DNA of 64,000 bases, taken from NCBI GenBank assembly GCA_016618085.1, contig JABLTG010000092.1, positions 16,160-80,159 on the forward strand, written 5' to 3'. Below are positions 1-64,000 of this stretch, piece by piece. The notes under the pieces are model-generated. The model searched no databases. It had not been told where the DNA came from and saw only the letters and a program-made list of their open reading frames with translations. The position numbers and the translations under genes were made by a program. This DNA comes from Neovahlkampfia damariscottae (Eukaryota; Heterolobosea; Selenaionea; Neovahlkampfiida; Neovahlkampfiidae). How positions within the stretch are numbered: the stretch's first letter is position 1; each line of letters starts with the position of its first letter.

Positions 1-1040
1 AATCCATTAAAACCCCAAGAAAATATTGAATTATCATCTTTGAAAAAAAATGTTAGGGTTGGTTGATCATTTACTCAAAATGGCAACTGCGTGGAAACAT
101 CCACATGCGATTTCTTTGACATTTGAAATTGAAACTTTCATGAATTCTTTCTTCCAATTCTTATTTCCAATTCCCAGCTGACCAAAAGGATTCTCACCAC
201 ACGCATAAATAAAACCATCATCTGAAGAGAGTCACAGGAAAATAAATTTACCAGATAATGCATAAGAACTTGCTGTGTTGCATACAATCTGTTTGATATT
301 TGAGATTGGAATGATTTGAGGTGTTGATTGATTGATTGTATTTCCTAGACCTAATTGACCATCACTGTTCAAACCAAACCCATAAACAAGTCCATCATCT
401 TTAATAGATATTAAATCGAAACACTTTCTCTTACTTAATATTGCAAATGTATGAAAACGTCCACTTGCAATTTTTTTCACATTTGACAACTTCAAAGCAA
501 CAGGTTTTTTTTGGTCAATAGTATTTCCAATTCCAAGTTGTCCATATTTATTAGAACCTATAGCGAATATTTCACCTTTACCACAAAAAATAGAACCAAT
601 TTTATAACTGGATTTTAAAGAAATTAGATTATCAAGATTTGTTTCTTTATCAATGGATTGTTGAATTATTTGATGTTCTTTTTCATGTTTTTCAATGTTT
701 TTAAGTTCAATTTCCTTTTCAATGATAAATTTTTCAAATTCTTTTTTTTTATCTTCTATTTGTTGTTGTATCTCTGTTTTTTGATTTTGTATACATTCGA
801 GATGATCCAAAACAAGAAATGAGGATTGTAAATCTTGTTTCATTTTAAAAATAGCTTCTTCTAATGATATTATTTTGTGATTTATATGGTTTGTTGAGGC
901 ACATTTTGAACAAATTTTTTTTTCGTCATTTATGCAAAAGTATTTGAGTTCTTCTTGATGAAACTCACAGATTTCTTGAAGTTCAATTGTTTTTTTTACT
1001 TACTTGGAAGAGACGTTGTAATTTGATCAACTTGGTTCAT
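1..1040 (-). CDS. B-box zinc finger / RCC1-repeat protein (partial, runs off left edge)
   Basis: Exons on the minus strand are 1004-1040, 252-974, 75-221 and 1-37 (open). The three introns (975-1003, 222-251, 38-74; 29, 30 and 37 nt) each restore the frame. Exon 1 joined to exon 2 gives a complete B-box near residues 14-45: C-x2-H-x7-C-x7-C-x2-C-x5-H-x2-H. A coiled coil (about 60-125) follows, then RCC1-type blades with the GQLGIGN / GQLGLGN signature, repeated three times before the edge. B-box plus coiled coil suggests a TRIM-like scaffold with a beta-propeller; the RCC1 part alone does not prove Ran exchange activity. The start at 1040 follows an ATTGG box at 1082-1086. The C-terminus lies outside the window. 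Confidence 0.85.
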
Positions 1041-1205
1041 TTGTTGTTTGGGTGAGAACGATGATCAAAAAAAAAAAGTGTCCAATCAGCAAGAAGTTTC
1101 CATTTTTGTAGCATTTTTTGTAGGTATTCTTTTTTGTTTTTTTCTGAGTTTTTTTCGAATTCAGAATTGATTTTTTTCGTCCAATCATCACAAAAAAGCG
1201 AAAGT

Positions 1206-1865
1206 ATGAAGGTGAATGACATTCGTAGCTATGAAGAAAGAAGAAGGTGCATTCAAATTGTACAAAGAAATGGATTATTAAACTCTTTTCCTTTTGAATA
1301 TAAGAAAGACAAAATTATTGTTTTGGAGGCTGATAAAAATAATGGAATCTCTATACAATATTCTCATGAAGTAATGAAATCAAATAAAACGATAGCAGAA
1401 AATGCCATCATTCAAAATCCTTCGAGTGCCAAATATATTTCAAAAAACTTGAAAAAAGAAGACAAATTCATGACAACAATGCTAAAAAAATATTCCAGAG
1501 TTATTTGAACATGCAAGTGATTATCTGAAAAATGACAAACATTAATGGAATCTACACTTTAAAAAGATGGCAAAATACTAAATATGGTTCAAAAAATACA
1601 AGACAATGAGTCAATGGTAAAAATAGCATTTCAAAATAATTACAAATCATTTGAGTTTATAGTTGAAGAAACAGTCGTGTCCTTTGGTCAATTGAAAAAG
1701 AATCCACAAATTATTTCTTTCATATCTCCAAAATTGAGCAATGATTCCTTCATTTCCAAGCTGAAACTTAGAATATATCCATATTTACCTGATCAACTGA
1801 GGGATAACAAAGAAATCACAATGGAAGTTGTAGAGTTAAATAGAGATCATTTGGAGCAGATTTAA
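1206..1865 (+). pseudogene. DUF4116-repeat protein, frameshifted
   Basis: The start ATG at 1206 lies 20 nt after a CCAAT box (1181-1185). The first frame (to 1508) has about four units of the DUF4116 type, in which a D-K-x-(I/V)-V-L-x-A helix is followed by an S-x-x-Y/I-(A/S) turn. It ends at a TGA, but the +1 frame from 1501 continues the repeat (E-H-A-S-D-Y-L-K-N-D) for a short way before stopping. A third open stretch (1584-1865) still looks repeat-like. At least two disruptions point to a decayed member of a repeat family. No short GT-AG intron would repair it. Function of DUF4116 is unknown. Confidence 0.55.
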
Positions 1866-2168
1866 GAAAGGATATTGACATTGTAACAAGTGAAGTGAAG
1901 CAAAAGGAAATCCCTATCTTTTTATTCATTATACTTTGAGTACAGATACTGCAATTCTGGTTTTGAAAACCAAAAAGATTGTTTATCAGATTTAGCGTCA
2001 ACATCTAAAAGAAAACAAATTCGGAATACAATTCTTGATCATTTTTGTTTCATTCTTTGTTTCACTCCTGTTTGTCAAAAATTGCTTTATAAAGCTATTT
2101 CCTCGAGACTTCCAAAAAAGTCGTTTTTGATTTCAATAAATCGAAAAAGAAATTCAAGAAAAACACAA
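1866..2168. other. Gap between DUF4116 relic and secreted gene
   Basis: No convincing coding frame is seen. There is no CCAAT pentamer ahead of the next gene, but a TATAAA lies at 2088-2093, about 75 nt before the ATG at 2169. Confidence 0.4.
2088..2093 (+). promoter_or_regulatory. TATAAA element ahead of secreted gene
   Basis: TATAAA within CTTTATAAAG, 75 nt upstream of the ATG at 2169. This gene lacks the start-proximal CCAAT box found at almost all others, so a TATA-type promoter is an inference. AT-rich background makes chance occurrence possible. Confidence 0.3.
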
Positions 2169-3347
2169 ATGAAGTTCTCAACCCTAATTGCTGGATTGAT
2201 AGTTTCACTATTATTTCTTCAAGTATCATCACTTAGACTTGCTCCTGGATCTCTTGATAAAGGTTCACCAACTTTAAATAAAAGAAAAACAGGTGATATT
2301 GAACTTCCACTACATCAAAAACAAGAGATTCCAATTAAAAAACATCAAGTGATTTATGAAAAACAATCACCTTTAAAAAAACAAGATGATAGAAACCTCT
2401 ACAGAGTTGGTACCCAAAATTTGAAAAATCAAAAGGACAAAGTTGGAAATTCAGTCAACCATTTCAACAAAAGAAATGATAATCAATTTGAAAAAGTGAA
2501 AAACAACAAATGGGGATCCAATGAAAAAAGGGACACTTTTACAAAAAGATCAAATTTCAAAGATAATGCCTTCAACAAAAGAAACTCCAAGTCGTCAGAA
2601 AATGATGATTTAGATAAGAATTCAGATGCTCTAAAATTCTCAAAATCAAATCGAAATCAAAAAAATCAATTGAAAAAAGTTCTATACAATAATTTTCAAG
2701 ATGATACTGATCGAAATCAATTTGACAAATTGAATGACAATAAATTCAAAAAGAACTCTGCAAAGAATTCAAACCATAAATCAACAGCTTTTCATGGAGA
2801 ATCAACAGATAACACAATGACCAATACAGGTCTATCTGTTCCAAGATATGGGAAAAAATCATATGGAAAAAATTCAGCTCCTACTCATTTTTCAAGAAAA
2901 AAACATCAACAAAATCATTCATTCAAAAATGCAGATAACAATGCGAACAAGAAACAATTGAATTCTTCTTCAAAAAATGCTTCCAAAAAAGTTAGTTTGA
3001 GAAAACGTAAAAGGGGCACAAATTTTGACAAAATCAATGATTCAAAAGATTATAGTGAAACTCATTTAGGTTTTGAAAAAAAGAATGATAATTTGAAACA
3101 AAGACGTAACAAAGATTTCAAAGATTCTTCTATTGAAAAAAGAAATGTGGGAAAGGAAAATGATTTGAAAAAGAATTGGATAAAAAAAGCAAATGACGGT
3201 GAGTCAAATTTGGTTGTGCATTCAAAGAAACTTCAAAAAATCAATAAAGCAAACAAAAATTATTATCAAGATCATAAATTTGGAGCTAACAATGCAAGAG
3301 CTAAAAAAATCACAAGGGATTACACAAATGGAAAATCTTATCATTAA
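2169..3347 (+). CDS. Secreted Lys/Asn-rich low-complexity protein (paralogue of 35867-36952)
   Basis: The preferred start is the ATG at 2169, which opens directly with a signal peptide (M-K-F-S-T-L-I-A-G-L-I-V-S-L-L-F-L); an in-frame upstream extension to 2082 has no ATG and would bury it. The mature 390-odd residues are very rich in K, N, D and S with no recognisable domain. Many dibasic K-R sites (for example F-N-K-R-N) recur and could be proprotein-convertase sites. Near the C-terminus it shares an ordered motif series with the protein at 35867-36952: K-R-G-x-N-F, then K-Q-R-R-x-K-D. A short Gly/Tyr/Lys patch precedes it in both. Likely an extracellular or cell-surface/cyst-coat structural protein or processed precursor; this is inference. 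Confidence 0.75.
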   Translation: MKFSTLIAGLIVSLLFLQVSSLRLAPGSLDKGSPTLNKRKTGDIELPLHQKQEIPIKKHQVIYEKQSPLKKQDDRNLYRVGTQNLKNQKDKVGNSVNHFNKRNDNQFEKVKNNKWGSNEKRDTFTKRSNFKDNAFNKRNSKSSENDDLDKNSDALKFSKSNRNQKNQLKKVLYNNFQDDTDRNQFDKLNDNKFKKNSAKNSNHKSTAFHGESTDNTMTNTGLSVPRYGKKSYGKNSAPTHFSRKKHQQNHSFKNADNNANKKQLNSSSKNASKKVSLRKRKRGTNFDKINDSKDYSETHLGFEKKNDNLKQRRNKDFKDSSIEKRNVGKENDLKKNWIKKANDGESNLVVHSKKLQKINKANKNYYQDHKFGANNARAKKITRDYTNGKSYH

Positions 3348-3412
3348 ATATTTTTTATGTGAGTCCAGAGGCAATTCTTGTGATTCTAAAAATAGAAAAA
3401 TATGAATTTTTA

Positions 3413-4603
3413 CTACAATTTCGATTTTTCGAAAGTCTTTTGGAAAGCAGCGATATTTGAACCCTTTTTACTATCAAGAACAGCAAATTCAACATGATTG
3501 AAATAATCATGATATTTTTCAATCACCATCTTCCACATTTCTGATTCTAATGTTGGATCATGAAGAAATGCTCCGCACCCAGAAGCACCTGTAACTAAAA
3601 CATCTATACCTTCAATAATACATGTTCTGACAACCCCTTCAATATCTAAATAAATTCTATCTTTATATTTTTGAGCATTAGAAATTTCACCAAGATCATT
3701 GAAATATTCATCTCCTTCAGTCCATTTTCTGAATTTGGAATCTTTTCGGAAGTCAGCAAATGCAGAAGCAATCATATAACAATCAGTAATTTTATCTCCA
3801 GAGAGGAATTTTGATTTACAAAAATAATTACCTCCACAAGGAATGTGAAATCCATCATTGTATGTTACACGATTACCAATCATCGGAACTGCATAATCAC
3901 CTGTTAAATTTAAAGTTCCACAACTTCCTAAAACTGCAATACCATTTCCATTTGATCCAACTACTTCTTCTTGTGATCCTCTCATTGCACAGCAGTAACC
4001 TCCACCAACTCTATGTGCATTGGCAAAGTTAACCCAAGCAACTTTTGAATTTGGATATTTTTCAATCATAGAAGTCACACAATCTTGTGTATCACAATTT
4101 TTCACAGAATATACAACTTTTCTTTTTGGACTTTCCATAGGTTCAAATAAAGCATCTTCAGCAAGATGATTGTATAATTTTAGAGAGTCTAATTGTTCAA
4201 AGAGTTCTTTGGCTTTTTGTTTCTTTTTATCAGCATCAATGATTATGTTTCCGTTCCAATCTAAATCTTCTCTGGTTGAAATAGCGTAAAATCTTGCTCT
4301 TGAAATTCTTTGTTCTATCAAACTTTTTGAAAAAGTCGTTTTTCTGACGGTTTTTGAATCCATATCTTGGGTTACTCTTAGACAGAAATTTTGGAATTCA
4401 GTTCCATGCAAATCATAAAAGTTAGGATTTTTTTCAAACTCGTTGTTTATTTTTTCAAGTGTCAATTGTTTGAATTCTTGTTGTTGTTCTTTTGTTTCTT
4501 CATAGTGAATGTAGTCACCAGAAAGTTTGGTTAAAAACTTTTTTGGGAAGAGATGATGGAATTTTTGGTAAATGGTTGGAATTTGTCTTTTGTTGAAGGA
4601 CAT
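3413..4603 (-). CDS. Microbial-type poly(ADP-ribose) glycohydrolase (DUF2263 / TIGR02452-like macro domain)
   Basis: A 396-aa intron-less protein. The N-terminal third is a helical DUF2263-like region. The catalytic macro domain follows with V-N-F-A-N-A-H-R-V-G-G-G near residues 190-203 and the diagnostic G-G-G-x8-Q-E-E signature, whose second Glu is the catalytic residue in bacterial-type PARGs. A second loop, G-A-S-G-C-G-A-F-L-H-D-P (about 340-351), matches the G-A-x-G-C-G-A-F phosphate-binding loop. It should hydrolyse ADP-ribose chains from proteins. The start at 4603 lies 22 nt from an ATTGG box (4626-4630). The bacterial-like form in a eukaryote may reflect old transfer, though such PARGs are known in fungi and protists. 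Confidence 0.85.
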   Translation of the reverse strand: MSFNKRQIPTIYQKFHHLFPKKFLTKLSGDYIHYEETKEQQQEFKQLTLEKINNEFEKNPNFYDLHGTEFQNFCLRVTQDMDSKTVRKTTFSKSLIEQRISRARFYAISTREDLDWNGNIIIDADKKKQKAKELFEQLDSLKLYNHLAEDALFEPMESPKRKVVYSVKNCDTQDCVTSMIEKYPNSKVAWVNFANAHRVGGGYCCAMRGSQEEVVGSNGNGIAVLGSCGTLNLTGDYAVPMIGNRVTYNDGFHIPCGGNYFCKSKFLSGDKITDCYMIASAFADFRKDSKFRKWTEGDEYFNDLGEISNAQKYKDRIYLDIEGVVRTCIIEGIDVLVTGASGCGAFLHDPTLESEMWKMVIEKYHDYFNHVEFAVLDSKKGSNIAAFQKTFEKSKL

Positions 4604-5020
4604 TGTTTTGTTTCAGAATGAAATCATTGGTTGAAAAAAACTAATAATAACTGTCTTCTTTTTTCAATATTCATTAAACACAAGATGCCTGAAACTATTG
4701 GTTTTGTTCTTATGTTGCCTCACCTTGCAACATAAAAATGTCTTCACTTCTTTTCTTCCAATTATTTCAATCGTCCGAACTTCCAATGACTGAAGTTTTC
4801 TTTGAGTATCATGCTGGATGAGGAAATTCTTCCTCTTCTCTTATGTTTTCTGAAAGTCTTTGAATTTAACTTTAATTTTTTGATCATTTAAAGTTAATAA
4901 TTTAATAATATCTGAGCATCTCTCTTTTTTGTTGTGTTTGTACTTATGGAAGATTTTTTTCATGGGTTAATTTGATTGGTGTTCGCTGCCAGAGTTTTTA
5001 GTTTACTGAACTGGTAGCTG
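4604..5020. other. Divergent intergenic region
   Basis: About 417 bp without a supported gene. It holds ATTGG boxes at 4626-4630 (minus gene) and 4975-4979 (plus gene). A small hairpin is visible at 4712-4733 (ATGTTGC, 8-nt loop, GCAACAT). The only ORFs are shorter than 20 codons. Confidence 0.5.
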
Positions 5021-5344
5021 ATGGATGAAGGAAATCATCAACTGGTTAAGAAATTTACTTTGAGAACTGGAAAAATGGAAAACAAAAATCAAACAGTGGA
5101 AGACTATTTTCTGACCAAATTTGAACAAATACAACTCCAAGCGATGAAAGAAGATGATTGTACACAATACGAATTATTTAAAACCCAAAAACTGAATGAA
5201 TACATATGGATTGTTTCTTATAAAAATAAAAAAGCCTTGATTTCGTCTCAAGAGCAGCCATATCATCTTTATGACAGAGAAGAATTATACAGTCTCTGCA
5301 TTCAAGATTCGGAGACAACAACAGCCTATGAATTAATTGTGTAA
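5021..5344 (+). CDS. Small unknown protein (107 aa)
   Basis: A single-exon ORF whose ATG lies 42 nt after an ATTGG box (4975-4979), the usual arrangement here. It is mixed charged and aromatic, has no signal peptide or membrane segment, and ends in a compact region rich in Y, L and E. I do not recognise a family. Codon use resembles neighbours. An in-frame ATG 18 codons in (M-E-N-K) could also serve as start. Confidence 0.5.
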   Translation: MDEGNHQLVKKFTLRTGKMENKNQTVEDYFLTKFEQIQLQAMKEDDCTQYELFKTQKLNEYIWIVSYKNKKALISSQEQPYHLYDREELYSLCIQDSETTTAYELIV

Positions 5345-5611
5345 AATACATTTTGAATAAATCATTTTTTCAATTTCAGACAAAATCTTCACAACTTTCG
5401 AATTTGTTGGAAAAACTTTATTGGAAGATTATTTTCAACATCTTTTTGTTTAGTTTTTCTGTCTTAAGACAAAAACTGAAACACAAAATTGTGTCTTTTT
5501 AAGTCTTTTGTTTTCCGTTTTCGGATTGAAGATTCGGAAAAAAAATTTTCGATATTTTCCGCAACAAGAAAAATGTGTTTCTGAATAATAATTTATTTAC
5601 AATTGATTAAT

Positions 5612-5959
5612 TTATGCTTGACTCCTCTGGTTATCTTCTGCAAAAAACCTGAGAATAGCAGGATGGTCCACTTCAAAACTTTCTGTGGACAAATCTGAAA
5701 AAGTCTTAGAGTTTCTTGTATTTAAGCCAGACCTTTCTGTTTCTACCATGGAAATATCAGTTAGAATCAATTGTGGTTGACTTGTTTTTTTTGATCTACA
5801 AATGAATTCAGGACAGCTCTTTGAACCTTTTCTAAACTTCAGGCGTGACAGACATTGTTCTTGTTCTCGTGGTGACTTGGATTTTGAAGTTACCTGACTG
5901 GTTCGCCTGATTTTGATATTTTTCATCGCGTTGCTCAGCAAGTAAATCACTTTTTGCAT
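5612..5959 (-). CDS. Small Ser/Arg-rich unknown protein (115 aa)
   Basis: Two overlapping frames are open here. I prefer this one because its ATG (5959) lies 16 nt from a CCAAT box (5976-5980) and it runs to a clean stop just before the downstream gene-free gap. The N-terminal half is basic with S/K/R clusters (S-K-S-K-S-P-R), the rest Ser/Thr-rich with several possible phosphosites. No domain is recognised. Confidence 0.45.
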   Translation of the reverse strand: MQKVIYLLSNAMKNIKIRRTSQVTSKSKSPREQEQCLSRLKFRKGSKSCPEFICRSKKTSQPQLILTDISMVETERSGLNTRNSKTFSDLSTESFEVDHPAILRFFAEDNQRSQA

Positions 5960-6071
5960 CGTTGTACTGTATTAGCCAATCGGAAACTCTCCTTTCCTTA
6001 AGTAGAAATTTTCTTGAACAAATCAAGGTATATAAACTTAAAATTGTTCAAAGTTAAAATTTCTTGTTCAT

Positions 6072-7055
6072 TCATTCTAAAAAATCATCATTTCTTGAGC
6101 CTGTTTTTTTGATTTTTTTAGAAATATATTTCGACGAGTGGTTCGACACCTTCAAATTCCCATTTTTTTTTTCCATTTTATTTTCTTGGTGGTGAAATTG
6201 GAATCTTTGGGATTCCATTTTTTTCAGTTTTTTTATTGATTCAGTGTTCATTCCATCACTTTTGGTAATTTCCAAAAAATGCAATTGGAAATAATCAACA
6301 AAAAAAATGAAATCAAAATGTCGCAAATTTTGACCTTCAAATGTGAATTTTTCGATGGATTTTGGTAGTTTCATCAATATTTTATTGTCCAAATTCCAAC
6401 AGTATCCTATGAACACATCTTTCAACTTGTTCATTCGATTTATGAATTCAAAACACTTTTCTGTTATTGCAGGTAATTTTGAAAGTTTCAGACTTTTCAA
6501 ATCAAGTTTTTTAGTCAATCTTCTTACATTTGAATCCATCAAATGTGGTAAATTTATCAAAGTTAAGTGTTGAATTGAAGTACAAATTTTAAACATTTCG
6601 AAATCAGCATCTTCTTGGACATTTTGAATGGTTAAAGATTCAATAAACGGAAATTTCTCAATAATCTTTAATATATTTTCATCTTTTAGTTCATTTTCGA
6701 TGATTAAATTTTTCAAATTTTGTTGACTTGTATTTTTGTTAAAATTGCGTGAAAATCTTTCTGTTTTTAAAAAAAAATCACAAGATTCATTTGAATTGAT
6801 TTTAACTTGCTTCCAATAATTTCTGTTTGAATAAACTAAATTCATAAATTCTTTACTAATCAGACACAGTTGGTTTAGATCTTCTGGAAAGTTTAAATAT
6901 AAAAAAATTGAATTCCAACAATCTTCACATATTTTAAATATCTCCACAGTTTTTTTTTCTTGTTGTTGTTCTGTATTGTTTAAAGTAATGTAAATGAGAA
7001 TTTTTTGAAAAAATAACAATATTAATATTAGAATTAAGCAGACAAACAGAAACAT
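6072..7055 (-). CDS. F-box protein with degenerate leucine-rich repeats
   Basis: The first 22 residues after the ATG at 7055 are strongly hydrophobic (F-L-F-V-C-L-I-L-I-L-I-L-L-F-F) and could form a membrane anchor, unusual for an F-box protein. An F-box-like helix set follows at about 40-90 (C-W-N-S-I-F-L-Y-L, then C-L-I-S-K-E-F, then N-Y-W-K-Q-V). Residues about 110-270 contain LRR-like strands (L-x-x-L-x-I/L). The natural role would be a substrate adaptor of SCF-type ubiquitin ligase. The nearest CCAAT box (7116-7120) is 60 nt away, so an undetected 5-prime exon or different start is possible; I found no splice model with matching phase. Confidence 0.65.
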   Translation of the reverse strand: MFLFVCLILILILLFFQKILIYITLNNTEQQQEKKTVEIFKICEDCWNSIFLYLNFPEDLNQLCLISKEFMNLVYSNRNYWKQVKINSNESCDFFLKTERFSRNFNKNTSQQNLKNLIIENELKDENILKIIEKFPFIESLTIQNVQEDADFEMFKICTSIQHLTLINLPHLMDSNVRRLTKKLDLKSLKLSKLPAITEKCFEFINRMNKLKDVFIGYCWNLDNKILMKLPKSIEKFTFEGQNLRHFDFIFFVDYFQLHFLEITKSDGMNTESIKKLKKMESQRFQFHHQENKMEKKNGNLKVSNHSSKYISKKIKKTGSRNDDFLE

Positions 7056-7115
7056 ATCCTTGAATATTTACTTTAAAGTTTGGTTGTTGAAGCGGTTTGT
7101 ACAGAAACTGTTTAA

Positions 7116-7120
7116 CCAAT
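7116..7120. promoter_or_regulatory. CCAAT box between F-box gene and small plus-strand ORF
   Basis: TTAACCAATGAG sits between the minus-strand ATG at 7055 and a plus-strand ATG at 7153, so it may serve both directions. Confidence 0.5.
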
Positions 7121-7152
7121 GAGATTCCACCCAAAACACATCAAAAGTGAAA

Positions 7153-7296
7153 ATGTATGTTGCTCAAATCCCTTCTTCTCAAGAAAAAAAGGAGGTAAAT
7201 CAAAGAATTCATCTCATTCCAATTTCTAAACTAGTAATTCTTAGAATGGATGATGAAACAATATTTAAATCATCTCACCAAGAAAAACATTTCTGA
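7153..7296 (+). CDS. Possible 47-aa small ORF
   Basis: This is an ATG ORF 32 nt after the CCAAT box at 7116-7120, ending at TGA 7294-7296. It has mixed composition and no known motif. The only support is its position behind a CCAAT box in an otherwise empty 318-bp gap (7056-7373). It may simply be leader sequence. Confidence 0.25.
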   Translation: MYVAQIPSSQEKKEVNQRIHLIPISKLVILRMDDETIFKSSHQEKHF

Positions 7297-7373
7297 ATAT
7301 CAATGACAATTTTTGGTTTATTTATTGCTAAAATAACAAGAAAACTTTATTTTTCCCTTGGATTGACTGAATT

Positions 7374-9188
7374 CTATTTCTGTTCTCTGAAACGAAAATT
7401 CAAATTCCTCAACTTTGAATGAAATGAATTCTTAAAGAAATCATTAATCTCTAATTTTAACAAGTTCATTTTTGTCAATTGTTGAAGTGAATAAATCGAT
7501 TCACTTTCTATTCCTGATAGTACTTCAAAATTAGTCAATTTTTCAAAGTACAAAATCAAATCAAAAAAGTAACGATAGGAATTCAATTTAACATTTTTAA
7601 CATCTTCAAATATCATCTCTGTAACTGTTCCATTAGGTTTCATCCACTTCAAAAAATCAGAAATTGTTGCATTTTTCAACGCTTTAGAAGTGAACAGATA
7701 CATTTTTTTACCTTTAAATTTAAATGTTTTCAGTGTTGGTATTTCCATCATTTTTCTTATTTTTACCATTCCAAACTTGTCAAGATAATCTAAAGTTATT
7801 TTTTCTATTTTATTCAATTGGAACATTGAATTGGTCAAATGTTCAAGTGATGGTTTAGAAAAATTCATTGCGAATTCAATTCCTTTTAAGTTTGAAAATT
7901 GAGAAAGTCTTTTCAAAAATGCATGAAACAATTCTTCATTCTTTTGATTTTTTGATATTCTTATCTCATCAATATTTTGATGATGAACAAATTCATCAAA
8001 TATAAATGTCAAGTGACTAGGATTCATTTCAACCTGTATGATAATATATTTTGCATATTTTTGTTGTTGGTAATGTTTCAATGTTGGGAGATCTAGAAAA
8101 AGAAAAGTTTGCCAATTTCTCAAATTTCTTTTTCCACTCTCTAAACCTGCATCTGCAGCTTTTTGAAAATAGTAATGTGTTTTTTCGGGATCTGTTTTAA
8201 TTCCATACTCATCACCATGTTCAAAACAATATCCCAGATTATTCAGTCCAACAGAATTTTCATACTCTGCGGACATATTGTAAAATTCAAAAGCTTTTGT
8301 TTTATCTTGTACGAGCATATTCTGATCATAAATCATACCCAAATTGTTCATTGCGTTCCCATTTCCTTGGTCAATTGCTAGTTCATAATATTTGATCGCT
8401 TTATCAATGTCTATTGGAATATCACCGTATCCATAAGAATAGAAATCACCCAACAAATCATATGCATAAGAATTATGCTGTTCTGCTGCAAGTTTCAAGT
8501 AATGAACGGAATTTGCTTCATTGTTTTTTTCGTAGTAGGACAAAGCAATGTTATACAATGCGTCAGAATCTCCCTTTTCAGCTGCTAAGTTCATCCATTT
8601 CATGCATTGTTCAAGATTTTTTTCTGTTCCTTTGCCAAAGGCATAACAAAGAGATAAGTAACATTGAGCTTTTGAAATATCTTTTTCAGATAATTCCATG
8701 AAATATTGAAATAATAAATCATTGTCTGGTGTGACTCCAAACTTTTCATAATGACAAACTGCCAAAGCATATTTCACTTGATCATCTTTTTCTGGATCAC
8801 AATTTTCAAAATACTCAAACAGCTTCTTTTCATTAATTTCTATTTTCTTCGACCAATATCTCATTTGATCTTCATTTTCTGTTTCCAATAAAAAATAGAA
8901 AAATAAAATTCTCCCAATTTCTTGATTTTCTTGTCCAATAATTTTCAATCTCCTTATCCAGGATTGTTTGGTTTCCCAGGGTGTTATATTTTGATACAAA
9001 ATGCATCGATGATGTATTTTTGTAAATTTTTTTGGATCACTGACCTCCCGATTCATAATTGACTGAAGATGTAAAATATTCTCCTTTGTGCAAAATTCTT
9101 TGATTTTCAAATCATTCAAATGATTGATTTGTTGATATTTTTGCAATTCATTCCATTGTTCAATAAAAATATCATCTAATGAAATCAT
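7374..9188 (-). CDS. Sel1-like repeat protein with C-terminal LRR-like region
   Basis: A 604-aa single-exon protein. Residues about 145-350 contain roughly six Sel1/TPR-like units with the A-x2-G-(D/N)-x2-A-x2-N-L-G-x2-Y pattern, for example M-N-N-L-G-M-I-Y and L-N-N-L-G-Y-C-F-E-H-G. The C-terminal 230 residues carry weaker leucine-rich strands. Sel1 arrays are protein-interaction scaffolds; a specific role cannot be given. The ATG is only 15 nt after the stop of the upstream minus gene (9204), with no clear CCAAT box between, which is unusual here. I tested splice joins to the upstream gene; none with a normal intron length keeps phase. Confidence 0.75.
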   Translation of the reverse strand: MISLDDIFIEQWNELQKYQQINHLNDLKIKEFCTKENILHLQSIMNREVSDPKKFTKIHHRCILYQNITPWETKQSWIRRLKIIGQENQEIGRILFFYFLLETENEDQMRYWSKKIEINEKKLFEYFENCDPEKDDQVKYALAVCHYEKFGVTPDNDLLFQYFMELSEKDISKAQCYLSLCYAFGKGTEKNLEQCMKWMNLAAEKGDSDALYNIALSYYEKNNEANSVHYLKLAAEQHNSYAYDLLGDFYSYGYGDIPIDIDKAIKYYELAIDQGNGNAMNNLGMIYDQNMLVQDKTKAFEFYNMSAEYENSVGLNNLGYCFEHGDEYGIKTDPEKTHYYFQKAADAGLESGKRNLRNWQTFLFLDLPTLKHYQQQKYAKYIIIQVEMNPSHLTFIFDEFVHHQNIDEIRISKNQKNEELFHAFLKRLSQFSNLKGIEFAMNFSKPSLEHLTNSMFQLNKIEKITLDYLDKFGMVKIRKMMEIPTLKTFKFKGKKMYLFTSKALKNATISDFLKWMKPNGTVTEMIFEDVKNVKLNSYRYFFDLILYFEKLTNFEVLSGIESESIYSLQQLTKMNLLKLEINDFFKNSFHSKLRNLNFRFREQK

Positions 9189-9203
9189 TAGTGTTATTGT
9201 TTT

Positions 9204-9761
9204 TTACTTCTGTTGGAGTCTTTTGAAAAATTTTAATTGAAAAATCAAACTGTATGAATTGAAAAGTTTGAATTTATGAACTACTATTTCTATTAATTCA
9301 GATAATACTTTGTTTTTTATTTTTTGAACATCAAAATTAATGGTGTTCTTTGTTGCTAAAATTGAGAAACAAAAAATGATTTTCAGTTTTTCTTCAAAAA
9401 CATTTTCAACTCGTTTTTCAACAAAAAGATGTTTAAAGTTATTAAAACCTAAATTTTGGCAACAAATTTTCAACAAATCGATGAATTTGTCAAAGTTGAA
9501 AAAATAAAAATCCTCCTCTGATTTGACGAGGTTTTGAAGTCTTATTTGTTTGTCTAAACTAAAAAAATCTTCTATAATCACTTTTATATCTAAATTATTC
9601 AACCATTCATGAAAGAATTCTACATTTCTTTTTTCCAAAATCCAATAAGGAGTTGTATTCATTTCTTTTAAAAATTCCAAAAGTGATTCAATATCATCAA
9701 CTCCTACATTCAAGAAAACTGGATACAGCACTTTTTTTAATTCATTTTCTTCAACACTCAT
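9204..9761 (-). CDS. Unknown helical protein (185 aa)
   Basis: The start at 9761 (M-S-V-E-E-N-E-L) is chosen over an in-frame ATG farther upstream because the ATTGG box at 9811-9815 lies 50 nt before it and the upstream extension would cross that box. The protein is F/L/K-rich, probably all-alpha. The family is not recognised. It may be functionally tied to the Sel1 gene that begins 15 nt downstream. Confidence 0.55.
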   Translation of the reverse strand: MSVEENELKKVLYPVFLNVGVDDIESLLEFLKEMNTTPYWILEKRNVEFFHEWLNNLDIKVIIEDFFSLDKQIRLQNLVKSEEDFYFFNFDKFIDLLKICCQNLGFNNFKHLFVEKRVENVFEEKLKIIFCFSILATKNTINFDVQKIKNKVLSELIEIVVHKFKLFNSYSLIFQLKFFKRLQQK

Positions 9762-9810
9762 TTCACCAAGAAAAGTGAAAGGTTGGTAAATTGAAGGAAG
9801 GATGTATATT

Positions 9811-9815
9811 ATTGG
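9811..9815. promoter_or_regulatory. Shared CCAAT (ATTGG) box, divergent pair
   Basis: ATTGG lies between the minus gene starting at 9761 and the plus gene whose first ATG is at 9855, so one box plausibly drives both. Confidence 0.5.
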
Positions 9816-9854
9816 CTGGAACAGCCCAACAGAAATTAGTCGTAACACCTTGAA

Positions 9855-10358
9855 ATGAATTTTGGAACAGGTTTTTTTTGGTGTGTTCAACTGCATGAAT
9901 GGAGGAAATACTGTTAAATAACTTTCACGAGCATGTAAAACAGTTGAAGAAGCAAATTCAATAGCAGCATCTATTTGGAAGAAATATGAATCAGATGATC
10001 CAGATTTTGAACCTACTGAGCCTTTAGTAGATAATCCTTTTGAGAAATTTGCATTTGGTGGTCGTAATGCATATTCTGTATATATTTATGTCAACGAACT
10101 TTCAGTTTTTGAATTGCAAGTTGCAGAATTAAGAACACTCGCAGAAAATTTGGAGTTGATAAGACATTATCAAAGAAGCAATTACAACAAGAAATAGATA
10201 AAAAAATACGAGAAAAAAAAGAAAAAGAAAAAAAAGAAAAACAAGAACAAGAAAAGACTTCAGAAGAAAAAGAAAGTGATGATAAAGAAACAGTAGAAAC
10301 AGAAAAAAAAAGAAAGAGAGAATCATATGATGAAAAAGAAAAAAAAGTTAAGAAATAA
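9855..10358 (+). CDS. Lys/Glu-rich small protein, spliced model uncertain
   Basis: Proposed exons are 9855-9870, 9944-10077 and 10134-10358 (124 aa, length divisible by three). The open middle exon (E-E-A-N-S-I-A-A-S-I-W-K-K-Y) and the C-terminal K/E-rich exon ending in K-R-K-R-E-S-Y-D are clearly coding-like but lie in different frames. The only in-frame ATG reachable by phase is 9855, 39 nt after the ATTGG box. The implied introns (73 and 56 nt) are longer than others here, so the model may miss a small exon. The charged tail suggests a nuclear or RNA-associated protein; no family is recognised. Confidence 0.45.
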
Positions 10359-10395
10359 AGAATCTTTTGCTCATTGGTCCATTCTGCCTGTGAAG

Positions 10396-12635
10396 ATGAA
10401 TGAACATGAACAAATGTTAGACGCATATCTTAAAGGAAATAATTATTACTCCAATATACATACACTAAAACATAAATGTATTGACCTTTCCACACAAGAA
10501 TACCCTTTAATGAGAAAATTAATAAAAAAAGCTATAAAAACAAAAGACTCGGACTGTATTCAAATATTAACAACTTATATTTGTATTCATAAAAAATATC
10601 ACATCTTGAATATTTTTACAGATGAAAAAATTATCCCTGGAAATATCTTTGACTTTGTTGAGAGTTTTACCAAAATAATTTTCATCAAATTCTCTGAACC
10701 ATCAAAAATACAAGAAAAATTTTATAAATATATCATAAATGAACTGTTGCTAACTTTTGAAACGGCGGGTACAGAAGAAAAAACATTTGAAATTTTTATG
10801 AGTCTATTGTCAAATGTTGACAAAACTATTTCAAAAAATTTGTTTTCAATGTTAAAGAAAAAGATGAAAAAACACTATTTGAAAGTTTTCTTTGTTGAAT
10901 TTTTGACAAAAGTCATTGAGAAATTGCATATGGATGATATTTCTTTTTTTGTTGATTTCTATTCAAAGAAACTTTCCAAATTTTTTGAAATGACAAGAAT
11001 TCACGCTCAAATATTAGAATTATTTCAGAAAATATTAAAATCAGAAATTTGTGATAAACCAATGGAATTATTTTTAACGTATCATTTTTCAGTATTTTAA
11101 CTTTCCAGTTTATTACCAAAATTATGTGGATATATTGAGAAATTAGCATTAAATTATCATAAATATGATAAAAAACATACTGGATCAAATGAATATCAGT
11201 CATATGAAGTGATAAATGATCAAAAGATTTCTTATGAAGAAATTCTTGTTTCCATTTTTCATGAATACCCACACGAATCACTGGATGTTTTAGTCCCTTT
11301 GTTCAAAAAAGGATTGGATATAAAAAATCTTATTATATTTGAATTGTATGCAAATCTTGTAAGTCAAATCGAAGGAAGAGGATCAATTGATCGTTTCATA
11401 GAGAGTGGGATTTTCAAGTTGATTTATGAATCAATTGATGTTTTTCCAGTAAGTTACGATATAATTTCATTCATATCTTAAAGAAATCAGCAGATACTCT
11501 TCCATATTTTTTTGAAACTCTTGTTGAAAGAAGAATGTTCAAGGAGATGAAAAGAATATCTGCTGCTTTGATTCCTTTAGCAGAAGAGTATCATTATTTT
11601 GGTGAATTGACTGATTTTTTGTATGAATGTCAATGTATTGATTTAAATGACGTTATTGACATCAATGAATTGTTGTTTTTGATATTAAAAGAAATTAAGT
11701 TGGACAGACAAGATAATTCATTTGAAAATTTGGTTTATTCTTTGTTTAACTGTGAATATTTAGACCCAGAGAATCAATTATTAGACGAAATAGTTGTTTA
11801 TCTATATTCCAATGAATTTAATAAAATCCATTATTTAGAAGTATTGTTCAGTGGAATGGAGAGAAATGCAAAAAAATGGATGAATCCAATATTTGATAAA
11901 ATGTTGAAAACATTAAATGTCTTCGTTCAAAGTGGACAAATTGGACAAACTACAACTGTGTTATCAGTAATACTGGAAATGGTAAAAGTGTTTGAAATTG
12001 ATTCTATCATTGAGAACACAAATTTCTTGGAATTATTGTTTTCATTTGTTGATGAAGATCTGGAAATGATTGAACATGCAACTTCGATTATTATTCAATT
12101 ATGTTTATATAACTCAGTTGTTTTACACAAACATATTTTTTCAATTCCAATGATTGAAGTCACAACTGAACCTGTATTGTAAGTTAATTTAATTTTCTAA
12201 TTGAAAAGAGCACTTTGTTTTGCACTTGAATTTAAATATGGAATTAAAAAACACAAAGAAACACCAAGGGAATTGATATCTAAATGTTTCAATGTGTTAT
12301 CCAATCATTATTTTCGGATGATTTCATTGAGTTTTGCAACTTTTACTCATTTTGATGAGGTAAATTCAACCTTTGAAAAACTTGGGAAAGAATTTTATGA
12401 GACATATATTTCAAATCAAGAAAAATTGTATCCATTATTGGAAAGACTTGTGATAGATGCATTCACAACTTTAGTTTTAAAAAATTTAGATTTCTCCCAT
12501 AGGGTATTATTTCCAAAGTTTGATTTTCAAAATATTCAACAACCAATTCAAATTGAAATGATATTGTGCGAGAAATTGCACAACTTAGTTCCTGGCATCA
12601 TGAAGTTTGAAGATATAAGATTCAATTTTGAATAA
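10396..12635 (+). CDS. Four-exon helical (HEAT/ARM-like) protein, 714 aa
   Basis: Exons are 10396-11078, 11109-11448, 11484-12178 and 12209-12635; introns of 30, 35 and 30 nt. All junctions keep frame and total length is divisible by three. The start at 10396 lies 18 nt after an ATTGG box (10373-10377); an in-frame ATG at 10327 sits upstream of the box. The protein is leucine- and isoleucine-rich with regularly spaced amphipathic helices, as in HEAT or armadillo solenoids, and has no signal or membrane segment. I cannot assign a named family; solenoid regulators of phosphatases or the proteasome are possibilities only. Confidence 0.75.
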
Positions 12636-12736
12636 AATTAATGCATTTTTCAAAACTGAAACTGTGATTCTTTAATAGAAGTCTTCAAAACCATTCAAAA
12701 AATTATCCAATCAAAACCTCTCATTTTTTCATCTCA

Positions 12737-13090
12737 ATGACACAACCAAGACATGAAGATTTGAGAGTGTACAACTTGGAAGTCAGAAAATTCTTAACTT
12801 ATGCCTTTATAGTATTTTTATTCATCACTTATCCAATTTGGGCTGTCATTAATATCATAATACCAATCAAGTATTTTTGGGTTTTGGTATTGTATGAGTT
12901 ACTTTCTGGTCAAGGATTCAGTGATAGGTTTTTATATTGGTTTTTACCAGACGAAGATTTTGAACATGTTACCCCACCATTCACTTGTTGCATGTTGTTA
13001 TTGGCTCCAAATATTTTTGATTTGTGTATTTATCCATGTTTATTCATTGGTGGTAATTTGTATCTAGGATTCAGAGAAGATCATCATTAA
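12737..13090 (+). CDS. Small membrane protein (117 aa)
   Basis: The ATG lies 25 nt after a CCAAT box (12707-12711). Two hydrophobic stretches are visible: about residues 20-52 (long enough for one or two helices) and about 82-108. The segment between is acidic and contains S-G-Q-G-F-S-D-R-F-L-Y-W-F. There is no signal cleavage site. The family is unknown; the conserved-looking aromatic and cysteine residues (T-C-C-M-L-L) argue it is a genuine gene. Confidence 0.6.
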   Translation: MTQPRHEDLRVYNLEVRKFLTYAFIVFLFITYPIWAVINIIIPIKYFWVLVLYELLSGQGFSDRFLYWFLPDEDFEHVTPPFTCCMLLLAPNIFDLCIYPCLFIGGNLYLGFREDHH

Positions 13091-13237
13091 GCCAAAAAAT
13101 AACTTTATTTCAAATAAACGATTCACATCAATTTTTTTTTGCTCAAAAATTCTTCAAAACTTGTTGAAGAGAAGCCAGGATTTCAAATAAACAAATAACT
13201 CAACAATTCTTTCAAAACTTCGTTGGATTGAACAACT

Positions 13238-13256
13238 ATTGGTCAACTAAACCAAT
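13238..13256. promoter_or_regulatory. Double CCAAT box, opposite orientations
   Basis: ATTGG at 13238-13242 and CCAAT at 13252-13256, ending 18 nt before the ATG at 13275. Paired inverted boxes also occur at 21704/21720. Confidence 0.5.
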
Positions 13257-13274
13257 CCGTTTTTTGTGCTGCAA

Positions 13275-13697
13275 ATGACAGATCCTCATGATGAACAAGT
13301 GAAACATTTGTATGATTATAATCATAAATCAGTTGAAGAACAAGCAAATCAAGAAGCAGAACAGTTTTTTAAAGAATTTCAAAAAAGAAAAAAACAAATT
13401 GAAATAATTCAAAACTCAGAAGAAAAAAGAAGAGCCACTGAAGATTTAAAAATTTGGTATCATACAGAAACAAGTAAGAGTGCTTTGAAATATGCCATAG
13501 AAGATAAAGGATTAGACCTTAAAGATGGTTTTATTTATTTAATAGGATTAATCTCTCCTTTGTCATCACCAAGATCACCAAATCCTCAATCAAATACAAC
13601 AAGTAATAAAAAAGAAACTGTACAAGTCCATAAACCGATTCATGTGAAAAAAAAAGACAAAGAAGAAAATGTTCAAATCGAATTGGATTCAGAATAA
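13275..13697 (+). CDS. Unknown charged protein (140 aa)
   Basis: The ATG at 13275 follows the double CCAAT box by 18 nt. Residues 15-60 form a strongly predicted amphipathic helix or coiled coil rich in E, Q and K. The middle has D-G-F-I-Y-L-I-G-L-I followed by a Ser/Pro-rich linker (S-P-L-S-S-P-R-S-P-N-P) and a basic tail. No domain is recognised. Confidence 0.55.
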   Translation: MTDPHDEQVKHLYDYNHKSVEEQANQEAEQFFKEFQKRKKQIEIIQNSEEKRRATEDLKIWYHTETSKSALKYAIEDKGLDLKDGFIYLIGLISPLSSPRSPNPQSNTTSNKKETVQVHKPIHVKKKDKEENVQIELDSE

Positions 13698-13851
13698 AAA
13701 AGAAAACAAAATTCATGAAAGAAATGTATAATTTTTTATGTATAGATTTATTTTCGACTTTTTACTATTTCTTTTTCAAGATTCTTTCCAAACTTATTTG
13801 AAGGCATACTTGAGATATATTCAATAACATCAAACAAATAAAATTTCGATT

Positions 13852-14917
13852 TTATTTCTTACAAAATAAAGAATCCATTCTTTTTAGGCATAAATCACGA
13901 ATTTTGATAGTATCTTCTTTCCAGTAAGCCAAACCTATTGCTGAGCCATTCAATTCAAGAATATAATCTTTTCCATCTTTTCCATGAGCCACATCAATAG
14001 CAAACCAATCTAAACCACCAAATATTTTGGTGCATTCATCTGCCCATAATTTGAATTCTGATGTCATTTCCATATCTTCATAATGTGAATTTCCAAAATG
14101 TGATTTCCAACCTTTTTCAGAAATTTAAATAGTTTAAAAATGAGATACCACTTCCATGGAATATTTTTTTATGAGCACGATAGTCATTTCCAATTTTTTC
14201 AATTCTCATTCCATATTCAATCTCAATATAAGGCTCAGCTGTGCAGTAATCACTGTTTAATGCTAATATAGTTGAAACATCTCTGAAAGCTTCGTAATTT
14301 TCAACTTTTATTTTTCCCATTCCTGCGTGCACATGAGATACTTTGATAACAGATGGAAACTGAAAAAAGAAAATTAACATTTAAAAAAATCAAACTTTTT
14401 CACAAATTACCATTCCATTATGTGTAGAGTAATATGTAACAGCTATTAAAGGAAATTTATCACCTAATCTTTTTTGGATTTCTTTTAAAGCTCCGTACAT
14501 GACTGGTCTTTCTAAATTCATATATTCTGACATACAAGAGTTCATTGAAGGTACACCAGACATCATAAGTCCTAAAAGTACATTTTTTCTATCAAGGTCT
14601 GGTGTTGGTCCTCTGAAAAAAAATATAAAAAGTTGAAAAAAAAACCTTGCTTGATTTCTGATAATAACAAAATCTGGTTTCACAATCAAACTTTTTGGTT
14701 TAACGAATTTTCCTTCTGATTCAACAACAGGAGACATTTGTAACATTGCTCCATCTGGGTAAACAACAATATCTGAGTCGTACCAAGATGTTTGAATAAT
14801 TCTCAATTTTGAACCATCTTTTAAAGTTTTATCTTCAAAAACATCAACCCAATTGTGAGTTTTATCACCATCAAATACAACAACTTGATAAGTCTTCACT
14901 TTTTTGTCTTGTGACAT
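13852..14917 (-). CDS. Synapsin-family ATP-grasp protein (C-domain only)
   Basis: Exons are 14646-14917, 14411-14612, 14149-14359 and 13852-14111; introns of 33, 51 and 37 nt. Total 945 nt, 314 aa. The joined protein follows the animal synapsin C domain in order: G-V-P-S-M-N-S, F-P-L-I-A-V-T-Y-Y, then F-P-S-V-I-K-V-S-H-V-H-A-G-M-G-K (ATP-binding lysine and glycine-rich loop), A-E-P-Y-I-E, K-L-W-A-D-x-C-x-x-I-F-G-G-L-D and H-G-K-D-G-K-D-Y-I-L-E-L. The Ca/Mg-ATP-binding fold is thus intact; animal A, D and E domains with phosphosites are absent. The ATG is 10 nt from CCAAT 14928-14932. Probable role: nucleotide-dependent vesicle or membrane association, inferred only from family. The nearest alternative is another ATP-grasp ligase, but the motif match is specific. 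Confidence 0.9.
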
Positions 14918-14988
14918 TGCGATACAACCAATGAGAATTCGACACATCACAATACTAATTTTTATCGCAAAGTTAATGGAAAAGATGT

Positions 14989-16065
14989 TTATTTCTTTTT
15001 TGAAAGATATTCTTTGATTTCTTTCGTTTTTGCTATTCTGAAACAATCATATCCATCATTTTCTTTTTGATTGACATCAAATTTCAATTGTTCAATTAAA
15101 TATTTCACCAATTCTAATCTCCCAGATCCACATGCGATATGTAAAATATTTTGTCCATATTTTTTTTCTTTTAAGAATAAATCACCACCAAAAAAATGAA
15201 CATCATGAATAAATTGAATATTTCCATAATATGCAGCAACATGAATTGGTAATCTTCCTTCTTTGTTGAATTGATTTAAATGTAAAAATGCAATTTCAGA
15301 AGAACATTCATTTAATTCCAATAAACCTTTTGAACTTTTAGCAACGTTAAAAAAATCATAAAATTCATTTGGATGATTTAAAATGAAATTTGAGGTTTTG
15401 GATAAAGTAGAAGCACCATTCCATGCATCATTCACTTTTTCAAATCGAATTTTTTGGTTATTGAAAATTGTTTTCATTTCTTCATCACATGAAATAAAAA
15501 TTTCATATTTTGCATATTGTTCATTCTTTTTGAAGAAATCATCAATTTTTTGTTTTAAATCAATTTTGTTTGAATATTTCATTTCTTCCATTTTGTTTAT
15601 ATCATTTTCTAAATGAATGAAAATTTTGAAATAATTTTTTGGTGAAATGAAAATCACAATTCCATTTGACTTGAACGAATTTGCTAAAATTGCTTTAGAT
15701 TGTGGTATAAATACAACAGAAGGTGTATAATTCTTTAAAAATGCATTTTTCAAATCAGATTTTTGTAAAATAGACATTTCAAATGATTCCACAATTACAA
15801 CCGGATATACGCTTGTGACTGGATAAATAGTGAAATTGGAATCTTTGAATCTCATTTCTGTTTCATTTTTTAGGTATCTTCCATTGAAACACATATATAA
15901 GTTATCAATAAATGGTCTAATATTGATTTCAAATTTACCATCTCCAATGATGTTCTTTGCCACTGCAGCATTATATCTCTCATAATAATCAACTTCGGAA
16001 CCATATCTATATTCTTCATGCATCAATGAATAATATTGATAACCATCATCAGGTACTTCTACCAT
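14989..16065 (-). CDS. Ankyrin-repeat protein with unknown N-terminal domain (358 aa)
   Basis: The start is placed at the first true ATG (16065, M-V-E-V-P-D-D-G-Y). Residues 1-260 have an unassigned alpha/beta composition. The C-terminal 95 residues contain two to three ankyrin units: G-R-L-P-I-H-V-A-A-Y-Y-G-N, G-Q-N-I-L-H-I-A-C-G-S-G-R-L-E-L-V-K-Y-L. The stop lies only 71 bp upstream of the synapsin start, on the same strand. There is no clear CCAAT upstream, only TTGG-type variants. Confidence 0.7.
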   Translation of the reverse strand: MVEVPDDGYQYYSLMHEEYRYGSEVDYYERYNAAVAKNIIGDGKFEINIRPFIDNLYMCFNGRYLKNETEMRFKDSNFTIYPVTSVYPVVIVESFEMSILQKSDLKNAFLKNYTPSVVFIPQSKAILANSFKSNGIVIFISPKNYFKIFIHLENDINKMEEMKYSNKIDLKQKIDDFFKKNEQYAKYEIFISCDEEMKTIFNNQKIRFEKVNDAWNGASTLSKTSNFILNHPNEFYDFFNVAKSSKGLLELNECSSEIAFLHLNQFNKEGRLPIHVAAYYGNIQFIHDVHFFGGDLFLKEKKYGQNILHIACGSGRLELVKYLIEQLKFDVNQKENDGYDCFRIAKTKEIKEYLSKKK

Positions 16066-16129
16066 GGCAAATTTCAGTGAATCAACCAACGGAATTTTAT
16101 CAACAAAACCAAACTAAAAATGTTTCTTT

Positions 16130-17076
16130 TTAAGTCATTCTTACAATTGAATTTGATTTTGATATATCTAAAACTATTGTTTGATATTTCAATTTTTGAA
16201 ATAATTTTGTTTTGAATTTAGAGTACCATGTTGTAGTCTTATCATTTTTTTCAAAGATGAATTCATCACAATTTTTGAATTTGCGAGAATAATTATATTC
16301 CCAAATTGATGAATTTACAATTTTATTATTCATTTCTTTATTAATTCTTGAAAAACAAAATAATTCTTGATGTGTTAAAAATGAAAAAATTTCATTCCAA
16401 CAATCATCAGATAAAAATTCACCTGAACCACTATTTTTTGGTTCATAAACTATAGAAAACAAGTTTTCAATAAAAAACCTTTTTGCTTTTCGAAAATGAA
16501 TTTTTGTTTGAAGAACATTTTCTTCTTGTTTCATTTCAATTTCGATCTGTCTAGTTTTCAACAAAACATCACCAGGCTTAAAATGAAAATTTGACGTTGA
16601 AACATCACTTGTATATATCATTACATCTGTGTCTTTCATAAAATATATCAAATCATAAATTACATCATCTTCTGTATCAACTTCATTTTCAACAACTAAA
16701 CGAAAATTTTCATCAATTTTTGAAAATGACCAAATAGTTTTATCATGATATTCAGGTGTATAATAATCTTCTTTCACATCTTTTGGAGATAAATTTATAA
16801 AATCATGATTGTCTGAGTGATTTCTTGTTTCGAAGTTAAATATTTTTTTTTCATTTACTGAATGTTGTTCCACAAAAAATTAGCAAATAATTTTGATTTA
16901 AAACCTTTTTCTTGTTCAATAATTTTGTTTTCTGAAACAATTTTCATCACTTTTTCATTGATGTTGCTTTCAGAATATGATAAACTAAAACACCTTCTTT
17001 TGAAACATTTGATTATTGTTTTTTTTGGTTTGTTCAATTGAATATTTCCAAAAGATTCAAAAAAGTCTTCTTCCAT
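16130..17076 (-). CDS. F-box protein with unknown N-terminal domain (303 aa)
   Basis: Exons 16859-17076 and 16130-16823 with a 35-nt intron. The downstream exon has no ATG of its own in frame, and the join keeps phase. An F-box is visible near residues 210-255: D-D-C-W-N-E-I-F-S-F-L-T-H-Q-E-L, then R-I-N-K-E-M-N, then S-I-W-E-Y-N-Y. The N-terminal region is charged, beta-rich and unrecognised. The ATG at 17076 is 35 nt from an ATTGG box (17112-17116). Probably an SCF ubiquitin-ligase adaptor. Confidence 0.7.
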
Positions 17077-17133
17077 CACTGTTGTGTATCACTTTACAAG
17101 AGAAAGATATGATTGGTTAAAAAATGATAAGGT

Positions 17134-18570
17134 TTAATTATTCCATTCCTTTACATCATCATTTGTTGACATGGCAAATGACTTACCATTGAAATACATG
17201 TAATTTCTTTTTCTTTTTGAGGTGACAAAAAAAAATTCAATCGCTTTTCTTTGAGGCTGATAAATTCCACAAATACCAGAACAACAATCAACTACATGTT
17301 GTCTATTTCTCCATTCATTTCCTCTGAACCCTTTAACTACAAAATAATGTTCAATTCCTCCTTTAGTCGTGTAGATAACTTCAGAATGTTGCGTGTTGTC
17401 ATTGTAAATAGCATGGATGTCACCAAACACAGGAGCAACAAAAAAATTTGCAGTTGAAGTCCATCCTTTTTGAGGATCAACAAAATAGTAAACTAAAGAG
17501 TTTTGTTTTGTTGCATAATAAATTGCAGTATGATTTCTTTGTTTTTCATAAACTGTTGTTATTGCTCCATCACATGAAAATTTAAATGAACTATCATCTC
17601 TGTTCCATTTTCCATTATTGAAATAACAATATTGAAGAGTTCCAAAACTTTCAAACACAAATGCAGCTGATTTTCTTTGTAGTTCATAGACAACTGAAAG
17701 ATCTCCAGTGCAAGGAACCTCATTGAAGCATTCATATTTCCAATTTCCATTCTCGACAAAGTAATGATGAATTTTTTGATCAACACCAACAAAGAAACAA
17801 GCAGAGTGATTTCTTTGATGTTCAAAAACTGCGCATATCCTACCTCCAATTTTTCCTGCTTTTTGAAAGATATCTGAAGTGTTCCATTTTTTTGAATCAC
17901 TCAAATAAGTGTATTTAAGGTATCCATCTTGTCCTTTTGAGAAAAATGCTGGATGTGCTCTTTGAGGTTCATAGACAGCAGAAACATCACCTGAACAACT
18001 TATCACACTTTCACCTTTCCAAATTCCTTTGTGGACATAATAGTGTTGAACTTTACCATCAACGTTAAGAAATATTCCAGAATGGTTTCTTTTTTCATCC
18101 CAAATCATTGTTGTTGAACCTGAATTAATTAAATTACTGATAAAGTTTGGTCTGTTTTTTAACATTTTTTTTTGAACTTACTGATAAACCGGTTGATTGT
18201 TGATGAAAACTGGAATATCTTGGATCGGAATTGAAGGACCGTTTTTGTTTTGAATTATTGTTGAAGGGTCAAACCCATTCATGAGGTTTTCATTACCACA
18301 AAAAAAGTGGTTTTGGTTTTGGTCTTGAATGGTGCCTGAATAACTACTTTGGTTTTGTGGAAAAGATCCAGAGTATAAATTTTGTTGATTTTGGATTGTG
18401 TTTAAGTAAGGATTTTGAATTTGAATTTGTCCTTGTGTACCAGAGTGAATATTTTGGTTTTGTTCAAAACCCAGTTGTTGTTGTTGGTTTTGTTGATTAT
18501 TTTGAAAATTATAAATAGGACTATTGTCATTTGTGTTCATATTTGTCAAATCTGGATAAAAGTTGCTCAT
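17134..18570 (-). CDS. Q/N-rich protein with lectin-like beta-propeller (468 aa)
   Basis: Exons 18182-18570 and 17134-18151, one 30-nt intron. Residues 1-130 are Q/N-rich, prion-like low complexity. Residues about 140-465 hold about seven blades of 45 aa with the core (A/S)-V-Y-E-x-Q-R-x-H-x-A-x-F-F, then L/I-x-Y-x-Y/F-x-x-x-G-x-W. This looks like the fucose/PLL-type lectin propeller fold or a related sugar-binding repeat. There is no signal peptide, so an intracellular or unconventional-export role is possible. The start at 18570 lies 41 nt from CCAAT 18612-18616. Confidence 0.7.
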
Positions 18571-18661
18571 TGTTTCTTTGTAATTGAATTCACAACCGAA
18601 ATGTTTTTGAACCAATGATTGTGTTTCCAATTTATTTTTAGGTCAAAAAAGAAATTCAAGT

Positions 18662-20720
18662 TTATTTATGGCTAATTAAAATTTCATCTTCAGCGAAAGA
18701 ATCTTTCACCCAAACTTCTTTCATATTCAAATATTTGTTTCTGTAAGTGATTACAAAGTATCCTGCAGCAATCGCAACAATTGTCACCAATCCAGCGTAA
18801 ATTGCAACAATAAACAAACCTAAACTTGTTGAAACAGCTACCAAAGTATCAGATGGATTAGTTTCTGCTACAGTTTTAACTAATTCTTCCTCATAAACAT
18901 AAGGACAAAAATCTGGGCGAACTGGACCTGCTTTGATTCCATTTTTTCTCAAAACGTGACATCTGAAATGAATATACCTCTTTTCTGCAATTTTAGCAGA
19001 GTTAATTTCTTCAGGTGACCATAATCTTTCTGCAAAACCTGCAGATCTTGGCCAAATCACTGAATCGATTTGAGTATCATCAACACCTTGAAATGTTCAA
19101 AAAAAATGGTGTAATTTTTACCTTCACCCCACATACAGCCTTCTCCTCCTAATATTTGTTTTTTTTGGTCATCTGTCCAATTGTCAATTTTAAATGGTTC
19201 AACTTCATACATGTGTCTCCAAGTGTCTTGTCTCAACCATGAAACTATTCCATCAACTGGTTCTTGTCTATCCAAGTACCATCCATCAGATAATATCGTT
19301 TTATATCCCTTTTCAATAATTGGTTTCATTCTTTCTGATCCATTCACCCAAACTTGAACAATGGTATCATCAGGCAACTTATAATCTGGAAATTCAGCCA
19401 ATTCTTGCCAACAAACCATCTTGAAATTAATGAGAAAATCTTTATGTTTCTTACTGATTTTTTTAGTCCTTGATACATTTTTCTGACTCTTTCCCAGAAT
19501 TCAATTTGAATTGTGTGAACAGTTAAACCATGTTTGTCCATATATTCTTTGACTCTTTGATCCTCGAGCCAACATCCAGGTTGTACTTCATCACCACCTA
19601 AATGAACGAATTTATCAACAAATGGTTGTTTCATTGCTTTTAAAACACCTTCAACAACTTCATAAGTTAAATTTGATGCTTGAAACATTATTAAAAAGAA
19701 CAGAATAAAAAAACCTGGATTTAATGGAATTAAATTATAATTCCAGTACATTGAAGGACATTTTGACGTAATTTCTGGATATCCATGACCCCAAGACTTA
19801 AATGAAAAATTTAAAAATTCAACATTCTTACGTAGGCATGTCCTGGCATATCAAATTCTGGTACAATTCTAATACCTCTTAATCTAGCATATTGAACAAA
19901 TTCATTCAACTGTTTTTCGTTATAAATACAAGATGGACAATAAGCACCTTTTTCATGCAATTTTTCATAATTTTGAATTACGATCGGAAATGATTGAGAA
20001 TCAAGCCAATGTATGTGAAGAACATTTAATTTAGCATATTCTAATGAATCAATAATTCGGTAAATTGTTTCTTTTGTCAAGAAATGTCTTGCAGGATCAA
20101 TCATAATTCCTCTCCATGGAAATCTAGGTTCATCAACAATTTGGATAGGAGTGTTATGAATCTGAACTGAATCAGTATCTTTAATAGGTACCATTAATTG
20201 TGTAAGTGATTCTAAAGCTCTCAAAAAACCCCTTTATCTTGTGTGAAATTTTTGTTTTTTTTTACCAAACGTTTTCTGCTTTTATCTCAATTTTTGATGG
20301 ATTTTTGGCTGAAGGAATAAGAATTTCATGTTGTTCACTAACTCCTAAATTCAAAGAAGTTTCATCATAATCATAAATCAAAACTTGAATTTCAGTAATT
20401 GAATCCAAAGACTTTTTAGAGTTCTCTGTCTGTTGATAACTGTTTTTTCTTTTTTCACGAAACATTCTTTTTTTATATCTTATCACACCTTCTTTAATTT
20501 CAGGATGGTTTTCAATATCTTCTGGTAATTCTTGTGTGTTTAAAAAAGTGAATGTGAGATGGTTCTTGTTCATACTCAACGTTTTTCCATCTTTTGTATC
20601 TTTGTAACTTTTAGGGTAAGGCCAAATAGGTATATCATCACGTATTTCAGTTATCCTTGAATTCACTTGGATGAAGAAAAATAAGACAAACAAAAATAAG
20701 GTTGAAGTTGCATTCATCAT
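18662..20720 (-). CDS. Beta-N-acetylhexosaminidase (GH20), C-terminally membrane anchored
   Basis: Six exons (20266-20720, 19832-20231, 19715-19796, 19455-19678, 19122-19419, 18662-19086; introns 34-36 nt) encode 627 aa. An N-terminal signal peptide precedes the GH20b domain (I-W-P-Y-P-K), then R-F-P-W-R-G-I-M-I-D-P-A-R-H-F, the L-H-I-H-W and P-E-F-D-M-P-G-H-A strands, and the catalytic pair in H-L-G-G-D-E-V near residue 340. G-C-M-W-G-E and P-R-S-A-G-F-A-E-R-L-W complete the barrel. A hydrophobic helix near 560-595 and a short K-rich tail follow, unlike typical soluble lysosomal enzymes. CCAAT 20726-20730 ends 5 nt from the ATG. Confidence 0.92.
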
Positions 20721-20725
20721 TTTAA

Positions 20726-20730
20726 CCAAT
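20726..20730. promoter_or_regulatory. CCAAT box 5 nt from hexosaminidase start codon
   Basis: On the gene strand ATTGG is followed by TTAAA and the ATG at 20720. If this box is a promoter element, the transcript leader must be extremely short. Confidence 0.5.
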
Positions 20731-20762
20731 CAAGAATAAACAAGAAGAAAAATTGTATTTAT

Positions 20763-21680
20763 TTAATTTCCTACAACTTGACGAACTTCAGAATCAAATG
20801 ATGGTCCATAAATCCATCTTGATGGATTTGAAGTAATGAATGAATTTACTGAATCAACGTTTTTTCCATTGCTAATTGTCCATGGTCCACCTGAAGCACC
20901 AAAAGTCATTTGTGATGGTGATTTTTTAATAGTTGGTGTAGCTCTTCTTCCAAATTCTTGTTTACCTTTTGAGTGAATCATTTTTTGTGCATTTCCAAAG
21001 TTTCCTGGATATCCAAGAACTTCAACTGAATTGTATGCATTTGAGTTGTAAACAGGTGTTAATTTTCCTCCAAGAGCTTGTTCCAGTGTTTTACCGCCTT
21101 GTGAACTGACTGTAAGAGCACCAACATCTCTGTGAAATTGACGTCTAACCCATCCTCTGTGGATTCTGAGATTGACACCAACCCATTGTCCTTTTGGAGC
21201 TTTTCCATTTAAAAATTGTGGAATGAAAACAACATTTTTATAGAAAGCACCATCCTAAAAAAAAAACGTTATTTTTTTTCTTTTCTTTTTTACTCCATGT
21301 AAACAATGACCAGCTGTAAGAACGACATTTCCTCCAACTGCTGAAGCAGTACATGATGCTAAAAGAAGTTAATTTCAAAACAACTTACATCTTCCTTTTG
21401 GTGTTTGGAAAAGTAATTTTCCTGTGTAGATATGTGGAGCCTTTTTGTATGGTGTTGGTACTGGTTTTGTGTTTGCTTCAATTTTTGTTAATTTTGTTGA
21501 AGTTTCTGTGACATCAGGGTTTAATGGTAATTCCATTGGTGCAACGTCAGCGAGTCTTTCTGGAGTCCAGTATTCTTCAACTGATTTGATATCACTTTTT
21601 GCAATAGCTTGTTCAACAACAACGTTGTTTGCATTGATAGCTAAAACAATAACGCATAATACAGCAAGTACAAGTCTCAT
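20763..21680 (-). CDS. Secreted trypsin-like (S1/S6-fold) serine protease
   Basis: Exons 21389-21680, 21294-21358, 20763-21254; introns 30 and 39 nt; 282 aa. A signal peptide (M-R-L-V-L-A-V-L-C-V-I-V-L-A) is followed by a propeptide-like stretch of about 75 residues. The triad is visible: V-L-T-A-G-H-C (His about 115), H-R-D-V-G-A-L (Asp about 162), G-A-S-G-G-P-W (Ser about 240). Ala replaces the usual Asp in G-D-S-G-G-P, as in some glutamyl-endopeptidase-like relatives. The ATG lies 23 nt from an ATTGG/CCAAT pair (21704-21708, 21720-21724); another CCAAT sits one base from the ATG. Likely lysosomal or extracellular digestion. Confidence 0.88.
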
Positions 21681-21826
21681 GATTGGAATGTTGTAGTGAA
21701 ATAATTGGTTGATTGTTGACCAATAAATAAAAATTAGAACAATAAGCCCAAAAGAGAAAATTGGATATCCAGATTTGAAATTTTTAAATGATTAAAATCA
21801 AGTGGTCATATCACTGAATAAGTTAT

Positions 21827-22415
21827 TTAATTACTTTTTTTGTTGGCTTTTGGTTTCAAAATTGAAAACAGCAAAAATAAAGATGCTAAAATAAATCCTC
21901 CTTGCAGAACATAGTCTTTTGGTCTCATTGTATTCAAGCCAAGAAACATTTCAATCAATCCAATAGCAAATACAACACGTCCAAATATTTTATGTGGAGC
22001 TCCGAAAGGTAATTTTAAATTTAAAGCAATTAAAGCATTTATATTCATAAAGCATTGAAGAACCATAATTAACAAACCAATTTTACCATGAAGTGTAGCA
22101 AAATGTGTTTTTCCAATCATGATTTTTTGTGTATAAATCACGTAAAAACCAAATATAGTACAACCCAAAGCTAATAATTGCATGGTGTAATGTAATTTTG
22201 TATTTCTCGCATTTCTTTGGATATTAACTGCATTTCCCATGTAAATAACAAAGGAAAATACCATTGCCAATGGATGTAAAAAAAACCATGTTTTTGTGAA
22301 TAAAACTGCTACAGTAGAGATTAATATCAAAGTGGTAGTAATTCCAAAAACAGGTGACAAAGAGGAATTCTATTGAAACTGTCAGTTGAATTTTTGAACG
22401 ACTTACTTCACTCAT
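21827..22415 (-). CDS. Cytochrome b561-family transmembrane electron-transfer protein
   Basis: Two exons (22407-22415, only nine bases, and 21827-22369) split by a 37-nt intron; 183 aa. Five to six hydrophobic helices carry the four haem-ligand histidines in the expected order: F-L-H-P-L-A-M, K-L-H-Y-T-M-Q, T-L-H-G-K-I-G and P-H-K-I-F-G-R. Family members pass electrons from ascorbate or similar donors across vesicle, vacuole or plasma membranes, often for ferric reduction. The nine-base first exon (M-S-E) is supported by an in-frame stop just upstream of the second exon. Confidence 0.85.
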
Positions 22416-22446
22416 TTTCTGTGTATTAGTTGTGTGAACAATTGTG

Positions 22447-22451
22447 ATTGG
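22447..22451. promoter_or_regulatory. Shared CCAAT (ATTGG) box between divergent genes
   Basis: The only CCAAT pentamer in the 61-bp space between the cytochrome b561 ATG (22415, minus) and the glycosyltransferase ATG (22477, plus); it lies 31 and 25 nt from them. Confidence 0.6.
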
Positions 22452-22476
22452 CTGACGGTTTCCAACAGAGTTGAAG

Positions 22477-24243
22477 ATGAAGTCATCAACCAGAAATATT
22501 TTAGTTGCTTTTTTTATTTTATTTGTACTAGTAATTGGGTATTTCATGTTTTTTCAATTGCTTTCAAATGGAAACCAAAATGAATTAGAACTTTTAAGAA
22601 AAGAAAACAAGAAACTACATTACGAACTTGTGGAAGAAATAAAAAACAACCCTAAAAAAACAAGTTCAAAAAAAATAACCAAAACTCACGCTGTATTTGC
22701 CAAAAACCATCATCTAAAAGTTGTTATTATTTCCAAAGATGATCTACATCCATACACCAGAAGTTTAGTAGGCAGTATACATAAATTCCATAAAGATATT
22801 AAAATTGTAATATATGGTTTGAAATTACATCCAAATGCTGTGTAACAAAAAATTAAACTGAACAATTATTTAGTGGAGAATTAAAACTTTGGTCTCATGT
22901 TGATTATATCGATATTGATGATTTTGTAGCTTCAACTAGACTTAAACAAAAAGATCCACATGACTTTGATATCAATATTTGGAAACCTATTGTCATGAAA
23001 CATGCAACAAAAAGATATGGTAAAATTCTGTACATTGATAGCAAGTATCATTTGACATCATCATTATACAGAATTGAAAGAAAACTTGAAGAAGTTGGAA
23101 GTGTATTCTTCCAAGGAGATTCAAAAAAAAGTTATGTCCATTGCAATCCAATGTTTCAAGGTTACAAATTTCATGGATTTGCTTATGATAATATTTTAGT
23201 ACCTTCTGTTTCATGTGCATATCGAAGTTGTCCAAATGATATGTTGAAATATCTACATTTGAAAGATGAAACAACAATACCAAAAGAACACAAAGAAGCT
23301 TTAAAATGTCTTGATGAAACTCCACCTTTTCAATTAACAAATTTGAAAAGTAAAATTCACAGCAAAATTCAATGTCATATCAAGTTTAGAGATGATTTTC
23401 TTTATTCATTATCTCAATTGCCTGAATTTGAAATCAAACCAAAACCTGTGGATGATAAAAGAATTTATGTTGCTTTGGGATTTCCTTCAACTTCAAAGAA
23501 TATAGAACTTTTGAAGTTTGAAAATATGGTTCCTTTTAATTTGATGATTCCTTCATTGTTGAAAACAATCAAAAAAGATGAAAAAAGATATTTGTATAAT
23601 CTCTATTTAGGATTTGATGTTGAAGATCCTTATTATGACAATTTAGAAAATCAAAAAGAAATAATTGAGAAAGTGAAAATAATGACAAAAGATTATCCAA
23701 TTACCTTCACATTCGTAAAATGTAAACCTACATTTGGTTGGTAAACAAAAACTCAATTTTAATTTTTCTTAAAGGACTTCTTTTCTTTGGAATGCAGTTT
23801 TTCAGCATGCAATTCAAGATTCAAATGATTATTTTTACCAAATTAATGACGACGTTAAATTTATCACTCCTGGTTGGACAGAAGATTTCATCAACAAATT
23901 GAAATCAAATCCAAAAAAATCAAACTTGGGAGTTGTTGGTCCAACAGATATCAAAATGAAAAGAATCTTCACACAATCATTTGTACATAAAACTCATCAT
24001 GATATCTTTGGTTATTTTTATCCGCCAGTGTTTAGAAATTGGTATTCAGATGATTGGATTACAACTGTTTATGATCCATTTCAAAGTTCTTTTCGAACTA
24101 ACAAAGCAATTCAAAATACCAATATTGCAGGAACCAGATATGTTTCATGTGCAGATACAGGAAGAGAGCATTTGCATGAACAGTTGGAATCTGGTGGTAA
24201 AAAATTAATTGAAGCATATTTAAAAGATCATCCTGTGAAATAA
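22477..24243 (+). CDS. Type II membrane glycosyltransferase-like protein (566 aa)
   Basis: Exons 22477-22841, 22874-23740, 23775-24243; introns 32 and 34 nt. A short cytosolic N-terminus and one signal-anchor (about residues 8-28) are followed by a coiled stem and a lumenal domain: K-V-V-I-I-S-K-D-D-L near 80, D-Y-I-D-I-D-D-F, K-I-L-Y-I-D-S-K, and Q-I-N-D-D-V-K-F (DxD-like, about 430), then P-G-W and C-A-D-T-G-R-E-H. The topology and DD motif fit a Golgi glycosyltransferase; the sugar is unknown. Similar protist proteins are annotated only as hypothetical, so the enzyme call is inference. Confidence 0.7.
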
Positions 24244-24306
24244 AAACAATAATAAAGATGAATCGATAAAAATTTGAATCCACCAATCATTTTCCAGATT
24301 AAGAGA

Positions 24307-24720
24307 ATGTTAGCAGCAATCTCTTCAACAAGTGATTTGAAAATCACAATTACAATCACAAATACATTGAAAAAAGAGTATGAAGTATTTTTTGATTCTT
24401 TACTTTTGATAAATATTGAAACAACAACAGGGTAAATTGTATTGCTGTTTTTACAATGAAATAGTCAACCTGTCCAATATATTGGTCCACAATTTGATGT
24501 TGAAAATCCTTATACTTCAGATTCACTTTATAAAAAAATCAAACCTGATGAAACTTTGACGTTAGGACCTGTTGATTGTTCATTTGGATTTGAATTAACA
24601 AAAGGAACGACTTATGTTGTTCGTTGTAATAATTCAAATGTTGGATATTGTGAAATAGGTTCAAGAAATTCTTCTTTTGTTACCCATATTGTTCCAAATC
24701 CTATAAACATCACTCATTAA
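24307..24720 (+). CDS. Small beta-rich protein (126 aa), two exons
   Basis: Exons 24307-24431 and 24465-24720, separated by a 33-nt intron; the in-frame stop inside the intron hides the gene from simple ORF scans. The ATG lies 19 nt after CCAAT 24283-24287. The N-terminus has alternating hydrophobic strands (L-K-I-T-I-T-I-T-N-T), then V-Q-Y-I-G-P and K-P-D-E-T-L-T-L-G-P-V-D, resembling the beta-sandwich pro/inhibitor domain linked to M35 metalloproteases (Y-x-G-P ... L-x-P-G-E-x-L). That similarity is weak and from memory. It has four cysteines and no signal peptide. Confidence 0.6.
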
Positions 24721-24732
24721 AAAAGAAAATAT

Positions 24733-25602
24733 TTATTTATCTTTTGAAAACGTTTCAATAATTTTTTTCGTCTCATCTTTTGCTAAATCTCTAGGTGTAG
24801 TTCCATCAATGTTTTCAATATCTAAAGGATGTAATTCTGTTATTTTTGTTCTTTCAATTTCATAATCATGATAAAAATTTAAAAGTTCCAACAGACAAAG
24901 TGGTGAGTTTAAAAAGCAAGTAAAATGAAAACAATTGAATTTGTTTTTATCTAATAAACAAACTCCATACTTGTTTGATTCTTTCAACATTTTCAAAATT
25001 CTCTTCAAAATTTCCAACATTTCATCAAACTCGTAATAACAACAATAAAAAATTGAATTTGCCGAATTTTTATCTTTTTGTAGAATATCACAACCACCTT
25101 GATCAAGCACATAATGAATTATTGGAATATTTCCAGCAGTTAATGCCAATAAAAGTGGTGTGTGTAACTTTGTATTTAAAATATTCAAAGGTGAAATTGG
25201 ATAAAGTAACTGAACACAATCAATATCTTCTGCTAGAATAGCACTATATAAAGGTATACTTGATTGTTGATTTTTCATTTTGACCAGTTGTGAAATTTCT
25301 TTTTCTTTTCCTTTCAAATTTAAAAACCAGTGTAAAATTTCAGTATTACCAAATCTTGCAGCATCATGTAGTATATTCCATTTGTTTTTATTTTGAACTA
25401 ATAAATTTGGTTCATAATTTTCAATGATAAATTTCGCACAATTTAATCTTCCAAATCTGAAGCAATAATGAAGCGCTGTTCTTCCAAAATAATTTTTATG
25501 ATTTAAGTTTTGTGAAATATCTAAACCTTTTTTTTCTGCTCTTTCGAGTAATTTTTTTAACTTGTCCAAGTCACCTGTGCTGCATATTTTGAAAATATTC
25601 AT
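24733..25602 (-). CDS. Ankyrin-repeat protein (289 aa)
   Basis: Single exon made almost entirely of ankyrin units of about 33 residues: G-R-T-A-L-H-Y-C-F-R-F-G-R, W-N-I-L-H-D-A-A-R-F-G-N, S-S-I-P-L-Y-S-A-I, H-T-P-L-L-L-A-L-T-A-G, N-C-F-H-F-T-C-F, and D-G-T-P-R-D-L-A. A protein-interaction scaffold. The start codon itself overlaps the last two bases of a CCAAT box (25601-25605); no later Met is a sensible start. The stop is 12 bp from the convergent small beta protein. Confidence 0.8.
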   Translation of the reverse strand: MNIFKICSTGDLDKLKKLLERAEKKGLDISQNLNHKNYFGRTALHYCFRFGRLNCAKFIIENYEPNLLVQNKNKWNILHDAARFGNTEILHWFLNLKGKEKEISQLVKMKNQQSSIPLYSAILAEDIDCVQLLYPISPLNILNTKLHTPLLLALTAGNIPIIHYVLDQGGCDILQKDKNSANSIFYCCYYEFDEMLEILKRILKMLKESNKYGVCLLDKNKFNCFHFTCFLNSPLCLLELLNFYHDYEIERTKITELHPLDIENIDGTTPRDLAKDETKKIIETFSKDK

Positions 25603-25605
25603 TGG
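25601..25605. promoter_or_regulatory. CCAAT box overlapping the ankyrin-gene ATG
   Basis: On the gene strand the sequence reads GACCAATGAATA: the AT of CCAAT is the AT of the start codon at 25602-25600. Confidence 0.45.
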
Positions 25606-25638
25606 TCAATAAAAAGTTGAAAAAAAGAAAGTTTTTAT

Positions 25639-25944
25639 TCACAACAGAATATCATAATCATCTATAGAGATTATTACTGTAAAATGCAAGAGCAATTCAT
25701 GAACATCTTTTTCCATTGTTTTTTCATATTCTCTCTTTGATTCTTCAGATTTGAATTCTTTTATAAATATATAGTAGTGTTTTTCTTTATTTTTGACAAC
25801 TTTACATAGTTCGAATTTCTTACAGTATTTCCCTGCTTTTTCTGAAAAAAGAGAAAAGTATTGACAAAAACTTTCTTCTTTTTTAAAATTGTCTTCCTTC
25901 ATCGAAAATCTTGTGAAGGTTTGTGGTTGTTGTTGCACTTTCAT
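25639..25944 (-). CDS. Unknown small protein (101 aa)
   Basis: Single exon with the ATG 23 nt from the shared CCAAT box at 25968-25972. Charged, E/K-rich, with a strand-like C-terminus (L-L-L-H-F-T-V-I-I-S-I-D-D). No domain is recognised. Transcribed divergently from the decarboxylase. Confidence 0.5.
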   Translation of the reverse strand: MKVQQQPQTFTRFSMKEDNFKKEESFCQYFSLFSEKAGKYCKKFELCKVVKNKEKHYYIFIKEFKSEESKREYEKTMEKDVHELLLHFTVIISIDDYDILL

Positions 25945-25967
25945 TTTTTTTATTCAACTGATGTTAT

Positions 25968-25972
25968 CCAAT
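25968..25972. promoter_or_regulatory. Shared CCAAT box between divergent genes
   Basis: Single box in the 45-bp gap between the minus ATG at 25944 and the decarboxylase ATG at 25990. Confidence 0.55.
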
Positions 25973-25989
25973 GAAATCAAAACTCAGAC

Positions 25990-27597
25990 ATGCCGACAGA
26001 AAAAAACAATTCACAAAATTTTTTCAACTTTGAACATCCTATGGACATTGAAGCATTCAGAAAATATGGTTACCAAATGGTTGATAAGATTTGTGATTAC
26101 TATTCAAATGTACAAAAAAAACCAGTGTTATCAAAAGTTGAACCTGGTTACTTGGAAAAGTTAATTCCACAAGAAGCTCCTCAAAGTATAATAAATACTA
26201 CTATTAATATTTTATCCAAAAAAAAGAACCTGAAGATTTTTCAAAAATTATTTCAGATGTTGATGAGTTTATTATGCCTGGTTTTTTTTTTTTTTTTAAT
26301 AATTTTTGGAAGGAATGACACATTGGCAGCATCCATCTTTTTATGCTTATTTTTCTTCTTCTTCTTCTTTTCCAGGTATTTTGGGAGAAATGATGTCTGC
26401 AATGTTTAATGTGTTTGGATTCAATTGGTACTAAAGAACAAAGTTATTTTAAACAATTCAATAGGGTGTGTTCACCAGCGTGTACTGAATTGGAAGTCAT
26501 TGTATTGGATTGGTTGGCCAAAGCTTTGAAATTACCTAAAAATTTTCTGTCAACTGGAACAGGAGGTGGAGTTATTCAAGGAACCGCAAGTGAAGCAACA
26601 TTGATTTCTTTAGTATCAGCAAGATCTAAATTCATCAAAGAAAAAATTGATTCCAAAAAATTGATCGGATATTGTAGTGATCAATCTCATTCTTCTATTC
26701 AAAAAGCGTTCATGATTGCAGGGATTCCAGATGAACAAATCAGAATTATTGAAGCAAATGAAAATGAAGAATTAGACCCTAAAACACTTGAAGAAGCTGT
26801 TGAAACCGACAGATTGAAGGGATTAATACCATTTTTTGTTGGTGCAACTGTTGGAACAACTTCTTCCACCGCAATTGATGATATTTCAAAAATTGGTCCA
26901 ATATGCAAAAAATATGGTATGTGGTTACATGTTGATGCTGCTTATGTTGGTGCTTCTTGTATCTGTCCAGAATACCGCCATTTTCTGAATGGTATTGAAG
27001 ATGCAGATTCATTCGTTTTCAATCCACACAAATGGATGTTGACGAATTTTGACTGTGTCACACTATGGGTTCAAAATCGTAAATCATTAACAGATGCATT
27101 AGAAATCACACCAGAATACTTAAAAAACAAAGCAAGTGAATCTGGTTCTGTCATTGATTACAGACATTGGTCAATTTCATTTGGTAGAAGATTTAGATCT
27201 TTAAAATTATGGTTTGTGATGAGATCATACGGAATTGAAGGTCTTCAAGCATTTATTCGTCATGTAAATTTTCGATATTTTTAATTTTATAAAGCATATT
27301 GAATTGGCAAAATTTTTTGAAAAAGAAATCCAAAAAGATGATCGTTTTGAGATAGCTGCTCAAAGAACTTCATCTTTAGTTTGTTTTAGATTGAAAAATG
27401 AAACAAATGAAAACAACAAACAGTTACTGGATAACTTGAATAATTCCGGAAAAATCTATTTGGTTCATACTGTTTTAAAGAAAAGAATAGCATTAAGGAT
27501 GGCTATTTCAGGATCTAATACAAAGAAAGAGCATATTGAAAATGCAATCAAACTTATAATTGATGAAACAGATAAATTGTTGAAAATAAAATCTTGA
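25990..27597 (+). CDS. Group II PLP decarboxylase, aromatic-L-amino-acid type
   Basis: Exons 25990-26185, 26227-26280, 26313-26427, 26465-27263, 27295-27597; introns 41, 32, 37 and 31 nt; 488 aa, the usual length. Splicing rebuilds the family order: R-K-Y-G-Y-Q-M-V-D near the start, [37 protein letters not shown] and the PLP-lysine motif N-P-H-K-W (Lys about 311). The layout follows animal/plant DOPA, tyrosine or tryptophan decarboxylases rather than glutamate decarboxylase. It would make an aromatic amine and CO2 in the cytosol; the true substrate is unknown. Confidence 0.92.
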
Positions 27598-27690
27598 ACC
27601 ATGTGATATTGAAAAAAAACAATGAAAATAACTTTCTTTTTCTAATTTAACCAATCAAATTGTTTGAAAGGTTCCTAAAATATTCAAGTT

Positions 27691-29456
27691 ATGGGTATTT
27701 CTGGTTTTTCAAAAGACTTCCAAAGTCAATTTCCATTTGCATTTGGTGAAATTAAAAGAAGACCTACTGATAAAAATAAAGAAGGATTTATCTCTCAAGA
27801 GTGTTCATTTCTCATTCACACAGTTGATCATTTATACATTGATTTGAATAGTTTAATACACACAAGTACATTGACCAAAAAAGAAAACAAAAAAAACAAA
27901 AAAAACAAAAAAATCCAACATGACAAGATTGATGATGAGATACCAGAACAAACTCCAAACTTGTCATCTGAACCAGCTCAAATTCTTCAAAATATAACAA
28001 TTAAAGAACCTACTGACTTAAATCAAATTGTTCAGGAAGTGTTGAAAAAATTGAAACATATTCAAAGACTTATGAAGCCAAGAAAAACTTTATTCATTTC
28101 CATGGTTCGAAATTGAAATATTTACCTTTAAAGGATGGAGTTGCACCACTATCAAAAATGGAAAAACAAAAAAAAAGTAGAATTGATATATTGACAAAAT
28201 CATCAAATTCTTCACAAGCAATGATAACTCCAAGCTCTATTTTAATGATAAAATTAGAAATTGCAATCAAAAAATGGTTCAAAACAACAAAAGATATTCA
28301 AATGATGATTTTGAGTGGAACAAATGAACCAGGCGAAGGTGAAATTAAAATTATGAACCATATATCTTCAAATAATGATATAAATGATAATTACATCATT
28401 ATTAGTCCAGATTCTGATTTCATTCTCTTGATGTTGTGTTGTTTTGAGAAGACGAATATTTTCCTTTGTGAACCTACGAATCTCATCTCATTCACGTGTT
28501 ACAGTAAATCTGCATTGATGGATCATTTCAACACATTAATACCTTCAAAATCTGGTAAGAACATTTATTTATTCACTTCAAATCCAGCTCAAATTTCAGT
28601 CGATTTTACTTTGTTGAGTCTGTTAAGAGGAAATGATTATATCCCTGGAATCAGTCGTTGGACAAAATTTAAGCATGTATTTGATCAATACATTCAATTT
28701 AAAAAGCAAAATGATTTTTCATTGTTGGAATTACATCACAATGAAAAAAATGAAAATTTTTGGAAGTTAAATATCTCAAATTTGGTGAAATTACATGACC
28801 ATGATGATTTAGAAGAACACAAAGATCTGAATCAATTGAAAATTGAGAATTATTTTGATGCAATTTTATGGAACTTGAACATGTACACGTGTTCTTTTGA
28901 TTATGATCCTATTTATCATGTCAAATATGAATATCTTTCAATGGGTGAAGTTAAAGAATATATTGAAAAGATGGGTATTCAAACTATTGATGGACCAAGA
29001 ATTATTCAAAAGAGTCATCCATTTACCAGTTATCTATTTTCCATGAATATTTTACCAAAATCAACATACAAAATATTCTTCCCTAAAGAGGTAAATGATA
29101 ATTTAACAGATGAAATGATTGCTATATTGGAGGAAAATTTCTCTGGACATGTCAAAGTTGAAGAATTATTAAAGGTCTCCAAGAAATTTCTGGATATGTT
29201 TCCTCATGGAGTATCTGAATTATATCAAAACTCGAATTGGAAAATTGGAAAAAAAGGTAGAATTTGTAAAATTCATTTTAAAAAATCAATTGACAAAAAA
29301 AAAAAAAGAAAAATTGAGAATTCTGATGACGAACCACCAAAGAAAAAAATTGAGAAACAAATCCAAGTTCCAACAAAATATCGAGAACTGAGAGAATTAT
29401 TGATTCATAAGATATCAACAATGACTGATGAAGAATTACTTAATTTTGCAAAATGA
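27691..29456 (+). CDS. Short Xrn-family 5'-3' exoribonuclease
   Basis: Exons 27691-28104 and 28134-29456, one 29-nt intron; 578 aa. The start M-G-I-S-G-F-S and L-Y-I-D-L-N-S-L-I-H match the Xrn N-terminus. The intron join gives I-S-M-D-G-V-A-P-L-S-K-M-E-K-Q, the conserved D-G-V-A-P block, followed by E-P-G-E-G-E-I-K-I, S-P-D-S-D-F-I-L-L and L-L-R-G-N-D-Y-I-P-G-I. These are the acidic metal-binding residues of the nuclease core. A low-complexity K/N insertion sits near residue 65. At 578 aa it lacks most of the Xrn1/Xrn2 C-terminus and ends in a K-R-K tail, possibly nuclear. Role: 5' RNA decay. Confidence 0.88.
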
Positions 29457-29496
29457 ACAAAATATTCATTGTATTTTTGTTTTTAACAATAAATTT

Positions 29497-29916
29497 TTAT
29501 TCTTGTGATGGCTCTTTTAATTTTTGTTCAAAACAAATATTAAAATTATATTGTATTGTATTATTTGTATAAACCCACATTTCAATGACAAAATTAGAAG
29601 AATCTTCTTCATCAGACCAAGAAAAAACAAAATCAAATTTTTTTGTTCCTTGATAATATTGGATAAAGTTTGGTTGAATTTCTTTGAAAGAATCCATTGA
29701 ATCAATGAATTTACCTTTACCATAATCATTTTCGGATATTTTGTATGCTAAATAATAATAAATTGAGTTTTCATTTAATGTGGAAAAATCTTTAAATATT
29801 TCTTCTTTCAGTGTTGCTTCTATTTCTTCTTTTTTAGCGGTAATTATTGTACTTTTTGATGAATAGTGATTTAAAACAGTGTAAGTTATTGATTCTGGAA
29901 TGTAATGTTTCTCCAT
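29497..29916 (-). CDS. Unknown protein (139 aa)
   Basis: The start at 29916 (M-E-K-H-Y-I-P-E-S) lies 27 nt from CCAAT 29944-29948; upstream in-frame codons have no ATG. The protein begins with a mixed helix and ends with alternating strands (F-D-F-V-F-S-W-S-D then F-V-I-E-M-W-V-Y), suggesting a small alpha+beta domain. No family is recognised. Convergent with the exonuclease gene, 40 bp apart. Confidence 0.55.
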   Translation of the reverse strand: MEKHYIPESITYTVLNHYSSKSTIITAKKEEIEATLKEEIFKDFSTLNENSIYYYLAYKISENDYGKGKFIDSMDSFKEIQPNFIQYYQGTKKFDFVFSWSDEEDSSNFVIEMWVYTNNTIQYNFNICFEQKLKEPSQE

Positions 29917-29973
29917 AGGAGATGTCTTGATTGATAAATTAATCCAATCACAAGAAAGTAATTTTGGAAGCAA

Positions 29974-30416
29974 TAAAACAGGATGGTAAAAAAAGAAAAC
30001 AATACTGATGGATGGTATTGTTCACTAAAATTTATGTTCCAGAAACAGTAAAAACTCTGAAGATAAATAATTTTATTTTTCAAATCCAAAGAATAGTTCA
30101 TCCAACGAGATTTTATTATTCAAAAAAACAACACAGATGCACAAAAAGAGAAAACTTGGACATCACTCACAACCAAACTCAACCACAACATTCACAAACA
30201 CCAACAAATTTCAAACCCTGAAACCCTCCGTTTTCTCTAAAAGAAACATGAAAACAATCCGAGCCATTTGTTTACCAAAAAATGTACTTTAAAATACTCA
30301 ATCTCTGAAAGCGTTGTTGGGTTGAAGATTAAATGAAATAAAAATTTTTTAAAAAAAAAAAATGGTTGTCTAAAAAAAATAGTCCAATTATTTCTGTTTG
30401 TTTTAACCATTTGCCA
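29974..30416. other. Intergenic region with A/C-rich stretch
   Basis: About 440 bp. CCAAT boxes at 29944-29948 and 30383-30387 flank it. The middle (30120-30210) is A/C-rich with repeated CACAA and ACCA words and no start-stop structure of a gene. Nothing else is supported. Confidence 0.4.
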
Positions 30417-30966
30417 ATGGTTTCAAAAGAAGAAAAACAATGTGTTTTGAAAGTAATACAAAATGGTGGTTCACTTCAATGTATATCCAAGGAATTACAA
30501 AACGACAAAGAAATAGTTTTGGAAGCAATAAAACTTGATGGTTATTCACTTCAATATGCATGCATCCAAAGAATTAAGCAATGATGAAGAAGTAGTTTTG
30601 GAAGCAATAAGACGAAATAGTTATTCACTTGTATATGCATCCAAAAAATTGAAAGAGGATAAACAATTCATTTTGAAAGCAGTAAAACAGGGTGGTCTTT
30701 CACTTGAATGTGCATCAGAGGAATTAAAAAATGATAAACAAATAGTTTTGGAAGCAATAAAACAGAATAGTACTTCATTTGAATATGCATCCAAGGAATT
30801 AAAGAAGGATAAAAAATTCGTTTTGAAAGCAGTAAATCAAAATTGCGTTGTACTTGCCTTTGCATCCAAAGAATTAAAAGAGGACAAAGAAATTGAATGG
30901 AAATCTAAAACATTTTTCAAATTCATCAGAGAAATTTCTGCATATAACGTTATGTTTAACTTATAG
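30417..30966 (+). pseudogene. DUF4116-repeat protein broken by a 4-bp duplication
   Basis: ATG 30417 overlaps CCAAT 30414-30418; another CCAAT lies at 30383-30387. Six to seven units of 24-25 aa follow, consensus D-K-x-I/F-V-L-x-A-I-K-x-N-G-x-S-L-x-Y-A-S-K-E-L. Inside unit 2 the word ATGC is doubled (30556-30563), shifting the frame; without the duplication one frame would run through to the stop at 30966. A very recent break, a slipped-strand event or an assembly error are all possible. The C-terminal tail (F-F-K-F-I-R-E-I-S) is not part of the repeat. Confidence 0.65.
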
Positions 30967-31196
30967 ATTCAAGTGAAAACAGAAAAAAATATTGATGAAA
31001 TTAAAGAATAAAAGTTTTCTTCCTTTTGTTCACAGAAAAATTTGAATGACCAAGTTCTTCAGAATCAAAAGTTAAAGTAGTATTCTTTTGCAAAAACCAA
31101 TTTTCCAACTGTTCTTGCTTTATTTTTGCAACTAAAAAAACCTAAGATGAGGAAGAGAATAAACAACCAAAATAGATCAAAATGACTAAGTATTGA

Positions 31197-31219
31197 CCAA
31201 TCAATATCAGATCATCCAA
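31197..31219. promoter_or_regulatory. Tandem CCAAT boxes
   Basis: CCAAT at 31197-31201 and 31215-31219, same orientation, the second ending 6 nt before the ATG at 31226. Confidence 0.5.
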
Positions 31220-31225
31220 TCGAAA

Positions 31226-32134
31226 ATGTCCTCGAATTTATCAAAGGTTCTCAACAAATTGCAATGGATGAAAAAAGAAAAAATATGGCCAAATGGAAAG
31301 AGATATCTCTGGACTGATTCCTATGGTATTATTCTTTTAGTCAGTCTTTACAAAGAAACAAAAGAAATCAAATACCTTCAAGAAGCAGAATGGGTAATTG
31401 ATGATGTAAAAAAAAAATTGGGAAGAAAAAAAGGTGTTAGAATTGGAGAGGATCCAGATAGAGATGGTCAATATTTCCATTATCTTTCCAAATGGGTTTA
31501 CGCTTTGAACGAAATTGGTAAATTCATTCCACAATATCATGATGAAGCTGTGAAGACTATTAAAGATATTCATCCACACTTTTATGTTCCACACAGAGGA
31601 ATAATTTGGAAAATGAAAGAAGATCTATCAGGAATTTATGAAGGATATGGTTTTGGTGGTCTTGATCATTATGATGCATTCGTTACTTACAGACAAATTG
31701 ATGAAAATTCATTGGGTAAAGAAATCTCTCAAGTGTACGAACTAGTCAAAAGAGATTATAATAATTTCTCATGTAGTCAAGATTTAGGGTTAGGAGAAAC
31801 ACTTTGGATGGCTCATCATTATCCAAAGGAGAATTGGGCTGAGCATTTAACGACTTTTTGTTTGAATCAATTGAATGATATGTGGGTCTCAAACTCGAAA
31901 GATAAAGGATATTTCATGAGAGATGCTGTTTGGGAGAGAAATTTTATTTTAGCTTTTGGTAATTTTGGAGTCTCTATTGGCCTTCAAAGTGTTCATATGT
32001 GGCATGGAAGAATTGAAAAATTACACAACTTCTTTGACAGTTTTCAATCAAATGATAAGTATGACAGAGAAGCTATTACTCATGTAATGCATTGTAATTC
32101 ATTATTTCCAGGTGTATTGATAAAAAAAGACTGA
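31226..32134 (+). CDS. Alpha/alpha-toroid (six-hairpin glycosidase-like) protein (302 aa)
   Basis: The start at 31226 is chosen behind the tandem CCAAT boxes. Repeated helical pairs contain W-T-D-S-Y-G-I-I-L-L-V-S-L-Y, G-E-D-P-D-R-D-G-Q-Y-F-H-Y-L-S-K-W, G-L-D-H-Y-D-A-F-V-T-Y-R, L-G-L-G-E-T-L-W-M-A and W-E-R-N-F-I-L-A-F-G-N-F-G-V. The spacing and aromatic/acidic motifs fit a six-hairpin barrel as in unsaturated-glycan hydrolases or related uncharacterised proteins. No signal peptide, so cytosolic. Substrate unknown; enzyme call is tentative. Confidence 0.65.
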   Translation: MSSNLSKVLNKLQWMKKEKIWPNGKRYLWTDSYGIILLVSLYKETKEIKYLQEAEWVIDDVKKKLGRKKGVRIGEDPDRDGQYFHYLSKWVYALNEIGKFIPQYHDEAVKTIKDIHPHFYVPHRGIIWKMKEDLSGIYEGYGFGGLDHYDAFVTYRQIDENSLGKEISQVYELVKRDYNNFSCSQDLGLGETLWMAHHYPKENWAEHLTTFCLNQLNDMWVSNSKDKGYFMRDAVWERNFILAFGNFGVSIGLQSVHMWHGRIEKLHNFFDSFQSNDKYDREAITHVMHCNSLFPGVLIKKD

Positions 32135-32407
32135 AATAAAGAACCTGTTTGTTTTTCATCAATTCAAAACCATGATTTTCAGTATTTGTTTGTGATGATG
32201 AAAAAAAGTTCATGTATATTTATTACATAATGTCAACAAAATCTTCACATCCGAATTCTTCAAAGAATGTACTAAATTCTGTAATGTTGTTACATCATCA
32301 AAAGTACAATCTTCAACGATATTCTGTAACAGTTGACTGCCAATTTTTGGAAGGTGATCATCTTTTCTTATTTTCACTCTTTTTCCATAGAATTAAATTC
32401 GGGACCA

Positions 32408-32782
32408 ATGGAAATTTCTTTGATCAAAAGAATCAAGTTCACTGATAAAACAAGAATTCGAAAATACAAATCATTCTCAACATTCGATTCAGATTCTTAT
32501 CCTAGAAAGGAGAAGGAAAGGAGAAAAGAGGAATTTTTGATTTTTAGAGAAGAAACTTCTGCAAAAATGGATATTTTAATTCATAAATTCGAAACGCTAG
32601 AAACAAAGATTGATCATGTTCAACTAGAAATTCAATCTGAATTGAAGAAAATCGAAAAATATCAAAATTCATGGATCAAATCATTATCTTCAGGTGTTTT
32701 TGCGATTATTTTGATATTGTTGTACTATGACTATTTCAATGCTTCTCGTAGTATTTTCAAAGAAGAAACAAACAAAAATTGA
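32408..32782 (+). CDS. Tail-anchored coiled-coil protein, copy 1 of tandem pair (124 aa)
   Basis: The ATG at 32408 overlaps a CCAAT box (32405-32409). The basic N-terminus is followed by K-E-E-F-L-I-F-R-E-E-T-S-A-K, a coiled coil of about 45 residues, a single C-terminal hydrophobic helix (S-S-G-V-F-A-I-I-L-I-L-L-Y-Y) and a short tail. The same layout and the E-E-F-L-I-F-R-E motif recur in the next gene, so they are tandem duplicates. Tail anchoring suggests an organelle or ER surface tether. The start is tentative; an upstream in-frame extension exists. Confidence 0.55.
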   Translation: MEISLIKRIKFTDKTRIRKYKSFSTFDSDSYPRKEKERRKEEFLIFREETSAKMDILIHKFETLETKIDHVQLEIQSELKKIEKYQNSWIKSLSSGVFAIILILLYYDYFNASRSIFKEETNKN

Positions 32783-32832
32783 ATTTCCAAAAACATTTTG
32801 ATCTCAAAAATCATTGGTCGAAGAATTTCTTC

Positions 32833-33189
32833 ATGTTAAAACGATTCAAATTCAAGACAATTTCAAAAATCGGTTTTAGATCTTTTGTGAATGATTCCGA
32901 TGATTCTGTAGAAATGAAAAAATCATTCGAAATTGATCAGGCAGCCAGAGAAGAGTTTTTAATTTTCAGAGAAAAAGCAACTTCAAAATTGGAACTTCAA
33001 CAAACTAAAATTCAAAATTTGGAAAATGAAATGGATCATATTCATAAACAAATTAAAATTCATCTAAAAGCTCAAGAAGAAACTCGAAGTGAAATTGAAC
33101 TTTTAAATTCAAATCAAAAAGCGATATTATTTTCGATAGTGATAATGTACTTAATTCTATTTGTGATCAAATTCACTGGGAACACTTGA
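32833..33189 (+). CDS. Tail-anchored coiled-coil protein, copy 2 (118 aa)
   Basis: Starts 50 bp after copy 1 ends, 15 nt behind an ATTGG box (32813-32817). It has the same order: basic N-terminus (M-L-K-R-F-K-F-K), E-E-F-L-I-F-R-E-K-A-T-S-K, coiled coil, C-terminal helix (I-L-F-S-I-V-I-M-Y-L-I-L-F-V-I). Overall identity to copy 1 is low, so the duplication is old. The N-terminus could resemble a targeting sequence. Confidence 0.55.
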   Translation: MLKRFKFKTISKIGFRSFVNDSDDSVEMKKSFEIDQAAREEFLIFREKATSKLELQQTKIQNLENEMDHIHKQIKIHLKAQEETRSEIELLNSNQKAILFSIVIMYLILFVIKFTGNT

Positions 33190-33622
33190 TCCTCAAAACT
33201 TCGGAATAAAATTTTTCAATCAATTGGATTTTGATTAAAAAAAGATTTAATTAAAATTCAATAATTCTGAACCTGAAAAATTGACAAACGCCTTCGCAAA
33301 ACGACATCACAAACAACAAAGATTCCCACATTTTATTACGACGTTCACAAATTCGTCACAAACAACAGTTTGGTCCATGGATTCACATAATTCTGCGCTT
33401 ACAAAATTTTTTTTGTAGCTGTGGATTTAAATCGTTGCTCACAATTATTCTTCAAATGTGTAAAAATGTTTGAATTTCTGTTGGTTGTGAAGATGAATCA
33501 GATTCCTTGAATTTTGGTGATTGAAAATTGAATAAATTCCAATTCTATTTTGGACCTAAATTCTTCCATTTTCTTGATCTCAATTTCCTTTCTTTTTTTT
33601 CACCAATCACTTTGTTGCAAAG
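33190..33622. other. Intergenic region
   Basis: About 430 bp without a supported gene. The word CACAAACAAC occurs twice (33289-33298 and 33357-33366) in an A/C-rich stretch similar in texture to 30120-30210. A CCAAT box at 33603-33607 serves the MYND gene. Confidence 0.4.
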
Positions 33623-34774
33623 ATGAAAAAAACATGTGAAGTTTGTTGGAAAACTGAAAATTTAAAACTTTGTAGTGGTTGTAAAACATTTTATTTTTGT
33701 GGAAAAGATTGTCAACAAAAACATTGGAGAACTGTTCACAAAACACAATGCAAACATTTCAATACATTAACTATTCAAAAAGCACTACAGAATATAAAAA
33801 CAGGAAAATTATTGTATCCTTCTTTCACTTTTATCTTTTCAAAATTACAACGAAATTATGATGGAAGAGAAATTATGAAAAATCCAGATGCAGATTCTTT
33901 TGGACTTGAAATTCATCAAATAGCATGTACTCTTAATATACTACCAATTTTAAAAGAACTTTCAGAAAATCAATTATTTCATGATATGTTCTTTACAAAG
34001 AAATTTTTCATCTCAAGAAGTCAACAAAGTTTTTTTGATAAATTTAAAATAACTTCAAATGATGTTTCTGATATTTATGATGATAATGAAGAAGAAATGG
34101 AATCTTATTTAGAAATTGCAGAGGATGATTTATCTTGTTATCAATTTTGTTTTTTACTTTCTACTTTATTATCTCGTTTTACAACTTCAAATACAAAATT
34201 TTCAAATGAATCAATTGTTCAAATTTGTCGATTAAATGGAGATCCGTTGGTCAGAATTTCTTGTGGAAGTGCTCTTTCCGAACAATTTAGTCATTTGATA
34301 CGACAATTTGGTTCATTAAAAAAAAAATTGATAATTGAAAATGGAGGTTGTTTAGGTGCTTTTTTTGATATAATAGAAGATGAAATGTTCGCTGGAACTG
34401 CAATTTCTTTTTTGAATTCTTTACAACAAAATGATTGGAAGTTGATAAAACAAGATGATTTGAAAATTTTAATACCATTTTTATTAAAACATTTGAAAGA
34501 AAAAGATGAATTTAAGAAATACTTTCTTTCAATTTTAAAATCTCATTCAAAAATTCTTCAAGAAATGATTAAATCAAATCCACTTCAAAATGAATATTTT
34601 AATTATTTTAATCAAGAATTAAAAAATTCAAAAGATGATTTTGAAAAAGGAATTGAAAAATTATTGGATGGATTCCAAAAATTAACTTTTGATGATCGTT
34701 TTAAGTATGAATATCAATGTTGGAGCAAAAGTAGTCAAGAACAATGGGATGCAATGAAAAAAATAAAAATTTGA
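33623..34774 (+). CDS. MYND zinc-finger protein with helical repeat body (383 aa)
   Basis: The MYND finger occupies residues 5-43 with all ligands: C-E-V-C, C-S-G-C, Y-F-C-G-K-D-C, H-W-x-x-H, C. The remaining 340 residues are helical and Leu-rich, perhaps ARM-like (L-L-S-T-L-L-S-R-F, L-I-P-F-L-L-K-H-L-K). There is no SET domain. MYND fingers bind proline-rich ligands. The ATG lies 15 nt from CCAAT 33603-33607. Confidence 0.8.
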   Translation: MKKTCEVCWKTENLKLCSGCKTFYFCGKDCQQKHWRTVHKTQCKHFNTLTIQKALQNIKTGKLLYPSFTFIFSKLQRNYDGREIMKNPDADSFGLEIHQIACTLNILPILKELSENQLFHDMFFTKKFFISRSQQSFFDKFKITSNDVSDIYDDNEEEMESYLEIAEDDLSCYQFCFLLSTLLSRFTTSNTKFSNESIVQICRLNGDPLVRISCGSALSEQFSHLIRQFGSLKKKLIIENGGCLGAFFDIIEDEMFAGTAISFLNSLQQNDWKLIKQDDLKILIPFLLKHLKEKDEFKKYFLSILKSHSKILQEMIKSNPLQNEYFNYFNQELKNSKDDFEKGIEKLLDGFQKLTFDDRFKYEYQCWSKSSQEQWDAMKKIKI

Positions 34775-34923
34775 TATTCATGACAATGCCTTCACACCAA
34801 AAAAATAACAAAAATTGTACAACACAAATACATTTAACAAAGAAATTGCAATTCACAACTTCATCTCGTTTTTACTTTTTTTCTTATTTTCAGTGCCTGT
34901 AGAATTGTCCAATCATTTTGTGG

Positions 34924-35733
34924 ATGGAAATAACAGAAGAGGACAATACACGATTGTTCAAAGAAATAGATGCCCTTAGAATGAAAGGAGATTGGAAAGG
35001 ACTTGAATCACTGACAAATTCACAAAAAACTGACATACATTCGGTATATTATTCTGAGTCTTTATTTCAACTCGGAAAACCTTTTGAAGGTTCAGAAATA
35101 CTCAAATCCTTGAAAATCAATAATAAAAAAGAAACAGCTGTAGATTTCTTTGTAATGGCAAAAATATCAAGACTACAATATAATCACCATGATGCTTTTA
35201 AGTATGACAAAATTGCAGCAAAAAGAGGTTTGGCCAATTCACAAAACAATATGATTATTTATTACGATAAGGGAATTGGAACATCAAGAAACCTTCACAA
35301 ATCATTCTTTTGGATGCAAAAAGCAGCTGAAAATAATTTAGTAGATTCACAATTCAATTGTGGTCTCTACTTTTACCAAGGAAGTGATTGTTGTGAACAA
35401 AATTTTGAAAAATCATTTTATTGGTTTTCAAGAGCTGCTGAGAAAAATGATGAAATATCTTTGTTTTTTATTGCAGAGCATTATGAAAAAGGTCGTTTCA
35501 TTGAAAAAAACTTAGACAAAGCTTATGAGATTTATGTTTGGTTATTGAAAAATGAACACGAAAGAACAAGAAAATTTGCAAGAGAAAAAGTGAATTTCTT
35601 TCAAGAAGAAGGTTTAACGTTGATAGCTCATCATGATAAAATGAAAATGTATCTCAAATTGATTCCATCAAATACCATGTTAACCATTTATACAGATGTC
35701 AATATATTCACCATTGACCAAATTAAGCACTGA
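34924..35733 (+). CDS. Sel1-like repeat protein (269 aa)
   Basis: ATG 34924 lies 10 nt after CCAAT 34909-34913. Four to five Sel1 units are visible (A-A-K-R-G-L-A-N-S-Q-N-N-M, A-A-E-N-N-L-V-D-S-Q-F-N-C-G, A-A-E-K-N-D-E-I-S-L-F-F-I-A-E), each with the K-A/S-F-x-W/Y lead-in. Short and cytosolic. Related in type to the larger Sel1 protein at 7374-9188 but without the LRR part. Confidence 0.75.
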   Translation: MEITEEDNTRLFKEIDALRMKGDWKGLESLTNSQKTDIHSVYYSESLFQLGKPFEGSEILKSLKINNKKETAVDFFVMAKISRLQYNHHDAFKYDKIAAKRGLANSQNNMIIYYDKGIGTSRNLHKSFFWMQKAAENNLVDSQFNCGLYFYQGSDCCEQNFEKSFYWFSRAAEKNDEISLFFIAEHYEKGRFIEKNLDKAYEIYVWLLKNEHERTRKFAREKVNFFQEEGLTLIAHHDKMKMYLKLIPSNTMLTIYTDVNIFTIDQIKH

Positions 35734-35866
35734 AATAAGAATCAAAAGACTTTACTTAATATAGAGGATCAATTTGATCTGTTTTGAACTGATCTTGCTA
35801 AATTTAGTATTTTTTGTTTTCAATAAATTCCAGGAGTTTTTGATGAAAAATCAGATTCAAAGAAAA

Positions 35867-36952
35867 ATGAAAACATTACTCACAACATTGTTATTCTCTC
35901 TTTTAGTCAGTATAGTCCTTGCTGGTGGTTCATATGCACCAAATGTTGGTAATGATTATTACAACAAAAATGATGGTTCATACAAAGATGCCTATGATGC
36001 AAAAAACTCAAATTATTATGAAAATGATCAAGCAAAATATCATAATAATGACAATGTTTATAATGATGCTGCTAATGAACGGGAATCAAAAAACAACTAT
36101 AACACAAGAGCAAATGCTGCTGAAAACAAACTTGCAAATCGAAATACCTATGCAAATGAAAGAGATGATGCAGATGTTTACAAAAATCATTTAAAATTCA
36201 ATAAAGATAATAAATACAATAATGATCGTTATGCAAATAAAAAATACAACAATTATGTTGATGATTCAAATTTGAATGATTATGGTAGAGTTAACAAAGT
36301 ATCAAAACATCAAAAACAAAGAGACAGCAATAATGAAAACTCAGAAGCAAATCATTATGAAACAACTCATAATGAAAATGCAGATGCTGGTATTGGATAT
36401 GGTGGTTATGGAAAAGGTGGAGCAAAACATGGATCTTCAAAAAAGCACATGCAAAAACATGGTTTCAGAAATAACAGAAACTCCGACTGGATCAATGATT
36501 TTGATGTTGATTCATTAAACTCTGAAAACAAAATCAACCAATATAAAACCAAAAGAGGAGTCAATTTTGAAGACACCAAAGCTGCTAAAGAAGATAATAG
36601 AAATGCTGTTTATTATGAAAATGATAACCAAAATATCAAACAAAGAAGAGGTAAGGATTATAAAGAAAATGTTGTTGATCAATATAACAAATATGCAAAT
36701 TCTGACACCAACAAGAACAACTATGATAGAGCAAATAATTATCAAACAAATTCTGCAAACAAAAATAACAAAAAAGTTGTCAATCATCAAAAAAGTGATA
36801 ATTCAAATGTCAAGCATTCATATCGTGATAATGATAATCTTCAAAAAACAATTGCAAGAGATCAAGGTGCTGGCTATGGAAATAATTATGGTGGATATGG
36901 TAGTTATCGTGATCAACCTGGTTATGGATATTTTGGAAATGATCATTATTAA
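35867..36952 (+). CDS. Secreted Asn/Lys/Tyr/Asp-rich protein (paralogue of 2169-3347)
   Basis: The start at 35867 (M-K-T-L-L-T-T-L-L-F-S-L-L-V-S-I-V-L-A) gives a clean signal peptide; an in-frame ATG 24 nt upstream would add a basic extension. The mature protein is dominated by N, Y, D and K with G-Y-G-G-Y-G patches near residues 165 and 350. It shares K-R-G-V-N-F and I-K-Q-R-R-G-K-D with the 2-kb protein in the same order, plus a K-K-H-x-x-x-H patch before them. Upstream DNA of both genes has TTTCAATAAAT, GTTTTTGAT and ATTCAA-GAAAA words but no CCAAT box. Likely extracellular coat or matrix component. Confidence 0.75.
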   Translation: MKTLLTTLLFSLLVSIVLAGGSYAPNVGNDYYNKNDGSYKDAYDAKNSNYYENDQAKYHNNDNVYNDAANERESKNNYNTRANAAENKLANRNTYANERDDADVYKNHLKFNKDNKYNNDRYANKKYNNYVDDSNLNDYGRVNKVSKHQKQRDSNNENSEANHYETTHNENADAGIGYGGYGKGGAKHGSSKKHMQKHGFRNNRNSDWINDFDVDSLNSENKINQYKTKRGVNFEDTKAAKEDNRNAVYYENDNQNIKQRRGKDYKENVVDQYNKYANSDTNKNNYDRANNYQTNSANKNNKKVVNHQKSDNSNVKHSYRDNDNLQKTIARDQGAGYGNNYGGYGSYRDQPGYGYFGNDHY

Positions 36953-37144
36953 ACATTTCAATAAAAGTTTCGTGCAAATTATTAACCCAATTAATTGTAA
37001 ATTAAACCAAGAATTACCCTAACAAAAATTATTCCAGAAAAAGATGTTAACTTTTTAGTTGAACTATAATTTGATATACTAGCAGCTGTTCACTATATTA
37101 ATTAAGGTAAATACTCACCATTGTTTTATTGGTTCGGAGTTTTA

Positions 37145-38251
37145 ATGTCTTTGGAAGAGAACATCGTTGAGTGGAAAAAAGTTTTCGAAAAGCATGAACT
37201 TGAAGAAATAGAAAACTTTTTAAATGACAATTCTTTATGGAAGGCGTTAAAAGGAGATGAAGAGAACAACAAATTTGGAACAAAATTGAATGAAGAAACT
37301 GTTAAAATCAAAACTGACGTTGTTGAAGAAGAATATGAAATTTTTTATCGTCACTATGAACAAAAAGATCCAGTTGGTGTTTTATTCATGTTTCATGGAT
37401 TAGGAAATTGCTCAGGAATGAGAAACAACTTAGCTGAACTTTTTGTTAGAGAAAATTATGAAGTATTTGCATTTGATCAATATGGACATGGTAAAAGTGT
37501 TGGTAATAGACTTTCTCAGTTTGATAATTTCGAAATTTTATACAAAACTGGATTACAATTTGTACAAAAAATGTACCAAAAAAACTCAAAAAAATTTGAG
37601 AAACTTCCATTGTTTTTTATCGGGTAAGAAATGATTTTTTCATTAATTCCAGAGAATCAATGGGTGGAGCTACTATTTTGGAGTGTTTGTTAAATTTACC
37701 ACAGGATTTTCCAAAAGTGACAGGTGTAATTCTTTCAGCTGCAGCTATTGAACTAAAAGCAAAACCAAATGTTGTATTCAGTACAATTTTTAGGTAACAT
37801 TACATCAACCACTAATATATTATCAAAGTGCATTTTCTTATACTTTTCCTTCTTTCACTTTGGGTAGAGGAGACCCTGCAAGAAATACAAGATTTATCAC
37901 TGAACAAGAGAGAAGAACTAACCATCCTGAAGCAACTATAACAGGTTTACCTAGTTGTACTGCACGTGAAATGATAAGAATGAGTGATCATTTACTCGAA
38001 AATTTATCAGAAATTGATATTCCAATATTAATTCATCAAGGTACAAATGACTATGTTGTAGATCCAAATGGATCGAAATTGTTATACCAAAACTGTAAAA
38101 GCAAAGATAAGAAATTAATAATTTATCATGATGGTTTACATTCACTTTTAACTGATCATCCAGCAATGGTAGAGTCTTTTTTTTTTAATTTTTTTTCACG
38201 TAGGATGCCTTACAAGAATCACTCAATTGGGTCAAAGAAAGAAGTAAATAA
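37145..38251 (+). CDS. Monoacylglycerol-lipase-like alpha/beta hydrolase (335 aa)
   Basis: Exons 37145-37623, 37653-37793, 37829-38168, 38204-38251; introns 29, 35 and 35 nt. The second 35-nt intron is preferred over a longer one because the intervening sequence then codes a smooth link. The fold motifs are H-G-L-G-N (oxyanion), D-Q-Y-G-H-G-K-S, the nucleophile elbow G-E-S-M-G-G created exactly at the first splice junction, I-H-Q-G-T-N-D (acid) and G-L-H-S-L-L (His). Probable monoglyceride or lysophospholipid hydrolase. ATG 12 nt after ATTGG 37128-37132. The stop is 3 bp from the convergent gene. Confidence 0.9.
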
Positions 38252-38254
38252 ATT

Positions 38255-39082
38255 TTATTTCTCTTCATCAGAATTTGATTCATAACCTTCTTCTTGTTCA
38301 ATTTGTTCTAAAGCACATAACATCAAACATTTATCCAATGTATTATCACGATTTTCGAAACCAAAAACTCCGAATTTTTTATCATCATTAGTGAAAATAA
38401 CGAAACCATTATCTTCTCCAAATTTATCAGATTTAAGAATTTTGTCAATATCTTTGTAATAAATCCTTTTGATTTGATCAGGAAGAATGACAGATTCATA
38501 AATCAAATGATCATCAAAAAGATGTAAAAATCCATAAATAAAATCATCATTCATGCATTCATCATATGATAAAATAAAATTAGTTCCTGATTTTGATTCT
38601 AAATTCAATCTTTCATAAATTGATGTTTCTGGATATTTTGATTTATGACGTAAAACGAATTTGTTAAAAATTTGATTTAAAATTTGTTTTTTTTCTTGTA
38701 TTTGTAATGTTTGTGTGTTGTCTTCATATGTCAATTCATTATATAGTTCCTTCAATTTTTTATTTTCTTCTTCATTTTCCTGTTTTTCTGAGTGATATGT
38801 TTGAGCTAAAAGTGCTTGAGCATCATCAGATAAACCTGTAATTTGACCTGATTTTTTAACTTTTGTTATTTCTTTTTGTAAGTCTAAGGTACTTTCAATT
38901 GTTTTTTGTTTTTCATCATCCAAAACTTTGTTTTGTTTTTCAATTTCTCTGTATTTTTTATAAACATCATTAATAGTTGATTCATCAGCTTATTTTGTTA
39001 TTTTTTTATTTTTTTTACTTGATTTCATCATTTTCTTTTGATTTGCCCAAGTTGGTGCAGCAAATAATTTTTGTAAAGACAT
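38255..39082 (-). CDS. GRAM-like domain protein (265 aa)
   Basis: Exons 39019-39082 and 38255-38988, joined across a 30-nt intron. The N-terminal 125 residues are charged and coiled. The C-terminal part (F-N-K-F-V-L-R-H, L-H-L-F-D-D-H-L-I-Y-E-S, I-Y-Y-K-D-I-D-K-I-L, N-G-F-V-I-F-T-N-D-D-K-K-F) has the strand spacing of a GRAM/PH-like lipid- or protein-binding domain, followed by an acidic tail. The domain call is moderate. Its ATG shares the ATTGG box at 39122-39126 with the divergent LENG1-like gene. Confidence 0.6.
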
Positions 39083-39121
39083 GTTGCTCACAATAATTCA
39101 AAAAGACTAAAAAACTTTATG

Positions 39122-39126
39122 ATTGG
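39122..39126. promoter_or_regulatory. Shared CCAAT (ATTGG) box between divergent genes
   Basis: Only box between the minus ATG at 39082 and the plus ATG at 39158, 39 and 31 nt away respectively. Confidence 0.5.
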
Positions 39127-39157
39127 TCAGATTATCTCTGGTGTTTGTTGTTTGCTG

Positions 39158-39670
39158 ATGTCTGGTAATTTAAAAATCTCAAAGCATAAAAGTTGGCATG
39201 TTTGGACCAAGGATAATATTGAAAGAGTTGAAAAAGATGAACGAGAACATGAAGAAAAAGAAAAAAAAAAAAGAAAAAGAGCAGAAGAAATGGATGAAGA
39301 AGAACGATACAAAAAATTAAAAAATCGTTCAAGAATAGAAAATGGACAAGAACCTGAAAAAGAAGAAAACGTAAATTTTTTTAAAAACTTTGAAGGAGAT
39401 TTAAATTTAATTGATTCTGACAAAACAAAGGAAGAAAAACGTGGAGGAACTCCATTGATACCTGAAAAGAAAAAAAAGTCCAGATTTGAAAACGTAGTTT
39501 ATTCAAACCTTAATACTGTAAATAAAGAAAAAGAAGAAAAAAAAACGAAAAAAATTAAACCTGTAAAAAAAGAAAAGAAAAGTATAGAAACATTACGTCA
39601 AGAGCGACTTGAAAGAGAATTAGAAGAAAAACAAAAAATACAAAAATTATTGAGAAAAAATCAAAAATGA
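39158..39670 (+). CDS. LENG1-like (CIR N-terminal domain) splicing-associated protein (170 aa)
   Basis: Start at 39158; the in-frame ATG at 39119 lies before the ATTGG box. The N-terminus H-K-S-W-H-V-W-T-K-D-N-I-E-R-V, then D-E-R-E-H-E-E-K-E, closely follows the CIR/LENG1 family opening (K-S-W-H-V-x-N-K-D-N-x-x-R-V-x-x-D-E). A highly charged body and a conserved-type tail (L-R-Q-E-R-L-E-R-E) follow. Family members associate with late spliceosomes, which suits an intron-rich genome. Confidence 0.8.
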   Translation: MSGNLKISKHKSWHVWTKDNIERVEKDEREHEEKEKKKRKRAEEMDEEERYKKLKNRSRIENGQEPEKEENVNFFKNFEGDLNLIDSDKTKEEKRGGTPLIPEKKKKSRFENVVYSNLNTVNKEKEEKKTKKIKPVKKEKKSIETLRQERLERELEEKQKIQKLLRKNQK

Positions 39671-39781
39671 TTGGATTAAAAATATGAATAAAAACTCCGA
39701 TTGGTTATTCAAAGTCAACGTTTTTTTGTTTTGAAAACTCAGTTGATTTCGTTCCATATCACAAAAACATATTAAGAACTC

Positions 39782-42700
39782 ATGAGTCAATCTTTTATTT
39801 ATCCGACTTATGATATTGATTTATTACAATCTTTAGCTGGAAATGAAGAAAAGTTAGCCAGTTATTTAGAAGAAAAAAATGAAGAATTTGAAAGAGATTT
39901 AAAAAGGCAGATTTTAGATCCACTTTCACGTGCTGAACAAAGACGTGAATGGTATTCACGTGATAGAGAATTAAGAAATGAATTATTGGCTGAGATTATT
40001 GTTGAAAATGAAAACATTGAACAAGACATTAATGACAGAACTTATTTAGCTTTTGGTGAACAAAGTTATCATGGAACATTACTTTCAGAAGAGCTAAAAA
40101 AAGTACAAGAAGAAATGGAGAAATTAGAAGCTGAATCTGAATTTGTTGGACGTACACCTATTTTTTTAGGACAAAAAAATCAATTTTATGATGTAAATTA
40201 TTTACCTTTTGATACAGAAGAAGAAACTTTAGCTGAAAGAAGAGGAAAATGGTCTGATATTTTTTACACTCAACATGATGATGAATTCGCTGAAAAGAAC
40301 CTTGAACTTTTGGCATATGAATATATTCATGATCCTGAAATATATCAAAACCCACCTGATCCAGAATCTTTTAATGACTTTGATGATTATGAAGAAGCTC
40401 TTGTTGAATGGCAAGAAGACACAGAAAGAGCACTTGGTTATTTACAACTTCCAAGAGTTTTAGGTCGTCAAAAATATCGTCCTTATGTACTTCCTGAAGG
40501 TGATGAAAGTAACTCTCAAAAACAAAAAGAACTTGAAGAACAGAATGATGTTGGCAAGTAAAACAAAATTCATAAATTTAACTTTTTCAAAGTGTTTTAG
40601 GTAAACTTTTTAACAAATCTGAAGTTGATGAAACATGGGAATCACAACTTGTACCAATTGAACCAAAACCTGAATTTTATTCAACTTTTGAAGAATATGA
40701 ACTTGCTATGCTTCGTTGGTCTTTGGTATGTTTAGATGTAACTTTTGTGCCACCGCATCCTGCTCAATTTCAAAAATTATTAGGAATTCAAATGAGTGAA
40801 CAGCCTTCATTCTATCCTATAAGAGATATTCAAATATCAGAATCAGAAGCAAAGTCAACTTTAGTTCAAGAAAATGTTGAAGCTCATTCTGAAGAAGGAG
40901 TCAAACCAGCAACTGATTTAGGTGATTACTGGAAAAATATGAAACCTGAAGAAAGAAAACCATTTGAAGATTCATTAACAGATGTTTTAGAAAAAAACAA
41001 AAGTCAAATTTCAGAAATTGGAACTTACTTCAGAACTATCTCTGCAAAGTTTTTTTTTTTTTTTTTTAACAAACGTTTGTTATAGTTTTCATGGAACATT
41101 ACAAGAACCTGAAATAAATTTTATGAGAAGTTATATAACTGACGAAAAAGTTGAAACTGAAAATCCTAAAGACATTAGAGAATGGGTATCATTTCAAAGA
41201 CTTGAAAATTCATTAAATTATCTCATTTTTTTAGATGAATATTTAGAAGCTGCTGATGATTATGGAAAAAAACATCAGTTACCACTTATACGAGATGATA
41301 TTCCACAAGAAGAAAGAGAATCACAATCTTATGATTGTCCTTTAGTTGTAGACGGAAAAGATGTTTTATTTGAATGTGCAGATTTTGAATTAGCGAAAAT
41401 TATTTATGAAAGATTGAAAGATCCAACATATCGTGATGGTTTACAAAAAGTGTTGAAAAAGATTGATTATGGAAGTCGTTTAAAGAAAGTTAATAGTTGG
41501 TTTCATCCTTTAGAAACAAGAGAAGATCATGAAGCAAGAAAAAGATTTTTATCTGTTCACTTGGATACTATTAAAGACATCAAAGAGTTAACACCAATAA
41601 AATTCACAGAAATCTTTGAAACAGAAGCTCATTTAGATGTATTTCAATTTTGGTTGGAAGAAAAAATGCCAAACAAAATGACCATCACAATTAAAGACAA
41701 ACAAGAAACGTTAAAGACTTACAAACATTTGTTATATGCTTCATCCAACATAACAAATTTCAAAAGTTTACTTTCATTATTTCATTTAACAACAAATACT
41801 TTAACACATTCAAAAATATCAGCTTATGTTCTTTTATATTGTTCAACTCATTTAGCAGCTGAAAATTTAGTTTTGTTAATTCAAGCAAAAGATTTAACAA
41901 ATCTAAGATATCTTGCATTAAGTTGTTCATTTTTTGAAGAAGAACCAATGATTATTTTCGATTATGGAGTTGATTTAAGATCTCAAGTTGATAAAGTTTT
42001 TGGTGAAAAGAGTTATTCAGTTGATGATTTTCTTTCTGATTTAATGATTCTTTATTACTTAGATTGTATGGCAGTTTCATTATATGAAGAAGAAGAGTGT
42101 TATGAACATGTTTATCCTGTATTGATCAAATACATTGGAAGTTTACTTGATAAATGCGTAGACTGGATGGAATCACATCCAAACTTTTTAAATTATGATC
42201 TTTGGACTTGTTTGTCACATAGATCAAAATCTGTATCATCACTTGGAAGTTTTATTCTTTCATTTTTGTTTTTTGTTTCTCATAATAAGAAATTACCACA
42301 ATTAATCACAAATTGTTCAATTGTTACAAGATTAAGAGATATTGCAAAAAATACAAAATTCACTCACGTCAAATTATCAATTTCACGTATATTTCCTCAA
42401 TTAAGACAAAATCAATGGAAGACTTTATTGATTGATCATTACAAAGATTCTTTAAATGTGATGAATGATTTAGTTCATGTTGCAGAAGGAACAAAAATTG
42501 ATACACAACCACCATTACTTGCTTCCATTGTTTTTGATTATTTGACAACAAGTATCACTGTTAAAAAAACGGATCCAGAACAACACACTCTTAATTTGAT
42601 TAATGGATTAGTTAGTTCAGATGTTTTCAATCAATTATTAACTGCACTTGTTAACAGCACTCATCAGAAAACAATGCATGAAGGAACTGTTTTAGGAGCT

Positions 42701-43676
42701 CAATTCTTATCAAAATACATCAAATTTTTAATTTGTTATAAGAAAGTTGATGTTATTGAAGATGTCAAAAAAATGGGTTTCAAAATTTTTAAGAATAAAG
42801 TCAGAGGTGAAAAAACTGACATGATTCAAGTCTCAGAAAAAAGTATCTTTAAATTTTTAACTAACATACCTTTTAGATTTAACTGATTTATTTGATGTTA
42901 TTTGTATCTCAGATGATAGAAAAACAAGCAAAAAGAATTACAGATTACGTATTGCTTTATTAGACACTTTCAGATATTTAGTTAAAGTTCCAGGTCTTTT
43001 CAAATTAGCAAAGAATATTAAAGACTTTTGGCCAAGATTACTCAAATTATGTGAAGATGGAACAAATATTCAATTCAATAGAAATGCATGGAGACTTTTT
43101 TATCAGTTAATTAAATTTCATTCAGGAGTTATTGAAACATTAAAATCAAGTGGTCATTTATTATCATTTTTAAGTTTAATTTCTGGAACCACTGAAAAAA
43201 TCCAAACAAAAAAAGGAAAGAAAGAACAACAACAACATTTTGAAGATTCAGAAACAAAAATGACATCTAATATTTTAACAACTAATTCTCTTCATTATTT
43301 TTCAAAGACATTTCGTTTAACTAAACCTAAAGAAGTAAAAGATGATGATTCAGATGATGAAGAAGAAGGAAAACGTAGAAGTGTTGAAACTAAAATTGGA
43401 CATAATATTCCTGCAAAAGAAGTGACCAATGGCTATGATAGATCAATTCAATTATTATCTTCTTATGTTGCAAGTCAAAGTCAAATTTTAAAAATTATTG
43501 ATGATGCCTTTAGATCAGGTTTTAATGGTTGGCCATTTCAAGCTTTAACTCAATTATATTTGGCATTTCAACAACAACCTGCTTGTTCAAAAATTACACA
43601 AACAATCAGAAAAAATCAAGATTTTAAAGAAGGTTTGGACTTTTTTGTTGAAATTGCTGGTGATCCAGATGATTAA
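39782..43676 (+). CDS. Large unknown protein (1,262 aa), four exons
   Basis: Exons 39782-40557, 40593-41048, 41086-42842, 42877-43676; introns 35, 37 and 34 nt; phases close exactly. The N-terminal 400 residues are acidic with charged helices. A segment near 305-340 (P-K-P-E-F-Y-S-T-F-E-E-Y-E-L-A-M-L-R-W) recalls an earlier one near 200 (P-D-P-E-S-F-N-D-F-D-D-Y-E-E-A-L-V-E-W), so it is a repeated module. Residues about 550-1100 are Leu-rich helices like HEAT/ARM repeats. An acidic K-D-D-D-S-D-D-E-E-E linker precedes a final helical domain. ATTGG 39700-39704 is 77 nt from the ATG. No family recognised. Confidence 0.8.
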
Positions 43677-43829
43677 AGTTTTTCATTTCCCAAAAATTTT
43701 ACGATTATTTTTCCACCAATGAAATGTCATCGGATGTATTTTTTGGATTGATTTCTTATTGATGTAAATTAAAAGTGATTATTGTTTGAGAATTTAATCA
43801 ATCATTCCTCCACGTGGAATTGACATTTT

Positions 43830-43851
43830 ATTGGTGTTTCATTTTGATTGG
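43830..43851. promoter_or_regulatory. Tandem ATTGG boxes ahead of Rab gene
   Basis: ATTGG at 43830-43834 and 43847-43851; the nearer lies 28 nt from the Rab ATG at 43880. Confidence 0.45.
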
Positions 43852-43879
43852 TTTATTATTCCAACAACTTTCCAAATCC

Positions 43880-44674
<795 letters not shown>

Positions 44675-44886
44675 GAAAAAAAGAAATGTTTCATAAAGAT
44701 TAGTTTTTTAATTTTCTATTGGACCATTCCTCAGTTTTTGTTTTTTTGAGAACAAAAAAGTTTTTATTGACATTGATTGTTCATGTGAAAGTAGAGAAGA
44801 AAATTCTTGACAGTAAACATTTAGAAAAATTGAACCAATCAATGAAGAGATTCTCCAAACATTTTTTAACAACCAATTTTAGAAGA

Positions 44887-45811
44887 ATGAGCAAAATTTG
44901 TCAAACCAAAGAAGAGATAAAACATTTTATAGACTCACATGATACTTTTCTATTTGATTGTGATGGTGTTCTATGGCACGGAGAGCATACAATTAACAAT
45001 GTGCAAGAATCCATCACAATGTTAAGAAAACTGAAAAAGAATATATTTTTCATCACTAACAACAGTACTAAAAGTAGAAAGGCGTACTCTGAAAAATTTA
45101 AAACCAAAAATATTGAAGTTTCAGAAGATGAAATTTTTTCCTCTTCTTTCATTGTTGCAGATTATTTGAAAGGTAAGAATTTTTATTCCACTAACTTTAT
45201 AAGTCAAACATCCTGAAGTTAAAAAAGTTTATGTTATTGGAGAATCAGGAATTGAAGAAGAATTGGGTATTGCAGGAATTGAAATTGTTGACTCAGAACA
45301 TCATTTAACACAATTCATGGATGAAGCTAAAATGAAGTCAATTCCTGAAAAAGAAGTTCAAGATATAGATGCTATTATTTGTGGATGGGATAGAAGATTT
45401 AATTTTTACAAGTTGACTTATGCTTGTCTTTGTTTTCAATTAAAAGAAAATTGTCAATTCTTCGCGACCAATGAAGATTTTGCTGATAGAGTTGATGAAA
45501 AAAGAATGATACCTGGTGCAGGAATAATGATCAATGCTATTAAATATGCAGTAAAAAAAGATCCTATTGTTACAGGAAAACCAAATTCTTACATTGTTGA
45601 AAAACTTGTTAAAGAAAAAGGATTAGACAAAAGCAAGATGGTAATGATTGGAGACAATTTAAATACAGATATTTTATTAGGAATCAAATCCAATATCAAT
45701 ACAGGTTTGGTGTTCACTGGAGTAACGGATAAGGAAATTTTAGCATCCAGTAAAATTGAACCAACTTTTATTTTTTCAGATATTGGTGAATTTATAAAAT
45801 ACCTTGAATAA
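44887..45811 (+). CDS. HAD-family phosphatase (phosphoglycolate / 4-nitrophenylphosphatase type)
   Basis: Exons 44887-45172 and 45204-45811; 31-nt intron; 297 aa. HAD motif I F-D-C-D-G-V (nucleophile Asp24, acid Asp26), motif II F-I-T-N-N-S-T-K-S-R, G-W-D-R-R-F-N-F-Y-K-L substrate cap, T-G-K-P with Lys, and motif IV M-I-G-D-N-L-N-T-D-I are all present. It belongs to the PGP/NagD-like C2-capped group that hydrolyses phosphoglycolate and similar side products. An in-frame ATG at 44842 adds 15 residues rich in R/K and hydroxyl/aromatic residues, like a mitochondrial presequence. Each ATG has its own CCAAT (44835-44839 and 44873-44877), so two start sites are possible. Confidence 0.88.
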
Positions 45812-45849
45812 CTCAATAAAACTTATGAACAGTTTTCTTTTTGTTTTAA

Positions 45850-45854
45850 CCAAT
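45850..45854. promoter_or_regulatory. CCAAT box 4 nt from kelch-gene ATG
   Basis: TTAACCAATAGAA directly followed by the ATG at 45859. Confidence 0.5.
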
Positions 45855-45858
45855 AGAA

Positions 45859-46857
45859 ATGTCCAAAGATCTGTTGTTGTCAACAAAAGTACACACAACT
45901 GGTTCTGTGGTAAAACTTTCATGCCATTCTTCTATCAAATATCAAAATTCATTTTATGTTTTTGGTGGATACAATGATGATGTGAATAATGACGTTGACA
46001 CTTTCTATGAATTTGATTTGAAAAATTCAATCTGGAAAGAAATTCCAAAACAAAAAGTTTGGCCACCTTCAAGATGTTCACATATTTGTGAAGTATATAA
46101 AAACTCAATGTATATATTTGGTGGTCTAGGAACAAAAATGATGCAAGATATGTGGAAATTTGATTTTTTAACAACATCATGGACATATGTAGCTCCTGAC
46201 GTTAATTTACCACAACAAAGAGAAAGAAGTACTTCAGTACTTTATAAAGATTCTATTTTTATATTTGGTGGAAGAAATGAACTTCATTTGTTATCTGATA
46301 TTCATGAATACAAAATTGAAAAAAATGAATGGAACAGAGTTGTATTAAAATCAGGAACTTCACAAGTCAGAGTTGGTGCATCCGGTGTTTTATATAATGA
46401 TACATTTATCATCTTTGGAGGGAATGATTATTTTGAGCTTAAAAATACCATCGTGTTCTTCAATTTGATTGAAAAAACTTGGAAAGAAATTTCATTTGAT
46501 AATTCGCCATCACCAAGAAGAAGTCATTCTGCAGTGGTTTATAATGATAAAATGTACATTTTTGGAGGGAAAGTCTACCAAGATGATGAGCATGAAATTT
46601 TTGAATTGGACTTTAAATCATCATGCTGGAAATCAATTCCATTGATTGGATATGAAATTCGGAAAAGGGGTGTTCATTCCATGAAGGTTGTTGAAAATGA
46701 CATTTACATCTTTGCTGGAATGCACACAGGAATATGGTATGATGACCTTATTCGAATTTCCATGGATTCAAACATTTTCCAAAAGAAGTTGGAAAAAAAT
46801 TTAGAAGCAAGTAACTATATTGATGTACAGGTAACTTTTGAAAAAGGTGAACTTTAA
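45859..46857 (+). CDS. Kelch-repeat beta-propeller protein (332 aa)
   Basis: Single exon with six kelch units, each with F/I-F-G-G and a following W: F-Y-V-F-G-G-Y, M-Y-I-F-G-G-L, I-F-I-F-G-G-R, F-I-I-F-G-G-N, M-Y-I-F-G-G-K and I-Y-I-F-A-G-M; R-x-x-H/S-x-S motifs separate blades. No BTB or other attached domain lies before the stop. Likely a cytosolic interaction propeller (actin or ubiquitin-adaptor type roles exist in the family). Confidence 0.88.
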   Translation: MSKDLLLSTKVHTTGSVVKLSCHSSIKYQNSFYVFGGYNDDVNNDVDTFYEFDLKNSIWKEIPKQKVWPPSRCSHICEVYKNSMYIFGGLGTKMMQDMWKFDFLTTSWTYVAPDVNLPQQRERSTSVLYKDSIFIFGGRNELHLLSDIHEYKIEKNEWNRVVLKSGTSQVRVGASGVLYNDTFIIFGGNDYFELKNTIVFFNLIEKTWKEISFDNSPSPRRSHSAVVYNDKMYIFGGKVYQDDEHEIFELDFKSSCWKSIPLIGYEIRKRGVHSMKVVENDIYIFAGMHTGIWYDDLIRISMDSNIFQKKLEKNLEASNYIDVQVTFEKGEL

Positions 46858-46905
46858 TAAAGGGTATTCTGAAATTTTATTCAAAATAGCTCCACCTATC
46901 AAATT

Positions 46906-47577
46906 TTACATTGTTGAATTTTTAATGTCCTTTTGAAAATAATTGATATCCAAAGGTACTGCAGGATCATCTTCAAAATCTTCATTTATTGTATCTACTA
47001 ACTCACTTTCAATTTTTTTTGTTTTTTTTCCAAAATATTTTGCTAAAACAAAATTAACAGGATATTTGAAAAACTAACCATAGATACAATACAAAAATAT
47101 TACAATGCACGTATTTGTTCCCATTAAACATGCAAAAGGAATTAATATCAAAGGTAACCAAGGAGATACTTTCAAATCGGGTAAATATTCAACTCTTTGA
47201 ATTTTAGCGGTCAAAGTATTCACTTTTGATGGATTGACTACAGCAAGATAAATACCTTTTCTTATGATATTATAATCTGTGAATCCATTAAACACATAAG
47301 TTGTCATTTCATTTTTTAACAACGGTAGAAAATTTCTTCCAGCTGTGAATTCTTTAAGATTATGTGAATTTAATAAATATGCAGAAAAATTTCTGGTAGA
47401 CTGTACTTCAAAGTAAATAATATTTCCAGTGGTTCCAAAATCAAAAGACTGGTGCTTTCCTGCAGAAATGGTGACTTTATCATTGTGTATGATTGTTTCA
47501 GCTTCTTAATCAGAAGGATAATTTTTCTTACTAATTGTTTGATGAAAAAAAAACAAAAAAAACAAAAAAAGCTTCAT
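46906..47577 (-). CDS. Single-pass type I membrane protein (202 aa)
   Basis: Exons 47532-47577, 47079-47504, 46906-47042; introns of 27 nt (47505-47531) and 36 nt. The first exon supplies a signal peptide (M-K-L-F-L-F-F-L-F-F-F). A lumenal beta-rich domain with H-N-D-K-V-T-I-S-A-G-K-H follows, then one membrane helix (L-P-L-I-L-I-P-F-A-C-L, about 130-155) and a charged 45-residue cytosolic tail rich in K then D/E. No family is recognised; the size and topology resemble ER-Golgi cargo or accessory subunits. ATTGG 47581-47585 is 3 nt from the ATG. Confidence 0.75.
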
Positions 47578-47580
47578 CAA

Positions 47581-47611
47581 ATTGGCGATTATTGTGGTTT
47601 GGTTGTCCAAT
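47581..47611. promoter_or_regulatory. Two CCAAT boxes in a 59-bp divergent promoter
   Basis: ATTGG 47581-47585 next to the minus ATG (47577) and CCAAT 47607-47611 25 nt before the plus ATG (47637). Confidence 0.5.
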
Positions 47612-47636
47612 CAAATTTCTATTTTATTTTCAGTCA

Positions 47637-48636
47637 ATGCAAGGATTCAAAGATTTTTTTGACTCATTAAATGATGATATAATAATAGAAATAATCTGTT
47701 TTTTATCATTACATCAAGTTATTTACTCAAAATACCTTTCTAAAAACATTAAGAGAATATTGAGTTCAGAAAATTTCTATGAAAGACTTGTGGAAAGTCA
47801 TAAAATTGTAGTGATGAAAAATAATCGAAAATATACATCACATTGAACAAAGACTTTATAAAAATATATTCTTTGATAAGAAAGACATCAGAGTGACTCC
47901 AAAATGGAACAAATATCTTGAATCTGAATTTTTTCTCTCCTTAAGAGAAGAATGCATGAATTACTATTACACCTCCAATAATTTTGGTTCATTGAATTTA
48001 AATTCATTTTTATTTCCTGAAGGAGATGTTTCACATTTCAAAGAAGTGGTTGAAATGTTGAAAGAAGGAAGGGCTTTTCATAATCAAATTTTGAAATACA
48101 CAATCACACCAAGTAGATATATCCAAGATTCTATCAAAGAAAACAAAAAATTGTTATTTCATGATTTAGAAATCTTTGAGAATTTGATTTCAAAATTCGA
48201 AAAGAACGAAACTGTCACTGCGCAGAATTCAAATTTGACCATTTCACTGTAGAATTGGACATCACAGAACTTATGTGCTTTTGGATTTTCTATTCATAGT
48301 GCTTCCTTTTGTATTGATGACCGATATCAAATTATTGTTAATTATGAATTTATGGATGTTTTCTCAAAATACATTAAGAAGATAGAATATCATTTATATG
48401 ATCGGAATCAGGTGATAAATTTAGAAACAAGTTATATTGAATTTGAAAATGAAACATTAGTATTTCACCTTTTTCTTTATAAAAATGGTTTTATCATCAG
48501 AAAACAAAAACCTCTTGGTGATTTGAATCGCATTTTTGTTGGGTTGATGAAATACCTTCAGAAACAAAAAAATAAAAATCCCAAGGATATCAAGTATTCA
48601 TCATTGAAGTATGGAATTGAAATTCATCTCTTGTGA
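47637..48636 (+). pseudogene. F-box-like protein gene with two disruptions
   Basis: ATG 47637 follows CCAAT 47607-47611. The first 60 residues look like an F-box (F-F-D-S-L-N-D-D-I-I-I-E-I-I-C-F-L-S-L then Y-S-K-Y-L-S-K-N). The frame breaks near 47840 and continues in the +1 frame (I-E-Q-R-L-Y-K-N-I-F-F-D-K-K-D). An in-frame TAG at 48250-48252 then interrupts otherwise continuous coding to 48636. The TAG could be removed by a 39-nt GTCACT-TAG intron, but its donor and base content are unlike the others, and the first break needs a 73-nt intron. I favour a recently damaged gene. Confidence 0.45.
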
Positions 48637-48838
48637 AACCCCTTTCTGAATTTTTGTTCGATGAAACTCAAACTTAAATGGCTTCATGACCTACTTCATG
48701 ATGAAAAAAAGTGATGGTTTTATTGATGATTTGGTATTTGTAGGGTAAACTGTTCAATTTACATTTTTCGCCCTTTTGGTACTTTTTCTTTTTTATTCTA
48801 CCAATCAAACAGCATTATTCCAAACTTGGAAACGATAA

Positions 48839-51800
48839 ATGGAAACGGCGATTCAAAACATTGATCCAGGAGTAAGATTTCGTTTTTCTAAACAACTAAG
48901 GTTTTTTTTGTGACAACTATATCACTTTTTATATCAAGTTTATTTGTTTCTTTTTCTTTTTTGAGTCGGAAACTAAAACAGTAAAAAAAAAACAAAAAAA
49001 AAATTAAATTTAAAGACAAAAAAGCAATAAAAAGGAAATAAAATCAATTTTTGTGGAAGATTATATAATAAAACTTAACAAATTACTCGATTATGATTCA
49101 AAATCTTTAGAGGAACTGAAAGAGAAACAGTTAAAAGAAATTTTGACAGAAGTGAATCCACTGGTGCGGAACTTGCTCAAACAAGCGACTGAAGTGGAGC
49201 AAAAACTATTTCAGTACCAAAATTTGTATGATACATTGCTTGAAAGTCAAAATGTTGATGAAGTTGTACAAAAACAAAAAGATATTCTTGAAAAAGAAAA
49301 CAAGAAATTGAGAGAAATTGTAAGAAAAAAATGACACTCATTAACACAATAAATAGAAAAACAAACTAAATTTACAAGTTACAACAATGAAAGAAGAGGT
49401 GAAAGAGATACATCACATGGTGGCTAATGACAACACTCACGTAGACTTTTTTTTTTTGTTTAACTTTTGAATAGTTTCAATTGATGAACGATATTAATCA
49501 TAGAATACGTGATATTGAATATTATGAAAAATTAGAAAAGAAAGTTCGTGATTTGAACAGAGACAAACAAAAATTTGCACATGAAATTTATTCTTTACAA
49601 ACAAACCTTCAAAATACAAATGAAGCTATGTTAAAACTTGAAAGAATGGTAAAATCAATTATATCTGATTCTTTTTTTTTTAGACTCAAAATTCTGGTGA
49701 AATTGCTGCTCTCAAACGTGAAAAAGAAGAGCTTGAAGAAAAATTAAAATCAATGAAAAATGAAGAAAATTTGGAATCTTTAGATAGAAGCACAACTTCA
49801 CAAAAAGATGAAAATACAAAATTGAAACAAGAATTAGAAAAAACTGTTGAAGAAAAACGAACTGAGTCAAAATTACACAAACAAGAAATTGACAAAATAG
49901 TTCAAGAGAAAAAAGAGTTGATCTTTGACATGGAGAGTAAATTCAAAGAAGAAACTGGAAAACTCAAAAATGAATATGAAAAATTGTTGGAGGAGTCTGA
50001 AATTGCAAAGAATCAAGTGAATGATTTTCAAAAAAGGATTGATCAAATGAATTCTGATAACAACAATGAAACAAGCTCTTCTAAGGTTATTGTCAAACAA
50101 GAAGTTCAAGATGGAGAATTAAAGACTGAAAGAAAATTGGAATTGGAATCAAAAATACAAAATTTAGAAGATGAGAAGGTTTTTTTCAAAAGAAAATTAT
50201 CAGAATTGGATAAAATCATTGAACAAAAAGATGAAATATTACATCAACTTGGTCTTGAAAGAAAAACTTACACAAATAAAATAGATGAACTTCAAACAAC
50301 TTTGAATGAAAAACAAAGTTCTTTTGAGATGAAATATGAACAACTAAAAAATTCATCAGATCAAAAATCAAAGGAAGAAAAAGAGTTTCTCTTTCAACAA
50401 CAAAAATTATTTTCAGATCAAATGGAAACAATGAAAAAAAGTATTGAAGATTCAAAAACACAATTCAAAGATATCAATACAGAACTCAAACAAAGCAATG
50501 CTACTTTAAATGAACGTTGTGAATCTCTTTCAAAAGAAAAAGATATTTTATCTCAAGAGATGAATGAGAAAGTATTGGAATTTTTAAAAGAAAAAAAAGA
50601 ATTAGTTGATGAATTCAATGAAAAACAATCCAATTTCAGAAGTGAAAAAGAAGAATTTCAATCTATTGAAAAAGAACTTTTGAATAAAAATGGAATCTTG
50701 AATCAACAATTAACTGATTTGAAATCCATTTTTGAACAGGAAAAAAAAGAACTTTTGGAAAAATTTGATTCCAAAACTGAAGTTCCAAAGAAATTCACTG
50801 AAAAAGAATTCACAGAGTTATTGGAAAAAATAAAATCATTGGAAGATGAAAAAAACAATTTGATTCAAGAAAAAGAAAAATTGAACATCATCATCCAAGA
50901 TATTGAAAATTTGAAGAAAATAAATGATGATGAAAAGTCAGTCTTACATAAAAAGCTTGAAAAAATAGATTCTTCATTGGCTGATGATTCTACATTGAAG
51001 AAGTTAATTGAGTCATCAGATTCTCAAATCAAACTTCTTCAAAATAATTTGATTCAAAAACAGGCTGAACTTGAAACCTTAGATTCCGATTTTAAACAAA
51101 ATTTGTTTGATATTCAACAAGAAAATGAAAAAGAAAAACAAAGAATTGAACAAAAATATGTTGATGATATTCAAAGATACAGAGACGAAAGAAATGAACA
51201 CAAAAACAAACTTGATAAATTCAAAAGATTTTCGGCTCAGAGTGAAGCTGCAATTGAAGAATTGAAGAAATATCAAAAAGAAATGGTTTCAAAACATGCA
51301 GAAGAAAAAGAAAATATGAACCAGAAGCATAGTTCTCTTCTTGATCAAATCTCAAAGATGAAAGATTCACATGCAATGAAAATCAGTGAAATGAATCGTG
51401 AAAAAGAATCTTTATTGAAGAAGAGTCAACAAGAATATGAAGATAAAACTCGACAACTTCAAGAAGACATTCAAAATTATCTTGAATCTATCAGAGAATA
51501 TAAATCAACTGGTCAATCAAAAGAGAAATTACTCATGGAATTGACTTTGGAAAAAGAAAATTTACAAGAGAAAAATTTCGATCTTCGTCAAGTGAATTCA
51601 AAATTATCAAACCAAGTCGAAGAAATGCAAATGGAATTGAATGAATCCGAAAAAATGGAGCTTTTGTATAAAAGAAATGTTGAAATTGCGGAAAATGAAA
51701 AATTCGTTCTTTCTGAAAAACATGAACTCATGATGATTGAATTGGAAGAAAAAACAAGTTCATGGAATCACTTGAAGAATGAACTTGCTGCTCTTGAAGC

Positions 51801-54800
51801 CAGAATTCAATATCTACAAGAGAACAAATTGGTCACTGAAAAAGAAATGAAAGAATTAAATCAAAATCATATTGAAGTGTTGAAGAAATTTGATGTTTCA
51901 CAAAACAAAATTGAATGGTTACAGTCATCAATACAACAAGAAACAGAGAACATTGAGAAATATAAATTAGATCAAGAGCTGAAGAGTGAACAAAGATTAA
52001 AATTATTCATTGAAGAACGAAAAAAAGTTGAAGATGAATTGAAAAAAGCAGAAAGAGAATTAATGAAACAAAAAATGCAACAATTTGCTGATAAAACTGA
52101 AATCAAAAGGGATTATCAAAATCAAATTTTTGATTTGAAAAATGAAATAACAAAGCTGACAAATAACTTTGGTATTGAAAAATCAGAATTGATCAGAACT
52201 TATAAAGATGAAAAAGATGAATTGGAACGTCAATTGAAGTCAAATGAAGAATTTTTCAAAGAGAAACTTGAAAAACAAAAAATCACTTTTGAATCACAAA
52301 TTGAATCAAAGGATGATCTTCTTGAAGAATACAAAGAAAAAATTGAATTTCTTGAAAAACAAAATTCGACCTTGGAGGGAAATTTAGAAGAAATCAACAA
52401 AAAACAAAATTTCAACAATCAAACTGAATCTCACACTTTGGAGCAACTGAGTGATTTGACTAAACAAGTTGAAGAACAAACAGAAAAATTATCTCATTCT
52501 GAAAAATTGATACATCAATTGGAAGCACAAGTTGAGATGAAAGATGAAGAAATTTTAAATTTACACAACACTAATGAAAAATATCAAAAATCTGTTTTGG
52601 AGTATGTTGATAAAACAGCCAAAATTCAACAAAAATATGATTCAAATATTGAAACACATGACAAAATGGAAAAAGATCTTCAAAATATTCAATCTACATA
52701 TCAAAAGTTATGTCTTGATCATGAAAAGATGACATCACTTCATCAGACTCAAATTGAAACTTTGAAACATGAAAAAGATAATATTTCTGAAGAATTGAAG
52801 ATTCAAACAGAAAAACTGCAATCAACAACATTGAAATTGGATGAATTATTGTCATCTTCTGGCAAAGCAGAAAACTCTTTGTTAGTTGAAATTTCAGATT
52901 TGAAATCGAAAAATAATTCATTAAATGAAAAAACTGAGGAATTGGATTCATTATTGAAAGAAAAGAATGAGACAATCTCACAATTAAAAGCTTTCAATTT
53001 GAGAGAATCTAAAAACGTTGATGAATTAAAAGATGAAATGAAGCAATTGAAAGAATCATTAAAAATGTCAGTGAAAGATAAAGAATCTGTAGGGAATCAA
53101 TTACAACAGGAAAGAGACAATTCATTATCGTCCATTGAAAAGTTGAAAGAAGAGAAAGAGTCCATGGAAAAAAATACACACGACAAAATACAAACTTTGA
53201 ACATTTTGATTGATGAATACAAAACTAAATTGAAAGAAAAAGAACAAGACTTATCTGAAAAAACTGATGATTTCAACAAAAAAATTGAAGATCTTTCAAC
53301 ACAAATTGAATCTGTTTCAAAGAGCAAAATGCAGTTGCAAAATGATATCAAAGAAAAAGAATCTTTAATTGCTCAGAGAGAACTAGAAAATTCTACTTTG
53401 AATAAGAAATTGATAGATGCTTCTGAAAAATTCAAAGAGTTTGAAATAGATGAAAAACTTCATGTCATTTCTGAAAACTTTGAGAAAGAGATTGTCAAGA
53501 AAGATGAAAAAATTAAATTGTTAAAAGAATCATTAGAATCTGCACAAACTAATAATATTCGCTTGGAAAAATCTGTTTCTTCATTTGAAGTAGAGTTGAA
53601 GAACAAAGAAAATATGTTACAAAATGTATCTGATCAGATGAAATCTGTCAAAGAAGAACTTCAGAAATCAAAATCTCAGAATGAAGAAACCATAAAATCA
53701 TTTGGTTTGAAAAAAACTGAACAATTCAAATTGTTGGAAGAAGATTTCCAAAAGAGTAAAAAAGATAATGAAAAAATTCAATCTACTTTACAAAATATGG
53801 AAAAAGAAATTCAATCCTTCAAGTTAGAGAATGAAAACTTGAAATCTCAAATTTCAACATTTGAAGTCCGTTTGAAAGATAAAGATACTCAAATTGAAAA
53901 ACAAGAAATTTTGAATGCAGACATTATCAAAGAGAAATCAACTGTCCAAAAAGAGAAACAAGATCTGTTAAATTCTATTTCCGATCTCAAAGTTAAACTT
54001 GAATCTGATAAATCAGCACATTTGACTGAAATTAATTCTTTGAAAGAGTTACAACAAAAGATAATTTCTGAGTTGAACCAAAAGTTAATTGATGTAAAAG
54101 ATGAGATGATGAAAGAAAAAGATACTTTCATTGCAAAATCAAACAAAGATTCTCAGGTGATATCTGAAATTCGTTCTGAAATGAATTCAAAATATGATAA
54201 ATTGGAAAGTGAATATCAAACAAAGGAAAAGTTAAACAAAGATATGATTTCAAAACTGAATACTGAAATCACAGAGTTGAAAGAAAATCATAAAAATTCA
54301 ACAGTGGACTTTGAAGAAAGAGTGAAAAATTTGTTAAACCAGAAAGCAGAAATCATTTCTCAACTGGAGAATACTCAAAGAGATTTGATTTCAGATAGAG
54401 AAGACTATCAATCAAAGTTGAAAGAAGCTTCCAAAACTGATAAACAAGTTACAGAAGAATTAGTCACTTTGAAAAAAACAAATGATGAACTCAGCTTGTT
54501 GAAATCATCATTGTTGGATGAAAATAAATCTCTTGAAGAAAAAATCACATCGCTGAACATTTTAGTGGAAGATAAAACTTCAAAATTGAAAGAAAAAGAA
54601 ATGGGTTTGTTGAAAGAAAATGAAGAAAATATTTCAAAGATTCATGAATTAACTATTCAAATTGAAAAGTTGAAGACAATTCAAGAAGTCAATCTTGAAA
54701 GTTGGAATCAAAAAGAAGCTCAATTCAAAAATGAAATTTTAGATCTCAAAAAGCAGTTATCAAATGAACAGTTGACTCATTCTGATGGTAATATTGTTGT

Positions 54801-57800
54801 TGAAAAATTAGCACAAAAAACAAAAGAGTGTGAAACACTGACTGAAAAGAACACACAAATTCAAAATGATTTGAGTGATATATCCAACAAAATGCAGTTA
54901 CAGAAAGAGCAATTTAGTTCTGAACAATTAAAACTGCAGCAACATTTTGATGAAAAACTTAAAATTGAATCATTAAATTTCAAGAAAGAATTGGAAGAAG
55001 AAAAATCTAAATTCTACAAATTCATTCAAGATGCAAATGAAAAATCATCTTCAGAAAGACAACAAATTTTTGAAAAATCAGAACAAAGATTTCAAGATTA
55101 TCAGAAAGAGATTGAATCACATAATAGCAAATTTCAACAAGTTTCTCAGCAACGCCAAAAGGAAATCAAACAATTGGAAGAAGAAAAAGTTCAATTATCT
55201 CAACAAATTACAAATTTAGAAATGAAATTAAAAACATCAGAAAATTCCCTTGGTTTATTGAAACAACATGAAGAATCTTTATCCAAGAAAATTGAAGAAA
55301 TGAATGAGCAATCATTGAAAATCAAAGAAACATATGATTCAAAAATTCAATCATTAGAAAATGATAAAACTTCATTGAATATTGAAATAAAGAACTTGAA
55401 TGAAAAAATGCTTTCAGAACAATCAAAGTTTGCAGAAATCAATAGAAATAAAGATGAAGAATTGCAATTGAATCAAAATTTGATAAAAGAAAAGGAAACA
55501 TTGTTAAAAGATCAAATTGATGAATTAATGAAATCGAGAACAGAAAAAGATTCAGAAATTGAGAAAAAACAAAAAGATTATGAATCGGAAATTAAATCAT
55601 TGGCATCACAAACAGAATCTCTTCAAGAAATAATCAAATCATCTGAGTTGAAAGAAATTGAATTATTCTTGCAAATCAAACAATTAACAGATAAAATTCA
55701 AAATTCGAAAGAAGAGAATGATCAATTGATTCTCGAATTGAAAGAAAAACAAAGTTTGATTGGTGAAATGAACATCTCTAAAAATACATCATCCAACAAT
55801 ATGACTTTAATCCAAGAAAAATTGAAAAACATTGAAAAGGAAAACGTTGAATTGAAACAAACTCTTGAACTTAAAAGCACTAAATTAGATGATTCGAACA
55901 CAAACTTGGAAAAGGTTACTTTAGAATTTGAGTCTTTGAACATTGAGAATGAAAAATTGAACAATTCTGTTGCTCAATATACAAAAGATATTGAAGAAAT
56001 GACGAAATCAAAGGAGAAACTTGAAATTGATTTGAAAACAAAGAATGATGAATTTTTCAATCTAAAACAAGAACTCAACAAATCAGAATCCCAAAATTTA
56101 ATGTTACAAAAGGACATCAAAGATTTGAAAGAAGAAAAAGAAAATTTAAAAATTCAAATTACTCAGATTCAACAAAAATATGATTCAAAATCAACTGAAC
56201 TTCAAGGAACAATAACTAAAATTGAAAAAGAATTGAATGACTCTGTGCTTGAAAATGAAAATAAATCGGGTAAAATTGAATTGTTCCAAGAGAAGATTCA
56301 AACGTTACAAAGTGAAATTGATGAAAAAAAGAAACTTTTAGTTGATAAAGATTTGGTCATTAGCAATGAATCACAAGAGAAAAAAGATTTACAAAAAAAT
56401 TTCACTGGGAAACTAGAATCTCTTCAAAATGAAATCAAAGATCTTCATTTGAAATTGGAAACAGAGAGATACACTTTTGAAAAAGAAAAGAAAGATTTGA
56501 GAGATACATTTGATCAAAAAGAATCACGCCTTAATGAGAAATACGAAAAAATTGATGGAAAAAATAGAGAATTGCAATCAGAAAATCTAGAATTGAACAA
56601 AGAGAAAGAGAAAGCATTGTCAAATCTTGAAGAAAAGGAAATTGTTTCTAGAAAAGAAATTCAGGGATTGAATACAATCATTGATCAATTAAAATCTGAT
56701 AAAACTGAGAAAAAGCAAACAATTAAAGAATTAAAGAAACAATTAGATGAACAAAAGAGTAAATTCTTTGAATCACTTCAAGAAAATTCTCTCAAGTTTT
56801 CAAATGAAGTTAAAGATTTGAGAATGAATCATGATAAAGAAAAAGAAAAATTGTATGAAATTTCAGAAGCAACTCGTTTGTCTTATGAAAAAGAAAAAAT
56901 ACAAATGAATCAACAAATTGAAAACATCCGCCTGGCCACTGACAAAACTGAGAGATATGCCGCTCAAATCAAAAATCTTGAACAAAAACTGGAGAACTCT
57001 GGTGAAGATATGAAAGAACTTCAAGCAAAATTTTCAAAGGAATCTGAAGTCTCTTTGAATCAAATCCATAAATTGGAAGGTCAATTAGAAGAAAAGAATA
57101 ATAAAATTGATCATTTAAATCATGTAATTGAATCAAAGGATTTGTTGATAAATCAACACAAGAAAAAAGAATTAAATTTTCAACTGGAAAGAGCTGAGTT
57201 TGAGAAAAATATTCAATTAGCAAATGCAAAAGCAGAAAAAGATATTGAAAAGTTGTATCATCAAATTGAGCATGAACAATCACTTGAAAATCATACCAAA
57301 GAATCAATAGTATCAGAAAAACAACAATCAATCATCAATCAAAGAATTGAATTAAAAGAAAAGATTGCAGTCCAAGAAGAGAGAATTTCATCATTAAACA
57401 AACAAGTAGAAAGTTTAGAAGAAACCAAATTTGAACATCAAAACCAAGTGAAAGAGTTGAAACAAAAAGTTGAGAAATTAGAAAAAGAAGACACCATCCT
57501 TCATGAAAAGAATCATAAATTGAATCTAGAAATTCAAGAATATAAAAATAATGAATCAAAGAGGGATATGATAGAAAAATCACTTCAACAAAAGATTGAT
57601 GAACAAATTTTAGAGTTGAATGATTGTTATGCTCAAGCTAAACAAGATCATCAAATGATTCAAGACTTCAATGAGAAAATATCAAATCATAAAGTAAAGG
57701 AAACAAAATTAACAGTGAGCTTGGAAAATACAAAACAACAGTTGGAAAACGAGAGAACTGAAAGTGCTGAAAAATTACAATCAACTGAAAAATCATTGAA

Positions 57801-59874
57801 AGCTGATATCAAGGCAATGGAAAAACATTTGAATGGAATAATTTCCGATTTGCAAACTAAGAATTCAGGTTTAGAAGATACTGTGGAAGAATTCAAATCA
57901 AAATATCTTCATACTGAATCTGAATCTCTAAAAAAAGAAGGAAATAAAGAAATGTTAGAAAAAGAACTGTCAAGGGCCAAAAGAGACAATCAATCACTTT
58001 CAGTACGTGTTAATAGACTGGAAGAGGAAAATTATGAATTAGGATTAGATCTCGATTCAATTGAATCAGAAATAGAAGAAAAAGAAAAAAAGAGAGGAAG
58101 TGGAGTATCAAAACTCTTGACAAATCTTGTAAAAATTGGAAAGAAGAAGGATGATGGAATGATGTTAAAACAAGATTCACTTGGAAATCTCACTTCAAGA
58201 ACCAGAGGAAATTCTCTTTTAACTGCAAGATCTCGAAGAGGAAGTAATGTATCAAACACACCAAGACTATCATCATCTGCAAATCCAACACCTCTTGGAA
58301 AAAGTACTTTCAAAATTGCAATACCACAAGAGAAATTTCAAAAAGATTTTTCACCAAAGAAATTTGATTATGAAGATGAACCACTACATTCACCTGTATC
58401 TGTTATTGATTTTGATCCACCAAGTTCAAATTCTCCATACAGAAAATCACCACATTCAAATTCTGATAACAATGAATCACCATTGAATTCACCAGTTATG
58501 AAAGTTGAATCAAATAGAGATTTCAGATTAAACTTGAATAAATCATTTCACAAAGATAAAGTTAAATTGGAATTAAGTGAATCATTAGAAGATCATTATT
58601 CAGATTATGATGCATTGGTTAAAGAAAAACTTCAATTGAGTACCAATTTATCTTATGCAAACAAACAAATTGAAACATTGAAACAACAATTAGATATTTC
58701 AAAAATTGAAAGAGCTGCTCAAGAAAAACGTGTTCAAAAATCAACTGCTGCATTAGCTGACAAAGAAAAAGAAATCAAAAATTTACTTAATCAATTCAAA
58801 TCTAGTGGTAATAATATGATTGCATATTCAGATCAAACAAAAGCATTAAATGAAGAAATTCATAGATTAAGTGAAGAAAAACATGAACTTGAAAATAAAT
58901 TGATTGATATTGAATCAATGAATGGTAAATTGAATACAATGATAAATTCATTTTCAAATGATGTTGATTTCAATGAAATGAAAGAAATCTTTTTACAAAG
59001 ATATATGTCATCTGTTAAAAACATTGATGATGTAGATGCGTATGTCAAGCAAATTGAAAAATTGAAAGCTGATAATGAAAAAACTGAAAATGCTCTGAAC
59101 AATGTTTGTGCTGAAAAAAGAAATCTTGAAAATGAAGTTGATAGAGCTCAAATGAAGAATTCTGAACTTATTACACAAAATGAAACACTTGAAGCTGAAA
59201 TTAAATCAATTAAAGACAAATATGAAATTGAATTGAATTTATCAAATTTGAAATATAACACTGTGTTTAATGAATACGTTAAAGCGATGAATCAATTGAA
59301 AATGTCAGAAACATTCTTGGATGAAGCTACTGAACAAGGAATTGCAGTCAGTAACATTTCAAAAGATTTAGAAAATGAAGTTAGTAAAATTGAATCAAAA
59401 CAACAATACAAAATGAATTTGAAAGAATCAGAAATGGAAAAGAAACTTCAGAAAGTATTGGATGAGAATTCATCTCTTCATTCGAATCTTAAAGAATTTC
59501 AAGAAATAGCAAAAGAAAAAGAAGAGTTATTCCATGCTCAACATGATCAATTGGATGCAAAAATAACAGGTTTGAAGAAAGATTTGGAAGCAAAGGAAGA
59601 AGAAATAAGATCTCTCAAAAAAGCATTCAAAGAAAAAGAAGGAGATATTGCAGCAGCAAAGAAAAAAAATATGGCAACTAAGTTGAAGTCAATCAAGGAG
59701 AAATTAAAAGAATCACAAGAGGAAGAACTAAATAAATCAGTTGGTAGTTTTGTGGGTTCTCAATCCGCAAATAGTTCATTCATTGTGACTTCTCCTCGTG
59801 GTGAAGAAGAAAAACCATTTGAATTGAATATGATTGACAAAGAAAAAAAACAAAAATCACCAAAGTACTTGTAA
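48839..59874 (+). CDS. Giant coiled-coil protein with N-terminal membrane anchor (3,621 aa)
   Basis: Exons 48839-48871, 48901-48980, 49016-49319, 49357-49440, 49475-49648, 49684-59874; introns 29-37 nt; 10,866 nt, phases exact. The small second exon gives a 21-residue hydrophobic segment (V-F-F-V-T-T-I-S-L-F-I) at about 12-35. Residues about 50-3020 are nearly uninterrupted heptad coiled coil, rich in E, K, Q, S, L and I, without motor or known head domain. A Ser/Pro/Arg-rich break at about 3025-3180 has many S-P sites (N-S-P-Y-R-K-S-P-H, L-N-S-P-V-M-K). Coil resumes to about 3590, then a short tail with S-P. It is giantin/kinectin-like in style: a membrane-to-structure tether. CCAAT 48801-48805 is 33 nt from the ATG. 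Confidence 0.85.
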
Positions 59875-60449
59875 TGGAATTGTGGAAACAACAATAAATT
59901 GATCACTGGATTGAGTCAAAAAATGAATAAAAATTTTATTGATTTCATCAAATCTGAACTTCAAAAAATAATATTCATTGCAGAATGAAATACAATGCCA
60001 TACCACTTTACCAAAGGTTTGAATGATAGTACACCATCAGGAATTTGTTATCTGGCGCACTATTTCAGAACTGTTTCTGAGAATGTTTTAAAGTAAATTT
60101 TCTTGTTATGATAAGTTTATGTTCATCATGCAGCTTTAAATTATGTTGCCATTTTGGATTCCCAAAATGACAGAATTCTATTGCTGTCCAGAACTATGTA
60201 TCGCAGATAATGAGAGATCATCAGTAAAACAGATGAATCAGCTGTAAATGCTTAAGAAAATAATAATGTAATAAGTAAAAAATATCTAAATTTTTAATGA
60301 AAATGTTTCCATTTTTCTCCACTATAAAATTATGGGATTACCAATGAAAATTTGAAACCAAATTCAAAAATTCCCAATCCGAAAGAACTCTTGGAAATTC
60401 ATAGAATTCCTGTGGTATAATATTATCCTGGTAGAATTGTTCTCATGCT
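59875..60449. other. Intergenic region, 575 bp
   Basis: No supported gene. A short plus ORF begins at 59995 (M-P-Y-H-F-T-K-G-L-N-D) and could be extended across a GT-AG gap at about 60094-60134 to roughly 45 codons, but it lacks a CCAAT box and any known motif. TATAAAAT and ACCAATG occur near 60325-60345 without a following ORF. Confidence 0.3.
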
Positions 60450-62315
60450 TCATAATCCGAGCATTTTTTTTTCATCTTCAATATCTTTTAAGCAAGCAGA
60501 ATACAAAGATGAAAACATAAATCTTGAAATAGTATCCATTAAATTCAAATCAACATTCGTTTCTATTTCATCAAACAAATTATCTGAAAAATTTTTTTGA
60601 GTAATTGCCTTCAGTGCTTTGTTTAGAATTGGAGAAGGACAATTAATTTCCAAAGGTGATACATTCACCAACAAGTATCTTTCTTTAATAATCCAAGTTA
60701 AATCTGCCCTTTCATGAGCTTTTGATTGTTTGTATTTGATAATATCTAATTTCAAAAAAATATTTTCCGAAGACCATTCACTCTCACAATATTCGATAAA
60801 AACATCTAATATTTTGGATTTCAGAATAGAATCCACATTGAAAACATCCTTGGATTTGTTTTTGAGTTTTTGTTTTTGTCTTGAATGATAAATCCATTTT
60901 ATAAGTGAAATTAAAAAGACTTGCAATCCACTGATGTACAATCCAATAAACATTATCAGTTCAATGATAACAGAAAATATAAAAGATGGGAGATTTGCAG
61001 TCAACCAAACAATACTTGGAGGAATTATCAACAAAAAACATAGCATGTCCAATCGATAGTTAAAAGGATCATTCTTGATGAAAATTTTCTTCCATTCACA
61101 ACGAATTATGAGAGGAATATTGCATACAAAGTCAAATATCAAACCAAATATTGCAAGGATGAATACAATTCCAATGAAACCAGCATGAATCATTCTTTGA
61201 ATAAAGAATGTACTTTCAGTGCATTTGAATCCGTTATAGGCAATCATAGCAAGTTGAAGGCATTCAAATAATGCTATCCAAATGAAAGGAAATATCAAAA
61301 CTATCCAATGTGATGAGATGATCTTTAAAAAGAAATTCAATTTTTTCTTCAAATTTGCATATTTGTCCTCGCCTTCTTTATTTTCTGGCTCTTTTAGCTT
61401 CAATTTTTTGATGATTTTCCTTTTATTTTGATGTATTTGCAGCAGAATTACATAGCGGTATGACATCAGAAATGGTACAACAAATCTAAAAATTTAGTTT
61501 CATACATGTTTGATTTACGCAAGTTGTAATAAAGCAAATGCAAGGAATGGTGTAAGGTAACAATAAATTCTACTATTGGTTTCATAATCTATCAATACAT
61601 AAACATGTTCAACAACAAGGTTGAAATATACAGCTCCAAGTGAAATGAAAGGACCAACGAATCTTGATTTGAATGGTTGATAATCTTTACATTTGAGAAA
61701 CCCAACACCAAGTAATATATACATTGTTAATGCAAAAATCATTCCACCATAATGTTGACCATAAATTCTTCCAGAAATATTCAAAGCATTTTGACAAATT
61801 GGTAGTTGGGTGTTTGTGAAGTTCCACTGAATATATTTATAACTACTATATGAGTCATGCCTTGGTATAATAGTATGGTTGCTTTTCATGAATGGTGTTT
61901 CATCCAAGTTGTTTGAAAGAACCAAAAAATTTCTATTTTCCAAATCTGTTGCGTTCACTTTGAATGAAAAAGCAAATATACCATCAATTGTATTGTAAAC
62001 TTTATCTTTAATTGTGGCATCAAAGAAAATGTTCTTGGTTGAAATTGTGGTGTGATTTTGCAGCTGCAAGAAATTATTTGGTTTATACCCAAAAATAGTG
62101 ATAGAATTTTCAAATTTTGATTTTTCTGAAAATAAGGAAACAGACAACCAACCTGAAGATTGTCGTGAGTGTACTTCAAATCGGAAAACTTCTGGAGATC
62201 GATTTTGTTTAAAAATTCTTATGAAAGAGTTTCTCCACGTTATACAATTCGTTTGTGTTTCTTGTGTGGAAAAATTGAACAAAAACATGACTAAGATGAA
62301 GAACCATGTTTTCAT
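60450..62315 (-). CDS. Seven-transmembrane receptor with C-terminal RGS domain (610 aa)
   Basis: Exons 61519-62315 and 60450-61485; 33-nt intron; phases exact. A signal peptide (M-K-T-W-F-F-I-L-V-M-F-L-F-N-F) precedes an extracellular domain of about 190 residues with five N-glycosylation sequons. Seven hydrophobic helices follow from about residue 205 (G-G-M-I-F-A-L-T-M-Y-I-L-L onward to L-Y-I-S-G-L-Q-V-F-L-I-S-L); the intron falls within helix 3. The C-terminus is an RGS domain (about 475-595): I-L-D-V-F-I-E-Y-C-E-S-E-W-S-S-E-N-I-F-L-K-L-D-I. It resembles plant RGS1-type receptor-GAPs: ligand-sensing GTPase accelerator for G-alpha. ATG 30 nt from CCAAT 62346-62350. Confidence 0.85.
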
Positions 62316-62531
62316 GTTTAAACTAAGCAGCAATAAAAGTCCTGTCCAATGAATACTATTTTTCCATTTTAGTACAAGAATAGACCACCATTTTAAAATT
62401 TATCACTGGACAGTCCATCAGAAGATCAAAAGCATAAGACCATTTGACGTTCCAAAAGGAAATCAATTCGTCAACCACAAAAACACATCAAAAAAGTCAA
62501 AAATAATAAATGAGAAGATTTAAATTATGTT

Positions 62532-63190
62532 TTACATTTGGTCTAAAGAATGAACGATTCTTTTTCTGTGTCCAATCAATGATATTCCAATTTCTTTCAA
62601 TTCTTCATCTGAAACTGAATGAGCTTTCAAAAAATTGAAATCTTCAAAACCATTATCCATAAAATTCTTTTCATATTGATCTAATTGAATGGAAGACAAC
62701 CAATCTTTCACCGAATCAAAAGTAACGACTTTTTTAGTTTTTGATTTTGACCAATGATTCCTTTTTTTTGGCGGGATTATTTTATTTTCATTTTGCAATA
62801 TATCAACAGATTCTTCGTGAACTTTTCTTGATGGTCTTGTTGTTCTTCTTTCAGTTATTATTTCGTCCAATTGAAAATCTTTTTGTTGAAAAATTAAAAA
62901 ATTAAAATCCCAAAACCTTTTGTTATGTTCTCTTTTTTCTTTTTTCTCCAACCTATTGGTCTTCCTCTTCTTCTTCTTACTGGTTCTTTTTCACCGTTTT
63001 CATTTGAAACACCAATTTCTTCTTCTTCTTTGTTCAGCTGATCATTTTCTAGTTCATCAACTTTTTTAACTTGAGTTTTTTTTTTTTGTGGTGAAATATA
63101 TGAGTCACCTTTTTTCCATCCAAAAGGTCTTCCTCTTTTTTTTTTTTGTGGTTCATTTTGTGTGTTATTCTCTGTTTCTGGTGTTGACAT
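62532..63190 (-). CDS. AT-hook and SAM domain protein (206 aa)
   Basis: Exons 62917-63190 and 62532-62878; 38-nt intron; phases exact. Two AT-hooks lie in the N-terminal half: K-K-K-R-G-R-P-F-G-W-K-K and R-R-R-R-G-R-P-I-G-W-R-K, each with the G-R-P core for minor-groove binding of AT-rich DNA. The C-terminal 65 residues form a SAM domain (V-K-D-W-L-S-S-I-Q-L-D-Q-Y, then D-E-E-L-K-E-I-G-I-S-L-I-G-H-R-K-R-I). A chromatin or transcription factor able to oligomerise is the natural reading. The ATG is 46 nt from ATTGG 63237-63241. Confidence 0.8.
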
Positions 63191-63283
63191 CACTTTGTTT
63201 TACTTCGATCCACTTTTTTGATGATTTTAAATTTTCATTGGTGAAAAAAATTTAACGGCTAATGAATCTTGGTTGTTCAATAG

Positions 63284-64000
63284 AAAATACCACGAGATGC
63301 TTTAGATTATGCTATTCAGCAATATATCTGTAATGTTCACAGTTCAACAGAAATGCTGAAAGAAAAACAAAAGAAAACAAACAAAAAAATCAAATTAGAA
63401 GCAAACATGAAAAAAAGAACTGAAAAAATGTCTCAAAGTGTTGGAATACCAGTCAATGGTGGTAAACCAAGTATTAAATGGAATGAAGAAGGATTTTTCT
63501 TTTGGCCATCTTATAAACTTGGAGCATTAAAAACTGCTCAAAAAAGAGAAATTAAAAGATTATCAAATGTAGTTGGTAAAGAATCAAGTGATAGAACTTG
63601 TATTTTAAAATATCAACATGGAAGATATTATATGATTATTCCATTTGTTGCAAAAATTAAGAAAAAAGATGAAAAAGAGAAAAAAATTATTGCACTTGAT
63701 CCTGGAGTGAGAACATTTCAAACAGGATTTGATAACTTTTGAAAATTTACGGAATATGGAAAAGGTGATGTTTCAAAATTATTTAAAAATGCGTTGAAAT
63801 GTGATAAAATTCAATCTGAGATTGATAAAAATAAGTCTAATGATAAAATGTCAAAAGAAGAAATAAAAAAATTAAAAAAAAAAAGATATAAATTGAAGAA
63901 AAAATATCAAAACCGAATTCAAGGATTGAAAGAAGCATTTCATAAAAGTGTTTCCAAAGATCTTTGTGAAAATAATGATGAAATTTTGATTTCAAAATTT
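63284..64000 (+). pseudogene. Fanzor (eukaryotic TnpB-like RNA-guided nuclease) fragment, cut by right edge
   Basis: The open frame starts after a stop with I-P-R-D-A-L-D-Y-A-I, matching the TnpB/Fanzor linker. It continues through a K-rich region, S-I-K-W-N-E-E-G-F-F-F-W-P, and reaches the RuvC-I motif I-I-A-L-D-P-G-V-R-T-F-Q-T-G-F, whose Asp is catalytic. A single in-frame TGA (63740-63742) follows; the same frame resumes with Y-G-K-G-D-V-S-K-L-F-K and later R-I-Q-G-L-K-E-A-F-H-K, as in Fanzor1 proteins. The N-terminal wedge domain is missing or in an unseen exon, and RuvC-II/III lie beyond 64000. Probably an inactive insertion; no terminal repeats are visible at the left. Confidence 0.8.

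What the first reader, a model, noticed from the sequence alone, without database searches (positions are those of the whole stretch)
1..64000. A CCAAT pentamer sits beside almost every start codon
Seen: CCAAT (either orientation) lies 0-60 nt before the ATG of roughly 35 of about 39 genes, and up to 77 nt for one more. Examples: 1181 to ATG 1206, 10373 to 10396, 14928 to 14917, 22447 to both 22415 and 22477, 33603 to 33623, 62346 to 62315. Extended consensus is about W-A-C-C-A-A-T-S-A, as for NF-Y. Rough chance estimate, assuming about 28% GC: one pentamer on either strand per about 550 bp, so about 0.1 per 50-nt window. Animal NF-Y boxes sit 60-100 nt upstream of the transcription start; here the box replaces a visible TATA or initiator and is far closer to the gene. 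It looks like a genome-wide core promoter element.
Basis: partly seen in the sequence, partly recalled or inferred. Interest (0 to 1): 0.85.

Follow-up and report, generated by a model that had tools for sequence, protein, structure and literature searches.

The report
CCAAT boxes beside nearly all genes
In this compact stretch of an unidentified, probably single-celled eukaryote's genome almost every gene has a CCAAT box within a few dozen bases of its start codon, which makes a familiar accessory promoter element look like the main signal for starting transcription.

Summary
With a gene finder blind to the motif, 33 of 48 predicted starts have CCAAT/ATTGG within 60 nt upstream, against 8.7 +/- 2.5 (maximum 16) in 300 dinucleotide shuffles, 56 of 314 internal Met codons and 15 of 48 3' flanks. 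CCAAT is the most enriched pentamer. In 42 curated starts, chosen with the boxes in view, 38 have it within 60 nt and 39 within 70; of the 31 left as the blind finder put them, 28. CCAAT[C/G]A has 28 of its 56 copies in the 4.4% of the window that is proximal promoter. Flanks fit NF-Y sites, orientation is free (27 forward, 22 reverse), and four divergent pairs with ATGs 45-75 bp apart share boxes, though only one pair rests on unmoved starts. No ATG lies between the nearest clear box and the start in 39 genes (968 nt); the 40 nt upstream of the box show only a weak deficit. This suggests initiation at or beside the box. No TATA enrichment was found. Best reading: a near-universal NF-Y-type promoter element placed unusually close to the gene. 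Factor, TSSs and organism are unverified.

The parts
1082..1086 (+). CCAAT box (strand = strand reading CCAAT), 46 nt before ATG 1040(-)
1181..1185 (+). CCAAT box, 25 nt before ATG 1206(+)
4626..4630 (-). CCAAT box for ATG 4603(-)
4975..4979 (-). CCAAT box for ATG 5021(+)
5976..5980 (+). CCAAT box for ATG 5959(-), an ORF the blind gene finder did not call
7116..7120 (+). CCAAT box for ATG 7055(-) (also 37 nt before small ORF 7153(+))
9811..9815 (-). CCAAT box for ATG 9761(-); lies in a doubtful predicted exon 9802-9841
10373..10377 (-). CCAAT box for ATG 10396(+)
12707..12711 (+). CCAAT box for ATG 12737(+)
13238..13256 (.). two CCAAT boxes (13238 -, 13252 +) for ATG 13275(+)
14928..14932 (+). 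CCAAT box for ATG 14917(-), synapsin-family gene
17112..17116 (-). CCAAT box for ATG 17076(-)
18612..18631 (+). two CCAAT boxes (18612, 18627) for ATG 18570(-)
20726..20730 (+). CCAAT box for ATG 20720(-)
21682..21724 (.). three CCAAT boxes (21682 -, 21704 -, 21720 +) for ATG 21680(-)
22447..22451 (-).
24283..24287 (+). CCAAT box for ATG 24307(+)
25968..25972 (+). CCAAT box between divergent ATGs 25944(-) and 25990(+), 45 bp apart (both are the most-upstream in-frame ATGs)
27651..27655 (+). CCAAT box for ATG 27691(+), XRN-family gene
29944..29948 (+). CCAAT box for ATG 29916(-)
30384..30418 (+). two CCAAT boxes (30384, 30414) for ATG 30417(+); the second overlaps the ATG
31197..31220 (+). two CCAAT boxes (31197, 31216) for ATG 31226(+)
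32340..32409 (+). two CCAAT boxes (32340, 32405) for ATG 32408(+); the second overlaps the ATG
32813..32817 (-). CCAAT box for ATG 32833(+), in a 50-bp intergenic gap
33603..33607 (+). CCAAT box for ATG 33623(+)
34909..34913 (+). CCAAT box for ATG 34924(+)
37128..37132 (-). CCAAT box for ATG 37145(+)
39122..39126 (-). CCAAT box between divergent ATGs 39082(-) and 39158(+), 75 bp apart (both unmoved blind starts)
39670..39704 (-). two more distant CCAAT boxes (39670, 39700), 112 and 82 nt before ATG 39782(+)
43830..43851 (-). two CCAAT boxes (43830, 43847) for ATG 43880(+), Ras/Rab-family gene
44835..44839 (+). CCAAT box ending 2 nt before ATG 44842(+)
45850..45854 (+). CCAAT box for ATG 45859(+), in a 47-bp intergenic gap
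47581..47611 (.). two CCAAT boxes (47581 -, 47607 +) between divergent ATGs 47577(-) and 47637(+), 59 bp apart; 47577 is my reading through a short intron, not a blind start
48801..48805 (+). CCAAT box for ATG 48839(+)
62346..62350 (+). CCAAT box for ATG 62315(-)
63237..63241 (-). CCAAT box for ATG 63190(-)
2131..2141 (+). TTTCAATAAAT, 38 nt before ATG 2169(+), a gene without CCAAT within 120 nt
35818..35828 (+). TTTCAATAAAT, 25 nt before ATG 35843(+), a paralogue without CCAAT within 120 nt

Best explanation
The boxes are double-stranded DNA binding sites of an NF-Y/HAP-type CCAAT-binding trimer and act as the dominant, near-universal proximal promoter element of a compact protist-like genome. 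Shown from sequence: presence at nearly all curated genes, NF-Y-type flanks, free orientation, position within about 70 nt of the start codon, boxes lying between close divergent genes, and absence of ATGs between box and start. Inferred: the trimer keeps the short intergenic DNA free of nucleosomes and lets the initiation complex assemble beside it, so that transcription starts at or within a few tens of bases of the box and mRNAs carry very short 5' leaders whose first AUG is the start codon. A box between two divergent genes 45-75 bp apart would serve both. What sets direction is not known.
For: Enrichment with blind gene models and shuffle, internal-Met and 3'-flank controls. First of all canonical pentamers upstream of curated starts (49 copies against 10.1 expected, in 39 of 42 genes). 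De novo EM finds TGATTGGT upstream of blind starts and TaACCAATCA upstream of curated starts (llr 114 and 145; coding control 68). 28 of 31 unmoved blind starts in the curated list have a box within 60 nt. CCAATSA is 21.7-fold concentrated in proximal promoters (28 of 56 copies in 4.4% of the DNA). Flank columns differ from 183 non-promoter CCAATs at the two bases after the pentamer (p 2.7e-8, 4.9e-8) and the base before it (p 1.8e-4), agreeing with the published NF-Y matrix DVV-CCAAT-SNV (PMC4833383, passages seen) and CCAAT(c/g)a (PMC4982600, passages seen). Orientation 27 F / 22 R. Divergent and tandem intergenic DNA has 7.4 and 8.9 boxes per kb, convergent 2.5, coding 3.1. Out-of-frame ATGs between the nearest clear box and the start: 0 against 8.0 expected (curated), 0 against 7.0 (mechanical list), 1 against 7.7 (blind list). 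In mouse, NF-Y maintains the nucleosome-depleted region and TSS fidelity (PMC6624317, passages seen).
Against: No NF-YA/B/C gene could be sought. TSSs are not mapped. Known NF-Y sites lie further out (median 94 bp upstream of the TSS in mouse); here the median is 27 nt before the ATG. In genes 44842, 45859, 20720, 14917 and 34924 the only box within 70 nt ends 2-10 nt before the ATG, so it either lies in the transcript or the mRNA is almost leaderless. In 3 of 39 genes (4603, 25990, 63190) the nearest box itself carries an ATG. The ATG deficit begins gradually: the bin just upstream of the box has only 2 ATGs in 39 genes, and the blind list has 3 in-frame ATGs between box and start. 13 of 48 blind starts have no box within 80 nt, and half of all CCAATSA copies (28 of 56) lie outside the proximal promoters, 23 of them in predicted coding DNA. 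The curated list was made with the boxes in view, and three of the four close divergent pairs include moved starts.
Confidence: 0.65

Rival explanations
1. The same DNA-level promoter element, bound by a factor that is not NF-Y, for example a lineage-specific initiator-binding protein that converged on CCAAT.
For: The position at or near the inferred TSS resembles an initiator more than a classical NF-Y box; some protists use divergent initiator factors (Trichomonas, recalled). No NF-Y gene has been seen (none could be sought).
Against: The flanks (C/G then A after the pentamer, A/G before it) fit the NF-Y matrix; free orientation is unlike an initiator. NF-1-type GCCAA half-sites (motif recalled) do not fit: G at -1 in only 6 of 44.
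Confidence: 0.2
2. A conventional NF-Y accessory box: other, unseen core elements set the TSS, and the box sits close to the ATG only because leaders and intergenic regions are short.
For: NF-Y boxes elsewhere are accessory; in Phytophthora CCAAT lies a median 83 nt upstream of the initiator and mostly within 150 nt of the ATG (PMC3599244, passages seen). Tandem gaps here are often 37-111 bp. YYANWYY, a generic initiator word, is slightly raised (65 against 48-59).
Against: No TATA enrichment (1 TATAAA against about 2 expected) and no second sense-strand motif above the one coding control run, at width 10 (69 against 88); a degenerate initiator in 42 sequences could be missed. Where the only box ends 2-10 nt before the ATG there is no room for 60-100 bp to a TSS upstream of the ATG.
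Confidence: 0.25
3. An RNA-level signal in the 5' leader (translation, or leader processing).
For: Close spacing to the ATG; of the boxes within 10 nt seven are forward and one reverse.
Against: 27 forward and 22 reverse copies and boxes lying between close divergent genes suggest a double-stranded reading. Forward CCAATG boxes would put an ATG ahead of the start in three genes.
Confidence: 0.04
4. Chance or gene-calling bias.
Against: Blind starts, mechanical starts, shuffles and internal controls; unmoved starts.
Confidence: 0.01

Closest known systems
NF-Y (CBF/HAP) CCAAT box of animals, plants and fungi
   Same: CCAAT followed by C/G and A, purine before it, both orientations, near promoters.
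   Different: Here it is in 39 of 42 curated genes, a median 27 nt before the ATG; in mouse cells 3,191 genes had promoter-proximal NF-Y and 21,195 did not, with sites a median 94 bp upstream of the TSS (PMC6624317, passages seen).
CCAAT box of Phytophthora infestans (oomycete)
   Same: CCAAT in equal numbers of both orientations, mostly within 150 nt of the start codon, T-rich 5' flank (PMC3599244, passages seen).
   Different: There 1,953 hits in all promoters, a median 83 nt upstream of a separate initiator; here near-universal in the window with no initiator found.
NF-Y of Entamoeba invadens
   Same: Protist NF-Y that binds CCAAT (PMC6581852, passages seen).
   Different: In E. invadens CCAAT is in 354 of 900 cyst-specific promoters and is not enriched at any promoter position.
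Compact-genome core promoters with short leaders (Trichomonas vaginalis)
   Same: Short 5' UTRs and few core elements (PMC7370421, search listing with start of abstract only).
   Different: Those elements are directional (recalled); this one is a non-directional CCAAT box.
CAAT-box-like motifs of Cryptosporidium parvum
   Same: A protist with CAAT- or CCAAT-box-like upstream motifs (PMC3734150, passages seen).
   Different: Found upstream of subsets of genes, such as Class II oocyst wall protein genes, with other consensus forms.

Membership tests
NF-Y-type CCAAT box | CCAAT core with S then A/R on its 3' side and purine-rich 5' flank | tested here: met
   C/G right after the core in 33 of 44, then A in 34 of 44, A/G at -1 in 32 of 44; non-promoter CCAATs differ; matrix from PMC4833383 and PMC4982600
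NF-Y-type CCAAT box | Occurs and works in either orientation | tested here: met
   27 F and 22 R relative to the gene; occurrence only, function not tested
NF-Y-type CCAAT box | Position about 60-100 bp upstream of the TSS | tested here: inconclusive
   TSS unknown; median 27 nt before the ATG, so probably much closer than 60-100 bp
NF-Y-type CCAAT box | Genome encodes NF-YA, NF-YB, NF-YC | not testable with these tools
   No genome is held for this window
NF-Y-type CCAAT box | Bound by the trimer in vitro and in vivo | not testable with these tools
   Needs EMSA or ChIP
Core promoter element | Lies at a fixed place within about 40 bp of the TSS | tested here: inconclusive
   Indirect: no ATG between box and start, only a weak deficit upstream; spacing to the ATG is loose (3-65 nt)
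Core promoter element | Present in most promoters, which lack TATA | tested here: met
   39 of 42 curated starts within 70 nt and 35 of 48 blind starts within 80 nt; TATAAA 1 observed, about 2 expected
NF-1/CTF half-site (TTGGC/GCCAA; motif recalled) | G immediately before CCAA | tested here: not met
   G before the CCAAT core in 6 of 44 boxes

The most novel reading that the evidence does not exclude
In this lineage the CCAAT box has become the core promoter itself. An NF-Y-type histone-fold trimer would define the initiation site of nearly all genes in place of TATA or initiator, and one box in a gap of 45-75 bp would drive two divergent genes with almost leaderless mRNAs.
Probability: 0.4. 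Interest if true: 0.78.

Novelty: new variant of a known kind. Interest (0 to 1): 0.6.

Why it matters
NF-Y is a highly conserved eukaryotic transcription factor, but where it has been studied it serves a subset of genes as an accessory factor. A genome in which nearly every gene carries its box next to the start codon would be a natural minimal system for asking how a nucleosome-like trimer sets transcription start sites. It might also give a simple rule (the first ATG after a CCAATSA) for annotating genes in this genome.

Tried and rejected
Chance and gene-calling bias: rejected by blind starts and controls. RNA-level signal: rejected as main reading because orientation is free. TATA and TCAWTT words are not enriched; YYANWYY is slightly raised (65 against 48-59 expected). 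Second motif after masking boxes: llr 51 (width 8) and 69 (width 10) against 88 for the sense-strand coding control, which was run at width 10 only. One-substitution variants of CCAAT: none enriched, best p 0.15. The boxless paralogues 2169 and 35843 share TTTCAATAAAT, found nowhere else in the window; it could be a degenerate box or merely paralogue descent.

Organism: not identified. Anaeramoeba was considered from memory; PMC11550330 (passages seen) gives 80.65% A+T for A. ignava and says that the A. flamelloides assemblies are almost six times larger with only twice the genes, neither of which fits this gene-dense window of 71.6% A+T well. Relatives: two window proteins and the synapsin-family protein found none in viral contigs; the Ras/Rab query found one locus there and 56 in genome contigs, 42 of them archaeal by title. 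None matched both the window's GC (0.284) and its CCAATSA density (0.88 per kb); one Heimdallarchaeota contig, L051, is close in GC and in plain CCAAT density. Start-aligned counts were not made on these loci. Rfam and tRNA scans gave no hits. Literature searches; in these listings I saw no report of a near-universal CCAAT box beside start codons, but only this library was searched, each listing is capped, and the organism is unknown.
Full report
What the window is. It is 64 kb at 28.4% GC, with dense genes carrying short introns: 32 of 51 predicted introns are 29-38 bp. Pfam hits include XRN 5'-3' exonuclease, RGS, ankyrin, PARG and Sel1, synapsin and trypsin, and Ras, RCC1, MYND, Kelch and DUF4116. 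The gene finder assumed the standard code; of its 48 models 27, 17 and 3 end in TAA, TGA and TAG, and one runs off the end. I take it for a eukaryote, not a virus or prokaryote. No genome is held for it, no close relative was found, and the species is unknown.

Checking the observation without bias. I wrote a small HMM gene finder (codon-position Markov model, GT-AG introns) that knows nothing of CCAAT. Of its 48 starts 26, 33, 35 and 38 have CCAAT or ATTGG within 40, 60, 80 and 120 nt upstream; 300 dinucleotide shuffles of the same segments give means of 6.8, 8.7, 10.5 and 14.4 and maxima of 14, 16, 19 and 27. The most upstream in-frame ATG instead gives 32 of 48 within 60 (shuffle 7.9). Where both rules agree, 25 of 35. 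Controls within 60 nt: 56 of 314 internal Met codons and 15 of 48 3' flanks. Among canonical pentamers upstream of blind starts CCAAT ranks first (44 copies against 12.9 expected, p about 1e-11). Box density is 7.4 and 8.9 per kb in divergent and tandem intergenic DNA, 2.5 in convergent intergenic DNA and 3.1 in coding DNA.

Curated starts. Some HMM starts look wrong, and I corrected them by reading frames and likely introns. I knew the boxes while doing this, so the curated figures are weaker evidence than the blind ones. Of the 42 curated starts 31 are unmoved blind starts, 10 were moved and one (5959) was added; 7 of the moved ones equal the mechanical most-upstream ATG. Three blind starts were judged internal (9188, 26409, 47956) and four left out as uncertain (1584, 7153, 9802, 63353; one of the four has a box within 70 nt). 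In the 42 the box is within 40, 60, 70 and 90 nt in 32, 38, 39 and 40. In the 31 unmoved it is within 60 nt in 28; in the 11 moved or added, in 10. Two genes have no box within 120 nt: 2169 and 35843. They are paralogues (29% identity over 245 positions, E 3e-18) and share the 11-mer TTTCAATAAAT at -38 and -25, found nowhere else in the window.

Anatomy of the box. In the 44 unique boxes within 70 nt of a curated start the flanks are T at -4 (31 of 44), A/G at -2 (33), A at -1 (26), C/G just after the pentamer (33) and A next (34); the 183 other CCAATs lack the last two preferences (p 2.7e-8 and 4.9e-8). This is the pattern published for NF-Y. CCAATSA occurs 56 times in the window: 28 in the 4.4% that is proximal promoter (21.7-fold), 23 in predicted coding DNA and 5 elsewhere; three control pentamers were not enriched (0.4- to 1.1-fold). 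Orientation is free (27 F, 22 R) and the nearest box begins a median 27 nt before the ATG. Eight of 42 genes have two boxes within 70 nt and one has three, 14 to 65 nt apart. Four divergent pairs with ATGs 45, 59, 61 and 75 bp apart have their boxes between them. The 75-bp pair (39082/39158) rests on unmoved blind starts. The 45-bp pair (25944/25990) rests on most-upstream ATGs. The 61-bp and 59-bp pairs each include a start (22415, 47577) that neither mechanical rule gave. Tandem gaps of 37, 42, 47 and 50 bp occur, so the end of one gene and the promoter of the next fit there.

Where transcription starts. No TSS data exist here, so I used ATG triplets as a proxy: scanning ribosomes should not meet an ATG before the start codon. 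Between the nearest box that lies clear of the start codon and the start, 968 nt in 39 genes hold no ATG (12.1 expected in mononucleotide shuffles). Counting only out-of-frame ATGs, which choosing the longest frame does not remove, 0 are seen against 8.0 expected; the mechanical list gives 0 against 7.0, and the blind list 1 against 7.7 with 3 more in frame. In the 40 nt upstream of the box 18 are seen against 23.5 (p 0.13). So the scanned region seems to begin near the box. Limits: numbers are small, shuffles were mononucleotide, the upstream stretches include parts of other genes, and the bin just upstream of the box is also low (2 ATGs in 39 genes). In 3 of 39 genes the nearest box itself contains an ATG; if transcribed it would precede the start, which hints that transcription begins after it there. 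In genes whose only near box ends 2-10 nt from the ATG, either the box is transcribed or the mRNA is nearly leaderless.

Other elements. TATA words are not enriched, and after masking the boxes a sense-strand motif search gives nothing above the coding control run at the same width. A weak initiator could be missed in 42 sequences; YYANWYY is slightly raised (65 against 48-59).

Mechanism. The best reading is an NF-Y/HAP-type site working on double-stranded DNA, present at nearly all genes of the window, that opens the promoter and places initiation beside it. The sequence facts above are shown; trimer binding, nucleosome exclusion and TSS placement are inferred. Support for the mechanism comes from mouse, where NF-Y keeps the nucleosome-depleted region and TSS choice (PMC6624317, passages seen).

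Compared with what is known. NF-Y boxes are old and widespread. What differs is coverage (39 of 42 curated genes), closeness to the ATG, and being the only visible element. In mouse cells bound sites lie a median 94 bp upstream of the TSS. In Phytophthora CCAAT lies a median 83 nt upstream of an initiator. In Entamoeba invadens it is not positioned. I therefore rate it a new variant of a known kind. Membership in the NF-Y family of sites is met on sequence and orientation, untestable on the protein, and inconclusive on position.

Noticed in passing
2131-2141 and 35818-35828: The two genes without a CCAAT box (2169, 35843; by eye secreted-looking and N/K-rich, paralogous) share TTTCAATAAAT at -38 and -25, unique in the window; possibly a separate promoter class.
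   Followed up: partly
13852-14917 (-): A synapsin-family gene (Synapsin_C E 2e-48, Synapsin N-terminal domain E 1e-8) in a protist-like genome.
   Followed up: no
whole window, e.g. introns 11079-11108 (+) and 19420-19454 (-): 32 of 51 predicted introns are only 29-38 bp, by eye often with GTAAG-like donors and a TAAC-like motif near the 3' end.
   Followed up: no
30417-30966 (+): DUF4116-repeat gene whose reading frame is broken near 30530; its pieces were searched apart.
   Followed up: partly
49753-59874 (+): A single open reading frame of 3,373 aa; the first 150 residues of its gene model look coiled-coil-like by eye.
   Followed up: no
63353-64000 (+): Gene cut by the window end with a stretch that recalls TnpB/Fanzor-like proteins (from memory; no Pfam hit for its first 150 residues).
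   Followed up: no
L001 1-11254: IMG/VR contig with ORFs that look phage-like by eye at one end and a Rab-like GTPase at the other; may be chimeric.
   Followed up: no
L002: Contig titled as a Verrucomicrobiaceae MAG with a Rab-like GTPase at 50% identity and 60% GC; possibly a eukaryotic contaminant.
   Followed up: no
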